Made by a program: the position numbers and the translations under genes. Under the pieces are notes generated by a model. It saw only the letters and a program-made list of their open reading frames with translations. It ran no database searches and was not told where the DNA came from. Shown here in pieces: positions 1 through 64,000 of a stretch of 64,000 nucleotides of DNA. How positions within the stretch are numbered: position 1 is the stretch's first letter; each line of letters begins with the position of its first letter. Source of the stretch: Loktanella sp. M215. GTDB taxonomy: Bacteria; Pseudomonadota; Alphaproteobacteria; Rhodobacterales; Rhodobacteraceae. The DNA lies in NCBI RefSeq assembly GCF_021735925.1, contig NZ_WMEA01000004.1, positions 310,001 to 374,000 of the forward strand. The letters are read 5' to 3'.

Positions 1-436
<436 letters not shown>

Positions 437-478
437 CCTTCTCAGGTTTCAAGTCTCCGGCAAACCCGGCGCGGTTCA

Positions 479-572
479 GTGGCCGGATGCCCCGGAATCA
501 GTGGCCGGATAAAATCGGAATGGGTGGCCGGATACTTTCGGAAGCAGTGGCCGGATGACTCCGGAATACGCA
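479..572 (+). repeat. IS21-like terminal repeat array, interrupted by the IS3 element
   Basis: Four near-identical units of 22-23 bases lie head to tail at 477-498, 499-521, 522-544 and 545-567. Each reads cagtGGCCGGAT, then 3-4 variable bases, then CGGAA. Multiple terminal repeats of this kind (CCGGCCAC / ATTCCGG on the other strand) are typical of IS21-family ends. The outermost repeat is followed by tacgca, so the element end is probably near 572, since IS21 elements end in CA. The first unit is cut by the IS3 end at 478. Confidence 0.6.
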
Positions 573-734
573 CGGTTAGCCCCGTTCATCAGCTGAGTTG
601 CGCAACAGAGTCCGAGCAGTCAACAAATGACCGCCCCACGAAACGTAGGCCATAATGGCTCATAACAGGTCTGCCCCTCGAGGGGCGTCATACGACCCCG
701 CCATTACACTTCTCAGCCGCAAATAGCGTTGCTT
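573..734. other. Intergenic stretch after choV with a perfect palindrome
   Basis: About 160 bases separate the IS end from the choV stop. The only structure I see is the perfect 14-base palindrome GCCCCTCGAGGGGC at 673-686. It lies downstream of choV on the minus strand but has no T-run after it, so it is a weak terminator candidate at best. No gene is evident. Confidence 0.4.
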
Positions 735-1772
735 TTATCCTGCAGCAGCAACTGTCGGACGATGCTGCCCTCCCAGACGCATCAGCAGTGAAGCCTGCGT
801 GATCTGACCGATGGCGACACCGTTGGAGGTGACGTTCAGGCTGCCATCCGATGTAATTCGGTCTATGATCTGCTGCACTGGCGTTTCAGCATCTACGGCA
901 AGGCCCTCGACCGTACCGTGGATCATCACATCGCGGGCCGTCAGCACGCCCAATGGATTCATGTGGGCGACGAATTCTGCCACGTAGTCGTTGGCAGGCA
1001 ACGTAAAGATCTCGCGCGGAGTCCCGGTCTGCACGATCCGTCCACCTTCCATGATAGCGATGCGGTTCCCAATTTTAAACGCCTCGTCCAGATCGTGACT
1101 AACGAAGATGATCGTCCGACCGCGGGCCTTTTGCATGTCGAGCAGTTCGTCCTGCAACCGGGTGCGGATTAGGGGGTCAAGGGCGCTGAAAGGTTCGTCC
1201 ATCAACAGGATCGGCGCGTCGGTCGTAAAGGCGCGGGCAAGCCCGACCCGTTGCTGCATGCCGCCGGATAATTCGCCAACTAGCGCATCGGCACGGTCGG
1301 CAAGACCGACAAGCTTCAACTCTTCATCGACGCGCGCCCTCCGCTTGGCCACGGGTTGCCCGCCCAGTTCCAGCCCAAGGCCAACGTTGTCGCGCACCGT
1401 CCGCCAAGGCAGCAGGCCGAACTGCTGAAAGACCATCGCTACATCGTGCAGCCGGAGATTGCGCAACGCCTTGGCGTTGGCGTCTGTCACGGATTGCATG
1501 CCGTCGCGCGTCCTGACGCGCACATCGCCACGCACCACGGGGTTCAGTCCGTTGACGGCCCGCAACAGCGTGGATTTGCCGGATCCGGACAGCCCCATAA
1601 GGACAAGAATTTCGCCCTCTTCGACCGTCAGACTGCAATTGTGAACGCCCAAGACCTGCCCCGTCTCTTTACGAATCTTGGATCGTTCATCGCCGGCATC
1701 CATCATGGGCAGGGCGCTATCTGGCGCATCGCCGAACACGATCGAGACATTGTCGAATTCGACGGCACTCAT
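735..1772 (-). CDS. choV: Choline ABC transporter ATP-binding protein
   Basis: Cytoplasmic ATPase of the ChoXWV importer, which brings choline in for conversion to glycine betaine. The 345-residue protein has a Walker A (GLSGSGKST, near 60), signature LSGGMQQR, Walker B ILLMDEPFSALD and H-loop FVSHDLDEA. The C-terminal tail of about 80 residues resembles a degenerate CBS-type region, as in ProV/OpuAA-like ATPases. The N-terminal extension before the first beta strand is also typical of the quaternary-amine subfamily. Its ATG overlaps the choW stop (ATGA), so choX-choW-choV is one operon on the minus strand. Confidence 0.9.
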   Translation of the reverse strand: MSAVEFDNVSIVFGDAPDSALPMMDAGDERSKIRKETGQVLGVHNCSLTVEEGEILVLMGLSGSGKSTLLRAVNGLNPVVRGDVRVRTRDGMQSVTDANAKALRNLRLHDVAMVFQQFGLLPWRTVRDNVGLGLELGGQPVAKRRARVDEELKLVGLADRADALVGELSGGMQQRVGLARAFTTDAPILLMDEPFSALDPLIRTRLQDELLDMQKARGRTIIFVSHDLDEAFKIGNRIAIMEGGRIVQTGTPREIFTLPANDYVAEFVAHMNPLGVLTARDVMIHGTVEGLAVDAETPVQQIIDRITSDGSLNVTSNGVAIGQITQASLLMRLGGQHRPTVAAAG

Positions 1773-2599
1773 GATTTTACCCTCAGGATGCGGTCAAGGA
1801 TGATGGCCACCACTACGATGATGAACCCGCTTTCGAAGCCGAGCGACGTATTTACCTGACCCAAGGCGCGTAGCACCGGGACGCCGAGGCCGTTCGCACC
1901 CACCAGTGCCGCGATGACAACCATCGACAGTGACAACATGATCGTCTGGTTCAACCCGGACATGATCTGCGGCGTGGCCGAGGGCAACTCGACCTTCCAC
2001 AGCAGTTGCCGCCTGGTCGCGCCAAAGGCCTGTGCTGCCTCGATCAAGGGCGTCGGTGTTGATGCGATACCAAGCTGCGTCTGCCGGATGGATGCTGGCA
2101 GAACGAAGACCACGGTGGCGATCAGCCCCGGCACCGTGCCGATCCCGAAAAAGACGATGGCCGGGATAAGATAAACGAAAGTCGGCAGTGTCTGCATCAG
2201 GTCGAGGACCGGCACGACAGATTTATAGAGGCGCGGGCGATGCGCCATGGCGATCCCGGTCGGGACGCCGATTGCCATGCAGACCACACAGGCCGACAGC
2301 ACCAGCGCCATGCTCTGCATGGTTTCCTTCCAGTAGTTCTGGTTGAGGATGAAGAGGAACCCGACGAGCACGAGCAGGCAGGTCTTCCAGTTGCGCTGCA
2401 GGATGTAGGCCAAAGCCACGAACACGGCGACCACGATGTATTCGTTGGGCGCGAGCAGGAGGTACTCGACCCAGTCGATCATCCATTCCATCACGGTGGC
2501 GAGTCCGTCGAAGAACCACCCCATATAATCCTGCATCCAGTCGAAGACGGCTTCCGCAGCATCGCCCACAGGGATCTTGTGGTCAGTAATCCAGGTCAT
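1769..2599 (-). CDS. choW: Choline ABC transporter permease
   Basis: Inner-membrane subunit of the choline importer, 276 residues. An N-terminal segment with one hydrophobic stretch precedes a BPD_transp_1 core of about five further membrane segments. The coupling-helix region (EAAQAFGATRRQLLWKVELP, near 200) matches the EAA motif that contacts the ATPase. It sits between choX (96-base gap upstream) and choV (4-base overlap), the standard order. The ProW/OpuAB family explains the fold; choline as substrate is inferred from the neighbouring bet genes. Confidence 0.9.
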   Translation of the reverse strand: MTWITDHKIPVGDAAEAVFDWMQDYMGWFFDGLATVMEWMIDWVEYLLLAPNEYIVVAVFVALAYILQRNWKTCLLVLVGFLFILNQNYWKETMQSMALVLSACVVCMAIGVPTGIAMAHRPRLYKSVVPVLDLMQTLPTFVYLIPAIVFFGIGTVPGLIATVVFVLPASIRQTQLGIASTPTPLIEAAQAFGATRRQLLWKVELPSATPQIMSGLNQTIMLSLSMVVIAALVGANGLGVPVLRALGQVNTSLGFESGFIIVVVAIILDRILRVKS

Positions 2600-2695
2600 G
2601 CGAGTCCTTTGACGCCAGAATGGAACGGAACGGACCGGGGGCGACCCGCCGCTGCCGCACGGACAGAAGCGACGGGCCGCCCCGGACGGTCAGCC

Positions 2696-3622
2696 TCAGT
2701 AGCCGAAGGCTTTCGAGACGGCGGCGGCGCCGTCGCCACCGTCAACGGTCGTCACGCCATCGACCCAGGCCATGACCGCGTCCTTGTTTTCCTTCATCCA
2801 GGCCAGGGTGGCGGCGTCGGGATCCATGCCGTCATCCAGGATCTGGCCCATGATGCCGTTTTCCATCGGCAGCGTGAACGCGAGGTTCGACAACAGCTTG
2901 CCGACGTTCGGGCATTCGGCTGTATAGCCCTTGCGCGTCACGGTATCGACAGCACCTTCCTCACCGAAGAAGTCCTCGCCGCCCGGCAGATACTTCAGTT
3001 CGAAGTTCGCGTTCATCGGGTGCGGCTCCCAGCCCAGGAACACGACGTCCTGCTGCTTGTCGTAAAGGCGGCGGACCTGCGCCAGCATGCCCTGTTCGGA
3101 TGACTCGACGACTTCCATGCTGTCCAGACCGGAATCGGCCTTCTCGGTCAGCGACACGAGATAGCCGTTCCCTTCGTTGCCGGGCTCGATGCCGTAGATC
3201 TTGCCGTCGAGGTCATCCTCGAACGTATTGATGTCGGCGTAGGTCTTCAGACCCTTCTCGTAGGTATAGGCCGGCACGGCCAGCGTGTACTTCGTGCCCG
3301 TCAGGTTCGTTGCGACCTTCTCGATCTCGCCACTTTCGATGTAGGGACCAATGGCACCCGCCTGCGCCGGCATCCAGTTGCCAAGGAACATGTCCACGTC
3401 GTCGGATTCGAGCGAGGCGAAGGTTACGGGCACCGACAGGATCTTCACGTCGGTCTCGTAGCCGAGCGCGTTCAGCACCTGTTTTGTGGCCGAGGTGGTC
3501 GTCGTGATGTCCGTCCAGCCCACATCCGACATCGTGACGGTTGAGCAGGCGCCCTGCGCAAGGGCAGGGGTCGCGGCACAAAGTGCCAGTACGGATAGAG
3601 CGGTCTTGAAGGTCATTGGCAA
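2696..3622 (-). CDS. choX: Choline-binding periplasmic protein
   Basis: Periplasmic receptor of the choline importer, 308 residues. It has a clear Sec signal peptide (MPMTFKTALSVLALCAATPALA, cleavage after ALA). The mature protein is an OpuAC-type binding protein with aromatic residues such as VGWTDITTTTSATKQVL near the start and FLGNWMPAQ, the Trp/Tyr cage type used for quaternary amines. It is the first gene of choXWV and is transcribed divergently from betI, with a 72-base region between the two start codons that contains the probable BetI operator. Confidence 0.9.
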   Translation of the reverse strand: MPMTFKTALSVLALCAATPALAQGACSTVTMSDVGWTDITTTTSATKQVLNALGYETDVKILSVPVTFASLESDDVDMFLGNWMPAQAGAIGPYIESGEIEKVATNLTGTKYTLAVPAYTYEKGLKTYADINTFEDDLDGKIYGIEPGNEGNGYLVSLTEKADSGLDSMEVVESSEQGMLAQVRRLYDKQQDVVFLGWEPHPMNANFELKYLPGGEDFFGEEGAVDTVTRKGYTAECPNVGKLLSNLAFTLPMENGIMGQILDDGMDPDAATLAWMKENKDAVMAWVDGVTTVDGGDGAAAVSKAFGY

Positions 3623-3640
3623 ACTCCCGGTTTATTGTTG

Positions 3641-3654
3641 ATTGATTGGTCAAT
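3641..3654. promoter_or_regulatory. Probable BetI operator between choX and betI
   Basis: The inverted repeat ATTGA-TTGG-TCAAT lies midway between the divergent choX (3622) and betI (3695) starts. BetI repressors are known to bind such dyads and to release them when choline is present, so a single site here could control both uptake and oxidation genes. The assignment rests on position and symmetry. Confidence 0.6.
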
Positions 3655-3694
3655 GGATAACAGGTTACACGCTGCGAACAAGGAGACAACCAAT

Positions 3695-4252
3695 ATGCCG
3701 AAAATTGGAATGGAGCCGATACGCCGCGCGGCCTTGGTCAAAGCAACGATCGTCGAAGTCGGTGCGGCTGGGACATTGAATATCACTGTCAGCCGAATTG
3801 CCAAGCGTGCTGGCATGTCGACGGCATTGGCCCATCATTATTTCGGTGGCAAAGACCAAATTTTTCTCGCTGCGATGCGCGAGATACTGCGGCAATACCA
3901 TGAGGAGGTGCTGATCGCATTGCGGCGCATTCCAGACCGGGCCGAGGCAATCGTTACAGCCAGCTTTGCGCCGTCCTGCTTTGATTCGGGCACGGTCAGC
4001 GCCTGGATGAGCTTTTACGCGCAGGCCCAGACCAACCCCGCAGCCCTGCGCCTTTTGCGGCTCTACCAGCGGCGGTTGCGCTCCAACCTGACCCATGCGC
4101 TGCGCGGTCAGGTCGCCGATCCCAAAGGGGCTGCCGACCTGATCGCGTCCCTGATTGATGGCGTCTACATTCGACGGGTCTTTGCTGCCGGTGACACCGA
4201 TGGTGGCAGCAAGGTTCTGGAATTTCTTCGCACGTTGAAAGGTGCCGCATGA
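3695..4252 (+). CDS. betI: TetR-family repressor of choline metabolism
   Basis: BetI represses the bet genes and its own transcription until choline is available. The start is set at 3695: the protein then begins MPKIGMEPIRRAALVKAT, the conserved BetI N-terminus, with AAGGAG at 3680-3685. An in-frame ATG at 3635 would place the operator inside the gene and adds unrelated residues. The HTH covers about residues 20-65 (VSRIAKRAGMSTALAHHYFGGK), followed by the helical ligand domain; 185 residues in total, close to the family norm. The stop overlaps the betC start (ATGA). Confidence 0.92.
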   Translation: MPKIGMEPIRRAALVKATIVEVGAAGTLNITVSRIAKRAGMSTALAHHYFGGKDQIFLAAMREILRQYHEEVLIALRRIPDRAEAIVTASFAPSCFDSGTVSAWMSFYAQAQTNPAALRLLRLYQRRLRSNLTHALRGQVADPKGAADLIASLIDGVYIRRVFAAGDTDGGSKVLEFLRTLKGAA

Positions 4253-5757
4253 TTCAACCGAATATCCTGATCATTATGGTCGACCAGCTAAACGGGACGC
4301 TGTTTCCCGACGGCCCCGCCGACTGGTTGCACGCCCCCCACCTCAAGGAGCTGGCCGCCCGCAGCACTCGGTTTCGCAACGCATACTCGGCCTCACCGCT
4401 CTGCGCCCCGGCGCGGGCGTCATTCATGACGGGGCAATTACCCAGCCGCAGCGGCGTTTACGACAACGCGGCAGAGTTCGCATCTTCGCTGCCGACCTAC
4501 GCGCACCATCTGCGCAGGTCCGGCTATCAGACGGCTCTCTCCGGCAAGATGCACATGGTCGGTCCCGATCAGCTGCACGGGTTTGAAGAACGCCTGACGA
4601 CCGATATCTACCCGGCCGATTTCGGCTGGACCCCTGATTACCGCAAGCCGGGCGAACGGATCGAATGGTGGTATCACAACATGGGCTCTGTCACCGGTGC
4701 CGGTGTGTCCGAGATCACCAACCAGATGGAATACGATGACGAGGTCGCCTATCACGCGACCCGCAAGCTCTACGACCTTGCCCGTGGTCACGATGCGCGG
4801 CCATGGTGCCTGACCGTCAGCTTCACGCACCCACATGATCCCTACGTCGCTCGGCGCAAATACTGGGACCTCTACGAGGACTGCGAACATCTGCTGCCAG
4901 AGATCGGCCCGATCCCCTACGAAGAACAGGATGCGCACAGCCAGCGGATCCTCGACGCCAACGATCGCGACAACTTCGATATCACCGACGACCACATCCG
5001 CACGGCCCGCCGCGCCTATTTCGCCAATATCTCCTACATCGACGATAAAGTGGGCCAGATCATGCAGGTGCTGGAAGATACCGGCCAGGACCCGATCATC
5101 ATATTCGTATCCGACCACGGGGACATGCTGGGCGCGCGTGGTTTGTGGTTCAAGATGAGCTTCTACGACGGCTCGGCCCGCGTGCCCCTGATGATCGCCG
5201 CGCCCCAGATGGAGCCGGGTCTCGTTTTCGATCCGGTCAGCAGTATCGACATATGTCCAACACTCTGCGCCCTCGCCGGTGTCGATATGTCAGAAGTCAT
5301 GGCGTGGACCGAGGGGCAATCCCTCGTAACGCAAGGGCAAGGCGTCAAACGCGACGCTCCTGTCGCAATGGAATATGCGGCTGAAGGCACCATTGCACCG
5401 ATGGTGTCCCTCCGCGATGGAAAGTGGAAGTTCAACATGTGTGCTCCGGATCCGGACCAGCTCTTCGATTTGGACGCGGACCCGCACGAACTGACCAACC
5501 TCGCCCAACACCCGGACCATCAGGACACCCGCCTTGCGATCCGCGCGAAAGCCGAGGCGCGCTGGGATCTCGACCGCTTCGATGCCGACGTGCGCCACAG
5601 TCAGGCCGGGCGCTGGGTCGTCTACGAAGCGCTTCGCAATGGGTCCTATTACCCTTGGGACTATCAACCGCTGCAAAAAGCGTCAGAGCGTTACATGCGC
5701 AACCATATGGACCTCAACGTCCTTGAATCGAACCAACGTTTCCCCCGCGATGAATGA
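4249..5757 (+). CDS. betC: Choline sulfatase
   Basis: Hydrolyses choline-O-sulfate to choline and sulfate, feeding the betaine pathway and supplying sulfate. The 502-residue protein has the sulfatase signature SPLCAPARASFMTGQ. Cys52 in C-x-P-x-R is the residue converted to formylglycine. The N-terminal metal-binding segment (NILIIMVDQL) and the later DHGDMLGARGLWFKMSFYDGSARVP segment complete the alkaline-phosphatase-type site. It overlaps betI by 4 bases. The order betI-betC-betB-betA is the one known from Sinorhizobium and many roseobacters. No signal peptide is seen, so it acts in the cytoplasm. Confidence 0.93.
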   Translation: MIQPNILIIMVDQLNGTLFPDGPADWLHAPHLKELAARSTRFRNAYSASPLCAPARASFMTGQLPSRSGVYDNAAEFASSLPTYAHHLRRSGYQTALSGKMHMVGPDQLHGFEERLTTDIYPADFGWTPDYRKPGERIEWWYHNMGSVTGAGVSEITNQMEYDDEVAYHATRKLYDLARGHDARPWCLTVSFTHPHDPYVARRKYWDLYEDCEHLLPEIGPIPYEEQDAHSQRILDANDRDNFDITDDHIRTARRAYFANISYIDDKVGQIMQVLEDTGQDPIIIFVSDHGDMLGARGLWFKMSFYDGSARVPLMIAAPQMEPGLVFDPVSSIDICPTLCALAGVDMSEVMAWTEGQSLVTQGQGVKRDAPVAMEYAAEGTIAPMVSLRDGKWKFNMCAPDPDQLFDLDADPHELTNLAQHPDHQDTRLAIRAKAEARWDLDRFDADVRHSQAGRWVVYEALRNGSYYPWDYQPLQKASERYMRNHMDLNVLESNQRFPRDE

Positions 5758-5802
5758 TCTGCATTCATCTGGCCAGATAAACTCCCGCCGGAGGCCCCCA
5801 CA

Positions 5803-7257
5803 ATGAATACACAACCCACCGCCAGCCACTTCATCGGCGGCGCATACGTCGAAGACACCGCAGGTGAGCCGATCGACGTGATCTACCCCTACACGGGCAA
5901 GGTCATCGCCCGCGTGCACGCCGCCACCCCCGCGATCATCGACCGCGCGCTCCAGTCGGCCAAAAACGCGCAGGCCGCATGGGCCGCGATGACCGGCACC
6001 GAACGCGGCCGCATCCTGCGCCGCGCCGCCGACATCATGCGCGACCGCAACCACGACCTTTCGGTGCTGGAAAGCTATGACACCGGCAAGCCCTTGTCCG
6101 AAACCACCGTGGCCGACGCAACCTCCGGTGCCGACGCGCTGGAATACTTCGGCGGCATGGCCGCCACGATCACCGGCGAACACATCCCGCTCGCGGGCGG
6201 CGACTTCGTCTATACCCGGCGCGAACCGCTGGGTGTCTGCGTCGGCATCGGCGCGTGGAACTATCCCACCCAGATCGCCTGCTGGAAGGGCGCGCCAGCA
6301 CTCGCCTGCGGCAATACCATGGTCTTCAAGCCGTCAGAGACGACACCGCTCTGTGCCCTCAAGGTCGCCGAAATCCTGACCGAAGCCGGCGCACCGCCGG
6401 GCGTCTACAACGTGGTGCAGGGGATGGGGGCCGTGGGCGCGTCGCTGATCACCGATCCGCGCGTGGCCAAGGTCTCGCTGACAGGCTCCGTGCCGACGGG
6501 GCAAAAGGTCTATGCCGCCGCCGCCGCAGGTCTGCGCAACGTCACGATGGAGCTGGGTGGCAAGTCCCCGCAGGTCGTCTTCGACGATGCGGACCTTGAA
6601 GACGCCGTCTCCGGCGCGATCCTCGGCAACTTTTATTCTACGGGCCAAGTCTGTTCCAACGGCACGCGCGTCTTCGTGCAGCGCGGGCTGGTCGATGCCT
6701 TCTTGAAACGCCTGACCGAACGCCTCGCCCATGTGGTGATGGGCGACCCGATGGACATGGCTACGAACTTCGGCCCGATGGTAAGCCGCACGCAGCGCGA
6801 TCTGGTCGAGGCCTGCATCGCGAAAGGCGTCGCCGCCGGCGCGCGTCTGGTCCACGGCGGCACGCGTCCGGACCGCGACGGCTTCTTCCTTGACCCGACC
6901 GTTTTTGCCGACGTGACCGACGACATGGCGCTGGCCACGGACGAAATCTTCGGCCCCGTCATGTCGGTCCTTACCTTTGATACCGAGGAAGAAGCCCTGC
7001 GCCGCGCCAACGCCACGCCCTACGGCCTCGCCGCCAGCGTGTTCACCAAGGACCTGACCCGCGCCCACCGCATGGCAGCTGGGTTCGAGGCAGGCACCTG
7101 CTACATCAACACCCACAACCTCGCCCCCGTCGAGGCTCCCTTCGGCGGGTCCAAGATGTCCGGCGTCGGCCGCGAGAACAGCAAGGCCGCGGTGGAGTTC
7201 TACACCCAGATCAAGGGCGTCTACGTCGCCATGAACCCGGTCGAGGCGCCGTTCTGA
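5803..7257 (+). CDS. betB: Betaine aldehyde dehydrogenase
   Basis: Oxidises betaine aldehyde to glycine betaine with NAD(P)+. This is a 484-residue aldehyde dehydrogenase with the substrate-activating Glu250 in MELGGKSPQ, the nucleophile Cys284 in [14 protein letters not shown] and the cofactor loop near [10 protein letters not shown]. Length and motifs match BetB. GGAGG lies about 9 bases before the ATG. The 46-base gap to betC and 1-base overlap with betA (TGATG) show one transcription unit. Confidence 0.93.
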
Positions 7258-8915
7258 TGCAGGCTGACTACGTCATCATCGGCGCGGGCAGTGCGGGCTG
7301 TGCCATCGCCTACCGGCTGGCAGAGGCGGGCAAGGATGTGCTGATCATCGAACATGGCGGCTCCGACGCTGGGCCTTTCATCCAGATGCCCGCGGCCCTG
7401 TCCTACCCGATGAACATGAAGACCTACGACTGGGGCTTTCGCACCCAGCCGGAACCGCATCTGGGGAACCGCACCCTCGCCACGCCGCGCGGCAAGGTGA
7501 TCGGCGGGTCGTCCTCGATCAACGGCATGGTCTACGTGCGCGGCCACGCCCGCGACTTCGACACCTGGGCCGAGATGGGCGCGCAGGGCTGGGCCTATGC
7601 GGACGTGCTGCCCTACTACAAGCGGATGGAGCACTGGCACGCCGGCATCCACGGCGGCGATCCGGATTGGCGCGGCACCGACGGGCCGCTGCACGTCTCC
7701 CGCGGGCCGCGCCGCAACCCGCTGGTCAAGGCCTTCGTCGAGGCGGGCCAGCAGGCGGGCTATCCCGCGACCGACGACTACAACGGCCAGCAGCAGGAAG
7801 GCTTCGGCCCGTTCGATGCCACCATCTACCACGGCCGCCGCTGGTCCGCCGCCAACGCCTATCTGCGCCCCGCGCAGAAGACCGGCCACGCCCGCGTCAC
7901 CCGCGCCTTTGCCCGGCGCGTCATCATCAAGGACGGCCGCGCCACCGGGGTCGAGGTCAAGCGCCGCGGCGTGACCGAAGTCATCGACGCAAATGTCGAA
8001 GTCATCATCGCCGCCTCCGCCATCAACTCGCCGAAACTGCTGATGCTCTCCGGCGTCGGCCCCGCGGCGCATCTGGCGGAACATGGCATCCCGCTCGTCG
8101 CTGACCGTGCGGGCGTCGGGCGGAACCTGCAGGACCATCTGGAGCTTTACCTGCAACAGGCCGCGACCCAGCCGGTGACGCTTTTCACCTACTGGAAGCT
8201 TTTCTGGAAGATGCTGATCGGCGCGCAATGGCTCTTGGGCAAGCGCGGCCTCGGCACCTCGAATCAATTCGAAAGTGCGGGCTTCGTGCGGTCGCGCGCC
8301 GGGGTCGAGTATCCCGATATCCAGTTCCACTTCCTGCCGCTGGCGATCCGCTACGACGGCAAGGTCGCCGCCGAAGGCCACGGCTTTCAGGCCCACGTCG
8401 GACCGATGCGCTCGCCCTCGCGCGGCAGCGTGACGCTCGCCAGCGCCGATCCCGCCGCCGATCCGTTGATCCGCTTCAACTACATGTCCGACCCGCAGGA
8501 TTGGGAGGATTTCCGCGCCTGCATCCGCCTGACCCGAGAGATCTTTGCCCAAGAGGCCTTCACCCCCTTCCGCGGTCACGAGATCCAGCCGGGTGCCACG
8601 GTGCAGTCCGACGCAGAGCTTGATGATTTCATCCGTGAACACGCCGAAAGCGCCTATCACCCCTGCGGCACCTGCCGGATGGGTGCTGCGGACGATCCCC
8701 TCGCGGTCGTCGATCCCCAGTGCCGTGTCATCGGTGTCGACGGCCTGCGGGTGGCCGATAGCTCGATCTTCCCGCGCATCACCAACGGCAACCTGAACGC
8801 CCCCTCGATCATGGTCGGCGAAAAGGCGGCGGACCACATCCTAGGCCGCGATCCTCTGCCTGCGGCGAACGAACAGCCCTGGATCCATCCCGACTGGAAG
8901 ACCCGTCAGCGGTAA
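7257..8915 (+). CDS. betA: Choline dehydrogenase
   Basis: FAD-dependent GMC oxidoreductase that converts choline to betaine aldehyde, usually on the inner face of the membrane. The 552-residue protein begins with the dinucleotide-binding motif [13 protein letters not shown]. It has the GMC signature region [18 protein letters not shown] near residue 80 and the C-terminal catalytic segment [10 protein letters not shown] followed by [16 protein letters not shown]. It is the last gene of the operon and no clear terminator follows it. Confidence 0.93.
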
Positions 8916-9012
8916 CACCGACGGTTGATTGGCACCTTTTTCAAGTCTTGGTACCGTGGCGTCTTGACCGCACGTGGATTTCAGTCGGCAGACTTTGGTC
9001 CAGGTCGGGACC

Positions 9013-9300
9013 CTAATCCGTAACGCGCGCGTCGATCCAGTCGATTAGCATGTCCGCGACTTGGAGATTGTTCTTGTCTTGTATGAACATGTGGGTGCTG
9101 CCGTCGATCTGCATGTCGGGAGGCGCAATGAAGGTGATGTCGCCCCCGGCATCTTCGATCTGCGCCATCTCTTTGGCGCAGGCCCCCGCGGGGCTGTCCC
9201 CTATGCAGTCACCGAACATCACGAGGATCGGAACGTTGGCCAGAGCCTTCACTCGGGCGTCGGTCAGGTTGAAAAAGCAGCTGGTCTCGAGCTGAATCAG
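9013..9300 (-). pseudogene. C-terminal fragment of an alpha/beta-hydrolase-like esterase
   Basis: The open frame from the junction near 9300 down to the stop at 9013 reads FFNLTDARVKALANVPILV, MFGDCIGD, then GSTHMFIQDKNN. This resembles the tail of an alpha/beta hydrolase, with a strand-Asp region and a late His (GSTHM) that could be the catalytic acid and base. The catalytic serine part is missing. Upstream the homology is replaced by the ParB-like fragment, so this is a truncated remnant. The family call is moderate. Confidence 0.55.
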
Positions 9301-10541
9301 CCGCCTGATCCAATCTGTTGTTTTTCACGACCTGAAAATTTGCTCACCCTCCCGCAAAGCTGGAAGGCCAGCAGGTGCAACGCCAGTTTCGGATCGTCCA
9401 GCATCGCGTTCTGACGTGCGCCTGTGCCGATCCGGTCCAGATCGCCGCGCAAGGTGTCAGAGATAGGCGATTTCGGCGCTGACTCGGTCGTGGCATGGCG
9501 CGACGGCTGCAAGATACCTGCTTCGACCGCTGCGGCCTTGTCCTCGGCCCGAATGAAACCGGCCTCGACCATCACCCTGCCGTCGTTGGTGACATAAATC
9601 ACGACACCGCTTGTGGCCCGCTGCTCGTCGGTAAAGTCGCCGTTCCTCTTGGTCTGCAAAGCGTCCAGCTCAGTTGTGCCTTCCTCGTCCAGTGCATCGC
9701 CGTTCGCCAATTCTGCCAGTGCGTCGTAACGCTCGGCCTCGGCCTCGGCCTCGGTCAGTTCGCCTTCGACGGGATAGACCTTGCCGAATTTGCGGTCCTG
9801 ATCGAATTGATAGCTGATGTAGCTGTCGGTGATCGCCTCGGCCCATTTCCAGCCGTGTGCGGCGGGATAGTCGGCGGCGGTCTGGGCCAGCTTGGCGGCG
9901 AAAACCTCGTCCAGAATGGCGGGGTCGTCAAAGGTCGTCACGTCAGCAAACAGGTCGCCACCCATGCGACCTCCTGCGGCCCTGTAGTCTGCCTCTCCGA
10001 CAAACACGGCGCGGCGGTCGGTGCCTTTGACGCTGCCGGGTTTCAGGCGGGTCTTGATGGTGTGGTCGTTCAACCCGCCGTAGCCTTTGGCGATTTGCTC
10101 CATGTGAAGGGCCAACACCTCCAAGGTCAGGGCCTCGTCGTCGCTGATCGTGAACGCGGCGGCTTGGGACAGGCTCACGCTGCCGTCCCGCAAAGCGTCC
10201 AGCACTGGGGCGGGCAGAGTGGACAGGGCCAGACGGCGGTAAACGTGCTCCTCGGTGACGCCATAGGCGACGGCAATGTCTGCGACCTTCACGCCGCGCT
10301 TCTCCATCACGCCAAAGTCGCGGATTTCGTCTGCGGGGTGCAAGTCCTCGCGCTGCGCGTTTTCACTTGTCGCCCAAAACGCGGCGGTCGCCTGATCGGG
10401 GGCCATGCGGACGGTGACGATCTGAAACCGGGGGTCGTCCTGCAAAAGGGCCAAGGCGCGGTAGCGGCGTCCGCCCGCCACGATCCCGACCTTGCCAGTG
10501 GCATCGCGCAGGCCTGCCGGGCTTTGAGCGCGCGGCCGCGT
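9297..10541 (-). pseudogene. ParB/Spo0J-like partition protein, truncated at both ends
   Basis: The frame stays open from about 10541 (an in-frame TGA lies just upstream) to 9297. It begins inside the ParB N-terminal domain ([19 protein letters not shown], the GxRR nucleotide-binding box), then has SENAQREDLHPADE, a central HTH (VKVADIAVAYGVTEEHVYRRL) and a long acidic C-terminal part. The first 50 or so residues of the domain are missing, and after LLAFQL (near 9360) the tail looks foreign. Large ParB proteins of this type sit on alphaproteobacterial plasmids and integrated elements, so this is probably a plasmid-derived leftover. A GTG at 10481 could still start a 394-residue product. Confidence 0.65.
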
Positions 10542-10544
10542 TCA

Positions 10545-10795
10545 GTGGCCCTGGCCAGTTCTGGGGCGTCATGCGCAAAGCCCCAAAGGGCGGCAACCTG
10601 CATCCACTTGAGGAAAGCACCAACCGCATCATCGCCAAGGTAAGGGCCAGGGTCGAGCATCCCTTCCGTGTCATCAAATGCCAGTTTGGCCATGTGAAGA
10701 CTCGCTACCGCGGCCTCGCCAAGAACCGGGCTCAGCTCTTCACGCTGTTTGCGCTCGGCAACCTCTTCCTCGTGCGACGGAAGCTGATGGCATGA
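10545..10795 (+). pseudogene. IS5-family transposase, C-terminal fragment
   Basis: The frame [17 protein letters not shown] leads into [20 protein letters not shown] and [14 protein letters not shown], which is the C-terminal end of IS5-type transposases. The VEHPF-RVIK block carries the last acidic residue (E) of the DDE site. Everything upstream of about 10545 is missing and is replaced by the opposite-strand ParB fragment. A further 140 bases to about 10938 probably belong to the same IS end. Confidence 0.7.
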
Positions 10796-11165
10796 GGACG
10801 AGTCCGCCCGGAAACGGGTGTCAGGCCGCAAGAGCGGCATTGAGAGCATGACTTAGACCGCTTTCGCCTCCGAAAGGCGCCCCCAAAAGCGCTCAGGCGG
10901 CAGCCTCAGCGCAGCTGGGAACGTTGATCAGACGTTCCTATGCAGTGTCTTCGCTTCTGGTGCGTGATCCAACTAGCAGTGGCAATCGTGTGGCACGCAA
11001 ATGTGGCTATGATCGGCCATTCATTAAGATATAGAGAGAGGAGCGAGTTGCTGGATTGCTTCGGAAAGAAACCGAAGAAATTGTCCATTTCACTTGACCC
11101 TGCATCTTATTGAATGGCAACAGCGGCACACCGCATTGGAACGACAATGAAACAAGGGAAAGAAA
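10796..11165. other. IS5 end remnant and upstream region of the H-NS gene
   Basis: The inverted repeat GGAACGT (10918-10924) / ACGTTCC (10932-10938) sits where the right end of the IS5-type element would be. The rest (about 10940-11165) is the presumed promoter region of the H-NS-like gene: TTGACC lies near 11094 and AAGGGAAAG just before the ATG at 11166. No coding frame is convincing. Confidence 0.4.
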
Positions 11166-11486
11166 ATGGCAGACATCGATCTGGACAACATGACGCTGGA
11201 CGAGCTCAAAAAGCTCCAAAAAAGTGTGAACAAGGCCGTCGACGGGTACCAAGACAAGCAGCGTAAAGAGGCACTTGCCGCAGCTGATGCCGCTGCACGT
11301 GAAAAGGGGTTTACCCTGTCGGAGCTGACCGGTGGACAGGTCAAGAAGACCAAAGCCGTTTCGCCGCCGAAGTACCGTCATCCTGAAAATCCCGAGCAGA
11401 CCTGGACCGGCCGCGGTCGTCAGCCGGACTGGATGAAAGACGCGTTGGAAAACGGTCAGTCCAAAGAAGAATTCCTGATCGTTTAA
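11166..11486 (+). CDS. H-NS-family nucleoid-associated protein
   Basis: A 106-residue H-NS histone-like protein (HvrA/Bv3F type). The N-terminal helical part (about 1-50, DNMTLDELKKLQKSVNKAVD) is the oligomerisation region. The C-terminal motif YRHPENPEQTWTGRGRQPDW (about 68-88) is the DNA-binding loop that enters AT-rich minor grooves. Such proteins silence horizontally acquired DNA, which fits its place beside a mobile-element scar. AAGGGAAAG precedes the ATG. It overlaps the convergent SRAP remnant by 4 bases. Confidence 0.88.
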   Translation: MADIDLDNMTLDELKKLQKSVNKAVDGYQDKQRKEALAAADAAAREKGFTLSELTGGQVKKTKAVSPPKYRHPENPEQTWTGRGRQPDWMKDALENGQSKEEFLIV

Positions 11487-11947
11487 TCTGCCAGAGGAAC
11501 TGTCGGTCCGGCGGCCGTCATGCCGCCGTGGTCAGATTTCAGCGCCTCTACGCTCTGATGGACCACCATACGCTCGACCGGAAAAGGTTTGATCAGCGCA
11601 AAGGCCCCGTCCGGCGTGCCGGTCAGGCTCTGCGTGTAGTCCGCGGGGGCGAAGATCATCGGCATCCGGTCTGGGTGGGTGTCCTTCACCAAAGCATTCG
11701 GTGTTGTCGTGACCATTGAGCTGGTCACCATCTCGCACAGATCGCCACCACCGTAGTTCCCATTGTAGGACCGCCAGTCGCCTGTCAGGGCAAATGGTGG
11801 CTGCTTATTTTGGCCCGCTATATTAAACCAGACGTATGTCGCGGGGTTGTGGCCCTCCGCCTCACGGAAGATCGTTTCTGGGCACAGAGAGCGTCGATCT
11901 CTGAAGTGTTCGGCATTCCTTGGAAAGAATATGATGCGTTCTGCGCT
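11483..11947 (-). pseudogene. SOS-response-associated peptidase (SRAP/YedK-like), 5'-truncated
   Basis: The frame is open from the codon after a TAA at 11948-11950 to the stop at 11483. It reads RDRRSLCPETIFREAEGH, then QPPFALTGDWRSYNG, SSMVTTTPNALVKDTHPDRMP and VVHQSVEALKSDHGG. These match the second half of SRAP proteins, which bind DNA-protein crosslinks at abasic sites. The His of HPDRMP is the conserved catalytic-region His. The N-terminal Cys2 segment is absent and no in-frame ATG lies upstream, so the gene is broken or starts from the internal ATG at 11731. Confidence 0.55.
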
Positions 11948-11958
11948 TTAGGTAATGC

Positions 11959-12645
11959 TCATCTGACGTGGTCGGAAATCTGGACCGTTGTAAAAAGATC
12001 ATCTTTCGTTCTGGACGGATTTTGAGCCGTGGAACGGATCTCTGGCCGCCAAGTTCCGATCGCGAAAACCAGCGACACGGCAAAGCCCATCTCAAGAATT
12101 TCCTCGATTGCGACAAAGACGCTGCCGTAGAACGGATTGAGATAAAGACCAAGTGCTGCCGCTTTGCGTGGGGCTCCGTCAAGAATGACACCACCCACTG
12201 CCATCAGCAATCCGACCGCAATGGACCAGGCCCAGCCCGTCCGCCGGTTCAGCCCATACCAAAATGATGGAAGTGCTAACAGCAAAAAGCGTAAAACGAC
12301 GCCGAGCACAGCCAGCATCGCTCCGGCAGAGACTGCCTTTTGCCACATTGGAGCCACGCTGCTAAATATTGCGGTCTGCAAAATCCCGGGCTCAAAAAAG
12401 CTGTTATGAATATCGAGTTCACGTAGACAAAACAGGACCAAAATCATTGGAACTGGCCACCATATCGATAGGTCGTCCAAGCCGAATCGCCATGCCGAAA
12501 AGACGGCCGCCAGCGCAAATGCGCCCAAGCCTGCCAATTCCACGCCCCCCTTTTCTGACGTAAGGGTTGGAATCCATCCAATTGACAGCGTTGAGATGAT
12601 AAGACCGCAGCAGATGGCAGTCAGTGTCCACGTAGAGATTCTCAT
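11959..12645 (-). CDS. Hypothetical multi-pass membrane protein
   Basis: I do not recognise the family. The start at 12645 (MRISTWTLTAICCGLIIST) is preferred over an upstream in-frame ATG at 12711 because AAGGA lies 13 bases before it and the protein then begins directly with a membrane segment. The 228-residue product has about six or seven hydrophobic helices (around 8-28, 38-58, 65-80, 105-130, 142-162, 180-200), short loops and a polar C-tail. No catalytic motif is visible. It stands alone, between the SRAP remnant and small ORFs. Confidence 0.6.
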   Translation of the reverse strand: MRISTWTLTAICCGLIISTLSIGWIPTLTSEKGGVELAGLGAFALAAVFSAWRFGLDDLSIWWPVPMILVLFCLRELDIHNSFFEPGILQTAIFSSVAPMWQKAVSAGAMLAVLGVVLRFLLLALPSFWYGLNRRTGWAWSIAVGLLMAVGGVILDGAPRKAAALGLYLNPFYGSVFVAIEEILEMGFAVSLVFAIGTWRPEIRSTAQNPSRTKDDLFTTVQISDHVR

Positions 12646-12794
12646 CGGTTCAATGATTTCCTTATAATTGGTCAGGTGCGGAACGCTCAAAAGCCCTGGG
12701 GCGGACGCCACACAGAGTCACCAATCAAACCACGCATCGTATGCTTTCCGTCCGTCCCGGCAAATCCAGAAACGTGAAAATGGGGAGGCTTCCT

Positions 12795-13124
12795 TCAAAG
12801 GTTCACCTTTTCCAACGCGCTCGCGATGGCGTCATACGACGGATGGCTGTGGTGTCGCGCTAAGCGCCGGTAGTACCGCCGTTGTTGCCGAAGAGACGAT
12901 AAGGGGTAGGCGCGACTTGAGCCGCGCGGGAAGTGCAGCCAGAAATGATCGCCAGACACGGAGACGTCGACGACCAGAACATTGGCGGTTTCAACTGTCT
13001 GCACGTGGTCACGAGGCATCGGCAATCCGGGGCTGAGTATTGAGGAAAAGGCCAATACCCCAATGAGAGACAGCATTGGTAGAAAGACCCATGGCAGTGC
13101 GTGTCGCCGTGGTCGTGGCCGCAT
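12795..13124 (-). CDS. Small basic protein with DHF-LHF motif, copy 1
   Basis: A 109-residue protein: a basic N-terminus, one membrane segment (ALPWVFLPMLSLIGVLAFSS, about 9-28), then a C-terminal domain with DHFWLHFPRG, AYPLSSLRQQRRYYRRLA and HPSYDAIASALEK. The same domain occurs again at 24698-24916 with about 32 of 48 residues identical by eye. The function is unknown; the F-x-L-H-F-x-x-G opening is faintly like DUF2442 proteins. It overlaps the preceding small ORF by 116 bases. The recurrence of the domain is the main support that it is real. Confidence 0.6.
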   Translation of the reverse strand: MRPRPRRHALPWVFLPMLSLIGVLAFSSILSPGLPMPRDHVQTVETANVLVVDVSVSGDHFWLHFPRGSSRAYPLSSLRQQRRYYRRLARHHSHPSYDAIASALEKVNL

Positions 13125-13308
13125 TCACACCTTGCGGTCGTTTGCCATCAGCCGAACTTTTCGACGTCGCGAAAGTCCCCGAGATGTCAGCGGTCGTGGC
13201 TGGCTCCCCCGCCGAAGCCGCGCCTGCAAGGCAGACCACGACTGCGATCAGGCCGAGCAGAGCGCCCTTGCACAGGCAATTTTCGCGCGTCGGGTCTGAC
13301 TTGCTCAT
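13009..13308 (-). CDS. Possible small exported protein coupled to the RND operon
   Basis: A 99-residue ORF whose ATG overlaps the stop of the RND permease gene (ATGA), which favours translation. The N-terminus (CLCKGALLGLIAVVVCLAGAASA) looks like a signal peptide or membrane anchor; the rest is low-complexity Ala/Thr/Ser. Its last 38 codons overlap copy 1 of the DHF-LHF protein in another frame, so one of the two frames may be wrong or the true gene may end earlier. No family recognised. Confidence 0.35.
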   Translation of the reverse strand: MSKSDPTRENCLCKGALLGLIAVVVCLAGAASAGEPATTADISGTFATSKSSADGKRPQGVNAATTTATRTAMGLSTNAVSHWGIGLFLNTQPRIADAS

Positions 13309-16300
13309 TTTGCCTCCTCCGGCACGGGCTGGTTGGCGCCGAACGTATTGACCAGCATGCCACGGGCTTTTGTCTTGAGGCTGTCGATCACGCTGAACAA
13401 CGACGGCACGAACAGGAGAGACAGGACAGTGGAGAGGAGCAGGCCCCCAATTACCGCGACCGCCATGGGAGCCCGAAACTCACCGCCTGTCCCGACCGCA
13501 AGGGCCGAGGGGACCATGCCTGCCGTCATGGCGATGGTCGTCATGATGATGGGGCGGGCGCGTTTGTGGCAGGCGTCGAGCATGGCAGCTGCCTTGTCGA
13601 CGCCGCCGGACATGGCTTCCAAGGCGAACTCTACCAGCATGATAGCGTTCTTGGTCACGATCCCCATCAGCATCAGGAAGCCAATGATGACCGACAGGCC
13701 AATACCGGAGCCATAGATGTAGAGTGCGAAGATCGCGCCGCCGATGGCGAGGGGAAGTGACAGCAGGATGGTGATCGGGGTGACAAAGCTGGAGAACAGC
13801 AGCACCAGCACGACATAGACCAGCAGGATGCCCGCCCCCATCGCGATGGCGAACTGGCCGAAGATGTCGCCCATGACTTCGGCGTCGCCGGCGCTCTGGA
13901 TCTCGGTGCCTTCCGGCATGTCCGTCGCAATCGGGAGGGTATCGATAGCTGCCGTTGCCTGACCCAGAAGGGCCCCACCTGACAGGTCTGCTTCTACGGA
14001 CGTGCGGAACTGCCGGTCGTAGCGTTCGATCGAGCTCGCACCCGTCGACAGCGCCACGTCAGCGACGGCTCCCAGCGGGACCGGTGCGCCGGTCGTGCTC
14101 GGGACGCGCAATCCGCCCATCAGTGTCAGGTCGTTGCGCACGTCTTCGGCCAGCCGGACCAGAATCGGCACCTGACGGGTGCCTGTGTTGAACTGGGCGA
14201 CGTTTGCCCCGCTGTCGCCGATGGTCGCGATGCGGATCGTGTTTGCGAGTGCTGCGGCGGTGACACCCATTTCAGCGGCCAACTCGGACTTCGGAGTGAT
14301 CTGAATTTCCGGCCGGGTCAGCGATGATGTGGTCGATGCGCCTGAGACTTCAGGCAGGCCATTCATCGCTGTCGCAAATTGCTTGGCCGCAGCGGCTGCA
14401 GCCTCTTCGGTATCGCCAAGCACGCTCATCGCGATATCACGTCCACCACTTTCATTCAGAACCGTCAGGCGGACATCTGGAAAGTCTGTCAGCATCGCGT
14501 CGATCTGATCCTGAATGACAAAGGAGGTTCGCTCGCGATCGGCCTTCTGGCCGAGGTTCACCACGATGTTGGCTTTGGTGTCGGAATTGCCGTCCACGAA
14601 CACGTTCGTGACTTCAGGAATGTCGCGCACGATGGCGGTCACGGCCCGTGCCGCAGCGCGGGTCTCATCCATGCTGGATCCCGGTGGCAGCTCCAGCGAG
14701 ATGTTGGTGCGCCCGGTGTCCGCAGGCGGCACGAATTCCGTGGGGAGCAGTGTGGCGGAGAAAATCGAGCCTGCGAAGATGCCAACACCCAAAAGCAGCG
14801 TGATGGTGCGGTTGCGCAGGGTCCAGCGCAGGATCGCCATGTAGCTGCGCATGACGAAGCCGTCCTTTTCCTCTTCCTCCGGTGCTACGCCGTCGCGCAG
14901 GAAGTAAGCGGCCATCATCGGCGTGATCAGCCGCGCGACCAGCAGCGAGAACAGGACCGCTACGGCAACGGTTAGGCCGAACTGCTTGAAGAACTGCCCG
15001 GCGATGCCCGACATGAAGCTGACGGGTGCAAACACGGCGACGATGGTAAAGCTGATCGCGATCACGGTCGTGCCGATCTCCGAGGCAGCTTCCTCCGTCG
15101 CCTCGTAAGCCGGTTTGCCCATATGGATGTGTCTGACGATATTCTCGATCTCGACGATGGCGTCATCGACCAGAATGCCGGTCACAAGCGTGATCCCGAG
15201 CAGTGAGACAGTGTTCAGCGAAAATCCGAGATAGTTCATCACGATGAACGTCGGGATGATCGACAGCGGCAGGGCAACGGCGGTGATCAGTGTCGCACGC
15301 CAGTTCTTGAGGAAGATGAACACGACGATGATCGCAAGGGCCGCCCCTTCGTAAAGGGTGTCCATGGCCGAATGATAATTGCCTTCGGTATAGATCGTGG
15401 CGTCGTCGATCAGTGAGAACGTCACGCCGGGGTAGGCTGCCTCCAGACTGGCAATGACGTCCTTGGCATTGTCGCCGGCCACGAGGTCGCTCTTGCCCGT
15501 GGCGCGGAACACCCCGAAGGCCACGACGGGATTCCCGTCGAACATGGCAAAACTGGCGGCATCGGCAGATCCGTCACTGACCGTCCCCAGATCGTCGAGG
15601 CGCACTGTGCGACCGGATCCAAGCGTGATCGGCGTCGCGGCCAGCTCGTTCAGGGTGGCGACGGCCCCAAGGGCGCGAATGGAAAATTGCTGACCCGCAA
15701 GGTCGCCCTCGCCACCGCCCATATCGACGTTGACCTGGCGCAGTTGCGTATTCACGTCAGCTGCCGTCAAACCCAGCGCCAGCAGTCGGTTGGCATCGAG
15801 GTTGACCTCGATTGCCTGCTCGGCCCCGCCGATACGGGTGACCTTGCCCACGCCTTCGACGGCACTGATCTCGCGCGCGGCAACTTCATCGACAAAGTAG
15901 GAGAGTTCTTCGATGGATTTGGTGGTGTCACTGACGGCATAGGTCAGGATCGCCTGTCCCGTGACGTCAACGCGCTGGATTTGCGGCTCCATGGCACTGT
16001 CGGGCAGCTCGCCGCGCACGGACGCGACGGCGTCCTTGATATCGTTGAGGGCGCGGTCCGTATCGGTCTCGATCGCGAATTCAACCGTAATGCTGGCGGC
16101 ACCGTCAGTGGCCGTCGCGGTGACGTGCTTGACGCCGGAGACATCGGACACCGCACTTTCAATCGGACGGACAATCTGCGTCGAAATCTCGGAAGGTGCG
16201 GCCCCGGGCTGGCTCACACCGATGGAAACGATGGGAATATCGATGTTGGGCATCTGCGTGACCGGCAGCGAAAAGAAGCTGACCATGCCGACGATGCACA

Positions 16301-16361
16301 GGACGAGGAACAGGGCGAGGGACGGAACGGGGCGGCGAATGGCCCAGGTAGACATGTTCAT
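13305..16361 (-). CDS. RND efflux transporter, inner-membrane permease
   Basis: A 1018-residue HAE1-type (AcrB/MexB-like) proton-driven exporter. The first membrane helix follows MNMSTWAIRRPVPSLALFLV. The porter region spans about 40-330, a second set of helices starts near 335, and transmembrane helix 4 carries the paired acids of the proton relay in GILVDDAIVEIENIV. The second half repeats the layout. It is co-transcribed with its adaptor (ATGA overlap at 16358-16361) and divergent from a regulator and an outer-membrane lipoprotein, so all three pump parts are local. The substrate is unknown. Confidence 0.9.
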   Translation of the reverse strand: MNMSTWAIRRPVPSLALFLVLCIVGMVSFFSLPVTQMPNIDIPIVSIGVSQPGAAPSEISTQIVRPIESAVSDVSGVKHVTATATDGAASITVEFAIETDTDRALNDIKDAVASVRGELPDSAMEPQIQRVDVTGQAILTYAVSDTTKSIEELSYFVDEVAAREISAVEGVGKVTRIGGAEQAIEVNLDANRLLALGLTAADVNTQLRQVNVDMGGGEGDLAGQQFSIRALGAVATLNELAATPITLGSGRTVRLDDLGTVSDGSADAASFAMFDGNPVVAFGVFRATGKSDLVAGDNAKDVIASLEAAYPGVTFSLIDDATIYTEGNYHSAMDTLYEGAALAIIVVFIFLKNWRATLITAVALPLSIIPTFIVMNYLGFSLNTVSLLGITLVTGILVDDAIVEIENIVRHIHMGKPAYEATEEAASEIGTTVIAISFTIVAVFAPVSFMSGIAGQFFKQFGLTVAVAVLFSLLVARLITPMMAAYFLRDGVAPEEEEKDGFVMRSYMAILRWTLRNRTITLLLGVGIFAGSIFSATLLPTEFVPPADTGRTNISLELPPGSSMDETRAAARAVTAIVRDIPEVTNVFVDGNSDTKANIVVNLGQKADRERTSFVIQDQIDAMLTDFPDVRLTVLNESGGRDIAMSVLGDTEEAAAAAAKQFATAMNGLPEVSGASTTSSLTRPEIQITPKSELAAEMGVTAAALANTIRIATIGDSGANVAQFNTGTRQVPILVRLAEDVRNDLTLMGGLRVPSTTGAPVPLGAVADVALSTGASSIERYDRQFRTSVEADLSGGALLGQATAAIDTLPIATDMPEGTEIQSAGDAEVMGDIFGQFAIAMGAGILLVYVVLVLLFSSFVTPITILLSLPLAIGGAIFALYIYGSGIGLSVIIGFLMLMGIVTKNAIMLVEFALEAMSGGVDKAAAMLDACHKRARPIIMTTIAMTAGMVPSALAVGTGGEFRAPMAVAVIGGLLLSTVLSLLFVPSLFSVIDSLKTKARGMLVNTFGANQPVPEEAK

Positions 16362-17647
16362 TGGTCGGCACCTTTCGCAGCGGTTGCAGCAACGGCGTCA
16401 TCGGCATTCGGAGCCGCATCTGCAGGGGGGGCTTCGCGAGGCTCCGTGATCGGATTGACGATATCGCCATCCGCAAAGAAGGCCCCGGCCCGTGCAATGA
16501 CCATGTCTTCCGCCGCAAGACCTTCGACGATTTCCCGGTAATCCTTCCAGATCAGGCCTGCCGTGACCGGACGACGTTCGATGACGCCGTCAACTACCCG
16601 CAAGACGTAGGTGTCGCCACTGTCATTCAGCACGGCAGTGGTCGGAACGGTCATGCTGTCGCGGCGGGCGGTCTCAATGGTGCCGCTGGCGAACAGACCG
16701 GGCCGAAGGGCAGGGTCCGCTGCGACTTCGACGGTCACGATCGCCAACCGGTTCAGGCGATCGACGGTGGGGGAGATACGCAGGACGGATCCTGTGACGG
16801 TCCCGACGCTGGCAATATCCAGCTTCACCGGATCGCCGATCGAGACCGCACCCAGCGCGGATTCGATAATCTCGAGTTCGACATCGACGGCACCGTTCGC
16901 GATGATGCGGTAAATCGGCTCGCCCCCGGATGCGGCGATTGCGCCGATCTGGCCGTTGCGCGCTGATACGATGCCGTCCACGGGTGTGGTGATCGCTGCA
17001 TGATCGAGGTTCAGTAGGGCGAGGTCGAGTTGGGCCTGCGCCTGATCGCGCTGCGCCCTTGCGACGGCGAGCCCGTCGGTGGCTGACGCAAAGCCTGCGC
17101 GGGCCGTGTCGGCTGCGGCGGTTGCATCATCCAGATTGGCCTGTGTTCCGGCGCCGCGGTTCTTGAGCTGCTGGACGCGCGTCAGCTGACCTTCGGCTTG
17201 AGTCAAACCCGCCTGTGCAGTGTTGATCTGGCTTTCCGCCTGACGGATGCTTGCCTCGACGCGCGTGACTTCCGCCTGCGCCTGCATGACCTGCACATCC
17301 AGATTGCGGGTGGCCAACGTGGCCAGCACGTCACCGGCAGTCACGCTCTGACCGATTTGCGCGGTCAGCGTGTTGATCGTAAAGCCACTGACCTGCGGAT
17401 AGATCAGGACCTCTTCGCGCGCCACCAGCGTCCCGGACACCGGCACCTCGCCGATGACCTCGGCCATTGTTACCGGTGCGACAGTCACGGTGGGGACTTT
17501 CACTTCCGTGACAATATCCGCTGCGGCCGCTTCCGCGAAAACCGATGTGGCGAGTATCGACATGGCCATTGCGACCACGACCGGTGCTGCGCACAGGATC
17601 GTTGACAGTCCGGATTGCCCGCGCGGGGCCGTTCTCAAAAGCTGCAT
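16358..17647 (-). CDS. RND efflux periplasmic adaptor (membrane fusion protein)
   Basis: The adaptor links the RND permease to an outer-membrane channel. The 429-residue protein has a hydrophobic export/anchor segment (about 18-38), a barrel-sandwich/lipoyl half (LIYPQVSGFTINTLTAQIGQSVTAGDVLATL), a long coiled-coil hairpin rich in Gln/Ala (about 115-215, including QAEVTRVEASIRQAESQINT), the second lipoyl half (TTPVDGIVSARNGQIG) and beta-barrel domains. AGGAG precedes the ATG. It is the first gene of the pump operon, with the permease overlapping by 4 bases. Confidence 0.9.
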   Translation of the reverse strand: MQLLRTAPRGQSGLSTILCAAPVVVAMAMSILATSVFAEAAAADIVTEVKVPTVTVAPVTMAEVIGEVPVSGTLVAREEVLIYPQVSGFTINTLTAQIGQSVTAGDVLATLATRNLDVQVMQAQAEVTRVEASIRQAESQINTAQAGLTQAEGQLTRVQQLKNRGAGTQANLDDATAAADTARAGFASATDGLAVARAQRDQAQAQLDLALLNLDHAAITTPVDGIVSARNGQIGAIAASGGEPIYRIIANGAVDVELEIIESALGAVSIGDPVKLDIASVGTVTGSVLRISPTVDRLNRLAIVTVEVAADPALRPGLFASGTIETARRDSMTVPTTAVLNDSGDTYVLRVVDGVIERRPVTAGLIWKDYREIVEGLAAEDMVIARAGAFFADGDIVNPITEPREAPPADAAPNADDAVAATAAKGADQ

Positions 17648-17794
17648 TCTGTGTCTCCTGACGAGGCGGACCGGGGCATTCGGTCGATAGAGTCGGGTTG
17701 AGCTACATCGACTGGTTCAATCGGTCAACCTGTTTGTTTGGTATTGACTGAACGTTCCGAATTGTCTTATTGCGCTGGGTGAAAGGATATCATC
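17648..17794. promoter_or_regulatory. Divergent promoter/operator region of the RND pump and regulator genes
   Basis: On the plus strand TTGACT (17744-17749) and TATTGC (17768-17773) are spaced by 18 bases. The perfect palindrome GAACGTTC (17750-17757) lies between them, a natural site for the adjacent MarR/GbsR-like regulator. A looser dyad, GGTTcaatcggtcAACC, lies nearby at about 17714-17730 and could serve the pump promoter. Both calls are from sequence symmetry only. Confidence 0.45.
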
Positions 17795-18241
17795 ATGACC
17801 TGTGCACTGACCAAGACGCGCGAAAACTTCATCGAGATGATCGGGCTGAGCGTGCAGGACTTCGGTCTTCGGCGTGCATCGGGTCGCATCCTTGGTCTGA
17901 TGGTGTTCGATGGGGCGGAGATGTCGGCTCCGGCGCTGTCGGATGCATTGGGTATCAGCAAGGCCAGTGTGAACACGGGTTTGCAGGAGCTTCAGTCGCG
18001 CTCTGTCATTCGCAAAATATCACATCCCGCGGATCGCACGACCTACTATCAACTCCATCCGGATCCTTATGGCGACTTGATGCGTCAGGCCGCAGACCAG
18101 TCGCGCATGTCCGGAGAGGCCATCCTGCAAGCCCGGGAAGCCGTTCCTTCAACAGATACCGAGCGGCGCGATCGGCTCAGGTGTTTTGCGGGGTTTTATA
18201 CGAAAATCGCGGCGGCGCTGGATGCTGCCGGACATCACTGA
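17795..18241 (+). CDS. GbsR/MarR-family transcriptional regulator 1
   Basis: A 148-residue winged-helix regulator of the GbsR/MarR type. The N-terminal part (RENFIEMIGLSVQDFGLRRASGRILGLMVFDG) is the GbsR-like helical lead-in. The HTH is about residues 45-75 (PALSDALGISKASVNTGLQEL), then a wing with ISHPADRTTYYQL and a C-terminal dimer helix. It is divergent from the RND pump and lies 80 bases upstream of the NodT lipoprotein gene, so it likely represses both. It is a paralogue of the protein at 19763-20227. Confidence 0.82.
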   Translation: MTCALTKTRENFIEMIGLSVQDFGLRRASGRILGLMVFDGAEMSAPALSDALGISKASVNTGLQELQSRSVIRKISHPADRTTYYQLHPDPYGDLMRQAADQSRMSGEAILQAREAVPSTDTERRDRLRCFAGFYTKIAAALDAAGHH

Positions 18242-18321
18242 ACGGGCCGGAAGAGACCTGCCGTTTATAATCAAATTTTACCTCGCACCGCCGCAACGAT
18301 ATGCGTCGACCGGAGACCTTC

Positions 18322-19680
18322 ATGCTCAAATCATTCTTTCTCGGCAGCGCTGCTCTTGGTGTCCTTACCGCATGCGCCACGGTCGGGCCCGACTATGCCG
18401 CACCGCAGACGCCGCTTGCCGTGTCGTTCGCCGGAGGCGGCGTTGATGCGGGGGACGTGACGCAGGATGCGTGGTGGGAACGTCTTGACGACCGGCAGTT
18501 GAACGCTTTGATCGTGCGGGGCCTCGCGCAGAACATCGATATCGCGACGGCGCTGCAGCGTATCGTGACCGCTGAGGCGGGCCTGCGGCAAACAGGATCA
18601 GCCGCACAACTCTCCGGAGGCGTAGATGCACAAGTCCAGCGTGCGGGTGGAGACAACATACCCACCGCCACGGCTGAGAGGGCCACGTTCGGTGCCAGCT
18701 ATATCCTTGATCTGTTCGGCGGCGCACGACGTGGCGCACAGCAGGCGGCGGCCGGGGTCGAGGCGGCCGCGTTCGATGCGGGCACCGTCCGCCTGGCCTT
18801 CCTGTCTGAAATTACATCGAACTATATCGATGCCCGCTATTTCCAGCAGGCCCTGGCCCTGACGCGTCAGAATATCGGAAGCCGCCGCCGCACGCTGTCC
18901 TTGGTCAAAAGCCAGGTCGAGTTTGGGGTCGTCTCCGATCTCAACCTCGCGCAAGCGCAGGCGCAGGTGGACACGGCCATCGCGGCGCTCCCGCCCTTGG
19001 AAGCGGCGTTCGAGGCCAGCGTATTCGCAATCGCCACCCTGCTGGCGGAACCGGCCCAGCCTCTACTGACCATGATGCAGAAAGGTGCGGCGCAGCCTTA
19101 CCCCGGCAACGATGCAACGGCAGGGGTGCCGGCGAACCTGCTGCGGAACCGTCCTGACGTCCGCGCGGCCGAGCGCCGCTTTGCCGCCGCCGTAGCGGGT
19201 GTCGGTGTCGCTGAGGCCCAGCTTTACCCGTCCATCACGTTGTCCGGATCGGTCACGGCAGCGGATGCATCCGCATGGTCATTCGGTCCGGCTCTCTCTT
19301 TCCCCGTTCTCAATAAGAGATCTCTGCGTGCCAGTCGTGATGCCGCCATCAGCTCTGCCGCGACCGCACAACTGGACTGGCGTGCACAGGTCCTGACGGC
19401 CGTGCAGGACGTACAGACAGCCCAAAGCAACCTCTCGCGCAAGCGGCGCGAGATCGTGGCATTGCGGGCCGTTCAAGTCTCCAATGACCGGGTTTTGACG
19501 CTGAGCCGCAGCAGTTTCGATCTTGGTGAACTGAGCCTGCTTGATCTGCTTGACGCGGAACGTGCGGCGGATGCGTCGCGGACTTCGCTGGCCGCAGCCG
19601 TACGCGACGCGGCACAGTTCTGGACAGCCTTGATGGTGGCGACGGGACGCGGATGGGTCACGTCGCAACAGCCTTCCTGA
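18322..19680 (+). CDS. NodT-family outer-membrane efflux lipoprotein
   Basis: TolC-like outer-membrane channel, 452 residues, completing the RND pump encoded on the other strand. The start at 18322 is chosen because GGAGACC lies just upstream and the protein then begins with a lipoprotein signal whose lipobox is LTAC (Cys about residue 18). Two OEP repeats follow (about 60-240 and 260-440), with the usual LRQTGSAAQLSGGVDAQVQR and NRPDVRAAERRFAAAVAGVGVAEA segments. An in-frame ATG at 18301 would add seven residues before the signal. Confidence 0.88.
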   Translation: MLKSFFLGSAALGVLTACATVGPDYAAPQTPLAVSFAGGGVDAGDVTQDAWWERLDDRQLNALIVRGLAQNIDIATALQRIVTAEAGLRQTGSAAQLSGGVDAQVQRAGGDNIPTATAERATFGASYILDLFGGARRGAQQAAAGVEAAAFDAGTVRLAFLSEITSNYIDARYFQQALALTRQNIGSRRRTLSLVKSQVEFGVVSDLNLAQAQAQVDTAIAALPPLEAAFEASVFAIATLLAEPAQPLLTMMQKGAAQPYPGNDATAGVPANLLRNRPDVRAAERRFAAAVAGVGVAEAQLYPSITLSGSVTAADASAWSFGPALSFPVLNKRSLRASRDAAISSAATAQLDWRAQVLTAVQDVQTAQSNLSRKRREIVALRAVQVSNDRVLTLSRSSFDLGELSLLDLLDAERAADASRTSLAAAVRDAAQFWTALMVATGRGWVTSQQPS

Positions 19681-19762
19681 CGCATGACCTTGAAGTTCGG
19701 TCAGTCATGAACAAATTGTTGAAACAAGGCATCGATACTGAACTCATTCAAAAAGGCCCCCA

Positions 19763-20227
19763 ATGACTGTCCGCAACCAGACCGAAGTCAGAGAAGAGTT
19801 CATCGAACGCATCGGGCTGATTTCCCAGAACGATGGCCTGCCGCGCATTGCAGGACGTGTCCTGGGAATGTTCATGTTCGACGGTGGCGTCAGATCATTC
19901 GGTGAGATCACCGAAAAGCTTCAGGTCAGCAAGGCCAGCGTCAGCTCCGCGACCCGCATTCTTGAGGACCGGTCCCTGATCAAGCGCGTCGGACGTCCGG
20001 GGCAGCGGCAGGATTATTTCCAGCTCGTCGATAATCCGTTCCCCGAAATGCTCGAAAACATCGCCGCAGGCTTGAAGAAGTCGAAGGCGGAGGTCGACGA
20101 AAGCTTTGCGCAGATCGATCCGGAAAATGAAGGCGCGATCGCCCGTGTGGGCCACTACGTCAAATTCTACGAAACCCTTATCGCCATGGCGGAGACGGCG
20201 GCTGCAAGTCTCGCGCAGCAAAAATAA
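19763..20227 (+). CDS. GbsR/MarR-family transcriptional regulator 2
   Basis: A 154-residue winged-helix protein of the same family as the one at 17795-18241: REEFIERIGLISQNDGLPRI, AGRVLGMFMFDGG, HTH about 47-75 (GEITEKLQVSKASVSSATRI), wing RVGRPGQRQDYFQL. The two share the lead-in R-x-x-FIE-x-IGL and the LG-x-x-x-FDG box, so they look like an old duplication on either side of the outer-membrane gene. It probably shares control of the pump or the next envelope module. Its own upstream region holds the dyad TTGTTgaAACAA. Confidence 0.8.
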   Translation: MTVRNQTEVREEFIERIGLISQNDGLPRIAGRVLGMFMFDGGVRSFGEITEKLQVSKASVSSATRILEDRSLIKRVGRPGQRQDYFQLVDNPFPEMLENIAAGLKKSKAEVDESFAQIDPENEGAIARVGHYVKFYETLIAMAETAAASLAQQK

Positions 20228-20352
20228 CTTCTTGCACGTGGCCGCAGACAGCGGGATCCACGCGATCACTTAGATTCGCCAAACGCTATGATGTTTCGCA
20301 AAGAAAATCGAAAGACATAGTCCGAAAACGACGATAGCCTGATCGAGAACTA

Positions 20353-20916
20353 TTAACGTCCGAGTTGGCGGGCAATATCCTCGGCCAGTTGCGCCACGGC
20401 CAGTCCCTGCGCCGCCACGGCACCCGGAACATCCCGTGTCGCCATCGGCACTGTTAAAGAGAAACTGCGAGTCTGATCCGAGTACTCAATGCCGTCGCCG
20501 CCAATAAAATATTGCCCCGCAAGACGGAAGTTGCCGGTGACGGCACTGCCCAGCATGTCCGACACGCGCACGTCGACCGCCACATCAGGTAGGCCAGCGA
20601 ACGGCCACGGGTCCGGCCCTGCATTGACGGCAAGAATGTCGCCGACACCCTGCGTCAGGGCCAGGGTCACGCTGCGCGCGGGATCGTCGGCAGACAGCAA
20701 TTTGCCGTCGGAGGTGATAACGCCGGGGGCGGTTTCCAGCGCGATTTCCTCGGTCGCAGCATTGGTCGGCAGTGACACCGTGCGGATCATTACCGATCCC
20801 ACGCTGGCTCGCAAGGATGCGGTCGGCGCCACGCTGGGCATGTTCAGCCGGGTCACGGTGCTGCCGCAGGCCGCAATCAGGGCAAAGGCAGAAAGTGTCA
20901 GGATCGGTTTCAGCAT
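20353..20916 (-). CDS. pqiC: PqiC-type ABC transport auxiliary lipoprotein
   Basis: Outer-membrane lipoprotein of the PqiABC intermembrane lipid-transport module. The 187 residues begin with a lipoprotein signal (LSAFALIAACGS, lipobox IAAC). The single domain resembles the ABC_trans_aux family, with VGSVMIRTVSLP near the start and the late GDGIEYSDQTRSFSLTVPM. The gene starts one base after the pqiB stop, so the two are coupled. In Escherichia coli the equivalent protein binds the PqiB tube at the outer membrane. Confidence 0.82.
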   Translation of the reverse strand: MLKPILTLSAFALIAACGSTVTRLNMPSVAPTASLRASVGSVMIRTVSLPTNAATEEIALETAPGVITSDGKLLSADDPARSVTLALTQGVGDILAVNAGPDPWPFAGLPDVAVDVRVSDMLGSAVTGNFRLAGQYFIGGDGIEYSDQTRSFSLTVPMATRDVPGAVAAQGLAVAQLAEDIARQLGR

Positions 20917-20917
20917 G

Positions 20918-23362
20918 TTATCGTCCCGTGATCAGTGAAGATGGATTGCGCTGGATTGCGCGCGCAAGGGATGACACCGCATCCGCCGCTGCTTGGATGT
21001 CGCGCAGGGTGGACAGGGTTTCGGCGTTGAACCGCGACCGGTCGCCGTAGGATGACAAGACCTCGCCGGTCGAAGTAACGAGAAGGCCGGTCTGGCGCGA
21101 CAGTTCTGGGAGACTGTTTGCCGCTTCCTCGATCGCGCGGGCCGCATTGTTGGCCGACAGAAGGGCCGCGTTAACGTTTTCCACTGCGCCGCCTTCGCGG
21201 ATGTCGTTGAGGAACAGTTGCACTTCGTCCAGGGCCGACGACAGGGACGCGGGCAGGGCGCGGGCCTGCGGCGTGTTCACCAGCGCGTCGATGCTGATCA
21301 GGGTCTGTTCGGCGGCGACCGACAGGCCCTGCAGGTCCATCTGCGATGCGTTGGCCGACAGCGTGTTCAGCTGGTCGGTAATGGCAGGCAGCTGAGCCGA
21401 CGCCGTATCGAGGTTTTCTGCAGCCGAGGCCGCAGCCGCGATCGCAGTAGTCAGCTGGCCGGTGACGTTTTCCGCGGTCAAGTCCGTCAGGATCTGGTTC
21501 GCGCTGGTTGCCACGTTGCGTAATTCGCCTGGTAAGGACTGCACGTCGCCACTGGCGATCAGGTTGCGGGCCTCGGCCAGCAACTGGTTCAGGAACACTG
21601 GCACTTCTGCGATGTCGGAATTGCTGGCGACACCTTCGATGGCGTCGAGCGCCTCCGTCGCCTGACTCAGCAGCGCCTCGACCTGAAGGGCGTTGACCTT
21701 TTCCAGCAGTGCCTGTGCCTGCGCCGTGATTTCGGGCAGGTTCTGGGTGCCGGTTTCGACGTTGCGCGCTGTGCGCGTGATGCTGCCCACCAGGTCGGCG
21801 TTGCCGATCTGGTCGATGACGCCGTTGACCTGGGTTAGGATGGTCTGCGCCTGCGCGACCACATCTGCCACCTGATCCGGAATGCCCTGCATCGCGTCGC
21901 CGCCGACCAGCCCACGCGCGTCCGACAGCAAGCCAGCGACCTGTTCCGGCACCTGCATCACGCCATCGGACCGGACCAGCGCATTGGCACTGTCCATCAG
22001 GTCGATGGCAGAGGTCATCAGATCCTCGATCGGCAGGTTGTTGATCCGGTTCAGCACGCCCTGCGCCTGATCGGCGACGTCGGTGATGTTGGACACCGTC
22101 GTCGGGATCGTCGGAAAGGGTTGCTGGGTCACGTCCAGCGTGGCGGGGGCAACATCCGCGACCTCTACCAGCTCAACGATCAGCGATCCGGACAGAATAT
22201 TGCCCGTCACCAGGCGCGCTCGCAGGCCCTGATCCACGAAATCCGCAAGCAGAGCCAGCGCATCCTCTGGCGTGGCATCCTCTCCTAGCCCCAACCGGCC
22301 GGGTTCGATGGCCAGCACGGTGCGTAGTTCGACCTTGGCCTCCGTCGCATCCTCGACCACGACGGCACCCAGATCCGCGACCTGACCGACCCGCAGGCCC
22401 TGGAACCGGACCTCTGATCCGACAGTCAGGCCATTGACCGATCCGTCGAACATCACGGCCACGTTCAGCTTGGGCCGGCCTGCGTCATTGAACAGACTGC
22501 TGCGGGCGGTCTCCTCGTCGGTGAACAGATCGAAGATCTGACCATCCTTCACCGGATCGCCCCCCGATACCACGGTATCGAACGCGATGCCGCCTTCTAG
22601 CAGCGACGCCAACGACCCCACATTCAGCGCCAGACCGCCGGACCCCAAGGACACGCTGAAACCTGCCGTGTCCCAAAACCGGGTACTGGTCGTAATGATC
22701 TTGTCATAGGGGGCATTGATGAAGGCGCTGACCTCGACCGTTAAACCGTCGTCTTGCAGGATGGGCGCGCCAAGCACACCAACTTCGATACCCTGATGCA
22801 GCACCGGCGCACCTGCCGACAGCGCGCTGCCGTCGTTCGTGCGCAGCACAATTTTCGTGCCCGCCTGCCCGGCAGACGCAAGCGGCGCTTTCTCCAGCCC
22901 GGTAAAGCTTTCCTGGGCCACATCGGCCTGTATATTCCAATCGCCGGCGATGTAGACGCCCGACAGAACGGTATCGAGCCCGCTGACACCCCGCAGCCCG
23001 ACCTCAGGCCGGACGACCCAAAAATTGGCGTCTGCATCCAGATAGGGTGCGATGTTTTGGTCGACGCGAGCGTAAACAAGGACTTCTTTTAGACCGGGCG
23101 CAAACTCGACCCGCTCTACGGTGCCGACTTCGACATCACGATATTTGATCTTCGTTTCACCTGCAGTGATGCCGCTGGCGTTAGCGAAGGTGATCTCGAT
23201 TTCAACGCCGCGGTTGGCAAAGGATTGCCACGCGACCGTCACCGACACGATCAGCGCGAGGATCGGCACGATCCAGACGAAGGACAGCCGCCGCCAGATG
23301 CTGGGCTTGGCCTGACGCACGTCGAGGTCGGCGGGGCTGGTTTGAGAATTCTCATCAGTCAT
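20918..23362 (-). CDS. pqiB: PqiB-type MCE protein with a long C-terminal helical extension
   Basis: Inner-membrane-anchored MCE protein that forms a periplasmic lipid tunnel. After a cytoplasmic lead and one membrane helix (about 27-47, FVWIVPILALIVSVTVAW) come three MCE domains (about 50-140, 165-230, 290-390; for example SGITAGETKIKYRDVEVGTVERV). The C-terminal region runs from about 415 to the end. It is nearly all helix, with Pro-marked breaks (VPEQVAGLL, IPDQVADVV, LPEITAQAQALL, LPGELRNVA, LPAITDQLN, LPASLSSAL). At 814 residues it is far longer than the roughly 546-residue E. coli protein, suggesting a longer needle. It overlaps pqiA-2 by 4 bases. Confidence 0.85.
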   Translation of the reverse strand: MTDENSQTSPADLDVRQAKPSIWRRLSFVWIVPILALIVSVTVAWQSFANRGVEIEITFANASGITAGETKIKYRDVEVGTVERVEFAPGLKEVLVYARVDQNIAPYLDADANFWVVRPEVGLRGVSGLDTVLSGVYIAGDWNIQADVAQESFTGLEKAPLASAGQAGTKIVLRTNDGSALSAGAPVLHQGIEVGVLGAPILQDDGLTVEVSAFINAPYDKIITTSTRFWDTAGFSVSLGSGGLALNVGSLASLLEGGIAFDTVVSGGDPVKDGQIFDLFTDEETARSSLFNDAGRPKLNVAVMFDGSVNGLTVGSEVRFQGLRVGQVADLGAVVVEDATEAKVELRTVLAIEPGRLGLGEDATPEDALALLADFVDQGLRARLVTGNILSGSLIVELVEVADVAPATLDVTQQPFPTIPTTVSNITDVADQAQGVLNRINNLPIEDLMTSAIDLMDSANALVRSDGVMQVPEQVAGLLSDARGLVGGDAMQGIPDQVADVVAQAQTILTQVNGVIDQIGNADLVGSITRTARNVETGTQNLPEITAQAQALLEKVNALQVEALLSQATEALDAIEGVASNSDIAEVPVFLNQLLAEARNLIASGDVQSLPGELRNVATSANQILTDLTAENVTGQLTTAIAAAASAAENLDTASAQLPAITDQLNTLSANASQMDLQGLSVAAEQTLISIDALVNTPQARALPASLSSALDEVQLFLNDIREGGAVENVNAALLSANNAARAIEEAANSLPELSRQTGLLVTSTGEVLSSYGDRSRFNAETLSTLRDIQAAADAVSSLARAIQRNPSSLITGR

Positions 23363-23994
23363 GAAACAGTCCTGTCTGCATCCCAGATCAACCGGGGATC
23401 AAAGGCCAGTGCGGACAGCATGGTGAATACTACCGACAAAGCGAAACTGAGCGCTGCGACGCCCGGATTGATGGTCGCCACTCCGCCCAACTGTACGAGG
23501 GCAGAAAGGATCGCAACGACGAACACGTCAATCATCGACCAGCGGCCGATGAATTCGACCACATCATATAGTTTGTGGCGCTGATGCATCTTCAAGATCT
23601 GCTGTCGTTGCACGCTGATTGCGAGATAGGCGATGGCAAAGAACTTGCCGACCGGGATCATGATCGACGCAACGAACACGATCGCCGCGATGCCATAGTT
23701 GTGGTGTTCAACTAGTTGCACAGCACCGCCGATGATCGTGCTTTCTGAATGCTCGACCAGCGTGCTGGTGATAAGCATCGGATAGATGTTGGCGGGAATG
23801 AACGCGATGATGCCCGCAATCAGCCAGGCCCAAACCTTTTGCAGGCTTTGGGTATCGCGGCTTTCCAGCGGGCCGTGGCAGCGCTTGCAGCGCACGGCAC
23901 CGCCTGCGTGGACCTGCCCGCAGCGGGTGCAGGCGATCAGCCCGGCTTCGCGCGCCGTGATCAGGCCTTGAAGCCCGTGTCCAGTGCTTTCCAA
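23359..23994 (-). CDS. pqiA: PqiA-like membrane protein, second half (PqiA-2)
   Basis: Integral membrane partner of PqiB. The 211-residue protein starts with a zinc-ribbon-like pair (CTRCGQVH and CKRCHGPL), then four membrane segments of a PqiA domain (WLIAGIIAFIPANIYPMLI, and later VVEFIGRWSMIDVFVVAIL). The frame begins at a TTG (23994) that overlaps the end of the first half by 34 bases. In E. coli both halves are in one chain; here two overlapping genes encode them. Confidence 0.8.
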   Translation of the reverse strand: MESTGHGLQGLITAREAGLIACTRCGQVHAGGAVRCKRCHGPLESRDTQSLQKVWAWLIAGIIAFIPANIYPMLITSTLVEHSESTIIGGAVQLVEHHNYGIAAIVFVASIMIPVGKFFAIAYLAISVQRQQILKMHQRHKLYDVVEFIGRWSMIDVFVVAILSALVQLGGVATINPGVAALSFALSVVFTMLSALAFDPRLIWDADRTVS

Positions 23995-24602
23995 ATTGCA
24001 TACCTGTTCATGATTTGATCGTTGAAGACAGTCAGGATGACCAGCCCGACAAAGGCCCAGAAGGCGGGTCCGACCGTGACCGTTGCCAGCCCCGCGACCT
24101 TGACCAGCGCCACGGTCACACCGACTATGAAAATCTCGGCCATGGACCAGGGTCTCAACTGTTCGGTCAGGGCGAAGGCGACCCGCGCGCTGCGGTGCGG
24201 TTTGGCCCCGCGCACCAGCGGCCCGATGGCATGGATCAGCGCCAGCAGCCGCACCAGTGGCAGCACCACGATGAACAGCGCCACGGCAATCGCAAGCGGA
24301 ATGCCCTTGCCGGAACTGAACACCATGATCGCGTGGATCACGCTTGTCGCGTTGTGCTGGCCCGAGACGTCAAGGTCGAGGAACGGAAAGCTGATCGCCG
24401 CGAACATCAGCACCACGGCCGCACTGGACAGACTGACTAACCGCACGATCGCGCGGGGTTCGGACGTCATCAGCAGCACGCCGCAGCGCCGGCAGTAGGC
24501 CCGCGCGCCATCCGACAGGTCCTGTTCGACATGCAGCGTGTCGCAGTGCGGGCACGCGATCAGGTCGTCCAGAGGGGATAAGACGGCAGTGTCGGTCATC
24601 AT
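23961..24602 (-). CDS. pqiA: PqiA-like membrane protein, first half (PqiA-1)
   Basis: This 213-residue protein (ATG 24602; an in-frame TTG lies at 24611) has its own zinc-ribbon cysteines (CPHCDTLH and CRRCGVLL, residues about 16-42). These are followed by a PqiA domain with about four membrane helices, including the family segment QLRPWSMAEIFIVGVTVALVK. It is the first gene of the pqiA1-pqiA2-pqiB-pqiC operon. The module moves phospholipids between membranes in the bacteria where it has been studied. Confidence 0.8.
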   Translation of the reverse strand: MMTDTAVLSPLDDLIACPHCDTLHVEQDLSDGARAYCRRCGVLLMTSEPRAIVRLVSLSSAAVVLMFAAISFPFLDLDVSGQHNATSVIHAIMVFSSGKGIPLAIAVALFIVVLPLVRLLALIHAIGPLVRGAKPHRSARVAFALTEQLRPWSMAEIFIVGVTVALVKVAGLATVTVGPAFWAFVGLVILTVFNDQIMNRYAIWKALDTGFKA

Positions 24603-24697
24603 TTGGTCCAACCCGCGGTGAGATAAATTTACGTAAATACAACCGACACCGCTTAACAGCGACTAGAACTACCAGTGCATTTTGCGCCGCGTCTTGA

Positions 24698-24916
24698 TTA
24701 CCGCCCACGACGCAACAGCCCCTCGGCCTCTACAGACTCTAAAAGCTTTTCCAATGCCATCGCAATCGAAGCGTAGGACGGGTGCCAGTGCAGATGAGCC
24801 ATGCGGCGATAGAATCTGAGGCGCTGTCGAAGACTGAAAAGCGGATATGCAGCGCTTGTGCCGTATGCAAAGTGCAGTCTGAAGTGATCCTTGGTTGCGA
24901 CAGCTCGGACGATCAT
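24698..24916 (-). CDS. Small basic protein with DHF-LHF motif, copy 2
   Basis: A 72-residue protein with the same domain as the C-terminal part of 12795-13124: KDHFRLHFAYG, AYPLFSLRQRLRFYRRMA, HPSYASIAMALEK. It lacks the membrane segment of copy 1 and adds the tail LLESVEAEGLLRRGR. The ATG at 24916 has AGGAGA six bases upstream, which supports translation. It sits 95 bases upstream of pqiA-1 on the same strand. No function is known to me; the basic surface (six Arg within SLRQRLRFYRR and its flanks) would suit nucleic-acid or membrane binding. Confidence 0.65.
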   Translation of the reverse strand: MIVRAVATKDHFRLHFAYGTSAAYPLFSLRQRLRFYRRMAHLHWHPSYASIAMALEKLLESVEAEGLLRRGR

Positions 24917-24981
24917 CACATGTCTCCTACCTGCTTGGTGTTGAGTCTTTCACGCGGTATTGCGCCGTTAACTTAATCGCA

Positions 24982-25178
24982 TCAGTTATCGTCAGATCCG
25001 GACAGCCCGCGGGTGACCATCTTTCCAGCACCGATTGTGCCATTCACGGCCGTCTTGGTCACAAAGCTGGTCGTGTCCACGACGCCGTTGTCGACACCTC
25101 CTGTCGAACAGCCAGCAATCGCCAGCAGGATGCAGGGGGAACGGCCGCACTGCTGCTACGGAAATTGAAATTGGTCAT
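24982..25178 (-). pseudogene. Small lipoprotein gene interrupted by an apparent 1-base frameshift
   Basis: The ATG at 25178 has GGAG ten bases upstream and starts MTNFNFRSSSAAVPP. At the run of five C bases near 25137 the reading must shift by one base. In the other frame it continues as a lipobox (ILLAIAGC), then GGVDNGVVDTTSFVTKTAVN and KMVTRGLSGSDDN, to a TGA at 24982. With one extra base the product would be about 65 residues, a small anchored lipoprotein. It may be a sequencing error, a recent mutation or a frameshift site. It is too short to judge further. Confidence 0.5.
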
Positions 25179-25254
25179 GGCTTTAAATTCTCCGTGGAGA
25201 TGGCGTGATCGTGTCACGCGGAATTGCTTTGATGACGTTGAACGAAAGGCGCGC

Positions 25255-25707
25255 TTAATGCGTCGTTTGGACTGGCGCCTTGACGTCGGCGTCAAGGCCG
25301 CGGCTCGAAATCATGCCAAGTTTTGCACTGGCCCTTAGCGTCGTATCGTACCCAGCTTCTGCTGCGGCAGCGTGACGCGACGGATCGAGGTCATACGGCA
25401 GGAAAACCAGATCGTCAGGCTCCGGATTGGTCATATCCTGCACATGGAAGGCCAGGCCTTCACGTTCCATCCGGTCCAGAAAGACCAAGACAAGCGTTCC
25501 GTGCATCCACGACAAAGTCGGCAGCTTCATCAGGCGATCATAAACCATTTCAGCGACAGCAGCGTGTCCCGCCACAAGCAGCGTTGGCCCAGCAAATGCA
25601 CCGCATATCTCAAACCCCAGGGGTTCGCCATGTTTGGAGTCGGTGATTACTTCGACGAGCGCCGCATCAGACCTTGCAGGCCCGTTGTACAATTTTGCTG
25701 CCATCAT
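25255..25707 (-). CDS. Hypothetical protein
   Basis: I do not recognise this 150-residue protein. The start at 25707 is chosen because GGAG lies ten bases upstream and the product then begins MMAAKLYNGPARSDAALVEV; an in-frame ATG at 25884 would add 59 residues of unlikely composition. Visible features are a hydrophobic beta/alpha core (GFEICGAFAGPTLLVAGHAA, TLVLVFLDRM) and a soluble, acidic-then-basic C-terminal part (PEPDDLVFLPYDLDP). There is no signal peptide. It follows the LysR gene by 173 bases on the same strand. Confidence 0.55.
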   Translation of the reverse strand: MMAAKLYNGPARSDAALVEVITDSKHGEPLGFEICGAFAGPTLLVAGHAAVAEMVYDRLMKLPTLSWMHGTLVLVFLDRMEREGLAFHVQDMTNPEPDDLVFLPYDLDPSRHAAAAEAGYDTTLRASAKLGMISSRGLDADVKAPVQTTH

Positions 25708-25880
25708 GTTGCGTCTCCTGCACGTATTTCTCAAGAGGGAAGGATTGCGCCTCCCCTCCCGTCCCACCTGTCCTGAATACCGAGGGCGATACTCGTTGAA
25801 CGGCGGGAACTCCAAAAGGCATAGCTGTGGACGGGTACATGAGTAAAATTCAAAATAATCGGGTATGAGGCGAGTATCGC

Positions 25881-26822
25881 TCACTTAACGTCCGGATGGG
25901 ATTGTGCGCCCAAAACATCGACTTCGTGGTCTTCACTGATGTCGGCCAGCTGTGCCAAGACTGCATCACCGTCAGCTTCCGCCTTGCCGCTTACGATCGT
26001 CAACGCCGCTCGTAGACCCTCTGCCAGTTCGGTGTCCAGATCGTCGCGCCAGACGGCCCAGACGGGGTAGGGGAAGCGGGGGGCGTCCGGCACCAGATGA
26101 AGCTGTCCATCATCCAGGTATTTCTTGATGTATCGTGCTGGCAGGTAGGCCGCGGACTGTCGGTTGACAACAAAGTCAGCTGCCATCGCGCCGAGGGCCA
26201 GGCTCAATCCGGAATTGGCAAGCTCGGGGAGCTCCAGGGCATGTGCCGTGACAAATTCAGGGCCCCAGTCGACAAAAACGTAACGCCCTTGCATATCCAT
26301 GGTTGGGTCCGCCCAAGATGCGACGAGAACCAGTTCTTCCTCAATGATTTCCTCTGCTACAAGGCCCGGTCGGAGATTGGGCATGTACATCAGGCCGATA
26401 TGCATCACGCCTTCGACCAGAAACCGGGTCAGACGATCCGGCATGCCCATCTCTGCGCGGATGTTCAAATCCGGCATATCCCGACGCAGTTGATCGATCA
26501 GCCGAAATCCGAGCCGTGGCCAAAGCGAGTATTGCGCACCGATCGACAGGCTGCGCTTGAAACCTTCGGGAACCGCAACTTGCTGCCTTGCCTCCTCCCA
26601 TACACGGATCATGGACATGGCATAGCGCTCGAACTCGCGTCCGGCAGCCGTGAGCTCCGCGCCGGCCTTCGAGCGTGTGAACAGCGGCTTGCCCAACGTA
26701 TCCTCTAAACGTTGGATCCGCAGAGATACGGCAGACTGAGTGACAAACAACCGGTCCGACGCTGCAACAAATGACCCCGTCGCACCAACTTCAAGAAAAG
26801 TTTTGAGAAGAGTGATGTCCAT
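25881..26822 (-). CDS. LysR-family transcriptional regulator
   Basis: A 313-residue LysR protein starting MDITLLKTFLEVGATGSFVA at 26822. The winged HTH fills residues 1-60 (AASDRLFVTQSAVSLRIQRLEDTLGKPLFTR), a linker helix follows to about 85, then an effector-binding domain. The same frame is open for another 213 codons upstream, but that stretch is antisense to the tetR gene and is not LysR-like. The start lacks a strong ribosome-binding site. The target is unknown; the nearest gene on the other strand is 500 bases away. Confidence 0.85.
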   Translation of the reverse strand: MDITLLKTFLEVGATGSFVAASDRLFVTQSAVSLRIQRLEDTLGKPLFTRSKAGAELTAAGREFERYAMSMIRVWEEARQQVAVPEGFKRSLSIGAQYSLWPRLGFRLIDQLRRDMPDLNIRAEMGMPDRLTRFLVEGVMHIGLMYMPNLRPGLVAEEIIEEELVLVASWADPTMDMQGRYVFVDWGPEFVTAHALELPELANSGLSLALGAMAADFVVNRQSAAYLPARYIKKYLDDGQLHLVPDAPRFPYPVWAVWRDDLDTELAEGLRAALTIVSGKAEADGDAVLAQLADISEDHEVDVLGAQSHPDVK

Positions 26823-27295
26823 AAAGACGATTGATAACCGTCCGCAGCGCCGGTGAACAGGGATGCTGGAACAACAGTCAAATACTATCGTTTGCTGGCT
26901 TGTCACCAGGGTACCAAGCCGCCTTTGCGAATTTTGATATTTCCGCTCAGAACCGTTGTATAAGGATCGATGTCCAATACGTCTTGGGAGGGACGTAGCG
27001 GATGCGCTCGGCGGTGCTCTTTGTTTCTGATGTAATGAATGAGCGCCGCCGATGTATCCAAGAGAATCGCGTTCAATACTGCAAGTCTGTTCCGAAAACA
27101 GTCCTTTTTCGCAGGTAGAAAACTGAGAGCGTACCTGCATCACACTATGAGGTAAGGTCTGCTGTACAAGCCGTTTTTCCTTTCTCCGCGATAATTGAAT
27201 AGTCCGCTTCCGGCCAAAGCCTGATATCAAGTTTAAAATGCGCAAGCGACGGCTTTTGGCGTCGCCGCAGCACGCCATTTTCGAAACGATTGACA
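26823..27295. other. Intergenic region between lysR and tetR
   Basis: About 470 bases without a convincing gene separate the divergent lysR and tetR genes. I see no hairpin with a T-run and no RNA-gene-like structure. It presumably holds the lysR promoter. The long frame crossing it on the minus strand is an extension of the LysR reading frame and looks non-coding. Confidence 0.4.
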
Positions 27296-27317
27296 ACATA
27301 CCAACCGTATGGTATGT
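27296..27317. promoter_or_regulatory. Operator dyad at the tetR promoter
   Basis: ACATACCA and TGGTATGT form perfect 8-base arms around a 6-base centre. The dyad overlaps a promoter-like TTGACA (27290-27295) and TATGTG (27313-27318) with 17-base spacing. The ATG of the TetR gene is at 27325, only about 7 bases past the -10 box, so the mRNA is probably leaderless or nearly so. TetR proteins commonly bind such dyads over their own promoter. Confidence 0.65.
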
Positions 27318-27324
27318 GTCACCT

Positions 27325-27984
27325 ATGCCAAGACCAACCAAACAATCCCCCGAGCGCGGCGATGCGCGCACACGCCTTCTGGAAGCCGCGCGCGACGTGA
27401 TCCGCAGCAAGGGGTTCGCCGCAACCTCAGTCGATGATCTCTGCCGATCTGCCGGCGTCACGAAGGGTGCGTTCTTCCATCACTTCAAGACGAAGGACGC
27501 GCTTGGCGTGGCAGCAGCTAATTTCTGGGCCGAGACAACCAGCGCACTCTTCGCCAGCGCGCCTTACCATGAGCATGACGATCCGCTCGACCGGGTTCTG
27601 GCCTATCTCGATTTCCGCAAAGCGATCATCGGCGGCGAGACATTCGAATACACCTGTCTCGTCGGCACTATGACGCAGGAGGTGCATGAAAGCGCGCCTG
27701 CGATCCGGGAGGCCTGCGCAGCCAGCATCTTCGGCCATGCCGCCACGCTTGAGGCTGACATAGAGGCGGCGCGCAAACAGCGTGACATTGACGCTGACTG
27801 GACTGCCGAAAGCCTTGCCCTCCATACGCAGGCTGTCCTTCAGGGTGGGTTCATCCTCGCCAAGGCCACTGGAGATCCAGACTTCGCCCGTGAAAGCGTT
27901 GATCACCTTATCCGCTATGTGCGCGGCCTGTTCGGGGTGCGACAAAATCAAACTGAAACCAACCACAAGGAGAAATCATTATGA
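27325..27984 (+). CDS. TetR-family transcriptional regulator
   Basis: Local repressor of the four-gene operon that follows. Start at 27325 gives MPRPTKQSPERGDARTRLLE, a typical TetR beginning; an upstream in-frame ATG at 27238 would run through the operator. The HTH is residues about 10-60 (VIRSKGFAATSVDDLCRSAGVTKGAFFHHFKTK), followed by a C-terminal ligand domain; 219 residues in all. The stop overlaps the SRPBCC gene start (ATGA), so the regulator is the first gene of its own operon. The inducer is unknown. Confidence 0.88.
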   Translation: MPRPTKQSPERGDARTRLLEAARDVIRSKGFAATSVDDLCRSAGVTKGAFFHHFKTKDALGVAAANFWAETTSALFASAPYHEHDDPLDRVLAYLDFRKAIIGGETFEYTCLVGTMTQEVHESAPAIREACAASIFGHAATLEADIEAARKQRDIDADWTAESLALHTQAVLQGGFILAKATGDPDFARESVDHLIRYVRGLFGVRQNQTETNHKEKSL

Positions 27985-28403
27985 TCGACCAGCAAATCAC
28001 CGTGGAAACGACAGTTGCCGCGCCCGTTGAAAAGGTGTGGAGCGCCTACACCACGCCCGAAGACATCACGCAGTGGAATTTCGCAAACGATGATTGGTGC
28101 TGCCCGCGCGCTGAGGTGGATCTGCGCCCCGGCGGCCAGCAGGTCGCCCGTATGGAGGCGAAGGACGGAAGCATGGGGTTCGATTTTCGGGGTGCTTTCG
28201 AGGAAATCGAGCCGCACAAGTCGCTCACGCTTGTTCTCGACGACGGTCGCAAGTCTCGCACGACCTTCGCCGAAAACAGCGGCAAGACCCGTGTGTCGAC
28301 CACCTTCGACGCCGAGGCGCAAAGCCCGATCGAAATGCAGCGCGACGGGTGGCAGGCGATTCTGAACAATTTTCAGGCCCATGTCGAAGGCAATCACGGC
28401 TGA
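27981..28403 (+). CDS. SRPBCC (AHSA1-like) domain protein
   Basis: A 140-residue START/Bet v1-fold protein of the AHSA1/polyketide-cyclase type. It has ITVETTVAAPVEKVWSAYTT at the first strand, DITQWNFANDDWCCPRAEVD, then GGQQVARMEAKDGSMGFDF and the C-terminal helix SPIEMQRDGWQAILNNFQAHVE. The fold has a hydrophobic cavity for small ligands; no catalytic residue can be assigned. It is coupled to tetR. The set TetR-SRPBCC-VOC-GFA suggests handling of a small reactive or aldehyde-like compound, which is inference. Confidence 0.82.
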   Translation: MIDQQITVETTVAAPVEKVWSAYTTPEDITQWNFANDDWCCPRAEVDLRPGGQQVARMEAKDGSMGFDFRGAFEEIEPHKSLTLVLDDGRKSRTTFAENSGKTRVSTTFDAEAQSPIEMQRDGWQAILNNFQAHVEGNHG

Positions 28404-28469
28404 ATACGGGCGAGGCCGTCCGGCCTGAAAGCTGAACCCCAAACCACAAGGATAATGGAGGAGTTATCG

Positions 28470-28952
28470 ATGGAACATGCCTCAAAAGTGCGGACCTGCC
28501 TCTGGTTTGAGAAAGGCGGACATGACGCCGCGAAGGAATACGTAAAGCTAGTGCCAAACAGCAGGATCGAAGCTGTGCGCGAAAACGGCCAGCCGGACGA
28601 CCCGATGGTTGTCGAGTTCACGCTGGCGGGTGCGCCGATGATGATCTTGACGGGCGGGCCGTATTACAAGCTGACGCCCGCCGCGTCGATCTCTGTGCTG
28701 ACCGAGGATCAGGACGAAACGGATCGGCTCTGGGCCGTGTTGACCGCGACAGGCGGTGAGGCGGGACGGTGCGGTTGGCTGGAGGACCGCTTCGGCGTGT
28801 CTTGGCAGATCGTGCCGAAGCGAATGCCGGACCTGCTGGCCAGCGAAGATTTGGACGTGGTGAGCCGCGTGAGCGAGGCGATGATGCAGATGGAGAAGAT
28901 CGACATTGCTGCCCTCGAAGCGGCTGCCGCGAAGGAGCCAACAGATGGGTGA
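28470..28952 (+). CDS. VOC-superfamily (PhnB-like) protein
   Basis: A 160-residue vicinal-oxygen-chelate protein of the PhnB / 3-demethylubiquinone-methyltransferase-like group. The first module starts RTCLWFEKGGHDAAKEYVKLVPNS. The second strand block is MVVEFTLAGAPMMILTGGP, and the end has CGWLEDRFGVSWQIVPKRMPDLL. The start at 28470 has GGAGG 8 bases upstream; an in-frame ATG at 28455 overlaps that site. Members often lack clear metal ligands and their activity is mostly unknown. It overlaps the GFA gene by 8 bases. Confidence 0.8.
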   Translation: MEHASKVRTCLWFEKGGHDAAKEYVKLVPNSRIEAVRENGQPDDPMVVEFTLAGAPMMILTGGPYYKLTPAASISVLTEDQDETDRLWAVLTATGGEAGRCGWLEDRFGVSWQIVPKRMPDLLASEDLDVVSRVSEAMMQMEKIDIAALEAAAAKEPTDG

Positions 28953-29484
28953 GGCAACACAGATCGGATGTGCCTGTGGCCAGACCCACCTTGAAGTCGA
29001 AGGGAGGCCCATCGCAAGCGTCGAATGCTGCTGCAACTCCTGCCGCGAGGCGGCGGGGAGGATGCAGGGTCTTGAGAGCGCACCCCGGACGTTGACCGAT
29101 CACGGCACGACGCACTTCATCATGTATCGCAAGGATCGCGTGCGGTTTCTTGCGGGGGCCGCAAACCTGGCCGGGTTCCGCCTGTCGCCCGAGGCCCCCA
29201 GCACGCGGGTGATCGCCACCTGCTGCAACACGCCCGTCTATCTGGAGTTCAAAGGTGGACACTGGCTGAGCCTCTACAGTGGACTCTGGCCGTCCTCCGG
29301 AACAATGCCTGAGCCCACGATGCGCACGATGGCCTCCGATCTCCCGGAAGGTGCCACGCTGCCAGACGACATTCCTAACGCGAAGAAGCAGAGCCTCGGC
29401 TTCTTCGCCAAGCTCTTCGGGGCCTGGGTCGCCATGGGGTTCCGTAACCCAAAGACGCCAAATACGGGAGAGATCAATGTCTGA
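28945..29484 (+). CDS. GFA/CENP-V-domain protein
   Basis: A 179-residue member of the glutathione-dependent formaldehyde-activating (GFA/Mss4-like) family. Zinc-type cysteines are visible in IGCACGQTHLEVE, VECCCNSCREAAG and RVIATCCNTPVYLEF. The start at 28945 has AAGGAG upstream. Family members bind zinc and some act on glutathione adducts; enzyme activity here is not proven. A basic and hydrophobic C-terminal tail (SLGFFAKLFGAWVAMGF) follows the domain. It is co-transcribed with the VOC and SRPBCC genes and overlaps the next gene by 8 bases. Confidence 0.8.
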   Translation: MGEATQIGCACGQTHLEVEGRPIASVECCCNSCREAAGRMQGLESAPRTLTDHGTTHFIMYRKDRVRFLAGAANLAGFRLSPEAPSTRVIATCCNTPVYLEFKGGHWLSLYSGLWPSSGTMPEPTMRTMASDLPEGATLPDDIPNAKKQSLGFFAKLFGAWVAMGFRNPKTPNTGEINV

Positions 29485-29788
29485 CGCCGACGAGAAAATC
29501 GAGATTGAGAGCATCACGTCACCGCATCACGTCCAACGAGTGCACAAGGCGAAGTTCATGGCCATGCGCGATGCCTTGCTTCCGGTGCTGCCGTCCGAGG
29601 CCCCCGGTATGTCCGTCGCCGAGGCCAAGGCCGCGCTGTTGCCGAACCTGTCACACGAATTGATTCCGGGCGGTGAGAATGCCGGATGGTGGCTGAAGGC
29701 AGTGCAGCTCGACCTTGAAGCCAAGGGCGTGATCCAGCGCAGCGGCAAGGGACCGGTCCGGCTCTTCAGAACAGGGAAACCGACATAG
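29477..29788 (+). CDS. DUF6958-like small protein
   Basis: A 103-residue soluble protein beginning MSDADEKIEIESI, with VHKAKFMAMRDALLPVLPSE, MSVAEAKAALLPNLSHELIP and GENAGWWLKAVQLDLEAKGV. This pattern matches what I recall as the DUF6958 family, which looks like a compact winged-helix fold. The start at 29477 lies inside the end of the GFA gene, so the four genes after tetR form one coupled operon. Role unknown. Confidence 0.65.
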   Translation: MSDADEKIEIESITSPHHVQRVHKAKFMAMRDALLPVLPSEAPGMSVAEAKAALLPNLSHELIPGGENAGWWLKAVQLDLEAKGVIQRSGKGPVRLFRTGKPT

Positions 29789-30932
29789 CACGATTGTCCG
29801 ATAAACCCGGTCGATTATAGATGGCGGCGGCCCCATAGCTGACATTTAAGCAACGCGCAGCACTCGTAAGTTTGGGCTCGAACCGGAAATTCGCCGCATC
29901 CCTCGCGAACGACCGCTATTGATTTAGCTTAGGATTCCACATTCTCCCGCAAACAACCCTACCTGTTTTATGTTCCTGCGTAGTCGCGTTCCGTTAATCG
30001 TGCGTTTTATGGACTGCGATCTGGGACTGTTCAAGATTTTTTTCGGACGGAGTATTGGACAAAATTCTGAAGCACCGAACCACTATGATTTCGACTGCTC
30101 TCGTTCGTCGATGTATATCTGAACGGCCTGCATGATCTACATCATTGCGCTAGCTAAAAGGCATGCGACACCGCGCGTCACGACGAGCTGGCCGGGAAAG
30201 GTGAAGTCTGCGCCCTATGTCTTGTGGAAACGGTCGTTGTGATCTGCGATCTTCGCCCCGCAGTCAATCTCGGCCTGTTCTTTTGCCGACAGGGTAATCT
30301 GATGATTCACGGGCCTTTGTCCTCTGTGTTGGTGCCACGTGTCCGGTCTGGTGTCGAAACTTGGGCGAGGGGTCAGACGAGGAAGCGCTTCAGCGCGCCG
30401 CTCTTATGAAACCCTGCCTCCGGCGAGGACAGGCGGGGAACCGGCGGTCCCTTTCTTTCTTTTCTTGGCGGTGCAGCCGCGTTCGGCGTAGTCCGAACCC
30501 CGCGCCGCGCCCCAGCGTTCTGAACCCGTCAGGGCGCATCGACCTGAACCAGGACGACCACGACCGCAGGGGCGCGCACTTGCTCGGAGCGACAGGGCGC
30601 GGGCTATGCGGACAGGAAGGAAGGGCCGGGATGTTTCGGGCGGAGGCCGGTCTGCCGGCTGCAGCCTGAGAAGCGCGGTGGCACTCCCACAGGACGGGGC
30701 AAGGGCAATGGCCTTCAATCTGTGGAGATGAAAATTATACCCATCGAAGCTTCTGCGTACGAGCGGTGGCAAAACTGTAAATTAAAAAACTAGCATTTTT
30801 TCTATCTGACACACTTGAAGTTGGAGATCATAGTCAGGACATATTTTCTTCATTTAAACGGGATGCTGACTATACGGGGTCAGGTTTCGTGAAAGCAGAC
30901 TTGCACAGTCAGCCGGCGGCCAAAGCGTCATC
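29789..30932. other. 1.1-kb region without a recognisable gene
   Basis: Base composition changes sharply inside this stretch: about 29930-30120 is AT-rich, about 30360-30720 is very G+C-rich, and 30760-30890 is AT-rich again. Short frames such as 30361-30669 and the opposite-strand 30404-30772 show Arg/Gly-rich nonsense composition and no family resemblance. I see no tRNA, hairpin terminator or IS end. It may be a scar of lost DNA or contain an unrecognised RNA. Confidence 0.4.
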
Positions 30933-33137
30933 TCATCCGGGATATTTTGTGGATTTCAGAAAAAAAGCCAATGCCGTTTGATCGACAGGTTTCAGAAGCA
31001 GATTGACATTTGCTTGCGCGCAAGCCGCGCCTAGGTCAGGTGTGCGGTCTGTGATCAGTAAACGGCAGGGGATGGGGCCGAACTGCGCCCGCAGACGCAC
31101 AGCTAGCGCCAGTCCCGCATGACCGTCGTTACTGGGATCGTCGATCAGCATTGCATCAGGCGTTAACTCAATTTCGGACAGCAGGGTAGAGGCTTCTGCA
31201 CCGCTGGCTACGTCCAGCACCTCGACACCCCAGCGCTCCATCTGTCCTGACAAGTCACGGCGCATCGCGCCGTCGGCCTCGACCAGAAGCACGATCAGAC
31301 CTGCCATGTCTATTGCTTTGGCAGGTACAGGTAGCGCCACATTGCGGTGCAAACCATTTGGGCGCGGGACCGTTAGGTGAAAGCAGGTCCCGCGCCCAAC
31401 TATGGTATGCATGCCGTGGTGATGATCGAGTAGCGCACAGGCGCGTTCCACGATGGCAAGCCCCAGACCAAGTCCGTTACCAGTATTAGCAACGGGGTCA
31501 ATACGATGAAATTCCTTATAGATGTTTTCCTCTTCTGAATGCGGAATGCCGGGGCCGGTATCCCAGACCTCGATTCGAACCGCATCACCGTCGGGGCGGG
31601 TGCCTACCAGAACGCGGCCTGCGCGCGTGTACCGAATTGCGTTCCCAATCAGATTTTGCAGTATTCTGCGGAGATAGCTTGCATCGGTCTGGACCAGCGC
31701 TTTCGAAGGCAAGATTCGCAGATCCAGCCCCTTGGCCTTTGCGGCGGGTCTTAACTCATCGCCCAACTGCCTTAGTACACGGCCCAGATCTACGGCGCTG
31801 ACCCGGACAGGTGCATTGCCGGATTCAAGCTGGCTGATATCCAGCAGCGCCCCGATGATATCCTCCACACTGTTCAGCGCATTCAGCGCCTTGGACAGGA
31901 TTTCAAGCTGTGCGGGCGCCAGATTATCATCGGCTACCGACGCACAATAAAGCTTTGCCGCCGAAAGCGGTTGCAGCAGATCGTGGCTGGCGGCGGCGAC
32001 AAACCGAGATTTCGATGCATTCGCCCGTTCCGCATCCGCCAGTGCCACGGCGATTTCCGCCGTGCGCGCTTCGACCCGCGCCTCCAGCAGATCATTTGCC
32101 GCCCGCAGCTCAGCCGCCGCCAGGCGTTCGGCGGTCACATCGGTAAAGCTGATGACAAAGCCTCGGTCTGGCATTTCCTGCGCAAAGATGTCGAACACGC
32201 GTCCTCGCCGCTGGCGCACCTCGAACCGCAGGGGCGGTCGGGGGACAGTGTCTTCGACCCAGGACAGTACTTGTGCCGGCCGAATGTCGGATTGGATGAG
32301 CAATTCGTCCTCCAACCGTCGGAACAGAAAGTCGAAATCGGCGCCGACTCGAAACTGTGTCAGTCTGATCGACAACATGTTGGCGACTTGCTGATTCCAG
32401 CCAACCAGGCGGTTCTCCTTGTTGAAAATACAGACACCTTGGTGGATGTGGTCCAGCGTCGCCCGGATCAGGGCGGTATGGTCGTCCATCAGGCGGGATC
32501 GCTCCTCACGTTCTAGCCGGATGATGTCTGTGACGTCGGTCTGCATGATGACGGTCTGACGGTCCGGCGTGCGCTGTTCTGATACTTGCAACCAGCGATC
32601 GCCAGCCATGTGGACGTTGAAGGCGACAGAATCGTCGCCATGGCGCGCCATACGTTGCCGCACCCAGTCATCAGGCGTAACTCGGTCTGGCAGCCGCAGG
32701 CTGGGGCTGCGCGATACAAGGTGTACGTATTGCGCAAAGGTCATGCCGGGCTTCAGCGCTTGCGCTACACTGGTCAGCGCGCTGGCAAAGCGGCTGTTAC
32801 ACAGCACTAAAACGTCGGCTCGGTCGAAAAGGGCAAAACCTTCGCCGATGGTCTCGATCGCGTTGGCCAGATCGCTGCGGGCGGCATCGGTGCTTTGCTT
32901 GGCCGCGGCCAGCTCGGTGTTGGATTGGTTCAGCAGCGCAAGTGCCAGTTCAAGTTCGCGCGTGCGGGCGCGGACTGTATCCTCCAGCAAGACAGCGCGT
33001 TGGAATTGGGCGTAGGCCGCGTCGGAATCGTTATTCATCTGCTCGACCCGCCGGATCAGCGCAGCAGAGATTGTCAAAAGTTTCTCGTTCTGGCGGTCGA
33101 TACTGTCGACGGGATTGATCAGCGATTGGGTGGTCAT
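30933..33137 (-). CDS. Hybrid PAS sensor histidine kinase / receiver protein (NahK/ErcS-like)
   Basis: A 734-residue soluble signalling protein with no membrane segment. Order: N-terminal coiled coil (about 15-90), PAS-like domains (about 90-210 and 220-340), coiled coil (345-375), HisKA with His385 in AAASHDLLQPLSAAK, HATPase_c (N box GNAIRYTRAGR, G boxes EVWDTGPGIP and GNGLGLGLAIVERA), and a C-terminal receiver (about 612-734; Asp in AMLIDDPSND, Lys in LLLKPVD). The acidic pair of the receiver is EAD rather than DD. Kinases of this type with a FIST partner regulate PQQ ethanol oxidation in pseudomonads. It overlaps the FIST gene by 4 bases. Confidence 0.87.
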   Translation of the reverse strand: MTTQSLINPVDSIDRQNEKLLTISAALIRRVEQMNNDSDAAYAQFQRAVLLEDTVRARTRELELALALLNQSNTELAAAKQSTDAARSDLANAIETIGEGFALFDRADVLVLCNSRFASALTSVAQALKPGMTFAQYVHLVSRSPSLRLPDRVTPDDWVRQRMARHGDDSVAFNVHMAGDRWLQVSEQRTPDRQTVIMQTDVTDIIRLEREERSRLMDDHTALIRATLDHIHQGVCIFNKENRLVGWNQQVANMLSIRLTQFRVGADFDFLFRRLEDELLIQSDIRPAQVLSWVEDTVPRPPLRFEVRQRRGRVFDIFAQEMPDRGFVISFTDVTAERLAAAELRAANDLLEARVEARTAEIAVALADAERANASKSRFVAAASHDLLQPLSAAKLYCASVADDNLAPAQLEILSKALNALNSVEDIIGALLDISQLESGNAPVRVSAVDLGRVLRQLGDELRPAAKAKGLDLRILPSKALVQTDASYLRRILQNLIGNAIRYTRAGRVLVGTRPDGDAVRIEVWDTGPGIPHSEEENIYKEFHRIDPVANTGNGLGLGLAIVERACALLDHHHGMHTIVGRGTCFHLTVPRPNGLHRNVALPVPAKAIDMAGLIVLLVEADGAMRRDLSGQMERWGVEVLDVASGAEASTLLSEIELTPDAMLIDDPSNDGHAGLALAVRLRAQFGPIPCRLLITDRTPDLGAACAQANVNLLLKPVDQTALAFFLKSTKYPG

Positions 33138-34282
33138 CTCACGATCGCCCCCGGCGGATAGATCGCTACACCGGTCATTGTCTGGTTGATGTGCAACCCA
33201 TTGTGCTGTTCGCCATAGGTCGAAAAGCCGACAACGTTGTGCTGCGCCAGCACTTGGCTGACGGCGCCGGTCTGCTGCTTCTGCTCCGCCTCAATCCGGC
33301 GCAAGATGCAATCAAATGCGATGATCGTATCCGGCACGGAGGTCGCGGACAGCGCGGATAATTCGCGCCCCAGATGATCGGCCATCGATTCCGACGTCGC
33401 CAGCGTCAGCACCATACCTTCGTCGATGGCCGAGAAGAACACCAATGCGCCGTCGCCGGTAACGCGCTGGATCGCCCGGACATGGTGCCGCCCGCCAAAC
33501 CGAACGACGACTGGATGCGAGGCAAAGGTAAAGGGATCGAGCTGCGCTGGATCCTTGCCGAGCAGGCGGGCGTATTCGGATGCGGCGTTTTCGGCGTTGA
33601 TCTCGTGTACAATTCTGGCCTCGGGATCGGCGCGGGTAACCACCATGCGCCGGTCGGTCGGCGTAAGGTTGTCGAGGCTGAAGACCTTCACCGGGCAGAT
33701 CGTGCGCACGCAGGTTATAACGGCGACGTTTTCCATGACTTTACCATCATAGCCCACGGCCGTTGTGGTGAACCGTGTTCCGTCCCCCGATGATCCGCCG
33801 AAGAGCGGCACCTGACCTAGCCCGTGCATAACCATGGCAACGACTGCGTCCTCGCGCCGCGACAACCCATCGATCAGCAGGATCGCGAACTCGTGGTTCC
33901 AATGCGGGGCCACGGCTTTCAGCGCCGCGCGCTTTCGAATGATGTTGCGCACCGTCTTGTTCGGGTCCAGCGCGTGCAGATCTGGAATAAGAACTGTCTC
34001 GGTCTCGAAATGACTGACGGGCAACCCGATCGCAACGATACCACCTTCGCGATAGCCTTCGTTAATCTCTCCTGCAGTAATGCAGCCGATGACGGTGGTG
34101 CCGGACAGCGTATCGGTTAAGTCGGCGATCAACGCGGCAAATGCTGTGGAAGGGGCGGCGAAGACGGCGACCAGCGACAGCGGGTCTTCTCCCAGTTCGG
34201 CACGGATACGTGTTGCGGCATCCGGGCCAGGGTCAGCTATGTGAACCCGGCGCACCAATGCACCCTGTTGCGCGACACTCAT
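33134..34282 (-). CDS. FIST N/C-domain sensor protein
   Basis: A 382-residue FIST protein: the N-terminal domain (about 30-220, with TTVIGCITAGEINEGYREGG and VPLFGGSSGDG) and the C-terminal domain (about 230-365, ending FSTYGEQHNGLHINQTMTGV). FIST domains are thought to bind small molecules, possibly amino acids, and feed signal to kinases; the mechanism is not settled. It lies between the response regulator (36-base gap) and the hybrid kinase (ATGA overlap), so all three are co-transcribed and probably form one sensing pathway for the alcohol-oxidation genes. Confidence 0.87.
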   Translation of the reverse strand: MSVAQQGALVRRVHIADPGPDAATRIRAELGEDPLSLVAVFAAPSTAFAALIADLTDTLSGTTVIGCITAGEINEGYREGGIVAIGLPVSHFETETVLIPDLHALDPNKTVRNIIRKRAALKAVAPHWNHEFAILLIDGLSRREDAVVAMVMHGLGQVPLFGGSSGDGTRFTTTAVGYDGKVMENVAVITCVRTICPVKVFSLDNLTPTDRRMVVTRADPEARIVHEINAENAASEYARLLGKDPAQLDPFTFASHPVVVRFGGRHHVRAIQRVTGDGALVFFSAIDEGMVLTLATSESMADHLGRELSALSATSVPDTIIAFDCILRRIEAEQKQQTGAVSQVLAQHNVVGFSTYGEQHNGLHINQTMTGVAIYPPGAIVR

Positions 34283-34318
34283 GAAAATCCACTCCCAGAG
34301 ATGAACGAGACTGATGTG

Positions 34319-35014
34319 TCAGGGGATTTTTTGCAACAGGTTGGAATAGCTTGCCTCTTGCGCGATCAGGACCGCCTGCGTGCGACTCTGCACGCTCAGC
34401 TTGCGCATGATTGCGGTAATATGTGCCTTTACAGTGGTTTCAGCAATGGACAGGTCATAAGCAATCTGCTTGTTGAGTTTGCCTTCGCAGATCAGTTGCA
34501 GGATCGTGCCTTGCTGTCGGGTAAGCTGACGCAAGCGCGCGACAGCGTCCTCCCGGTCGGTAACGGGGACTTCGGCACCTTCGGTCATATCGATGTTGTC
34601 GGGCAGCCAGGTCTGACCCATGGCCACCGCCTGAAACGCTGCGCGAAAGGTGTCGCGATGGGAATGTTTTGGCACAAATCCTGAGGCACCGGCTCGAATC
34701 GCGGCGCAAATGATCCGGTGATCGGCCATCGAGGACACAACAACTAGCGGCACCTGCGGCACGCTACGGTGCAGCCGAATCAATCCGTCAAGACCGGTTA
34801 CATCAGGCAGGTTCAGGTCCAGTACGATGACATCCGGGGCAGGGCCATTCTGCGCAGCTGCCAGCGCGGGTTCAAGACGATCAAACACATTGATTGTTTC
34901 AATTCCCGTTACGGCCCGCAGGGTCAGGCACAAGGCATCACAGAACAGCGGATGATCGTCGATGATCATCGCGGTAGCGGTGCTGCCGAAAGGATGCTGG
35001 GCATCGGGGGGCAT
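34319..35014 (-). CDS. LuxR/NarL-family response regulator (ErbR/ExaE-like)
   Basis: A 231-residue two-domain regulator. The receiver has the acidic pair in MIIDDHP (19-20), phospho-Asp66 in VIVLDLNLPDVTG and Lys in GFVPKHS. The HTH near the C-terminus is LTRQQGTILQLICEGKLNKQ, then AYDLSIAETTVKAHI. The start at 35014 is preferred because GAGGA lies seven bases upstream; an ATG at 35032 has none. The gene follows the PQQ dehydrogenase gene on the same strand and precedes FIST and the kinase. By analogy with pseudomonad ExaE/ErbR it should activate the dehydrogenase region. Confidence 0.85.
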   Translation of the reverse strand: MPPDAQHPFGSTATAMIIDDHPLFCDALCLTLRAVTGIETINVFDRLEPALAAAQNGPAPDVIVLDLNLPDVTGLDGLIRLHRSVPQVPLVVVSSMADHRIICAAIRAGASGFVPKHSHRDTFRAAFQAVAMGQTWLPDNIDMTEGAEVPVTDREDAVARLRQLTRQQGTILQLICEGKLNKQIAYDLSIAETTVKAHITAIMRKLSVQSRTQAVLIAQEASYSNLLQKIP

Positions 35015-35082
35015 CGGGTTATCCTCTGGCATCAGACTGACGCGGTGCGGCCTGCTTCGCAAGACTGCGTCAGATGGTAGTT

Positions 35083-35106
35083 GGGCGCACCTTTGCAGAT
35101 GCGCCC
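35083..35106 (-). promoter_or_regulatory. Intercistronic hairpin after the PQQ dehydrogenase gene
   Basis: GGGCGCA (35083-35089) and TGCGCCC (35100-35106) form a perfect 7-base stem with a 10-base loop just past the dehydrogenase stop. There is no T-run on either side, so it is more likely an mRNA 3'-stabilising or attenuating structure than a complete terminator. It would let the dehydrogenase be made in excess over the downstream regulators. Confidence 0.4.
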
Positions 35107-35117
35107 GGTCATGAAGC

Positions 35118-36881
35118 TTAGTTGGCGGCCAACTGCCGGGGCAGCTTGAACGTCCACAGCATGCCACCTTGATTCAAGTAGCTGACGGTTTGCGCGACCT
35201 CGCCACCCCAAAGCGGCACAGCACCGCCCCAGCCCGACATGATCGCAACATACTGCTCGCCGTCTTCTTCCCAGGTCACGGGCTGACCCACGACTCCAGA
35301 TCCGGTCTGGAACGACCACAGCTTTTCGCCCGTCTCGTCATCGAAGGCGATAAACTCGCCTTCCGGTGTGCCGGTGAACACCAGACCGCCGGCGGTGGAC
35401 ATCACTCCGCCCCACAGCGGCGCTGGGTTCTTGAACTCCCACTTGATGTCACCGGTATCGGGGTCGATCGCCTTCAGAGAGCCAATGTAATCGTCATACA
35501 ATGGCTTGATGGTAAAGCCGGACCCGAGATACGCCGCGCCCTGCTTGTAAGTGACGGGCTCGTTCCAAATATCCATGCCCCATTCGTTGGAAGGCACGTA
35601 GAAATTGCCGGTGTGTTGGCTGTAGCTGACCGGCATCCAGTTCTTGCCACCAAGGAACGACGGCACGGCAAAGACGGTCTCACCCTTGGCCCCATCAGCG
35701 GCGGCCGTGGGATCGCCCGGACGGTTTTCCTCGTTGAAGATCGGCCGCCCGGTGTCATCGATACCCGATGCCCAACTGATCTGCGTGACAAAGGGGCTGG
35801 CGCTGACAAATTTGCCGTCCTCACGGTTCAGCACGTAAAAGAATCCGTTACGGTCCGCCGTGCCAAAGCGCTTGTTGCCTTCACGGTCGGTGTAGGCCAC
35901 GACTTCGTTCACGCCGTCGTAATCCCAGCCTTCACGCGGTGTGGTTTGGAAATGCCACTTGATCTCGCCTGTTGCCGGGTCGAGACCGACGCGGGAGGCA
36001 GCATAAAGGTTGTCGCCGGTGTTGCCGTCGACGGGCGTGCCCGCATTGCGCAGGTGGCTATTCCAGGGCGACGGGTTGCCTGCGCCGAAAACCAGTGTGT
36101 CCGTGTCTGCGTCATACGATCCACCCAACCAGGTCGCACCGCCGCCCGTCTTCCACATGTCGCCAGGCCATGTCGCGTTGAGCGTACCGGTCATGGTGGA
36201 TTCTTCGCCGTTCAAAGTGCCCATATGGCCTTCGATCATTGGGCGGGTCCAGACGATCTCTCCGGTTTCCGCATTGCGCGCCTGCACTTCGCCAACGATG
36301 CCGAATTCACCACCCGAATTACCCGTGATGACTAGGCCGTTCACGATGATCGGTGCGGCGGTGTATGAATATCCGGCTTTGTAATCCGCGATTTTCTGAT
36401 TCCACACCACGTCGCCAGTCTTGCGGTTCAGCGCGACCATGCGCGCGTCCAGCGTACCGAAATAGATGTTGTCACCATAAATCGCTGCACCGCGGTTCAC
36501 TACGTCGCAGCAGGGCAGAATGCCTTCGGGCAGACGGGCGTCGTATTGCCAGACTTCCGCGCCGGTTTTCAGGTCCACCGCATAGATGCGGGAATACGAC
36601 CCGGTGATATACATCATGCCGTCATAGATAATCGGCTGAGTTTCCTGACCGCGCTGCTTTTCGCCGCCGAGGCTGAAGGCCCACGCTGGTACCAGATTGG
36701 CCACGTTATCCTTGTTCAGCGTTTCCAATGGGGAATAGCGCTGAAGACTGCGGCCCATCCCGTTGGTGACGATCTGCGTCGTGATCGTGGCATCGTTGGC
36801 AATGTCGTCTTCGGTGACTTGTGCCTGCGCCATGCTGCCCGCCAATATCATGGCCGTTGCAGCGGTAATGAACCTGTTCAT
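35118..36881 (-). CDS. exaF: Lanthanide-type PQQ-dependent alcohol dehydrogenase (ExaF/PedH-like)
   Basis: Periplasmic quinoprotein that oxidises primary alcohols and passes electrons to cytochrome c. The start at 36881 has GGAGGAG upstream; the signal peptide is [20 protein letters not shown]. The 587-residue eight-bladed propeller shows the adjacent disulfide Cys124-Cys125 (ILPCCDVVN), metal ligands Glu192 (SGGEFG) and Asn274 (SPWNSH), catalytic Asp320 and the extra Asp322 in GWDYDGVNE. That second Asp is the known marker of lanthanide rather than calcium use. The [18 protein letters not shown] and [15 protein letters not shown] segments place it with ExaF/PedH ethanol dehydrogenases rather than XoxF. 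Leu/Met-type loop differences could shift substrate range. Confidence 0.88.
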
Positions 36882-37091
36882 CCGCGTTCTCCTCCCGGTT
36901 GATGTGTCGTTTTCTCCCCGGTCCTCGCCGCGTAGGTGACGCTGGGTCCGACCTGCGGATACTATCGGCGTGAAGGCGTTGCGGTGAAATGACACCATGG
37001 TCGTAGTCGGAGGCACGTGAACTTTACGGCTTAGGTCTCATTCCCCTAACTGTGTGATGATATAAGTTGTGCGATGACAGGGGAGACTTTC

Positions 37092-38060
37092 ATGACAATC
37101 CAAACTGCGGTGGCTGCCGTCCTTCTGGCCCTGACCGCCACCTTTGCCAGCGCGCAGGACGCCACGATCCGTGTCGCGGTGCAGGAATCGGGAACAGTCA
37201 ACTGGGAACTGGACACGATCAAGCATTACGGGTTCGACACCGAAAACGGCTTTACCCTCGATGTGCAGGGGATGGCGGGGGGCGACGCGGCACAGATCGC
37301 ATTTCAGGGCGGGGCGGTCGACATGATTGTCAGCGACTGGATCTGGGTCGCGCGACAAAGGGCGGCGGGCGCAGATTTCGTGTTCATTCCCTACAGCCGT
37401 GCTGTGGGAGGCATGCTGGTGCCTGCCAATAGCACCGCACAGACGCTAGCAGATATGAAGGGCCGCAAAATCGGTATTGCGGGCGGGCAACTTGACAAAA
37501 GCTGGATCATCCTGCGCGCCTATGCCCAGCAGGAATACGGCTTTGACCTTGCCACTGAGACGGAACAGGTCTTTGGCGCTGCGCCGCTGATCATGAATGC
37601 GGCCACGACAGGTGAAGTCGATGGCGCGATCAACTTCTGGCACTTCTTGGCCAGGATGAAGACCGCGGGAATGCGGGAACTGATCTCTGTCGATACGGCC
37701 GCCGCCGCGTTGGGCCTTGATCCTGCGACGCCGCTGCTGGGCTACGTCGTGCGCGGCGACATGCTGCGCAATCAGCCCGAACTTGTCGCAGGCATGGCCA
37801 AGGCCAGTGCCGCGGCAAAGGCGAAACTCGCGTCGGACACCGCGGCTTGGGCGCGCCTGCGTGACCGGATGCGCGTCGATGATGATGCGCAATTCGTGGC
37901 CTTGCAGAACGGGTTCAACGCGGGCACCCCCGCACCGGGTGCCGTCAATCTGGACGCCGCCGACAAGATGCTAAAGGTCATGGCGGATCTGGGCGGCACG
38001 GACCTGGTCGGCGACGTGACCGCGCTGCCGGACGGCCTGTTCTATACCCCGGCCGAATGA
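37092..38060 (+). CDS. NitT/TauT-type ABC substrate-binding protein
   Basis: Periplasmic binding protein of 322 residues. The start at 37092 has GGGGAGA upstream and gives a Sec signal (MTIQTAVAAVLLALTATFASAQ). The domain is SsuA/TauA/NMT1-like: IRVAVQESGTVNWELDTIKH, FQGGAVDMIVSDWIWVARQR and GRKIGIAGGQLDKSW. It is divergent from exaF and coupled to its ATPase (ATGA). The matching permease is probably at 52121-52960. Substrate is unknown; position in PQQ alcohol loci suggests a cofactor, metal complex or carbon substrate, all inference. Confidence 0.82.
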   Translation: MTIQTAVAAVLLALTATFASAQDATIRVAVQESGTVNWELDTIKHYGFDTENGFTLDVQGMAGGDAAQIAFQGGAVDMIVSDWIWVARQRAAGADFVFIPYSRAVGGMLVPANSTAQTLADMKGRKIGIAGGQLDKSWIILRAYAQQEYGFDLATETEQVFGAAPLIMNAATTGEVDGAINFWHFLARMKTAGMRELISVDTAAAALGLDPATPLLGYVVRGDMLRNQPELVAGMAKASAAAKAKLASDTAAWARLRDRMRVDDDAQFVALQNGFNAGTPAPGAVNLDAADKMLKVMADLGGTDLVGDVTALPDGLFYTPAE

Positions 38061-38668
38061 CCGTCGTCAGCCTTGATCTGCCAGGATTTTCGTTTGGTGG
38101 GACCCCGGTGCTGGGTCCGCTGGCGCTGACCGTGGATCGTGGCGAGACACTAGCCCTGACCGGCCCGTCCGGGATCGGTAAATCCACCTTGCTGCGGATC
38201 ATCGCGGGCGTCCATGCCGCAAGCGGCACACGCCGGATCACCGGGCGCGTGGCGTTCGTGTTTCAGGAACCGACGCTGCTGCGCTGGCGCACTGCGCGGC
38301 GCAATATCGAGATTGCGGCGAAGATCGGTGCGCCCATGGCGTTGGCCGCCTTGCGAGAAGTGGGCCTTTCGGATTTCGCGGATCGCTTTACGGATCAGTT
38401 GTCGCTGGGTCAGCAGCGCAGGCTGTCGCTGGCCCGCGCCTTTGCCTGCGATCCGGACCTGATGTTGCTAGACGAACCTTTCGTGTCGCTGGACGCCGCC
38501 GCCGCGGATGACATGATGACCCTGTTCGCTGCCCTACGCGCACGGCACAATATGGCGTCCATACTGGTTACCCACGCGACTGATGAAGCTCAACGCCTTG
38601 CCACGCGCATCCTGACCCTGTCGGGCCACCCCGCGACGATAACAGCAGACACCTTTGCACCGGCCTAA
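38057..38668 (+). CDS. ABC transporter ATP-binding protein (importer, NitT/TauT-like)
   Basis: A compact 203-residue ATPase with Walker A GPSGIGKSTLLR (near 36-47), Q-loop FVFQEPTLLRWRTARRN, signature LSLGQQRRLSLARA, Walker B LMLLDEPFVSLD and H-loop LVTHATDEA. The signature is LSLGQ instead of LSGGQ. It is shorter than the usual 250 residues, losing part of the helical region and C-tail. It overlaps the binding-protein gene by 4 bases. No permease follows here; the likely partner is at 52121-52960. Confidence 0.85.
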   Translation: MTVVSLDLPGFSFGGTPVLGPLALTVDRGETLALTGPSGIGKSTLLRIIAGVHAASGTRRITGRVAFVFQEPTLLRWRTARRNIEIAAKIGAPMALAALREVGLSDFADRFTDQLSLGQQRRLSLARAFACDPDLMLLDEPFVSLDAAAADDMMTLFAALRARHNMASILVTHATDEAQRLATRILTLSGHPATITADTFAPA

Positions 38669-38686
38669 GGTGCGACTTTCACAGCC

Positions 38687-39211
38687 TCAATTCACAGGTG
38701 CATACCGCCAGTTGTCCGCGTCCGGAGTGACCTCGTCGGGATCGTAGCCCGCCGCCTGTAACCTTTGCGCAATCGGCAATCCTGTCGCGGCCGCCCGGTC
38801 GATCAGGGCCCGCCCGGCCGCCGCGTCCTGCGCCACGCCATAGCCGCGCAGTAGCGACAGGCCGTAATTGAATTGACCGACGGAATCGCCCGCCTCGGCC
38901 GCCTTGCGATCCCACGCCGCCGCTGCATCAGGGTCGTATTCCCCACCAAAGCCGTTGTTGTCCAGATACCCCATCCATGTCATCGCTCCGGAATAGCCGT
39001 CGCCTGCGCAGGTCTCGAACGTCTGCCGTGCCGCACCGTGCCGCCCAGATTTCGTCATCAGATATCCCGCCGCGCAATTCGTCATGCTGGTGCGGCCCTG
39101 TGCTATATCCTCCAGCACCTTGTTCATCGTCAACTCTTCGGGGTTTGTAGTGCCATATTCGTCCGCCACCGCTAGACCCGGCAGCATCATCAAGGCCAGA
39201 ACATATCGCAT
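38687..39211 (-). CDS. SEL1/TPR-like repeat exported protein
   Basis: A 174-residue protein with a signal peptide (MRYVLALMMLPGLAVADE) and two SEL1-type helical repeats: GAMTWMGYLDNNGFGGEYDP and AWDRKAAEAGDSVGQFNYGLS, then LRGYGVAQDAAAGRALIDRA. Such repeats serve as protein-binding scaffolds. It lies four bases downstream of the ABC-2 permease gene in the same direction and so belongs to the long minus-strand operon 42826-38687. It is a periplasmic accessory of unknown role in the PQQ system. Confidence 0.75.
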   Translation of the reverse strand: MRYVLALMMLPGLAVADEYGTTNPEELTMNKVLEDIAQGRTSMTNCAAGYLMTKSGRHGAARQTFETCAGDGYSGAMTWMGYLDNNGFGGEYDPDAAAAWDRKAAEAGDSVGQFNYGLSLLRGYGVAQDAAAGRALIDRAAATGLPIAQRLQAAGYDPDEVTPDADNWRYAPVN

Positions 39212-39214
39212 CGA

Positions 39215-40003
39215 CTATCCCTTTCGCGTGATCATGCCGCGAGCCGGGTCATAGCCACGGATCGCGGCACCCATGAAGACGGCCAGTGCCAGCAGGGTCC
39301 ACCCCAGCGACGGCCCGTCAAGCTGCCCGTAAAGTGCAAAACGGACGAGTTCGACGCCATGGGTAAATGGGTTCACTGCACATAATCGGTACAACAATTG
39401 AGACGATTCCGCCATCTTCCACAGCGGGTAGAGGGCGGATGAGAGAAAGAACATCGGGAAGATGACGAAGTTCATGACTCCCGCGAAGTTTTCCAATTGT
39501 TTGATGAGGCTGGACAGCGCTAGCCCCAGCGCGCCCAGCATCAGGCCTGTGACAGCCAGCGCGGGCAGCGCTGCGACATATCCCAAAGGCTTGACCGTAA
39601 TCCCGAAGGCGGCCGCAATCGCCAGAAACGCATAGACCTGCAGGATCGAGATCGCGGTCCCCGCGACCAGCTTGGCCCCCAGCAGGAACCAGCGGGGCAG
39701 CGGGGCGGTCAGCAGTAACCGCATCGACCCCATTTCGCGGTCGTACACCAGTGACAGTGACGACTGCATCCCGTTGAACAGCAAAATCATCCCGCAAAGA
39801 CCTGGGACGATATAGGTCTCGTAGCTGATATAATTCGTATAGGGCGGGATAATCGCAAGGCCAAGGGCAGCACGAAATCCAGCCGCAAAGACCAGCAGCC
39901 AAATCAGCGGCCGTACCAGCGCCGCAACAAATCGCCCGCGCTGCTGAACAAAGCGCAGCGCCTCGCGCCCGACAATGGCCCGCAGGGCGATCCACCAGAT
40001 CAC
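39215..40003 (-). CDS. ABC-2 type transporter permease of PQQ-alcohol system
   Basis: A 262-residue membrane protein with six membrane segments (for example VRPLIWLLVFAAGFRAALGL, YVAALPALAVTGLMLGAL and FVIFPMFFLSSALYPL) and the ABC-2 box around NPFTHGVELVRFALYGQLDG. The start is the GTG at 40003, which overlaps the ATPase stop (GTGA). The frame is open farther upstream, but that part runs antisense-like through the ATPase gene. ABC-2 permeases export substrates; PQQ-alcohol loci often carry this pair, cargo unknown. Confidence 0.83.
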   Translation of the reverse strand: MIWWIALRAIVGREALRFVQQRGRFVAALVRPLIWLLVFAAGFRAALGLAIIPPYTNYISYETYIVPGLCGMILLFNGMQSSLSLVYDREMGSMRLLLTAPLPRWFLLGAKLVAGTAISILQVYAFLAIAAAFGITVKPLGYVAALPALAVTGLMLGALGLALSSLIKQLENFAGVMNFVIFPMFFLSSALYPLWKMAESSQLLYRLCAVNPFTHGVELVRFALYGQLDGPSLGWTLLALAVFMGAAIRGYDPARGMITRKG

Positions 40004-40719
40004 ACAGGCACCTGCGTCAGCCGCAGGAAAATATCCTGAAGGTTGCCACCTTCGGTCAAGACAGCACAAGAGGCGTCGGCGAGAACCAAGCCTTTGTGTA
40101 AAATGACGACCTGATCTGCCGGACGCACCTCGTCCGTCAGGTGGGTCGCCCAAAACACAGTTAGTCCGCGCTGCGTGCAAAGGTCATGGACATGATCCAC
40201 GATCCCTGCGCGCGAAGCGGCGTCAAGACCGACTGTGGGTTCGTCCAGTAGCAGCACTGCGGGCTCATGCATAAGCGCGCGCGCTATTTCGCAGCGCCGG
40301 CGGTGGCCGCCATTCAGGTCCCGCGCGCGCTCATGCGCACGTTCCTTCATGCGCATCACATCAAGCACCTCGTCAACGCGGGAGGTCGCTTTGGGCCCCG
40401 CCAGCCCATGCAGCGCCGCAAAATAAAGCAGATTACGTCGCACGCTCAGATCCAGATCAAGCGTACTTTGCTGAAACACCACCCCGATTTGCGCCATGGC
40501 GCGGCGCACATCAGTAGCCAAATCATGCCCTGCGACCTTGATTGTCCCATCGGGCGTGGTGAACAGTCGCGTCAGTAATCCAAACAATGTGGATTTGCCC
40601 GCCCCATTCGGCCCCAGAAGAGCGCAGAAAGTGCCCGGCGTGACCGCGAACGTGACATCATCCAGCGCGCGTTTTGCACCATAAGAAAATCCGACATGGT
40701 TGACCTGAAGTCCGCTCAA
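40000..40719 (-). CDS. ABC-2 type transporter ATP-binding protein of PQQ-alcohol system
   Basis: ATPase partner of the permease that follows. The start is set at TTG 40719, which overlaps the stop of the propeller gene (TTGA) and gives LSGLQVNHVGFSYGAKRALD; a GTG at 40746 is possible. Walker A is LLGPNGAGKST, Q-loop VVFQQSTLDLDL, the signature is the unusual LNGGHRRRCEIARAL, Walker B is AVLLLDEPTVGLD and the H-loop FWATHLTDE. About 239 residues. It is the third gene of the minus-strand operon. Confidence 0.85.
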   Translation of the reverse strand: MSGLQVNHVGFSYGAKRALDDVTFAVTPGTFCALLGPNGAGKSTLFGLLTRLFTTPDGTIKVAGHDLATDVRRAMAQIGVVFQQSTLDLDLSVRRNLLYFAALHGLAGPKATSRVDEVLDVMRMKERAHERARDLNGGHRRRCEIARALMHEPAVLLLDEPTVGLDAASRAGIVDHVHDLCTQRGLTVFWATHLTDEVRPADQVVILHKGLVLADASCAVLTEGGNLQDIFLRLTQVPV

Positions 40720-41678
40720 TCCATCACCCGCAAGGCCGCACCCCACGGGAAACGTCCAACCGCAATCGTCGTCTCAGCTGTTTCGTTCCCTACGTCGATG
40801 ACAGTCACGTCACTGCTGACGCCGTTGGTAGTGAACAGCTTCGTCTCGTCCGCGTTGAAGGCCATGTGCCAGACGCGCCGACCGGTAAGGATGTAGCGTT
40901 CGACGGCGTAGGTTTCAGCATTGATGACTGCGACGTGGTTGGCAGGACCAAGCGCTACGAAGGCGGTTTTTTCATCTTGCGTCAATACAAAGCCGACGGG
41001 CTGGATCAATTCCGGCAGCACACCTGGGATTTCAAAGCGTATCTTGGCCAACTCCGTCTGGTCGGAGCTGGCAAAGACCGTGACGGTACCGCCGATCTCG
41101 GCACTGACCCAAAGCTCAGTGCCATTCTTAACGAAGCTCGCGTCGCGCGGTCGGCTGTCGACAAGGGTATTGGCGTAAATCGTCTTGGTTTCCGTATCTA
41201 TCCAGTGAGCCATGTTCGTCGTCTCTGACGTGGTGATAACGCTCTTACCGTCCGGTGACACAGCCATGCCTTCAGGTTCTATCCCGACGCTGATCTGTGC
41301 CACGACAGTGCGGGTTTCCACATCCACCACGGTTGTGATCGCGTCGTCTTCGTTGGCGATGTACAGGTGTTTACCGTCCGGGTGCAGTACGAACTGCTCC
41401 GGGTCCTCGCCCGAAGGCAGATCGTGCAGGATTTCTCCGCTAACCGGGTCGATGACCTGAACCGTGTTGCTGGCAGATGCGCAGACGTAGACAACCGAGA
41501 AATCATGCGCAAAAGTTATGCCGCGCGGACGTTCGCCGACTGGAATCGTACGCGTAACCAGCAGCGTACTGGCGTCGATCACGCTGATTGTGTCGTCACG
41601 TTCGTTGGTCACCCAGATCTCGTCGGCAACGGCTGGGCTTGCGATCAGGGCCAATAGGGCAAGGATTTTCAATTTCAC
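40716..41678 (-). CDS. YVTN-type beta-propeller protein of PQQ catabolism
   Basis: A 320-residue periplasmic seven-bladed propeller with a signal peptide (MKLKILALLALIASPAVADE). Repeats follow the YVTN pattern: VTNERDDTISVIDASTLLVT, VCASASNTVQVIDPVSGE, IANEDDAITTVVDVETRTVV, TTSETTNMAHWIDTETKT, TTNGVSSDVTVIDVGNE. Such proteins are regular members of PQQ alcohol loci, but their function is not established. It overlaps the upstream binding-protein gene by 4 bases (ATGA) and the ATPase downstream. Confidence 0.85.
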   Translation of the reverse strand: MKLKILALLALIASPAVADEIWVTNERDDTISVIDASTLLVTRTIPVGERPRGITFAHDFSVVYVCASASNTVQVIDPVSGEILHDLPSGEDPEQFVLHPDGKHLYIANEDDAITTVVDVETRTVVAQISVGIEPEGMAVSPDGKSVITTSETTNMAHWIDTETKTIYANTLVDSRPRDASFVKNGTELWVSAEIGGTVTVFASSDQTELAKIRFEIPGVLPELIQPVGFVLTQDEKTAFVALGPANHVAVINAETYAVERYILTGRRVWHMAFNADETKLFTTNGVSSDVTVIDVGNETAETTIAVGRFPWGAALRVMD

Positions 41679-42826
41679 TCTCCGAAAGCTGTGCAGGTGG
41701 ATTCGGGCCGGTCACCGCCCAGCGTGTCAAGTTCCGTCACCGGATGCAAAAAACCCTCCAGCGGAGCTACAGCGACGATGGCCCGGGCATCCACCAGCGG
41801 AATTGGCTGGCGCAGTTGCCCGTTCCAAGCGCGGAACGACAGGGGCCGCCCCTTGAATCCCGCTAGCGTAAAGTCAGAGGACAGCATGTAGGTACGCAGT
41901 GACGCCACGTCGGCGGTGCCTGTGCGTGTCACCGCTTCCCCGATGGCGCGGATCGCGGCCCAGGCGCTGTAATCCGTGGCGCGCATGCCACGGCCGGCCA
42001 AGTCGCGAAACCGGGACTGCAACTGCTCCGCCCCCCATTGCTCGACGACGGCCGACCATGCGACAGGCGTCAGTCCCTCTGAACCGCCGACGGGACGCGG
42101 GTTCCAGGTGTTGTAATTGAGATAGCGTCCAAAATCATGGATTTCATCCGCGACCAGCAACATATCGAAGTCGCCCAGTTTTTGCGTGAAAGTTGGCACT
42201 TCGTCGCCCGTCGTGCGCCGGATGTCACCGGTAAAGCCCCAAGGCGCATCGCCACGAAGGCGCAGCCCGAATTTTTCCGCGCTATGTCGCAGCGCATCGG
42301 CAAAAGCCACGTCCACAGGGGTCGGACCTGTCACGAGCGCCACATCGGTCCACCGCTTGGTTACCAGAAACTGTGCCAGCGCGTCTGCGCGCATGGCAAA
42401 ACTCGGGACACTGTGAAACAGATTTGGGCGGCAATCGTCGCCGCGCAACCTGTCATCCGCGGCGGCCACGTTGAAGACCAATGCCTCCGGATGGGCGTCG
42501 GCCACAGCCAGCACAACCGGGGCCGGTGCCTGCACCACAATCAGGCCGGTGACATCAGCACTGGCCGCCAACAGTGCCTCTACGGTCGTCTCTGTGATCT
42601 CGGGCAGAGAGTATGAATGATTCAGGAATTGTCCCGTCGTGGCATTATCCGCCAGCCCCAGCCGGGCGCCTGCGATGCCAAAGTCGGCTGGGTCGGGGTC
42701 AATATCGGACAACGTGGGCGGTTTTCGGTCATCCAACCGCAAATAGGTTATACCGACGTCGACTTGTGCGGCAGCCGTTCCAGTCCAACCTGCGATCACT
42801 CCCGCAAGACACCATTTCCACATCAC
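41675..42826 (-). CDS. PQQ-alcohol system ABC substrate-binding-like protein
   Basis: A 383-residue periplasmic protein with signal MMWKWCLAGVIAGWTGTAAAQ. It has a Leu/Ile/Val-binding-type fold: VDVGITYLRLDDRK, GARLGLADNATTGQFLNHSY, LIVVQAPAPVVLAVADAH and YSAWAAIRAIGEAVTRTG. It matches the group found beside the ABC-2 pair in PQQ-dependent alcohol dehydrogenase clusters. It is the first gene of the minus-strand operon (42826 to 38687) and is divergent from the cytochrome c gene with about 150 bases between starts. Confidence 0.82.
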   Translation of the reverse strand: MMWKWCLAGVIAGWTGTAAAQVDVGITYLRLDDRKPPTLSDIDPDPADFGIAGARLGLADNATTGQFLNHSYSLPEITETTVEALLAASADVTGLIVVQAPAPVVLAVADAHPEALVFNVAAADDRLRGDDCRPNLFHSVPSFAMRADALAQFLVTKRWTDVALVTGPTPVDVAFADALRHSAEKFGLRLRGDAPWGFTGDIRRTTGDEVPTFTQKLGDFDMLLVADEIHDFGRYLNYNTWNPRPVGGSEGLTPVAWSAVVEQWGAEQLQSRFRDLAGRGMRATDYSAWAAIRAIGEAVTRTGTADVASLRTYMLSSDFTLAGFKGRPLSFRAWNGQLRQPIPLVDARAIVAVAPLEGFLHPVTELDTLGGDRPESTCTAFGE

Positions 42827-42979
42827 GGACTCCTCTTGGCTGCGACGTTAACACCCGCTCCTGCGCATGTGGCATACGACCAAGGTCGCCCTCCCTGAGG
42901 GCATGGCACAAAGGTCCAATACCGAACAGGACGCGATGCGGTTTATGACTTGTGCCGACGCATCTGGGAGGAGACAAAA

Positions 42980-43675
42980 ATGACATCCGCATTCCCGCGA
43001 GGGGCGGCATTTGCCGCTGCAATCGCCCTGTTTACTGGCACCGCTTTTGCCGCTGGCCTGCCACTCGGGATTACAGAGGTCGACAACGCCGGCCTGCCCG
43101 ATGTGGGCGACGAATGGCTGACCGAAAACCCGTACCGCGATGCGGGCCACGATGTATGGGTGCGTGCGATTGAGGTTGGCGAGAGCGCCTTTACACAAAA
43201 CTGCGCACGCTGCCACGGACTCGGCGCGATTTCCGGTGGTCTGGCTCCCGATCTACGCATGCTTCAGGCGGCCGATTACGACGATGAATGGTTTACTGAA
43301 CGTTTCCAGCAAGGCATGACGCAAGGCGGAATTACCAAGATGCCGGCCTTTGCCGATGTTCTGAGCCAGAAGACCGCTTGGGCGATCCGCACCTATATTG
43401 AAACGCGGCCCGACGATCAGGCCGTGCTGACCGAAAGCGCCGCCCTTAAGGATCTGCGCGACGAGCTGGATCAATGGGCTAAGGGTGAAGGCACCCCGGA
43501 CGACGAAGCTATGAAAACGAAGCTGGACGACATCGCAACCCGCATCCCAACCCTGTCGGGCGCGCCGGTAGCTGACAGCGTGGCCTTCCACGCAGCGTCA
43601 CAGCTGGACGGCACACCAGCGTCCTACGGCAAGGCAGCAGAGACGCTGACCGTCGGTCTTTCGGTCCATAACTGA
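42980..43675 (+). CDS. Cytochrome c (XoxG/PedF-like) electron acceptor
   Basis: Probable direct electron acceptor of the PQQ dehydrogenase. The 231-residue protein has a signal peptide (AAFAAAIALFTGTAFAAG), one heme site Cys75-x-x-Cys78-His79 (NCARCHGLGAISGG) and a likely axial Met in GGITKMPAFAD. The start at 42980 follows GGAGGAG. A C-terminal extension of about 90 residues beyond the heme domain (EGTPDDEAMKTKLDDIATRI and onward) is acidic and helical. The gene overlaps the next by one base (TGATG). Confidence 0.85.
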   Translation: MTSAFPRGAAFAAAIALFTGTAFAAGLPLGITEVDNAGLPDVGDEWLTENPYRDAGHDVWVRAIEVGESAFTQNCARCHGLGAISGGLAPDLRMLQAADYDDEWFTERFQQGMTQGGITKMPAFADVLSQKTAWAIRTYIETRPDDQAVLTESAALKDLRDELDQWAKGEGTPDDEAMKTKLDDIATRIPTLSGAPVADSVAFHAASQLDGTPASYGKAAETLTVGLSVHN

Positions 43676-44577
43676 TGCTTGCGCGGCCTTCCCTTGCCCT
43701 TGCAGGTTTGACCTGTCTGGCACTCGGCTGGACCGCGCCTGCCTTCGCCGCCTGCGAAGGCTACGTGCCTGAACCAAAACCTCAAAACGCCAGCCGTGAC
43801 ATCGTCGGCCAGGATCTGGACACCATTCAGGCGCAGGGGTTCATTACCTTTGCAGCCTATGAAAATTTTCCGCCATGGTCTTACGCCGAAAATAATCAGC
43901 CTACCGGTGTCGACATAGAGATTGGTCGCCTAATCGCTGAATCTTTGGGGGTCGAAGCCCGCTTCGACCTCGTGCCGGCCGGCGAAACGGTCGAGGCCGA
44001 CTTGCGAAATTGGATCTGGCAGGGCCCACCGACGGGCGGATCTGTGGACAACGTCATGCTGCACGTTCCCTATGACGTAAACTTTGCATGCCGCGTCGAT
44101 CAGGTCGTATTCAATGGCCAATATGCAAAAGAAACCATCGCAATTGCTTATAATAAAACGGATTATCCAGATTCCCCTCCAGTCCCTGCATATTTCCGTT
44201 ACGACACTGTCGGCGTGGAAAATGACACCATAGCGGACTTCTATCTTGCGGGTATCGGCAATGGAATGTTGATCCCTAAGATGAAGCATTACCCGACTGT
44301 TGCCGCTGCAATGCTCGCAATGGCCGCCGGCGACGTGATGGCAGTGATGGGCCCCCGGGCACAGCTTCAGGCGGGCCTGACCGCAGATGGCGACGTCCAC
44401 CAGCCGCCATTGCCGGGCCTTGCGGTAGGCACCTGGACTGTCGGACTGGCCGTTCACACACGCTATCGCTACCTCGGCTACGCCGTTGACGATGCAATCC
44501 GCGCTGCACTCGACGACGGGCGCATTGCTGAAATCTTTGCAAGTCATGGCCTCAGCTACGATGCGCCACAGCGCTAA
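43675..44577 (+). CDS. Quinoprotein dehydrogenase-associated substrate-binding-like protein (XoxJ-like)
   Basis: A 300-residue periplasmic protein of the solute-binding family 3 fold (FITFAAYENFPPWSYAENNQ, GVDIEIGRLIAESLGVEARF, DDGRIAEIFASHGLSY) with a signal peptide ending APAFAAC. Proteins of this type accompany XoxF/ExaF dehydrogenases as XoxJ and are proposed to help activate the dehydrogenase rather than to transport. It is coupled to the cytochrome gene and precedes the cox genes on the same strand. Confidence 0.83.
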   Translation: MLARPSLALAGLTCLALGWTAPAFAACEGYVPEPKPQNASRDIVGQDLDTIQAQGFITFAAYENFPPWSYAENNQPTGVDIEIGRLIAESLGVEARFDLVPAGETVEADLRNWIWQGPPTGGSVDNVMLHVPYDVNFACRVDQVVFNGQYAKETIAIAYNKTDYPDSPPVPAYFRYDTVGVENDTIADFYLAGIGNGMLIPKMKHYPTVAAAMLAMAAGDVMAVMGPRAQLQAGLTADGDVHQPPLPGLAVGTWTVGLAVHTRYRYLGYAVDDAIRAALDDGRIAEIFASHGLSYDAPQR

Positions 44578-44596
44578 AATAACAGGATTACCGGAC

Positions 44597-45145
44597 ATGG
44601 AACTCAAAGATACTCGCGACATTTCTGCGCCGCCGGAGGCGGTCTGGACAGCGCTGCTAGATGCTGACGTGCTACGTCGATGCGTACCCGGCTGCACCGA
44701 CATGGACGGCAATCCAGACGACGGCTTTACCGCCACGGTGGTGCAGAAGGTCGGTCCGGTGAAGGCGACCTTTAAAGGCGAGGTGACGTTGAACGACATG
44801 AAACCACCGCACAGCCTGACGATCACCGGTCAGGGCAAGGGAGGCCCTGCTGGTTTTGCCTCGGGCGGAGCGGACGTGGTGCTGACACCGGACGGGACCG
44901 GCACGAAGCTGAGCTATGACGTGAATGCCAAGGTCGGCGGCAAAATGGCGCAGCTTGGCAGCCGGATCATCGACGGCTTCGCGCGCAAGATGGCGGACCA
45001 GTTCTTTGACGACTTTAAAAAAGCCGTCGAGGGCGGCGACGCCGAAAATGCCAACCACGACGACACGTCGGTGGCGGAAAAGAATAAAGACACTATCGCG
45101 GAAAAGAAGGGCTGGGTCAAACGCCTGATCGGATCGAAGAACTAA
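44597..45145 (+). CDS. coxG: CoxG-like SRPBCC protein
   Basis: A 182-residue protein of the CO-dehydrogenase subunit G family: [60 protein letters not shown] and the late [20 protein letters not shown]. In Oligotropha, CoxG is thought to help anchor the Mo enzyme to the membrane. The C-terminal tail (after about 150) is charged and ends in Lys-rich [13 protein letters not shown], an amphipathic stretch that fits membrane contact. The start at 44597 follows AGGA. It lies 23 bases before coxS. Confidence 0.82.
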
Positions 45146-45168
45146 GGAAATTAATTGAAGGAAAAACC

Positions 45169-45651
45169 ATGAAGATTTCGATGGTTGTGAACGGTCGTTC
45201 GGTTGCTGGTGATGTTGAGGGCCGGACATTGCTGGTGGATTTTCTGCGTCAGGATCTGCATCTGACGGGGACGCATGTGGGGTGCGACACGTCGCAGTGC
45301 GGGGCGTGCACGGTGCATGTGGACGGGTTGCAGGTGAAGGCCTGCAGCATGTTCGCGGTGGAGGCGGACGGTGCGGAGGTGGCCACGATCGAGGGGGTGG
45401 CTGCGGCTGACGGGACGCTGTCTGCGATCCAGCAGGCGTTCCAGGATCACCACGGGCTGCAGTGCGGGTTCTGCACGCCGGGGATGGTGATGGCGGCGGC
45501 GAGTTTGCTGAAGGAGAACCCCAGGCCCAGCGAGGCGGAGGTGCGGCACCACCTGGAGGGCAACATCTGCCGCTGCACGGGCTACCATAACATCGTGAAG
45601 GCGATCATGGCGGCGTCGGGGCAGGAGATGCCGGCGCTGGCGGCGGAGTGA
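45169..45651 (+). CDS. coxS: Molybdenum hydroxylase small subunit, 2Fe-2S (CoxS)
   Basis: Electron-transfer subunit of the xanthine-oxidase-family enzyme. The 160 residues carry two clusters: the plant-ferredoxin type with Cys39, Cys44, Cys47 and Cys59 ([17 protein letters not shown]), and the second one in [10 protein letters not shown] plus [11 protein letters not shown]. It moves electrons between the Mo site of CoxL and the FAD of CoxM. From here to coxM the codons are strongly G-ended and richer in G+C than the flanking genes, which suggests separate ancestry. Confidence 0.9.
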
Positions 45652-45686
45652 GTTTGCGGGGGTGAGGGTGGCCGGGGGGCATCGTC

Positions 45687-45770
45687 CATTGTTCTTGAAC
45701 CAATGGCGAACAATGACGATCCCCGGCTTCGCCTCCCCCCGAAGTATTTCAAACCAGAAGAAGCAGGGGG
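45687..45770. repeat. Intergenic repeat between coxS and coxL
   Basis: An 8-base inverted repeat, CATTGTTC (45687-45694) / GAACAATG (45708-45715), is followed at 45736-45770 by a stretch reading CCCCCGAAGTATTT and then ACCAGAAGAAGCAGGGG. The second part recurs almost unchanged at 48208-48241 between coxL and coxM. An in-frame ATG at 45703 would translate through this copy into coxL. Confidence 0.7.
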
Positions 45771-45810
45771 AGGGGCGCATGCGTCCGACCTGCAGGGAGA
45801 GGACCAGATC

Positions 45811-48174
45811 ATGCCCAAGGACAGCGGAATCGGTGCCAGCAGCAAGCGGCGCGAGGATGTGCGGTTCCTGACCGGAACCGGCAATTATACGGACGACATC
45901 AACATCTATGGCCAGCTGCACGTGCATTTCCTGCGCGCGGATGTGGCGCATGCCAAGTTGAACGGTGTGGACACGGCTGCGGCCGCGGCGATGCCGGGGG
46001 TGCACCGGATCTTTACGGGTGCCGACTTCGAGGCGGTGGGCGGTCTGCCCTGCGGCTGGCTGATCACTGACCGGCATGGGGCGCCGATGCAGGAGCCGCG
46101 GCACCCGGTGCTGGCGCAGGGCAAGATCCGGCACGTGGGCGAGCCCATCTGTGCGGTGGTGGCCGACACGCTGGCCCAGGCCCGCGACGCGGCGGAGGCG
46201 ATCGTGCTGGACTACGACACGCTGCCGGCGGTCATCGACATGAAGGAGGCGGTGAAGGCGGATGCGCCGAAGGTGCACGACGATCTGACCGGCAACCTGT
46301 GCTATGACTGGGGTTTCGTGGAAGACAACCGGCAGGCGGTGGACGACGCGATCAAGGGGGCTGCGCATGTCACCACGCTGGAGCTGGTGAACAACCGCCT
46401 CGTCGCCAACCCGATGGAGCCGCGTGTGGCCGTGGGCGAGTACAACCGCGCCGACGACATGCACACGCTGCACACCACGAGCCAGAACCCGCATGTGATC
46501 CGGCTCTTGATGGGGGCCTTCGTGCTGGGCATTCCGGAACACAAGCTGCGGGTCGTGGCCCCCGACGTGGGCGGCGGGTTTGGGACCAAGATCTTTCACT
46601 ACGCGGAGGAAGCCTTCTGCACCTTTGCGGCCAAGGCGCTGAACCGGCCGGTCAAGTGGACCAGCACGCGGTCCGAGGCCTTCATGTCCGACGCGCACGG
46701 GCGCGACCATGTGACCAAGATCGAGCTGGCGCTGGACAAGGACAACAACTTTGTCGCGGTCCGGACCGAGACCTATGCCAACATGGGGGCGTATCTGTCG
46801 ACCTTCGCGTCCTGCACGCCGACCTGGCTGCACGGCACGCTGATGGCGGGCAATTACAAGACGCCGCATATCTACGTGAACGTGAAGGCGGTGTTCACCA
46901 ATACCGTCCCCGTCGATGCCTATCGCGGTGCGGGCCGTCCCGAGGCCACGTTCCAGCTGGAGCGGGTGATCGACATGGCGGCGCGCGAGCTGGGCGTCGA
47001 TCCGATCGCGCTGCGGCGGCAGAACTTCATCACCACGTTCCCCTATGCGACGCCCGTGGCGGTGGAATACGACACCGGCGATTACCATGCGACGATGGAC
47101 AAGCTGATCGACATCGCGGACTTTGCGGGCTTCGACGCGCGGCGCAAGGCGAGCGAGGCGACGGGCAAGCTGCGCGGTCTGGGCGTGAACTGCTACATCG
47201 AGGCCTGCGGCATCGCCCCCAGCAACCTGGTGGGACAGCTTGGCGCGCGGGCGGGTCTTTATGACGCGGCCACGGTGCGGGTGAATGCGACGGGGAGCAT
47301 CAGCGTCATGGTCGGCGCGCACAGCCACGGGCAGGGGCACGAGACGTCCTTCCCGCAGGTGATTTCCGAGATGATCGGCATCCCCGAGGACCAGATCGAC
47401 ATCGTGCACGGCGATACCTCCAAGATCCCCTTCGGGATGGGCACCTATGGCTCGCGGTCGCTGGCCGTCTGCGGGTCCGCGATGGTGCGGGCCGCCGAGA
47501 AGGTGATCAACAAGGCCAAGAAGATCGCGGCCCACCTGATGGAAGCCTCTGAGGGCGACATCGAGCTGAAGGACGGGCGGTTCAGCGTGGCGGGCACGGA
47601 CAAGTCCGTGGCCTGGGGCGACGTGACGCTGGCGGCCTATGTGCCGCACAACTATCCGCTGACGGATATCGAGCCGGGGCTGGAGGAGACGGCGTTCTAC
47701 GACCCGGCCAACTTCACCTATCCCTCTGGCGCCTATGCCTGCGAGGTGGAGCTGGATCCGGAGACGGGGCATGTGAAGATCGAGCGCTTCTCGGCGGCGG
47801 ATGACTTCGGCAACATCATCAACCCGATGATCGTGTCGGGGCAGGTGCACGGCGGGATCGCACAAGGCATCGGTCAGGCGATGCTGGAAGGCTGTGTCTA
47901 TGACAGCGACGGGCAGCTCTTGAGCGCGTCCTACATGGACTACGCGATGCCGCGGGCGGAGGATGTGCCGTTCTACACGGTGGACCATTCCTGCCAGACG
48001 CCCTGCACCCACAACCCGCTGGGCGTGAAGGGCTGCGGCGAGGCGGGGGCGATCGGCAGCCCGCCGAGCCTGGTCAATGCGGTGCTGGACGCAATCAACT
48101 CGGGGGGCGGCAAAAAGGTCGCGCATATCAACATGCCGCTGACGCCGAGCCGCGTCTGGGCGGCGATGCAATAG
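45811..48174 (+). CDS. coxL: Molybdenum hydroxylase large subunit, form II (CoxL-like)
   Basis: Mo-MCD-binding catalytic subunit. The start at 45811 gives MPKDSGIGASSKRREDVRFL, the usual family N-terminus, after GGGAGAGG; an ATG at 45703 would add 36 codons running through the intergenic repeat. The 787 residues contain the active-site loop AYRGAGR at 370-376, the form II signature, not the AYxCSFR of true form I CO dehydrogenase. The Mo-site Glu is expected in GVKGCGEAGAIGSPPSL near the C-terminus. Form II enzymes have uncertain substrates, often aldehydes or N-heterocycles; next to an alcohol dehydrogenase an aldehyde is plausible. Confidence 0.88.
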   Translation: MPKDSGIGASSKRREDVRFLTGTGNYTDDINIYGQLHVHFLRADVAHAKLNGVDTAAAAAMPGVHRIFTGADFEAVGGLPCGWLITDRHGAPMQEPRHPVLAQGKIRHVGEPICAVVADTLAQARDAAEAIVLDYDTLPAVIDMKEAVKADAPKVHDDLTGNLCYDWGFVEDNRQAVDDAIKGAAHVTTLELVNNRLVANPMEPRVAVGEYNRADDMHTLHTTSQNPHVIRLLMGAFVLGIPEHKLRVVAPDVGGGFGTKIFHYAEEAFCTFAAKALNRPVKWTSTRSEAFMSDAHGRDHVTKIELALDKDNNFVAVRTETYANMGAYLSTFASCTPTWLHGTLMAGNYKTPHIYVNVKAVFTNTVPVDAYRGAGRPEATFQLERVIDMAARELGVDPIALRRQNFITTFPYATPVAVEYDTGDYHATMDKLIDIADFAGFDARRKASEATGKLRGLGVNCYIEACGIAPSNLVGQLGARAGLYDAATVRVNATGSISVMVGAHSHGQGHETSFPQVISEMIGIPEDQIDIVHGDTSKIPFGMGTYGSRSLAVCGSAMVRAAEKVINKAKKIAAHLMEASEGDIELKDGRFSVAGTDKSVAWGDVTLAAYVPHNYPLTDIEPGLEETAFYDPANFTYPSGAYACEVELDPETGHVKIERFSAADDFGNIINPMIVSGQVHGGIAQGIGQAMLEGCVYDSDGQLLSASYMDYAMPRAEDVPFYTVDHSCQTPCTHNPLGVKGCGEAGAIGSPPSLVNAVLDAINSGGGKKVAHINMPLTPSRVWAAMQ

Positions 48175-48187
48175 GGTGAGGGGGTGT

Positions 48188-48241
48188 TCCGGGGGCCAGC
48201 CCCCGGACCCCCGAAGTATTTTTGACCAGAAGAAGCAGGGG
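48188..48241. repeat. Intergenic hairpin plus repeat between coxL and coxM
   Basis: TCCGGGGG (48188-48195) and CCCCCGGA (48200-48207) form a perfect 8-base stem with a CCAG loop. Directly after it, 48208-48241 reads CCCCCGAAGTATTT and then ACCAGAAGAAGCAGGGG, matching the copy at 45736-45770. A hairpin followed by this motif, in the middle of an operon, could be a processing, attenuation or mobile repeat unit. Confidence 0.7.
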
Positions 48242-48277
48242 ACTGCGGGGCTGGTCACAGGACAAGGATAAAACATC

Positions 48278-49066
48278 ATGTATGCATTCGAGATCGAACG
48301 GCCCACGACGCTGGCTGATGCGGTGGCGGCGATTGCGGGCGGCGGGCAGGCGCTGTCGGGCGGGCAGACGCTGATCCCGACGCTGAAGGCGCGGCTGGCG
48401 GACCCGGGGCGGCTGGTCAGCCTGCACAGCATTCCGGAGCTGAAGGGGGTCTGCACCGACGACGCGGGCCGCATCTGCATCGGCGGGGCCACGACCCATG
48501 CGCAGGTGGCGCGGGAGGCGGCGGCGGGCTATCCGGCGCTGGCGCATCTCGCGGCGCGGATCGGCGATCCGGCGGTGCGCAACCGGGGCACGATCGGCGG
48601 GAGCCTGGCGAACAACGACCCCTCGGCCTGCTATCCGGCGGCGGCGCTGGGGTCCGGTGCGGTGATCGTGACCAACACGCGCGAGATCGCGGCGGACGAT
48701 TATTTCCAGGGCATGTTCGCGACCGCCCTGGAGGAGGGCGAGATCGTGACGCAGGTGAAGTTCCCGGTGCCCGTGGCTGCGGCCTACGAAAAGTTCATCC
48801 AGCCCGCGTCGCGGTTCCCGCTGGTGGCGGTCTTCGTGGCGCGGTTTGGCGACGGCGTGCGCGTGGCGATCACCGGCGCGTCCGAAGGCGGCGTGTTCCG
48901 CTGGACGCAGGCCGAAGAGGCGCTGACCGCCCGCTTCGACCCCGCATCCCTGGACGGCATCGCGATGGACCCCGACACCATGATCGCCGACCTGCACGGT
49001 GACAAACCCTACCGCGCGCACCTCTGCAACGTTATGGCCAAACGCGCGGTGAAGGCGGCGATATAA
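48278..49066 (+). CDS. coxM: Molybdenum hydroxylase medium subunit, FAD-binding (CoxM)
   Basis: Flavin subunit of the Mo enzyme, 262 residues. The FAD-binding domain covers about 1-160 with the motifs AGGGQALSGGQTLIPTLKAR and TIGGSLANNDPSACYPAAAL, which hold the pyrophosphate and isoalloxazine. The CO_deh_flav_C domain follows (about 165-262). A typical AAGGAT site precedes the ATG. It closes the coxG-S-L-M unit, and a strong terminator follows. No coxD/E/F maturation genes are present locally, so Mo-cofactor insertion must use factors from elsewhere. Confidence 0.9.
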   Translation: MYAFEIERPTTLADAVAAIAGGGQALSGGQTLIPTLKARLADPGRLVSLHSIPELKGVCTDDAGRICIGGATTHAQVAREAAAGYPALAHLAARIGDPAVRNRGTIGGSLANNDPSACYPAAALGSGAVIVTNTREIAADDYFQGMFATALEEGEIVTQVKFPVPVAAAYEKFIQPASRFPLVAVFVARFGDGVRVAITGASEGGVFRWTQAEEALTARFDPASLDGIAMDPDTMIADLHGDKPYRAHLCNVMAKRAVKAAI

Positions 49067-49089
49067 GCACCATTCGAGAGGTATATGAC

Positions 49090-49120
49090 CCCCCGTCGCA
49101 CGGATGCGGCGGGGGTTTTT
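49090..49120 (+). terminator. Rho-independent terminator after coxM
   Basis: CCCCCGTCGCA (49090-49100), loop CGGA, TGCGGCGGGGG (49105-49115), then TTTTT (49116-49120). The 11-base stem has a single mismatch (G-T type). It lies 24 bases past the coxM stop and just before the convergent apbE stop, so it may act for both directions. Confidence 0.85.
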
Positions 49121-49984
49121 CTATGCGGTGGTGAGGTTACCTGCGGTGTCAATCAGGCGCGCCGTCACGCCAGGCAGGCGGGACAGGGTCGCGCGGATCG
49201 CCATGCGATCCATCAGGCAGAACCCTGTGGACAGCGCGTCTGCCATAGCGGCGGTAGGGGCGGTGATGCTGACTGTGGACCAGTGCGGCGCGGCACCGTC
49301 GCGGGACAGGATATGCGGCTGACCGCCGACCATCAGCGCGGCGGGGCTGGATGTCGCGATCGCTTGTCCGGTCAGGGTGGTTTGCGCCAGCACACCGAAC
49401 GCCGGATCGGCGATTGCGACATGCCAAGGGCCACCTAATGCGCGGTATTCGCCAATGTTGATCAGAGCTCTGGTAAAGCCTAGGGCGGCCAATTCGGCGG
49501 TGACGACATCCGTTGCAAAGCCTTGAGCGATTCCGTTGAAGGTCAGCGTCTGACCGGAGGCGAGGGTAATGCCGCTTGCATCCAGCGTCACAGCCGTCCA
49601 GTCGATCAAACGCCGTGCGGCGGCGATGTCACCGCCCGTGGCAAGCGCCGTCCACAAAGATTGCACCGTGGGGTCGAAACAGCCAGAGGTCAGGGCATGA
49701 ACCTGTCCCGCTATCCGGCAAAGGTCAAGCATCTCTGGCGGGAGGGCGGGCAGTATACCTGTGGCGTTCAGCAGGGTCAGTTGAGAGGCGCGGTAGAGGC
49801 TGAAGAGCTTCTCCATCCGCATCAGGGTGGCTCGGACCTGTGACAGGGCGGCGTCAGACCCTGGCCCGGTCAGGGTGACTGATACATCGGCCCCAAGTGC
49901 CGTGCCTTGCCACACGGATGCCTTTGACCCGCACGGACAGACGAGTGTGCCAGCGATCAGGGTGAGGAAGCGGCGGCGCTTCAT
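49121..49984 (-). CDS. apbE: FAD:protein FMN transferase
   Basis: Attaches FMN covalently to a Thr/Ser of target proteins in the periplasm. The start at 49984 overlaps the stop of the NosR-like gene (ATGA); the product is 287 residues. The N-terminus MKRRRFLTLIAGTLVC looks like a twin-arginine or Sec signal. Family motifs include GIAQGFATDVVTAELAALG, NIGEYRALGGPW and MADALSTGFCLM, the D-A-x-S-T metal/flavin site. Its coupled neighbour carries the expected acceptor motif, so the NosR-like protein is its probable client. Confidence 0.87.
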   Translation of the reverse strand: MKRRRFLTLIAGTLVCPCGSKASVWQGTALGADVSVTLTGPGSDAALSQVRATLMRMEKLFSLYRASQLTLLNATGILPALPPEMLDLCRIAGQVHALTSGCFDPTVQSLWTALATGGDIAAARRLIDWTAVTLDASGITLASGQTLTFNGIAQGFATDVVTAELAALGFTRALINIGEYRALGGPWHVAIADPAFGVLAQTTLTGQAIATSSPAALMVGGQPHILSRDGAAPHWSTVSITAPTAAMADALSTGFCLMDRMAIRATLSRLPGVTARLIDTAGNLTTA

Positions 49985-52056
49985 GCAGCTTTCCTGCGGT
50001 CGCGGGCCGCTAGGATCAGCGGGACGCATTGTTTCGGGTCGTCGTGAATCGTCACGCAATCCAGGCATTGAAAGCATTCATCATACTGGATCTCTCCGGT
50101 TTTCTTAATCGCACCGTATTTGCATTTGACGCGGCACAACTGGCAGGGTGATCCGCAATCCGCACGGCGGGGAATCCATGACCGCGTGCGGATCATACCA
50201 CCAATCGCCATGACGGCCCCCAAGGGGCAGACGTAGCGGCAAAAGCCTTTGAACGTCACCATACCAAGGATAAGCCAGAAGGCGGCGTAGATGACGTAAT
50301 ACCAGTCCCGGACAAAGAAGACGGTGATGGCGGTCTTGAAAGGTTCGATTTCCGCGACCTTGTCAGTGCTGTCGGGGGCTATGAAAATCGTGGCGACAAG
50401 GCCCGCGAGCAGGACGTATTTGATCCACTTCAGGCGCTGGTCCCATGTCCGGTTGACCTCCCATTGCGGCAGGCGCAACAGGCGACCTAGATGGTGGGCA
50501 AATTCCTGCAACGCACCAAAGGGGCAAAGCCAGCCGCAGAACAACCCGCGCCCCCACAGCACAAATCCTGCTATGGCGACGACCCAGATCAGCGTTCCGA
50601 ACGGATCATAAAGCAGAAAGTTGAAAGACCCGCCAAAGACCGTGGTGCGGATTACGCCCAGCACCGTGACGATGCTAAGTTGCCCTTGCCCCCACCAACC
50701 GACGAAGCCCAGCACGAAAGCAAGAATTGCCAGGCGCACCGGTGTAAAGCCCGTCAGTGCAGCAAAGCGTTTTTGCCCGGGTCCCAGAACCACAAGCAGG
50801 CCCATAAGGAATACGCCCAGTACGATCAAGTCGGATTGGCGATTGCGCACGGCGCCCGCAAAGGGGCTCTCGGCGACCTCCTCGACCGGGCGTAGATAGA
50901 ACCGGTCCGGTGTGGCATGGGTCGCGGTAAGAGTGGTCTGACCGATTTGCGGCATGAATTGACCGTGTTCACGAATTGCTTGTACGTTCAGTGTCCATTC
51001 ACGCGTCGGATCGAAGCCAAGACGGCGGTCGGTGCGCAAGATGATCGCAGTGCCCTGCGGCGCCTGCGGTGACAGAGTCACGAAGAGGTCCGCGTCGCGC
51101 AATGCGATGGGGAGTTTGTCCTGTTCTGCCGAAAGCCAATCCGGAGATGTGTTACGGACGAAGTCAGGACTCACAAGGCCGTGGCGGCCCGCATCGATCA
51201 ACAGGATTGGTTCATCCGTTTTGGAAATACGCTGGAATGCTTGCAATTCTCGCAAAGTTTGCGGACTGAGGGCGGCTGCGGCGATAGATTGCGCGCCAAT
51301 ATCGACGACGTAGAGATCCAGATAGACGCCATCTGGATCGGCCTGTGCCACAGGGTCGTCGTTCACGAAGACGGTGCCCGCGAAGGCGGCGTTGACCTCT
51401 TTGTTCAGGACAGTTTTGCGGGTCACTAAGCCGTCTGCGACCAACGCGTTCCAATCGAGGTCTTCGGTGTACTCCGGATTTGGATATGCAGGCGGCGCCG
51501 ACGCCACGCCCTGCATCTTTTCTCGGGCCACAGCGCGAGTCGCGGCAAGGATGCTTTCGTGTGCGATACGGATAGAAGCCGTCGCCTTGGTCACACCGTC
51601 CAGATAGATCAGCGCCGATCCTTCACCTGCGCCGCCATAAGGATTGCCGACGACAAGGCTCTGATTGATCGACAGACCACGGTATTGCTCAAAGAATTTA
51701 CGAAGGGGCGCTTCGCCCAGCCCCGAAACGAAGATTGGCTCGTTATGGGAAATCAGGCGTACGTCCATGAAGGTGCCGTTCAGGTCCAGCATAACAAAAA
51801 TATTGATAGGCGCGCCGGAAAAGCCGGGCAGTGGTGCCATTTCTTCCGTTTCAAAGACATAACCGGCGAGTGCACCACCAGAATTGAGCAGCTCCCAAAC
51901 ACCCTTCTCGTTTATCGGCTCTCCGATGGAAAAGGGCGGCATGACGAAAGGTTCAAGATCGGCCTTGGTCAGTTGCGCATGAGCGGTCTGCGGCCCGGCA
52001 AAGGTCGCCAAGCAGACGGTCAGACACAGCAAAAGAATACGCACGGCTCCACCCAT
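49981..52056 (-). CDS. NosR/NirI-like membrane flavo-iron-sulfur protein
   Basis: A 691-residue electron-transfer protein. Order: signal peptide (MGGAVRILLLCLTVCLATFA), periplasmic FMN-binding domain (about 30-200) with the acceptor motif DGVTKATASIRI, a periplasmic linker, about five membrane helices from about 405, and cytoplasmic cysteine clusters FCGWLCPFGALQE and FCRYVCPLGAVMA plus CGSPCQLCRVKC and CFQCLDC for two 4Fe-4S centres. NosR serves N2O reductase, but no nos genes are here. A role in passing electrons to or from the periplasm in alcohol oxidation is inference. Confidence 0.85.
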   Translation of the reverse strand: MGGAVRILLLCLTVCLATFAGPQTAHAQLTKADLEPFVMPPFSIGEPINEKGVWELLNSGGALAGYVFETEEMAPLPGFSGAPINIFVMLDLNGTFMDVRLISHNEPIFVSGLGEAPLRKFFEQYRGLSINQSLVVGNPYGGAGEGSALIYLDGVTKATASIRIAHESILAATRAVAREKMQGVASAPPAYPNPEYTEDLDWNALVADGLVTRKTVLNKEVNAAFAGTVFVNDDPVAQADPDGVYLDLYVVDIGAQSIAAAALSPQTLRELQAFQRISKTDEPILLIDAGRHGLVSPDFVRNTSPDWLSAEQDKLPIALRDADLFVTLSPQAPQGTAIILRTDRRLGFDPTREWTLNVQAIREHGQFMPQIGQTTLTATHATPDRFYLRPVEEVAESPFAGAVRNRQSDLIVLGVFLMGLLVVLGPGQKRFAALTGFTPVRLAILAFVLGFVGWWGQGQLSIVTVLGVIRTTVFGGSFNFLLYDPFGTLIWVVAIAGFVLWGRGLFCGWLCPFGALQEFAHHLGRLLRLPQWEVNRTWDQRLKWIKYVLLAGLVATIFIAPDSTDKVAEIEPFKTAITVFFVRDWYYVIYAAFWLILGMVTFKGFCRYVCPLGAVMAIGGMIRTRSWIPRRADCGSPCQLCRVKCKYGAIKKTGEIQYDECFQCLDCVTIHDDPKQCVPLILAARDRRKAA

Positions 52057-52120
52057 GTGCCGACACTAAGAACAGGAAAGTGGAACGAACATAGGACCAA
52101 AGTCGCGGGACGGAGGCGGA

Positions 52121-52960
52121 ATGTTGACGCTGGTCAAGGCAACCCGCACCATACAGTGGGGAGTGACGCATTTGCACCAAAGGATAACATCAACCTCAAT
52201 CACGGCAGCGTCTCTGCTTGCGCTGATTGTACTGTGGGCCGTTGCCGCCTGGTGGATCGATACGCCACGCACATTTCCGGCACCGCACCGCGTCGCGGCG
52301 ATTATGTGGACCGAGGCGGCGAGCGGCAAACTGCTGCACCATCTGATCCCAACTCTGGTGCGTGTCACGCTGGCGTTCGTCATCTCAATGTCAATCGGAG
52401 TCGTGCTTGGGATCATGCTAGGCACGATGCCGCGCCTAAACAGATGGCTAGACCCATGGGTTGTCGTGGCGCTGAACATACCTGCGCTGGTGGTGATCGT
52501 GATGTGCTATCTTTGGATCGGGTTGAACGAAACGGCGGCGATTGTGGCCGTCAGCTTCAACAAAACGGCAACGGTGATCGTGACCGTGCGAGAAGGGGCG
52601 CGGGCGCTGGATCGCTCATTAAAGGATATGACCCAAATCTTTAGCCTGTCGAGGATCGCCCGTCTTCGCCATGTCGTGATCCCCCAGCTAGCGCCTTATC
52701 TATCGGCAGCAGCGCGCAACGGCCTTGCAATCATCTGGAAACTAGTTCTTGTCGTCGAGTTTCTGGGACGACCGGACGGTATCGGTTTTCAAGTCCACCT
52801 GTATTTTCAGCTTTTTGAAGTACCATACATCATGGCCTACGCCTTGTCCTTTATCGTGGTCATGTTGGGGATCGAATACGGGATTATGCAACGGATTGAG
52901 TCCAAAGCAACGCGATGGAGACAAACCGGTATAATTTTCAGCCGCCGTTCATTGGTGTGA
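52121..52960 (+). CDS. ABC transporter permease (NitT/TauT-like)
   Basis: A 279-residue membrane subunit with about six helices and the coupling region DMTQIFSLSRIARLRHVVIPQ (about 168-188), typical of SsuC/TauC permeases. GGAGG lies just before the ATG. No binding-protein or ATPase gene adjoins it. The only unpaired NitT/TauT-type binding protein and ATPase in the window are at 37092-38668, so these three probably form one importer separated by the rest of the alcohol-oxidation locus. It is divergent from the NosR-like gene. Confidence 0.82.
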   Translation: MLTLVKATRTIQWGVTHLHQRITSTSITAASLLALIVLWAVAAWWIDTPRTFPAPHRVAAIMWTEAASGKLLHHLIPTLVRVTLAFVISMSIGVVLGIMLGTMPRLNRWLDPWVVVALNIPALVVIVMCYLWIGLNETAAIVAVSFNKTATVIVTVREGARALDRSLKDMTQIFSLSRIARLRHVVIPQLAPYLSAAARNGLAIIWKLVLVVEFLGRPDGIGFQVHLYFQLFEVPYIMAYALSFIVVMLGIEYGIMQRIESKATRWRQTGIIFSRRSLV

Positions 52961-53291
52961 ATTTCCTGAAAAATGTCGAATGAAATTAACAATTTATTAA
53001 AGCAATATGATTTTCATTTATTGACCAAGCTGTAGTCAGCCAACACTTCAAACGTGCGTTTGATGGACAAACGCGATGTTGGTCCCAGACCGCCTTTGTG
53101 ACGGGTAGTTGGACAACATAATTTTCGGACGGGTTTCCGGACAGATTATTCTGTCGGGGGCACATGACGAAGTCGCTGAAGCCCAGAGGATGGTCCTGTC
53201 GCTCATTGGATACGCCCGGATCTTTAGTGACCTGAAACACAAGTCCCTCCAGCTTTGTGCGATGTCATAGCCTCGCGCGCTCAAATCTTCC
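52961..53291. other. Intergenic boundary between the PQQ locus and the defence island
   Basis: About 330 bases with no convincing gene. The first 60 are AT-rich. I see no terminator, IS end or tRNA that would mark an integration point. The permease and helicase genes converge here. Confidence 0.4.
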
Positions 53292-55448
53292 TTATTTCGT
53301 TAGCAAATCGTGACAGAGGCGAGTAAGCATGTCAGCCTTGAGTCGGCTAGACAAAGCGTCTTGGATCAGCAGATCGCGGGTGAGATGGGGATGAAATTTC
53401 TCGAATGACAAGATCGCGTCGCGTGGAATGATTTTGTCCATCTCCCCGTCAGCTAGCTTTTGCAAAACGGAGCGTAGATCCGCCTCGTCATGGGACAACT
53501 CTAAAAAGCCGTCATACGCTTGAACTTTGAAACCCTGCGACTGCAATGCTAGGGCTAAAGTAGTAGTCACAGCCGTGCCCGTTTGCGTTGCTACAATCCA
53601 AGCGCCAAGCGCTTGGTCGACAATCTTGGTCCGGTAAAACCCCAACCGTTTATATTCACGGCGCCCTTCCTCCAGAAGCTGGACCGCTGCAGTGTCCAGG
53701 TAGACAGGCACCGTGTCACCCGTCAGCACCGTGAACATCCGCGCAATGACGACATCATGGATATCGCCCGGATCACCTCCAAAGATTGGAACCGTCCCGC
53801 CAGGGGCAGGGGCCAATGAGATCACCTTGTCACGGTCGTCGACCTCGACGATCCGCCAACGTCGGCCTGAAAAGATAAGAAGCATCCCCGGTGCCAGAAC
53901 GTTGTCGACTGGTAACGTACCAATCTCTCGCCCGCCCGCGAGCAGGCGGTATTCTTCGGGTGTCGGGAAAACAGCGTAAAAAGAATAATGCTCCACGATC
54001 CGTTCACCTGCAGGACCAAGCAGCAGCAGCTCGTCGGCAGCTTGTTCTATCAGACCTGTATCAGGATTGCCCAAGGCCCGCAGCACAGCGCCGAAAGTCT
54101 GCGGGTCAACAACGCGGAATGGACCTTCGCGACACAGAACACGGAACAGGCGAGCCGCCGTGGCACCACCACGTTCGGCAATGATCGACAGAATCTGATG
54201 CACCAACGTAGACAAATGCAGGGCACTCGTCCTTGGAGGCTCACACCAGTTTTCAAGCAGCAGTTCAATCATGGCGATGGCTCGCACGAGTCTTAGCCGC
54301 AGGCGATCGCTGAGATCCGACGTTCCTTCGATCTTCGCTTCGATCGCGTATTGCCGCAGAATAGCCGGGACTCCCGCCCGCCGCCCCGATCGGCCGAGCC
54401 GCTGGCGTAGCGCCGACACCGTGAAGGGTGCGCCGATCTGAGCGACGCAGGCGATATCGCCAATGTCGATGCCTAATTCCAAAGTCGACGTGCAGACGGC
54501 GGTGGTCGGCAACTGGCCATTCTTCAAACGTATTTCGACAAAGCTGCGGTGTTCGCGCGACAGGCTTGCATGGTGAGGATAGAATTCCTGCGGGAGGGCC
54601 TGACGTTCGCACAGGTGTCGCAAGGCATCAGCATAAAATTCGACCTGTCCACGTGCTCCAGCGAAGACAAGGTTGTCGCTGCCGCGCAGACGGGTGAACA
54701 GCTCTTGAGCGACTTGGGCCTGCGCAGAGCTATCACCTTCTGCGCCGGTCGTGTAGCCTTTCAACTGCAGGCGCAGCTCCGACTCGCCGCCATCGGCCTC
54801 GATCAAATGTACAGAGTTCGGGTTGTCAGGCTGAAGATAAGCCCGCGCAAGGTTCAAATCACCCAAGGTCGCAGACAGACCGATCCGGCGTAGTCGCCTG
54901 CCGCGTGCGAGGTCCAGTCGAGTCAGCAAGGAACGCGTCTGAACGCCCCGTTCACTATCGAGCATCGTGTGCATTTCATCCAGCACTACGGCACGGGTGG
55001 CGGCGAATAGGCGCGGGATTTCGGCACCACGTCGCACAAATAGCGCCTCCAAAGATTCTGGCGTGATCAGTAGCACACCGCGCGGAGCCTTGATCGCGCG
55101 AGCTTTCGACGATTGGGCAATATCGCCATGCCATGGCGTCACTGGCAGTTCGGCCTCATCACAGATCATGGTAAGCCGTGCCGCCTGATCGGTAATCAGA
55201 GCCTTGAGCGGTCCAATATATAAGAGGTCGAACCCGCCGACATCAGAAGGCCGGTCGAACACGTCGGATAGCAAAGGCAGAAACGCCGCCTCAGTTTTAC
55301 CACCGGCCGTCGCAGCTGCGATGATGACGTCGGCGTCACGCCCCAGAATGGCATCCGCGGCGCGGACCTGGATGTCACGTAATTCGCGCCAACCCTGACC
55401 CCTGATCCATTTCTGAACCGGACGAGCAAGCCGGTCAAACGCAGTCAC
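53292..55448 (-). CDS. sngC: Lhr-like DEAD/DEAH helicase, Shango SngC-like
   Basis: A 718-residue superfamily 2 helicase. Motif I is AAATAGGKTEAA (Lys51), motif II VVLDEMHTM, motif III GLSATLGD, motif V CTSTLELGIDIGDI and motif VI RQRLGRSGRRAG. The C-terminal third (after about 400) is an Lhr/BrxHI-like extension. The start is a GTG overlapping the ATPase stop (GTGA). It is the third gene of a TerB-ATPase-helicase set that matches the Shango anti-phage system as I recall it; helicase action on phage or stalled DNA is the presumed role. Confidence 0.8.
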   Translation of the reverse strand: MTAFDRLARPVQKWIRGQGWRELRDIQVRAADAILGRDADVIIAAATAGGKTEAAFLPLLSDVFDRPSDVGGFDLLYIGPLKALITDQAARLTMICDEAELPVTPWHGDIAQSSKARAIKAPRGVLLITPESLEALFVRRGAEIPRLFAATRAVVLDEMHTMLDSERGVQTRSLLTRLDLARGRRLRRIGLSATLGDLNLARAYLQPDNPNSVHLIEADGGESELRLQLKGYTTGAEGDSSAQAQVAQELFTRLRGSDNLVFAGARGQVEFYADALRHLCERQALPQEFYPHHASLSREHRSFVEIRLKNGQLPTTAVCTSTLELGIDIGDIACVAQIGAPFTVSALRQRLGRSGRRAGVPAILRQYAIEAKIEGTSDLSDRLRLRLVRAIAMIELLLENWCEPPRTSALHLSTLVHQILSIIAERGGATAARLFRVLCREGPFRVVDPQTFGAVLRALGNPDTGLIEQAADELLLLGPAGERIVEHYSFYAVFPTPEEYRLLAGGREIGTLPVDNVLAPGMLLIFSGRRWRIVEVDDRDKVISLAPAPGGTVPIFGGDPGDIHDVVIARMFTVLTGDTVPVYLDTAAVQLLEEGRREYKRLGFYRTKIVDQALGAWIVATQTGTAVTTTLALALQSQGFKVQAYDGFLELSHDEADLRSVLQKLADGEMDKIIPRDAILSFEKFHPHLTRDLLIQDALSSRLKADMLTRLCHDLLTK

Positions 55449-56755
55449 AGTTTGAAGCTAGCCAAATCATCGTCGGCAGCAGGAGCCGATGACGCACCGG
55501 TTGCAGCGTCGATATCGCTCATATCGTCACCGGTTTCGGGGGCGACCTCAATTCTTGCAATCAGATCGTGCCAGTCTGTGCCGGGGTTCTGTTGAAGCAC
55601 AGCCAGCAGGTTAACGAAGGCCGTGACGGTGTTGCGCGGCGTCCGAAAATACGCCTCACCGATCCGGTCCTGACAGTGGACCATGAAAGCTGTCAGCGCC
55701 TCATCTGGGACAGGGTTGTCTGGCTGCATGACAAGGCGGACATTGGTCAGCAGCACGAAAAGGTCTTCGGGGGTCAGACTGACCAATCTCAGTACCGGAC
55801 CTGAAAGGTCTACAAGGCCGCCTTGTGCGAAAGTATTTTCAGCAAGTCGCGATTGCAAAGCCTCGTAGCTGTAAAGCCCACGCCGCGTATGCATCAGGAA
55901 TTCTGGCGTGCCGCCGAGTAAAAAGCCCAAGTGCGCTGCGGACCCCTGAAGGACATCGTTGAGGATGCGCAGGATCTGTTCGTAGTTGGCATTGCGTGCT
56001 TGCGATGACGTCAGTTTGAACAGGTTAACCATCTCGTCCAGACCGACAAGCAAGCCCTTGTATCCTGCGGCACGAACAAACTCGGCCATCAGCTTTAGGT
56101 GGTCGTAAACATTCGCGTCATCGACGGTTCCGCGGACGCCGAGTGCCTTGCGCGCATCAGTCCGGGTGGCAAATTCACCTCGCAGCCAGCGCAGTGCCGA
56201 AGATTTTAGTTCCTCATCATCGGTCTCGTGCCCTTCCCAATAGCGCCGGACAACTTCTGAAAATTCAAATCCGCCCGTCAACTCTTCGAAGTGGGCCAAG
56301 CGCTCTCGAATGACGTTGCCGGTCTGCACGCCCCGTGCCTCGGCGTCCTGCGCGGCCTGGCCGACAAACCGTTCAACCACACTGGCCATCGCGCCCCCAT
56401 CGGGTTTTGTCCGTGTTGACAGATTTCGAGCCATTTCAGCGTAAAGGCCTCGGGCCTGACCGCCTGTTGCATGAAGGCGGCGGTCGGGCGCAAGATCGGC
56501 AAACATCACGACAAGCCCCTTTTCCAGCGCGATCAGCCGGACAAGGTTCATGAAAAATGTCTTTCCGGACCCATATTCCCCAATTACGAAGCGGATCGCC
56601 GCACCCCCGTCTGCGATCCGTTCTACATCGCGAACCATTTCTTCGATCTCTCTGGCCCGACCAACCTGGATGTGCCGCAAACCCTGTTTGGGAACGACAC
56701 CCGCCCGCAAGGCCTGAACGATGGCATCGCGCTCGCGAGGTTTCAGTTGGGACAT
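55445..56755 (-). CDS. sngB: DUF2791/BrxD-like P-loop ATPase, Shango SngB-like
   Basis: A 436-residue AAA-type ATPase of the DUF2791 (BREX BrxD) family. Walker A is GEYGSGKT (59-66), Walker B GLLVGLDEM (Asp240-Glu241 region), and a likely arginine finger or sensor lies in TRRGLYSYEALQSRLAENTF. The last 35 residues are an acidic low-complexity tail. It overlaps the TerB gene upstream by 13 bases and the helicase downstream by 4, so the three are made together. BrxD-type ATPases pair with Lhr-like helicases in several defence systems, where they probably load or gate the helicase. Confidence 0.8.
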   Translation of the reverse strand: MSQLKPRERDAIVQALRAGVVPKQGLRHIQVGRAREIEEMVRDVERIADGGAAIRFVIGEYGSGKTFFMNLVRLIALEKGLVVMFADLAPDRRLHATGGQARGLYAEMARNLSTRTKPDGGAMASVVERFVGQAAQDAEARGVQTGNVIRERLAHFEELTGGFEFSEVVRRYWEGHETDDEELKSSALRWLRGEFATRTDARKALGVRGTVDDANVYDHLKLMAEFVRAAGYKGLLVGLDEMVNLFKLTSSQARNANYEQILRILNDVLQGSAAHLGFLLGGTPEFLMHTRRGLYSYEALQSRLAENTFAQGGLVDLSGPVLRLVSLTPEDLFVLLTNVRLVMQPDNPVPDEALTAFMVHCQDRIGEAYFRTPRNTVTAFVNLLAVLQQNPGTDWHDLIARIEVAPETGDDMSDIDAATGASSAPAADDDLASFKL

Positions 56756-59310
56756 GGGCTTTTCTCCATTTGCGTGCGCAGGGTGGCTGCGATCTGTGGT
56801 TCGATGTCATAGCCGTCATAAGCGTCGATCAGCGCCTCGTCATATGTGTCGAATGCCCATTCGTTGATTGTCTCCAAAACACCCGCCGACATGAGCCCTT
56901 CGGCACGACAAAGTCCGTCGAAAGTCTCCGCGTCCAAATGATCTTGTGTCAGCAACAGGCGCACGATCCGCGTGTGTGCCGGATCAAGACCAAGGATCGA
57001 AACTGCCGACGGACTCGAGTCCTCCGTTTCCGCATTGACCACTGACAGCGTGCTGGCGTCGTCTTGAAAAATCGAACCCAGAACTGCGGACACTCGCGCT
57101 GTATCGGTGCGGATCGCGGCAACCCGGTCAAGATTGAGGGGCGCCGGACCAAAGCGCACAGGCCCTGTCGGGATCACTTCTCCGGAAGCACCGGGGCGCG
57201 CTGCGCGGACCGCAACTGGATCGGCCGCCTCGCCTGCGTGCAAGTCTGAATAGACAAGTCCCGCGTCAATACCGAGAGCGCGATAGGCCTTTTCTAGGCT
57301 TGCGACCTCATCGGGCGAGACCTCTCCGTCCGAATGCGCAGCTGCCACCAGAGCCGCGCGAAAGGTATCGGCTTCTGCTGGCGATGCCTCTTTCAAACGC
57401 TTACGTAGCATCGCCAAGTCAAGCGGGACGGAAAGGAACCACATCAGATTGGCCATCAGATGACGGCGCTCGTTGTCGGTCGCTAGAACTTCAGATTCGA
57501 CCTGTGCGATCAGGGCGGTTCGCTCTGACTCGGCAATCCGACCGTCCGCTTGCGCGACATGAGCCCCCAGAGCAATCCGCAACATCGCCGCGACATATGG
57601 GGGTGAAACAGTCTCAGGCTCGTCTGTTTCTTGTCCCAGATCGAAAAGGACCACTGGTTCTTTCGGTTTGGGAAGACGAAGTGCAAACCGGGGGTCCGGG
57701 GCCATACCAATTCCGATCCGGATCAGCATGTCAGATACGTCGCACAGGTCGCGTTTACCCGGCTTATCTGGCCGCGCGCCAGTGACCCGTTCGATTGCGT
57801 CAAGCACTGGAACCAAGCTACCATTTGCGATGATACTTTGCGCCCACTCCATCAGATCATCGCGCGCCGGGCAGGGAAACTGCGACCGTATAGCGGCAGG
57901 CAACATCAAATGGGCACGCAGCGTATCGGCCGCCGACTCGTCACGTCCCAATAATCGACTGTAGGCATCTAGCGAGTTCATGGCTTCGTCAGCAATTTCT
58001 TGCGCAATTTCAATCGGTTTGCGGAGGCCCGAGACGTCAAGTACCCGGCTCCCGTCCACTTCTGGAGTCAGGTCTGCTGTGAATTCACCTGAGGCTGCCT
58101 GGTACGTAGCTGACAGCGTCTTGCGAGGCTTTGTCACTTTCAGCCCGTCGGGAAAGCGGTCTTTGAAAAGCTGTGTGAACATGGCTTCAAATGCCGTAGA
58201 TGCCCGTCGCGCCGGAGTCCGCAAAATTTTCTCAGGATGGCACAGGAACCACGCAAGCAGCCAATCGGCGGACAGGGCTTCACCGCGTGCGATACGTACA
58301 CCCAGGCCAATCGCCAAAGGCAAGGGGACGTCCCAGCCATTGCGGTCTACGGTAAGAGGATCCTCTGGCACAGGATCTAACTTGACCATGGCGACCGCCA
58401 CAAAGTCGCCAAGATACCGTTGTGCTGAATGGTTGTCTGCGAAAAGCGCTTTCAGACGCAGTACCTCGTCAAGAATAATGCGCCGTTCCGCCGGGGTCGG
58501 ATCGTCTGCGACGAAACGGCGTTCCAATCCGTAGAAATAGAGGAACATGTATCCAGCATCGACACTGGGGTCTCGCCGCCCGCCCGCTAGCCAGTCCAGA
58601 TAGGTCGCGCGGTGGGATGGCCCGATATCAGCATAGCCGGGCCAGTATGGCATCCGCGCGGCAGAGTAGGTGCCTGCGCGGCTAACTGGCAGAGAGGGGT
58701 CAATATAGGCTCTACACGATTCCTCAAACCCGCGACCAGAAACCCGTGGGGCCACACCGATATAAAGCATTCCACCTATGCCCCTACCCGCAACTTCGGC
58801 GCTATCGTCAGGACCAATCCAGCCCCGCTGGCGTGGAACGGCTGGGGATTTGGCTGGCGGAGCGATTTTGACGGGCATCGGCGGAGCCGCAGGTTTTGGC
58901 CACTGGTGCGCTTGTGACGCTCCCGGCAGCTCTACTAATGGAAGGGCTGGAGGCTTTGATGATAGGGCAGGGGGTACAGGCGCGTTTGTTGTGAGACCGG
59001 ATCCAGCACGCATCAGCGGTTTTACGAGGGGTTCATGTCTGTCAGCCGAAGAAACAACCTGAGGTGATGTGCCAGCATTGCCAACCACACGCCGCCCAAT
59101 CCTCCGTTCATTCCACCATGTCAAAAGAATCGGAACGACCAAAACTATTACGGCCTGTAAGAGCAGGCTAAATCCAGACAGTGGACCAATAATTAGTAAA
59201 CCAGCAATCAAGACACCAAGCAGATAGACCACCACGATCCGCAGACACCTGAAGAGAAACAAAAAGAACCTGCGGATCGGCCTGACCCCTTTATGGTTTA
59301 ATACGGTCAT
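56743..59310 (-). CDS. sngA: Membrane-anchored TerB-domain protein, Shango SngA-like
   Basis: An 855-residue protein. Two hydrophobic helices at about 20-62 anchor it. A Pro/Ala-rich linker follows (70-165), then a TerB_N-like domain (about 170-330; FEESCRAYIDPSLPVSRAGT, YWPGYADIGPSHRATYLDWL), a middle region, a TerB helical domain (about 575-700; MLRIALGAHVAQADGRIAES, HSDGEVSPDEVASLEKAYRA) and a TerB_C-like end. The paired acidic DGxIxxxE motifs are the TerB metal-binding type. It is the first gene of the Shango-like operon. Membrane anchoring would place the system at the cell envelope. Confidence 0.78.
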   Translation of the reverse strand: MTVLNHKGVRPIRRFFLFLFRCLRIVVVYLLGVLIAGLLIIGPLSGFSLLLQAVIVLVVPILLTWWNERRIGRRVVGNAGTSPQVVSSADRHEPLVKPLMRAGSGLTTNAPVPPALSSKPPALPLVELPGASQAHQWPKPAAPPMPVKIAPPAKSPAVPRQRGWIGPDDSAEVAGRGIGGMLYIGVAPRVSGRGFEESCRAYIDPSLPVSRAGTYSAARMPYWPGYADIGPSHRATYLDWLAGGRRDPSVDAGYMFLYFYGLERRFVADDPTPAERRIILDEVLRLKALFADNHSAQRYLGDFVAVAMVKLDPVPEDPLTVDRNGWDVPLPLAIGLGVRIARGEALSADWLLAWFLCHPEKILRTPARRASTAFEAMFTQLFKDRFPDGLKVTKPRKTLSATYQAASGEFTADLTPEVDGSRVLDVSGLRKPIEIAQEIADEAMNSLDAYSRLLGRDESAADTLRAHLMLPAAIRSQFPCPARDDLMEWAQSIIANGSLVPVLDAIERVTGARPDKPGKRDLCDVSDMLIRIGIGMAPDPRFALRLPKPKEPVVLFDLGQETDEPETVSPPYVAAMLRIALGAHVAQADGRIAESERTALIAQVESEVLATDNERRHLMANLMWFLSVPLDLAMLRKRLKEASPAEADTFRAALVAAAHSDGEVSPDEVASLEKAYRALGIDAGLVYSDLHAGEAADPVAVRAARPGASGEVIPTGPVRFGPAPLNLDRVAAIRTDTARVSAVLGSIFQDDASTLSVVNAETEDSSPSAVSILGLDPAHTRIVRLLLTQDHLDAETFDGLCRAEGLMSAGVLETINEWAFDTYDEALIDAYDGYDIEPQIAATLRTQMEKSPCPN

Positions 59311-59359
59311 TCACCAGCGACCCTAACGACAGTCCACCAATCCTGCGAAGATAGAAATG

Positions 59360-59575
59360 CTACTGAAGCCGCTCGGCAATCCACATCTTGATCAGCGCCT
59401 GACGGGTGATACCAAGCTTTTGAGCCTGTCGGTCCAGCCCGGTAACAACCCAGGTTGGAAAATCCACGTTGACGCGCTTCGCTTCAACATTGAGCCTACG
59501 GGCTTTTGACCAATCGACACTGGCGGACATATCTTCTCCCGCATCGAAACGTTCGTCGAATTCAGTCGATTTCAT
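59360..59575 (-). CDS. brnA: BrnA-like antitoxin
   Basis: A 71-residue ribbon-helix-helix protein. After a polar N-terminus (binding to toxin in this family) the RHH part is EAKRVNVDFPTWVVTGLDRQ, then AQKLGITRQALIKMWIAERL. In BrnTA pairs the antitoxin neutralises the toxin and represses the shared promoter. The order is toxin first, antitoxin second, with a 14-base overlap, as usual for BrnTA. It lies between the Shango-like operon and the RloB/AAA pair. Confidence 0.8.
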   Translation of the reverse strand: MKSTEFDERFDAGEDMSASVDWSKARRLNVEAKRVNVDFPTWVVTGLDRQAQKLGITRQALIKMWIAERLQ

Positions 59576-59825
59576 AGTAGTCGATCTCCTGCTTGCGGGC
59601 GCGCCGGACTGAAATGATCCGCACGCGGCTGCTCCGGTATGTATAAATCGCCGTCCAATGCCTGGCCCCGATCAAGCCGACTGCCAAAAAGCGCTGCTCG
59701 TCGGTGACGTTCGCAGGGGCCTCGATAAGATATGGATCGTCCCACAGGGCCTGAGCCTCATCAAAATCAATCCCGTGTTTCTCACGGTTCGCAGCGCTTT
59801 TGTCGGGGTCATACTCGAACTTCAT
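59562..59825 (-). CDS. brnT: BrnT-family toxin
   Basis: An 87-residue RelE-fold RNase-type toxin: MKFEYDPDKSAANREKHGID, FDEAQALWDDPYLIEAP and the C-terminal block HWTAIYTYRSSRVRIISVRR, ARKQEIDYYEID. The invariant pattern R-x-x-x-x-R-I-I-S-x-R-x-A is present. The start at 59825 gives the family N-terminus; an in-frame ATG at 59948 adds unrelated residues. It stops growth when free of BrnA. The promoter side is very AT-rich. Confidence 0.85.
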   Translation of the reverse strand: MKFEYDPDKSAANREKHGIDFDEAQALWDDPYLIEAPANVTDEQRFLAVGLIGARHWTAIYTYRSSRVRIISVRRARKQEIDYYEID

Positions 59826-59839
59826 AAACAGAATATAAC

Positions 59840-59870
59840 GCAAAAAAGTATAATTACTATATCTTTTCAT
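59840..59870 (-). promoter_or_regulatory. AT-rich promoter/operator of brnTA
   Basis: The minus strand just upstream of brnT contains the near-palindrome AGTAATTATACT within a stretch of about 30 AT-rich bases, standing out from G+C-rich surroundings. Position and symmetry suggest the BrnA/BrnT-controlled promoter. Exact -35 and -10 boxes cannot be fixed by eye. Confidence 0.4.
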
Positions 59871-60050
59871 GTACCTTCTGCGGGGAAAATCTGCGAAGTG
59901 ATCAGCATACCCCGGTTTGCGGACAAGGACACAGGGCACGAAGGCCACAAAATCGGCTTAGGGCATCGCACATACTGTTTTCTCCAAATGAGGGCATGTC
60001 TGATATTCATTTTCGTAACGCTTTGGCCTAACCCGGATTTTGTGCCCGGA

Positions 60051-60611
60051 TCACGGTACCCGCACGAGGCCGAGCACGATCAACAAGGCCATAAGCGGGG
60101 CCTCGACGCCCGCGGCGCGCAACACATGGTTATGTGTGAGCACCTTCTGGAGATCGGAAGAAGACATGTTCTTACGATAGCCATCCCAGACAGCTTGGAG
60201 CGCCTCCATCGCACGACCAGCCGGGGGATCAGCGCGCTCATGGCCCTCGAAATGGCGGAGCAGCAGGCCTTCGTGATCTGGGCGCTGCCAGATGGCGATG
60301 AAACCCTCCCGGCGCAGCAGATCTTCGGCGCGGTTCGCATGGTCGGGCATCTGGCCGCGCAGATCGGCATCCAACATGATCACCTTGGCGACGCAGGCGG
60401 CCTTGGCCTGCTCCCTGCGGAAGCCCTCAATGGCCCGGTTCGCCAGCCTAAAAGGGTTTCCGCCACCCCGGAGGTTCTGGGTGACCATGAAAAACCTCTT
60501 GTCCTGCGCATCGGCAAGCTTCTGCAACAGGACGCCGTATGACTGCTCGCTTTCGCCTTCACAGGCCAAAAATATCCGGGATCTCTGCGGGATGCCGCGC
60601 CGCTGTCTCAT
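60051..60611 (-). CDS. RloB-like (Toprim-type) protein
   Basis: A 186-residue protein of the RloB family. The Toprim-like glutamate is in RIFLACEGESEQSYGVLLQK and the D-x-D motif in KVIMLDADLRGQ, both expected of a metal-dependent nuclease or topoisomerase-type site. EGHERADPPAGRAME and AVWDGYRKNM follow. It is translated from a start that overlaps the stop of the AAA ATPase gene (ATGA), so the two act as a pair. Toprim proteins linked to SMC/AAA ATPases are frequent defence effectors (OLD, Gabija, PARIS). Confidence 0.75.
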   Translation of the reverse strand: MRQRRGIPQRSRIFLACEGESEQSYGVLLQKLADAQDKRFFMVTQNLRGGGNPFRLANRAIEGFRREQAKAACVAKVIMLDADLRGQMPDHANRAEDLLRREGFIAIWQRPDHEGLLLRHFEGHERADPPAGRAMEALQAVWDGYRKNMSSSDLQKVLTHNHVLRAAGVEAPLMALLIVLGLVRVP

Positions 60612-61819
60612 CCGATGCTGGGCACGCCGCCGTAAACGCCTCCCAAATACTTCTGAAGGATGTTGTCGTCACGGCGAATGCCTTGGATATCGGCCAAGCG
60701 ATAGACTTCGGTCGCACCGGACGGAGACTTCTCACAAATGACCACCTCCTCCTTGAGAAGGTCATCAAGCAAGGAAACAGCGTGGCAACTCATCCAAAGC
60801 TGGGCACCGTGGGGATTGCGGTCAGGATCAAAAAACCAGCGCAGGATTTCCGGCAGGATCGCGGGATGAATTGCGACATCTAGCTCATCCACCAATGCTA
60901 TGCCGCCCAATGCCAGCGCCCGGTGGAGGAGGGGGTAGATCTTGAAGAACTGCTGCGTGCCGTGACTTTCGATGAGCAGCGGCAAGGCACCGTCTAACCC
61001 GGCATGAACGAAGCGCGCCACCGGCCCGCCATTCTCGGCGACGATATGAACTTGGTCGACGCCCAGATCTATTCGTCGGATGTCCCTATTCAGGTCCAAG
61101 AGCAGCAGGTCATTTCGCGCGTATTGCTTAAGCAGATCACTGTCCGATTGTTCGAAGCGGGTCAGAAGAATGTTGGAATCGATCGCATTCGCAGAGCGGA
61201 TAAAATTCAGGGCCAGCGCGTTGTTGAGCTGTCCCAGTGTAGAGATGACGCTGGCATCGGGACGGAGGATCGACTTTAAAACCGACAACTCCTTGGAAGT
61301 AGCTACCCACTTCGCAGCCTTAACTTCCCCGTCCTCATTCCGCTCGAATATACGAGACATGCGGGCAGTCGCGGACGGCCTGTAGTACAGGCTTTCCAAA
61401 ATGACGCGGTCTCCCTCGGTGTCTCGTGATGAAAGCTCAAGGGTGTAGACGTAGGGACATGTTTTCGACAAATCTCCCGTCATCATCCCATCGAGTCCGG
61501 CGAATGTAAGCGAAAGACGCGTAATCTTTCCAATCATCTCCTTGGTTTCGAATTTCTGGTAGAGAAGGGCGTTCCCGGCCTGCTGTTGAAAGCTCGACTG
61601 TATGAACCAGGCCGCGAACGCCACTGCCCGTAGGACGTTCGACTTGCCTGAGGCATTGGCCCCGTAGATCGCCACGACCGATGGCGCCCTCAGATCGGAT
61701 CCATCGTGGATCGGAACCAAGCGGCCAGGTTCATCGGGTACCTTGCGGCCGACGGTGAGATCAATGACCTGCCGCTCGCGGACGGAAAAGAAGTTCTCGA
61801 TCTCTATGCGGTACAACAT
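60608..61819 (-). CDS. AAA15/AAA21-type ATPase, partner of RloB-like protein
   Basis: A 403-residue SMC/ABC-like ATPase of the RloA/AbiLi kind. It begins MLYRIEIENFFSVRERQVID, Walker A is YGANASGKSN (53-61), a long helical insertion follows (about 75-270), then the signature-like region and Walker B GGIALVDELDVAIHP, and a switch His in WMSCHAVSLL. Such ATPases hold a toxic nuclease partner until infection. It is first in a two-gene operon with the RloB-like gene. It resembles PARIS AriA in architecture, but the partner is RloB-type rather than DUF4435. Confidence 0.8.
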   Translation of the reverse strand: MLYRIEIENFFSVRERQVIDLTVGRKVPDEPGRLVPIHDGSDLRAPSVVAIYGANASGKSNVLRAVAFAAWFIQSSFQQQAGNALLYQKFETKEMIGKITRLSLTFAGLDGMMTGDLSKTCPYVYTLELSSRDTEGDRVILESLYYRPSATARMSRIFERNEDGEVKAAKWVATSKELSVLKSILRPDASVISTLGQLNNALALNFIRSANAIDSNILLTRFEQSDSDLLKQYARNDLLLLDLNRDIRRIDLGVDQVHIVAENGGPVARFVHAGLDGALPLLIESHGTQQFFKIYPLLHRALALGGIALVDELDVAIHPAILPEILRWFFDPDRNPHGAQLWMSCHAVSLLDDLLKEEVVICEKSPSGATEVYRLADIQGIRRDDNILQKYLGGVYGGVPSIG

Positions 61820-62201
61820 GCAGTCCCTCTGTGCCGTAACCTACAAGGCGAAAAGCATTTTTCAACGAAATTCTGGCAAAAGCGCGTTTTGAAATTTACA
61901 AAATGGTTCCATTCAGCAGGCAGACTTATGGAGCACGATCGGATAGTCCTCAGATTCATTCGAATTCTCGATGAGAGCACATGAGGCCATGGCGCAGTCG
62001 GCAGCGATTTCCGCGAAGATCGGACTTTTGATAATTCTGAATGTGGCGGTGCCACGGTTTGAGAATTGTATATTACATAATTCTCATTATGCGATATGTC
62101 AGTAATTCTGACCCAAATGGCGCTGCTACCTAGAATTTATCCGTTTCGGTGCCGTACCTAGAACGCTCGTTGCGATTTGCCTCTGAGCGATTGCCGTCTG
62201 G
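61820..62201. other. Intergenic region downstream of rpsU
   Basis: About 380 bases between the AAA ATPase gene start and rpsU stop; both are on the minus strand. I see short AT-rich stretches (around 61865-61930 and 62065-62100) that may include the promoter of the ATPase gene. No gene or clear terminator hairpin was found. Confidence 0.4.
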
Positions 62202-62408
62202 TTACAACAGGCCTTCGCGCTCCGCCTTCTTGCGTGCCAGCTTACGCTGCCGGCGGATGGACTCCGCTTTCTCACGTGCCTTACAAACGGACGGTTTCTC
62301 AAAATGTTGCTTCAGCTTCATCGCGCGGAACACGCCTTCGCCTTGCAGCTTCTTTTTGAGGACGCGCAGCGCCTGATCGACGTTATTATCGCGGACACTA
62401 ACAAGCAT
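62202..62408 (-). CDS. rpsU: 30S ribosomal protein S21
   Basis: Small basic ribosomal protein, 68 residues from the ATG at 62408: [40 protein letters not shown] and a basic C-tail ending REGLL. This is the alphaproteobacterial form. A GTG four codons upstream (62420) is possible but lengthens the conserved N-terminus. It is a single-gene unit. Confidence 0.93.
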
Positions 62409-62690
62409 GTGGAGCTTCACAATCTTGGAAATTACAGCGGCAACAATATAAAACGTTTGACTTTAAGCAAGTCCGCATTGAGGACGTTGATATTTTGAGG
62501 CAGCGATGACAGTTGAGACAAGGTTAATGTGGCATTGATGCAGATCTGTTGCCAGCGTCAAATCTGCTCCTGACTGAGAGGCCGGTCGGAAACTTAAAAA
62601 TGCCACTACAGCGGAAAGATTGGCGGCGCCGCGCGGCGTTGGGTCAGCGAAACTCATTTTATATACAAATCAGAGATATCCAGCCACTTT
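62409..62690. other. Upstream region of rpsU
   Basis: About 280 bases containing the rpsU promoter and leader and the region after the response regulator stop. AT-rich around 62430-62470. No coding frame or structured RNA could be supported. Confidence 0.4.
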
Positions 62691-63080
62691 TCATGCAAGC
62701 TGTAACTGCTTGGCAATATCCCCCAAAATCTGAGCGATGTGTTCTGTTGGATAGGGCTTCGGAAAAAACTTTGATCCCTCTGGGACATGCATATCTTTGA
62801 GGTCCACCTTGCCTGATGCGATAATGATCGCGACCGGCGGCCAGCGATCACGCACGTAGGCGGCGAGCTTCATACCGTCCATGGAGCCGGGCATGTCGAT
62901 ATCGGTGAACAGGATGCCGATGTCGTCATGCAGCTCCATCAAAATAATCGCGGCATCAGCGTTAGATGCGTCGTAGACCTTAAATCCTGCGTCTTCGATC
63001 ATGTCGACAGCTTCCATGCGGATCAGGGGCTCGTCCTCGACAACCAGGACGGCCGGCGGCACGTGGGCTGTAATGTTCAT
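62691..63080 (-). CDS. Single-domain response regulator
   Basis: A 129-residue CheY-like receiver without an output domain: acidic pair in VLVVEDEPLIRM, phospho-Asp in GILFTDIDMPGSMDGMKLA, Ser in IIIASGKVD and Lys in FFPKPYPTEHI. Receivers of this FixJ/CheY-like class next to HWE kinases often act as phosphate relays or sinks, for example in general stress control of alphaproteobacteria. It lies 30 bases downstream of the kinase gene. Confidence 0.88.
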   Translation of the reverse strand: MNITAHVPPAVLVVEDEPLIRMEAVDMIEDAGFKVYDASNADAAIILMELHDDIGILFTDIDMPGSMDGMKLAAYVRDRWPPVAIIIASGKVDLKDMHVPEGSKFFPKPYPTEHIAQILGDIAKQLQLA

Positions 63081-63110
63081 GCTTACTCGTCCTCGGAATT
63101 TTTTTGGGAA

Positions 63111-64000
63111 TCACGCTGTGAGACCTGACAGGGGTGCTGTCAGATTGAAGGCCAAACCAGTCGGATCGTAATTGAGTTCCGCAACACCGTAAAAATAGCC
63201 TGCGAGAGCCTGTTCGATCATCCGGCTGCCAAATCCGCGCCGTGTGGGTTTGGCGACTGCGGGCCCGCCGCTTTCCCGCCATGCGAACGTGAACCCAGCA
63301 GCGGGCAAATCTTCATTGGCTGTCCAGACAATGTCGATGCGGCCCCGGTCGTTGGACAGCGCCCCGTATTTTGTAGCATTGGTTGCGAGCTCGTGCAGGG
63401 CCATCGTCAGCGCCAGCGCTTGCTTCGAACCAATTGGAAGGTTCGGCCCGTAAATGCTGAAACGGTCCTCACCTGTGTGATGCGGCATCAGGGCCGCCTC
63501 AACGACGTCCCGGATATACGTTTCTGTCCATGTCGAATGGATCAACCTGTCATGCGCTTGCGACATCATGCTGATGCGAGACTGGATTGCAGTGCGTGCG
63601 TCGTCGAGACTATCCGATTGTCGCAGCGTTTGCGATACCATGGCATGCACCATCGCCAGTGTATTTTTTACACGGTGGTTCATTTCAGCAAGCAGCAACT
63701 GACGCTGCTCCTGCGCCACCTTGATCTCGTGGATGTCGGTGCAACTGCCATACCAGCGCTGGATTCTGGCGGTCGTATCCCGCATCGGCTGCGCACGGCC
63801 CAAAACCCAGCGATACTCACCGGAGTGATGCTTCAAACGATACTCGATCTCATAAGGCTCGCCCGACTTTAGACTGCTGCGCCATGCCGCCCAGGCCCGG
63901 TCCTGATCGTCGGGGTGAAACATCCCGTTCCACGCTTCACCGTCCGTCGAGCCCTCTGGCACACCGGTGAACTCATACCAGCGCGCGTTGTAGTAGTCAT
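63111..64000 (-). CDS. PAS-HWE histidine kinase (5' part beyond right edge)
   Basis: The frame is open to the window end (DYYNARWYEFTGVPEGSTDG at the edge). A PAS/PAC module (FHPDDQDRAWAAWRSSLKSG, EIEYRLKHHSGEYRWVLGRA) is followed by the HWE kinase H-box LLLAEMNHRVKNTLAMVHAM, with the phospho-His in NHRVKN. Then come the N box MALHELATNATKYGALS and the WRE motif in FAWRESGG that names the family. It is a soluble sensor, probably for light or redox via PAS, and likely phosphorylates the adjacent receiver. The true N-terminus is not visible. Confidence 0.87.
   Translation of the reverse strand, partial: DYYNARWYEFTGVPEGSTDGEAWNGMFHPDDQDRAWAAWRSSLKSGEPYEIEYRLKHHSGEYRWVLGRAQPMRDTTARIQRWYGSCTDIHEIKVAQEQRQLLLAEMNHRVKNTLAMVHAMVSQTLRQSDSLDDARTAIQSRISMMSQAHDRLIHSTWTETYIRDVVEAALMPHHTGEDRFSIYGPNLPIGSKQALALTMALHELATNATKYGALSNDRGRIDIVWTANEDLPAAGFTFAWRESGGPAVAKPTRRGFGSRMIEQALAGYFYGVAELNYDPTGLAFNLTAPLSGLTA

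Follow-up and report, generated by a model that had tools for sequence, protein, structure and literature searches.

Genes of the cluster

The window, a 64,000-nt stretch of Loktanella sp. M215 (GCF_021735925.1, NZ_WMEA01000004.1, positions 310,001-374,000, forward strand), holds at 30933-52960, over about 22 kb, a ped/exa-type alcohol-oxidation cluster with coxG-S-L-M directly downstream of pedF-xoxJ (Table 1). The genes named in the original prediction are all present in their predicted places, as judged by Pfam and NCBIfam/TIGR models; probable gene starts were set by coding score. The five ped models (PedF, PedA1, PedA2, PedB and PedC) score above their TIGR cut-offs, while the NosP-like and NahK-like proteins fall below the cut-offs of the models for the NO-sensing pair NosP/NahK (NF041558 and NF041831), with gene order kept. 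The best solved relatives of ExaF are the quinoprotein ethanol dehydrogenase entries 6zcv/6zcw. The window protein reads GWDYDGVNE, and D-x-D, a motif that marks lanthanide use, occurs in 80/80 ExaF loci; judging by this motif, ExaF probably uses a lanthanide.

Table 1. Genes and elements of the cluster, in window coordinates
Feature	Position	Strand	Evidence
PedS1/NahK(ErcS')-like histidine kinase	30933..33137	-	PAS_7, HisKA, HATPase_c; best NCBIfam NF041831, 343 bits (cut-off 1500)
NosP-like FIST-domain sensor	33134..34282	-	FIST/FIST_C; NF041558, 369 bits (cut-off 450)
ErdR/AgmR-like LuxR-type response regulator	34319..35167, start probably 35032	-	Response_reg + GerE; NF041830, 160 bits (cut-off 390)
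ExaF/PedH-type PQQ alcohol dehydrogenase, D-x-D	35118..37016 (open frame), start probably ~36881	-	TIGR03075, 756 bits (cut-off 480); signal peptide by eye
Operator-like site upstream of exaF	36988..37007	-	Score 21.3 with a matrix trained without this genus
NMT1/Tau-type binding protein of split importer	37074..38060	+	PF09084
ATPase of split importer	38057..38668	+	PF00005
Sel1-like small protein, found in many ExaF clusters	38687..39211	-	PF08238, 26 bits, below cut-off
PedC permease	39215..40180, start probably 40003	-	TIGR03861, 433 bits (cut-off 241)
PedB ATPase	40000..40746	-	TIGR03864, 334 bits (cut-off 302)
PedA2 beta-propeller	40716..41678	-	TIGR03866, 489 bits (cut-off 287)
PedA1 binding protein	41675..42826	-	TIGR03863, 462 bits (cut-off 414)
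Operator-like site in the pedA1-pedF intergenic region (genes divergent)	42873..42892	+	Score 10.8; CATACGACCAAGGTCGCCCT
PedF cytochrome c-550	42980..43675	+	TIGR04494, 162 bits (cut-off 122); start from coding score
PedG/XoxJ-like periplasmic protein	43675..44577	+	PF00497; named from position beside pedF
CoxG	44597..45145	+	PF06240, 118 bits
CoxS, 2Fe-2S subunit	45169..45651	+	Fer2_2/Fer2; signal peptide absent on inspection by eye
CoxL, form II molybdenum subunit	45703..48174	+	MoCoBD; AYRGAGR; GVKGCGEAG
CoxM, FAD subunit	48278..49066	+	PF00941 (FAD_binding_5)
coxSLM block with near-identical copies at other genomic sites	45166..49059	+	
ApbE flavin transferase	49121..50077, start probably 49915	-	PF02424
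NosR-like membrane Fe-S protein	49981..52056	-	NF046105, 440 bits (cut-off 1000); Fer4_5
Likely permease of split importer	52121..52960	+	PF00528

The predicted two ABC systems resolve into PedA1A2BC and one NMT1/Tau-type importer whose parts lie at both cluster ends, the binding protein and ATPase (37074-38668) apart from the likely permease; its three genes are contiguous in three other loci (L072, L073 and L079). The predicted NosR/ApbE pair is present, but it goes with ExaF and not specifically with cox: in stretches of limited length, NosR-like/ApbE genes are in view in 22/43 cox-unlinked and 16/37 linked loci. We thus rejected the pair as a CoxSLM-specific electron acceptor. The NosR-like protein also fails the model for NosR, the nitrous oxide regulator (NF046105).

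The original prediction knew of no system with exactly this composition, but the cluster is less foreign than that suggests: apart from cox, NosR/ApbE and the split importer, everything in it matches the Pseudomonas ped cluster. Passages on PP_2663-PP_2680 of Pseudomonas putida describe, as here, NosP, PedS1, an AgmR/ErdR-type regulator, PedA1A2BC, PedF, PedG and a PedH-type dehydrogenase (PMC12997753), and exaF of M. extorquens, with PedF/PedG-like neighbours, is likewise a ped/exa cluster. Compared with these, the locus has coxGSLM in place of PedI/ExaC, while the NosR-like protein, ApbE and the split NMT1-type importer are extra. Within the main texts, 'molybd' and 'nosr' do not occur in PMC12997753, nor 'molybd', 'carbon monoxide' or 'xanthine' in PMC11996626 and PMC5934484. 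PqqE is absent from the cluster and located at C1:595788 of the same genome.

Linkage of coxL and exaF in the Rhodobacteraceae

The original prediction had proposed a survey of gene neighbourhoods, with coxSLM at random places in relatives as a result that would speak against it. Among 394 genomes of the family, about one per genus, exaF is present in 78. Here the picture is divided: in 36/78 ExaF genomes coxL is no more than 25 kb from exaF (hereafter linked), which exceeds chance, yet it is far away or on another contig in 33/78; the remaining 9/78 are without coxL. A cluster unique to Loktanella sp. M215 is thereby rejected. Linked named strains include Loktanella salsilacus DSM 16199 (L172), Tateyamaria omphalii KCTC 12333 (L238), Litoreibacter ascidiaceicola DSM 100566 (L178) and Sagittula marina DSM 102235 (L243).

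For comparison of loci we used 80 ExaF loci, 43 of them cox-unlinked and 37 linked (the 36 linked genomes plus G008). In 36/36 linked genomes coxL is on the strand opposite exaF, and in 35/36 it is on the same side, divergent; coxG directly follows xoxJ in 34/37 linked loci, with a median gap of 81 bp (n=33). Other joinings exist: in G165 exaF stands beside XdhC-F5-CoxSLM, and in Amylibacter kogurei (G175, L184) a cox operon with CoxD-CoxE-XdhC-F5, its CoxL only 56% alike, lies against the other side of exaF. Loci without exaF show HK-NosP-RR adjoining coxGSLM (G050 and the Ruegeria plasmid pTHAF33_a) or RR-coxGSLM (G041). The commonest other form II locus is (CoxD-CoxE-)XdhC-F5-CoxSLM without PQQ genes, found in 14/29 unlinked coxL neighbourhoods studied in detail, 11 of these 14 also with CoxE; here, by comparison, the genes sit in the exaF operon, with coxG. 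F5 (334 aa, before coxS at that other locus) has no Pfam match at 1e-5 and no NCBIfam match at 1e-10.

The ExaC slot and an operator-like element

In two genomes (G194 and G396) the place behind xoxJ, which coxG takes in linked loci, holds a gene for the acetaldehyde dehydrogenase ExaC (NF050026, 921 and 918 bits, cut-off 900). As the cox genes occupy a slot where some relatives keep this enzyme, they probably oxidise the aldehydes made by the alcohol enzyme. The genome-wide distribution of ExaC is inverse to linkage: 6/9 genomes without coxL have it, 9/33 with unlinked coxL and 3/36 with linked coxL (G042, G046 and G172, in which it lies elsewhere); linked genomes differ from the rest with p=0.006 and the permutation trend has p=0.0002, though these, like all our p-values from genome and locus counts, ignore kinship. 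An ALDH gene is near exaF in 7/43 unlinked versus 0/37 linked loci (p=0.013, kinship ignored) and, in a named overlapping sample, in 8/53 versus 0/27 (p=0.046, likewise). One of the seven neighbours (G398) is a 39% relative and not ExaC; in linked G070 a 38% ALDH relative lies roughly 6 kb away from exaF, outside the compared stretch. ExaC was not found in the Loktanella genome itself (E<=1e-240), PedI/ExaC is missing from the cluster, and the 64-kb window has a single ALDH match, to a 37% relative encoded at 5827-7239.

The shared slot carries less weight than it might seem to, because deletion of pedI in Pseudomonas is described as having little effect in PMC12997753. According to the same paper, aldehydes as well as alcohols are oxidised by the PQQ dehydrogenases that the ped cluster encodes, so that a second enzyme could be dispensable. 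Moreover, 24/33 ExaF genomes with unlinked coxL are without ExaC too, and another aldehyde route must exist there.

A predicted operator of the exaF promoters recurs before pedF, nosR and exaC-type genes and before the coxG of some loci, also where exaF is missing. With a matrix trained on exaF upstreams only, matches precede pedF in 43/61 cases, nosR in 12/18, exaC-type genes in 3/4 and unrelated genes in 5/307. Before coxG in loci without exaF there is a match in 4/13 (p=0.0002, kinship ignored), although three of these four sites (L079, L081 and L082) may act on a divergently oriented neighbour; the other 9/13 have no site of score 8. A site of that score is likewise missing before CoxD in 9/9 unlinked-type loci, and the CoxD scores in linked genomes are 9.5 (G003), 9.0 (G060) and below 0 (G046). 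A stricter palindromic form, formulated after inspecting these same promoters, occurs before coxG in 15/55 cases in exaF loci and 3/11 outside, against 0/1009 unrelated genes; 17/19 such sites (L253 counted in) lie 51-59 bp before coxG. The window has eight sites of score >=8, five of them outside the exaF and pedF promoters. No operator-like site directly precedes its coxG, whose expression would have to come from the pedF promoter.

Function of CoxGSLM and its rival explanations

The window cox genes have the features of the roseobacter form II coxSLM, namely AYRGAGR, S-L-M order and orthologues on one tree; GVKGCGEAG of CoxL contains what we take to be the catalytic Glu. For CoxS, CoxL and CoxM no NCBIfam model reaches its cut-off. 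Like the molybdenum aldehyde oxidoreductases (PaoABC and archaeal glyceraldehyde oxidoreductase), the enzyme has S, M and L subunits, and NF041018/041019/041020 score well but below cut-off. PaoABC is periplasmic, unlike CoxS here with no export signal by eye. Current annotations of these genes are 'xanthine dehydrogenase family protein' and 'carbon monoxide dehydrogenase subunit G'.

Our best reading is that CoxGSLM is a cytoplasmic, membrane-recruited aldehyde oxidoreductase, and we put at roughly two in three the probability of a ped/exa-type regulon in which it replaces the NAD-dependent acetaldehyde dehydrogenase ExaC/PedI. ExaF (PQQ, probably lanthanide) would oxidise primary alcohols in the periplasm, passing electrons to PedF, and the aldehyde would enter the cytoplasm, where CoxSLM may hydroxylate it to the acid. 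CoxG would recruit CoxSLM to the membrane and electrons might then reach the quinone pool; passages in PMC4240915, PMC11962113 and PMC13240472 describe CoxG as carrying soluble oxidoreductases to the membrane and as a quinone-binding partner of Mo-CODH. An ErdR/AgmR-type regulator could turn on both steps through the common operator. The originally predicted coupling, in which a form II Mo hydroxylase takes over the aldehydes of a periplasmic PQQ alcohol dehydrogenase, gains from the linkage, the ExaC slot in two genomes, the inverse ExaC pattern and the DNA element; the 33/78 unlinked genomes and the 14/29 unlinked neighbourhoods without PQQ genes speak against it. These patterns, the gene identities and the near-identity of the coxSLM copies are observed, while substrate, electron route, the regulator that binds the element and lanthanide dependence are inferred.

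CoxGSLM may instead belong to the same regulon and act on another substrate that appears with alcohols, such as an N-heterocycle or aromatic, with ExaF or another dehydrogenase taking the aldehyde to the acid. We consider this unlikely but worth weighing: after the CO dehydrogenases, the next solved relatives of CoxL are quinoline 2-oxidoreductase and 6-hydroxypseudooxynicotine dehydrogenase, the subunits lie below every NCBIfam cut-off, ExaC is missing in the 24/33 unlinked-coxL genomes as well, and the cluster has an extra NMT1/Tau-type importer. Against it are the shared slot and the inverse ExaC pattern, and glyceraldehyde dehydrogenase subunit models are best for CoxS and CoxM and second best for CoxL, all below cut-off.

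That the cox genes merely travel on the same plasmids and islands, their neighbourhood saying nothing of function, seems improbable. Plasmids of Sulfitobacter, Pseudosulfitobacter and Ruegeria do carry the supercluster, and in Loktanella sp. M215 it is on a contig of 456 kb, but order and strand are the same in 34/37 loci, there are at least three different joinings, gaps are short and the DNA element is shared. Mapping 'linked' onto the CoxL tree takes 18 changes, of which well-supported branches force at least nine, so the linkage does not go back to a single inheritance with one plasmid. Most improbable is a CO dehydrogenase feeding CO-derived electrons into the alcohol oxidiser's chain. 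TIGR02416 is the top CoxL model (636 bits, cut-off 991), the best solved match is 8uem, CoxL of a CO dehydrogenase, and some bacteria with form II only are reported in PMC5747140 to oxidise CO. Form I Mo-Cu CO dehydrogenase shares the subunits and CoxG, but its active-site loop AYxCSFR, with the CuSMo cysteine, is absent from the window CoxL; AYRGAGR stands in its place in 59/59 CoxL loci, and on this we rejected the identity. Passages in PMC13240472 and PMC6794299 call form II CO activity unresolved and consider CO an unlikely physiological substrate; the former, from June 2026, still calls form II coxL function unresolved.

Returning to the aldehyde reading, the form II enzyme in the exaF operon of many marine roseobacters probably oxidises aldehydes made by the alcohol enzyme. 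Gene context gives form II coxL a concrete, testable substrate class, and the two current annotations become questionable. If the reading is true, lanthanide-type alcohol oxidation can also depend on molybdenum. A wider proposal, for which we see even odds, is that the roseobacter form II 'CO dehydrogenase' is overall a general aldehyde oxidoreductase, an exchangeable coxSLM cassette at the CoxD-CoxE-XdhC locus or the exaF operon, homogenised by gene conversion and replacing NAD-dependent ExaC; both oxidation steps would then feed the respiratory chain and the role of form II CoxL would be settled.

Maturation genes are absent beside the window coxGSLM, with CoxD/CoxE-type proteins elsewhere in the genome, and CoxSLM may borrow maturation factors from the CoxD-CoxE-XdhC locus, where other family members keep CoxSLM and with which it is exchangeable. 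The 20 kb around each of the other three own coxSLM copies has no operator-like site of score 9. All four copies in the genome are near-identical; at the left edge of the block identity rises from 66-76% to 97-100%, and 45166..49059 is likely a conversion tract.

Composition of the cluster and its neighbours

Each part of the cluster, which lies on a 456-kb contig of a 5.2-Mb genome, belongs to a known family. The window's ExaF carries the motif GWDYDGVNE, and its D-x-D, the mark of lanthanide-type enzymes, is kept in all 80 ExaF loci. The window's CoxL has the loop AYRGAGR, found in 59/59 CoxL loci and described as the form II loop in an excerpt of PMC13240472; gene names follow the Pseudomonas ped cluster as excerpted from PMC12997753. 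NosR-like and ApbE genes accompany exaF with or without cox. We rate the cluster as a variant of the ped/exa system, through which the function of form II coxL becomes directly testable. In our best explanation, to which we give a probability of about two in three, coxGSLM stands in for the acetaldehyde dehydrogenase ExaC/PedI within a ped/exa-type alcohol-oxidation regulon. Neither this composition, nor a replacement of ExaC, nor the shared DNA element was found in the open-access literature searched, mostly at title-listing level.

A complete Shango defence system (SngC, SngB, SngA; PADLOC E-values 3e-266, 4e-171, 2e-84) adjoins the cluster.

Features of the window and of other loci in the same genome
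Feature	Position	Strand	Remark
Aldehyde dehydrogenase-like stretch	5827-7239		37% identity to ExaC-type query; ~24 kb from cluster
Kinase, NosP-like, response regulator, ExaF	left end of cluster, in that order	minus	
Candidate operator sites, exaF promoter	36988-37007 and 37023-37042		matrix
NMT1/Tau-type importer: binding protein, ATPase	right of ExaF	plus	
Sel1-like, PedC, PedB, PedA2, PedA1	after importer ATPase, left to right	minus	
Candidate operator site, pedF/pedA1	42873-42892		matrix
PedF, PedG/XoxJ, CoxG, CoxS, CoxL, CoxM	after PedA1, left to right	plus	
ApbE, NosR-like	right of CoxM	minus	
Permease of NMT1/Tau-type importer	right end of cluster	plus	
Five further sites, score >=8	30053, 32728, 33207, 43866, 55103		four of five inside genes
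Shango system	53292-59310		directly right of cluster
AAA ATPase	60608-61819		matches to AbiLi and AriA models; possibly further defence gene
coxL copy L031 (G000:C1)	at CoxD-E-XdhC locus		
coxL copies L032, L033 (G000:C1)	beside exaF-type neighbourhood remnants (NosR fragments, importer genes)		broken coxM or coxL frames
Second PQQ cluster (L167)	G000:C1:580000-599900		PedA1A2BC-like set and PQQ biosynthesis genes

Linkage of coxL to exaF

In a set of 121 relatives, 15 have exaF, with the G010 match just 55% alike. With a threshold of E<=1e-150, 81 of the 121 have a CoxL-type protein, a count that takes in 41-48% paralogues. In a family sample of 394 genomes, about one per genus, 78 carried exaF and 69 of these had CoxL at E<=1e-250 (at least 56% identity). 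The original prediction had treated exaF and the form II genes as one integrated system; this is supported in part, with coxL within 25 kb of exaF in 36/78 genomes, far off or on another contig in 33/78 and absent from 9/78. By our own rough estimate, random placement of two genes in a 4-Mb genome would put them less than 25 kb apart in about 1 case in 69.

Where the genes are linked, coxL is always on the strand opposite to exaF (36/36), on the same side and divergent in 35 genomes and on the other side in one (G175). With G008 added to the 36, coxG follows xoxJ in every linked locus except those of G165, G175 and G419 (34/37). Median gaps are 10 bp for pedF-xoxJ (n=35), 81 bp for xoxJ-coxG (n=33), 48.5 bp for coxG-coxS (n=30), 76 bp for coxS-coxL (n=24) and 94.5 bp for coxL-coxM (n=20), as in an operon.

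The 36 linked genomes are a lower bound, because three more show cox genes beside exaF. In G038 and G161, counted as unlinked, the contig ends beyond xoxJ, after coxG or coxG-coxS; small contigs of both (L014, G038:C35, 3780 bp; L171, G161:C13, 3910 bp) hold little besides coxSLM and may be identical copies that the assembly collapsed, of the kind present in the window's genome. G375, counted among the nine without coxL, has an exaF-linked coxG-coxS-coxM lacking coxL (L132, 13185-15064), in which the match to coxS runs up to 14257 and that to coxM begins at 14279, through either a deletion or an assembly artefact.

In a second sample of named strains, overlapping the first, coxG, coxS or coxL was in view in 27/80 ExaF loci, three of which show coxG alone before the stretch ends; the 11 ExaF loci whose titles name Rhizobiaceae genera, Rhodospirillaceae or Pelagibius show none of these genes. 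Two loci (L104 of G242, L108 of G133) keep only coxG between xoxJ and apbE, with coxL elsewhere, and their CoxG may work with a partner encoded elsewhere. The supercluster also occurs on plasmids of Sulfitobacter sp. S223 (L252), Ruegeria sp. THAF33 (L253) and Pseudosulfitobacter pseudonitzschiae (L255), adjoined by pqq genes in the first two. Two small protein families recur in ExaF clusters: F30 (L067:7687-8145), with no Pfam match at 1e-5, and F41_189 (L079:3741-4310).

A shared operator-like element and the probable substrate of CoxSLM

We built a 20-position matrix from exaF upstreams other than those of the window's genus; it placed a candidate site in 75/77 training upstreams (consensus CTTACGACCATTGTGCAATT) and in 3/3 own-genus exaF upstreams outside training. 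At a score of >=8, the threshold for genes outside training, sites precede pedF (43/61), divergent pedA1 (42/61), the regulator gene (24/49), nosR (12/18) and exaC-type genes (3/4), against 5/307 unrelated neighbouring genes; none was found before coxL (0/29), coxM (0/26), infC (0/13) or CoxD (0/9). Before CoxD in linked genomes, scores were 9.5 (G003), 9.0 (G060) and -1.4 (G046). Simulated windows held a mean of 1.4 sites at this score. To judge from the neighbourhood, an ErdR/AgmR-like regulator would bind the element.

In loci without exaF, 4/13 coxG upstreams reach the threshold (p=0.0002). The L087 site is flanked by the regulator gene and coxG, both on one strand; those in L079, L081 and L082 may serve the divergent neighbour. 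A stricter palindromic pattern, composed after inspection of promoters, precedes coxG in 15/55 exaF loci and 4/12 other loci (one of the four, L253, being a plasmid with exaF beyond the stretch examined), pedF in 14/101, exaF in 4/145 and unrelated genes in 0/1009. Of the 19 strict coxG sites, 17 lie 51-59 bp upstream of the start codon.

This element, together with the ExaC slot, an inverse pattern of occurrence and shared regulators, points to aldehydes as the substrate of CoxSLM. In G194 and G396, xoxJ is directly followed on its own strand by ExaC (NF050026, 921 and 918 bits; cut-off 900), and P. putida PedI is tabulated as a homologue of PA1984 exaC in the excerpt of PMC12997753. ExaC occurs in 18/78 ExaF genomes: 6/9 without coxL, 9/33 with coxL elsewhere and 3/36 linked (linked versus rest, Fisher p=0.006; permutation trend p=0.0002; both statistics ignore phylogeny). 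An aldehyde dehydrogenase was in view near exaF in 7/43 unlinked versus 0/37 linked loci (p=0.013), one of the seven (G398) being just 39% alike and not ExaC; linked G070 has a 38% relative ~6 kb from exaF, outside the stretch compared. Parts of the system also adjoin coxGSLM with no exaF nearby: kinase-NosP-regulator in G050 and on pTHAF33_a, the regulator in G041, and PedC/PedB with the NMT1-type importer in G009. G050, G041 and G009 have no ExaF match at E<=1e-150, and in THAF33 exaF sits on a different plasmid. CO is a competing but improbable substrate, its oxidation by form-II-only bacteria being reported in PMC5747140; because of that report, and because most coxG sites in loci without exaF are shared with a divergent neighbour, we hold the aldehyde reading with slightly lower confidence.

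Inspection by eye shows no export signal on CoxS, so we take CoxSLM to be cytoplasmic; aldehyde oxidation would then occur in the cytoplasm, with ExaF and PedF in the periplasm. According to excerpts of PMC4240915 and PMC11962113, CO dehydrogenase remains regular in Oligotropha CoxG mutants, which nevertheless show slow growth on CO, and in Sulfolobus proteins resembling CoxG bring a soluble dehydrogenase to the membrane; an excerpt of PMC13240472 cites Kropp et al. 2025 for CoxG as a quinone-binding partner. The genes for maturation factors are not part of the cluster: all 16 coxL-bearing genomes tested have full-strength CoxE-type proteins, and the three tested without coxL (G053, G023, G049) gave CoxE-type matches of just 27-34 bits.

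Other coxSLM locations and gene copies

We examined 35 coxL neighbourhoods in detail, 6 linked and 29 not. XdhC and F5, a 334 aa protein, precede coxS in 14/29 unlinked ones, with a CoxE-type protein in 11 of the 14. G003, a genome of the window's genus, keeps CoxD-CoxE-XdhC-F5 at such a locus with coxSLM absent there, and its sole close CoxL is the exaF-linked one; G046 and G060 keep CoxD-CoxE, with no XdhC, F5 or coxSLM seen in the 10 kb examined. In a tree of 59 CoxL sequences, linked and standalone proteins do not form separate clades. The label "linked" (30 of 59) takes 18 changes, against a mean of 20.0 after shuffling; well-supported branches force at least 9 of the 18, and CoxL sequences of the window's genus group together with 100/100 support irrespective of location, the tree bootstrap being still unsettled.

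CoxL is encoded four times in the window's genome, by near-identical copies, and the remnants around L032 and L033 suggest a second supercluster, since broken up. Compared with the other copies, the window is 66-76% identical up to the coxS start, 97-100% from there on, and 77-88% beyond the coxM end. At third codon positions, the window's coxL shares 93-96% identity with the other copies in its genome, 74% with the standalone coxL of G001, and 64% (G003) and 56% (G008) with syntenic genes. Gene conversion, then loss of one copy in other lineages, would explain this pattern best. Such homogenisation is not universal, because the two coxL copies of Ruegeria sp. THAF33 are just 87% alike. The PQQ dehydrogenase of the second PQQ cluster in the window's genome is 38% identical to ExaF.
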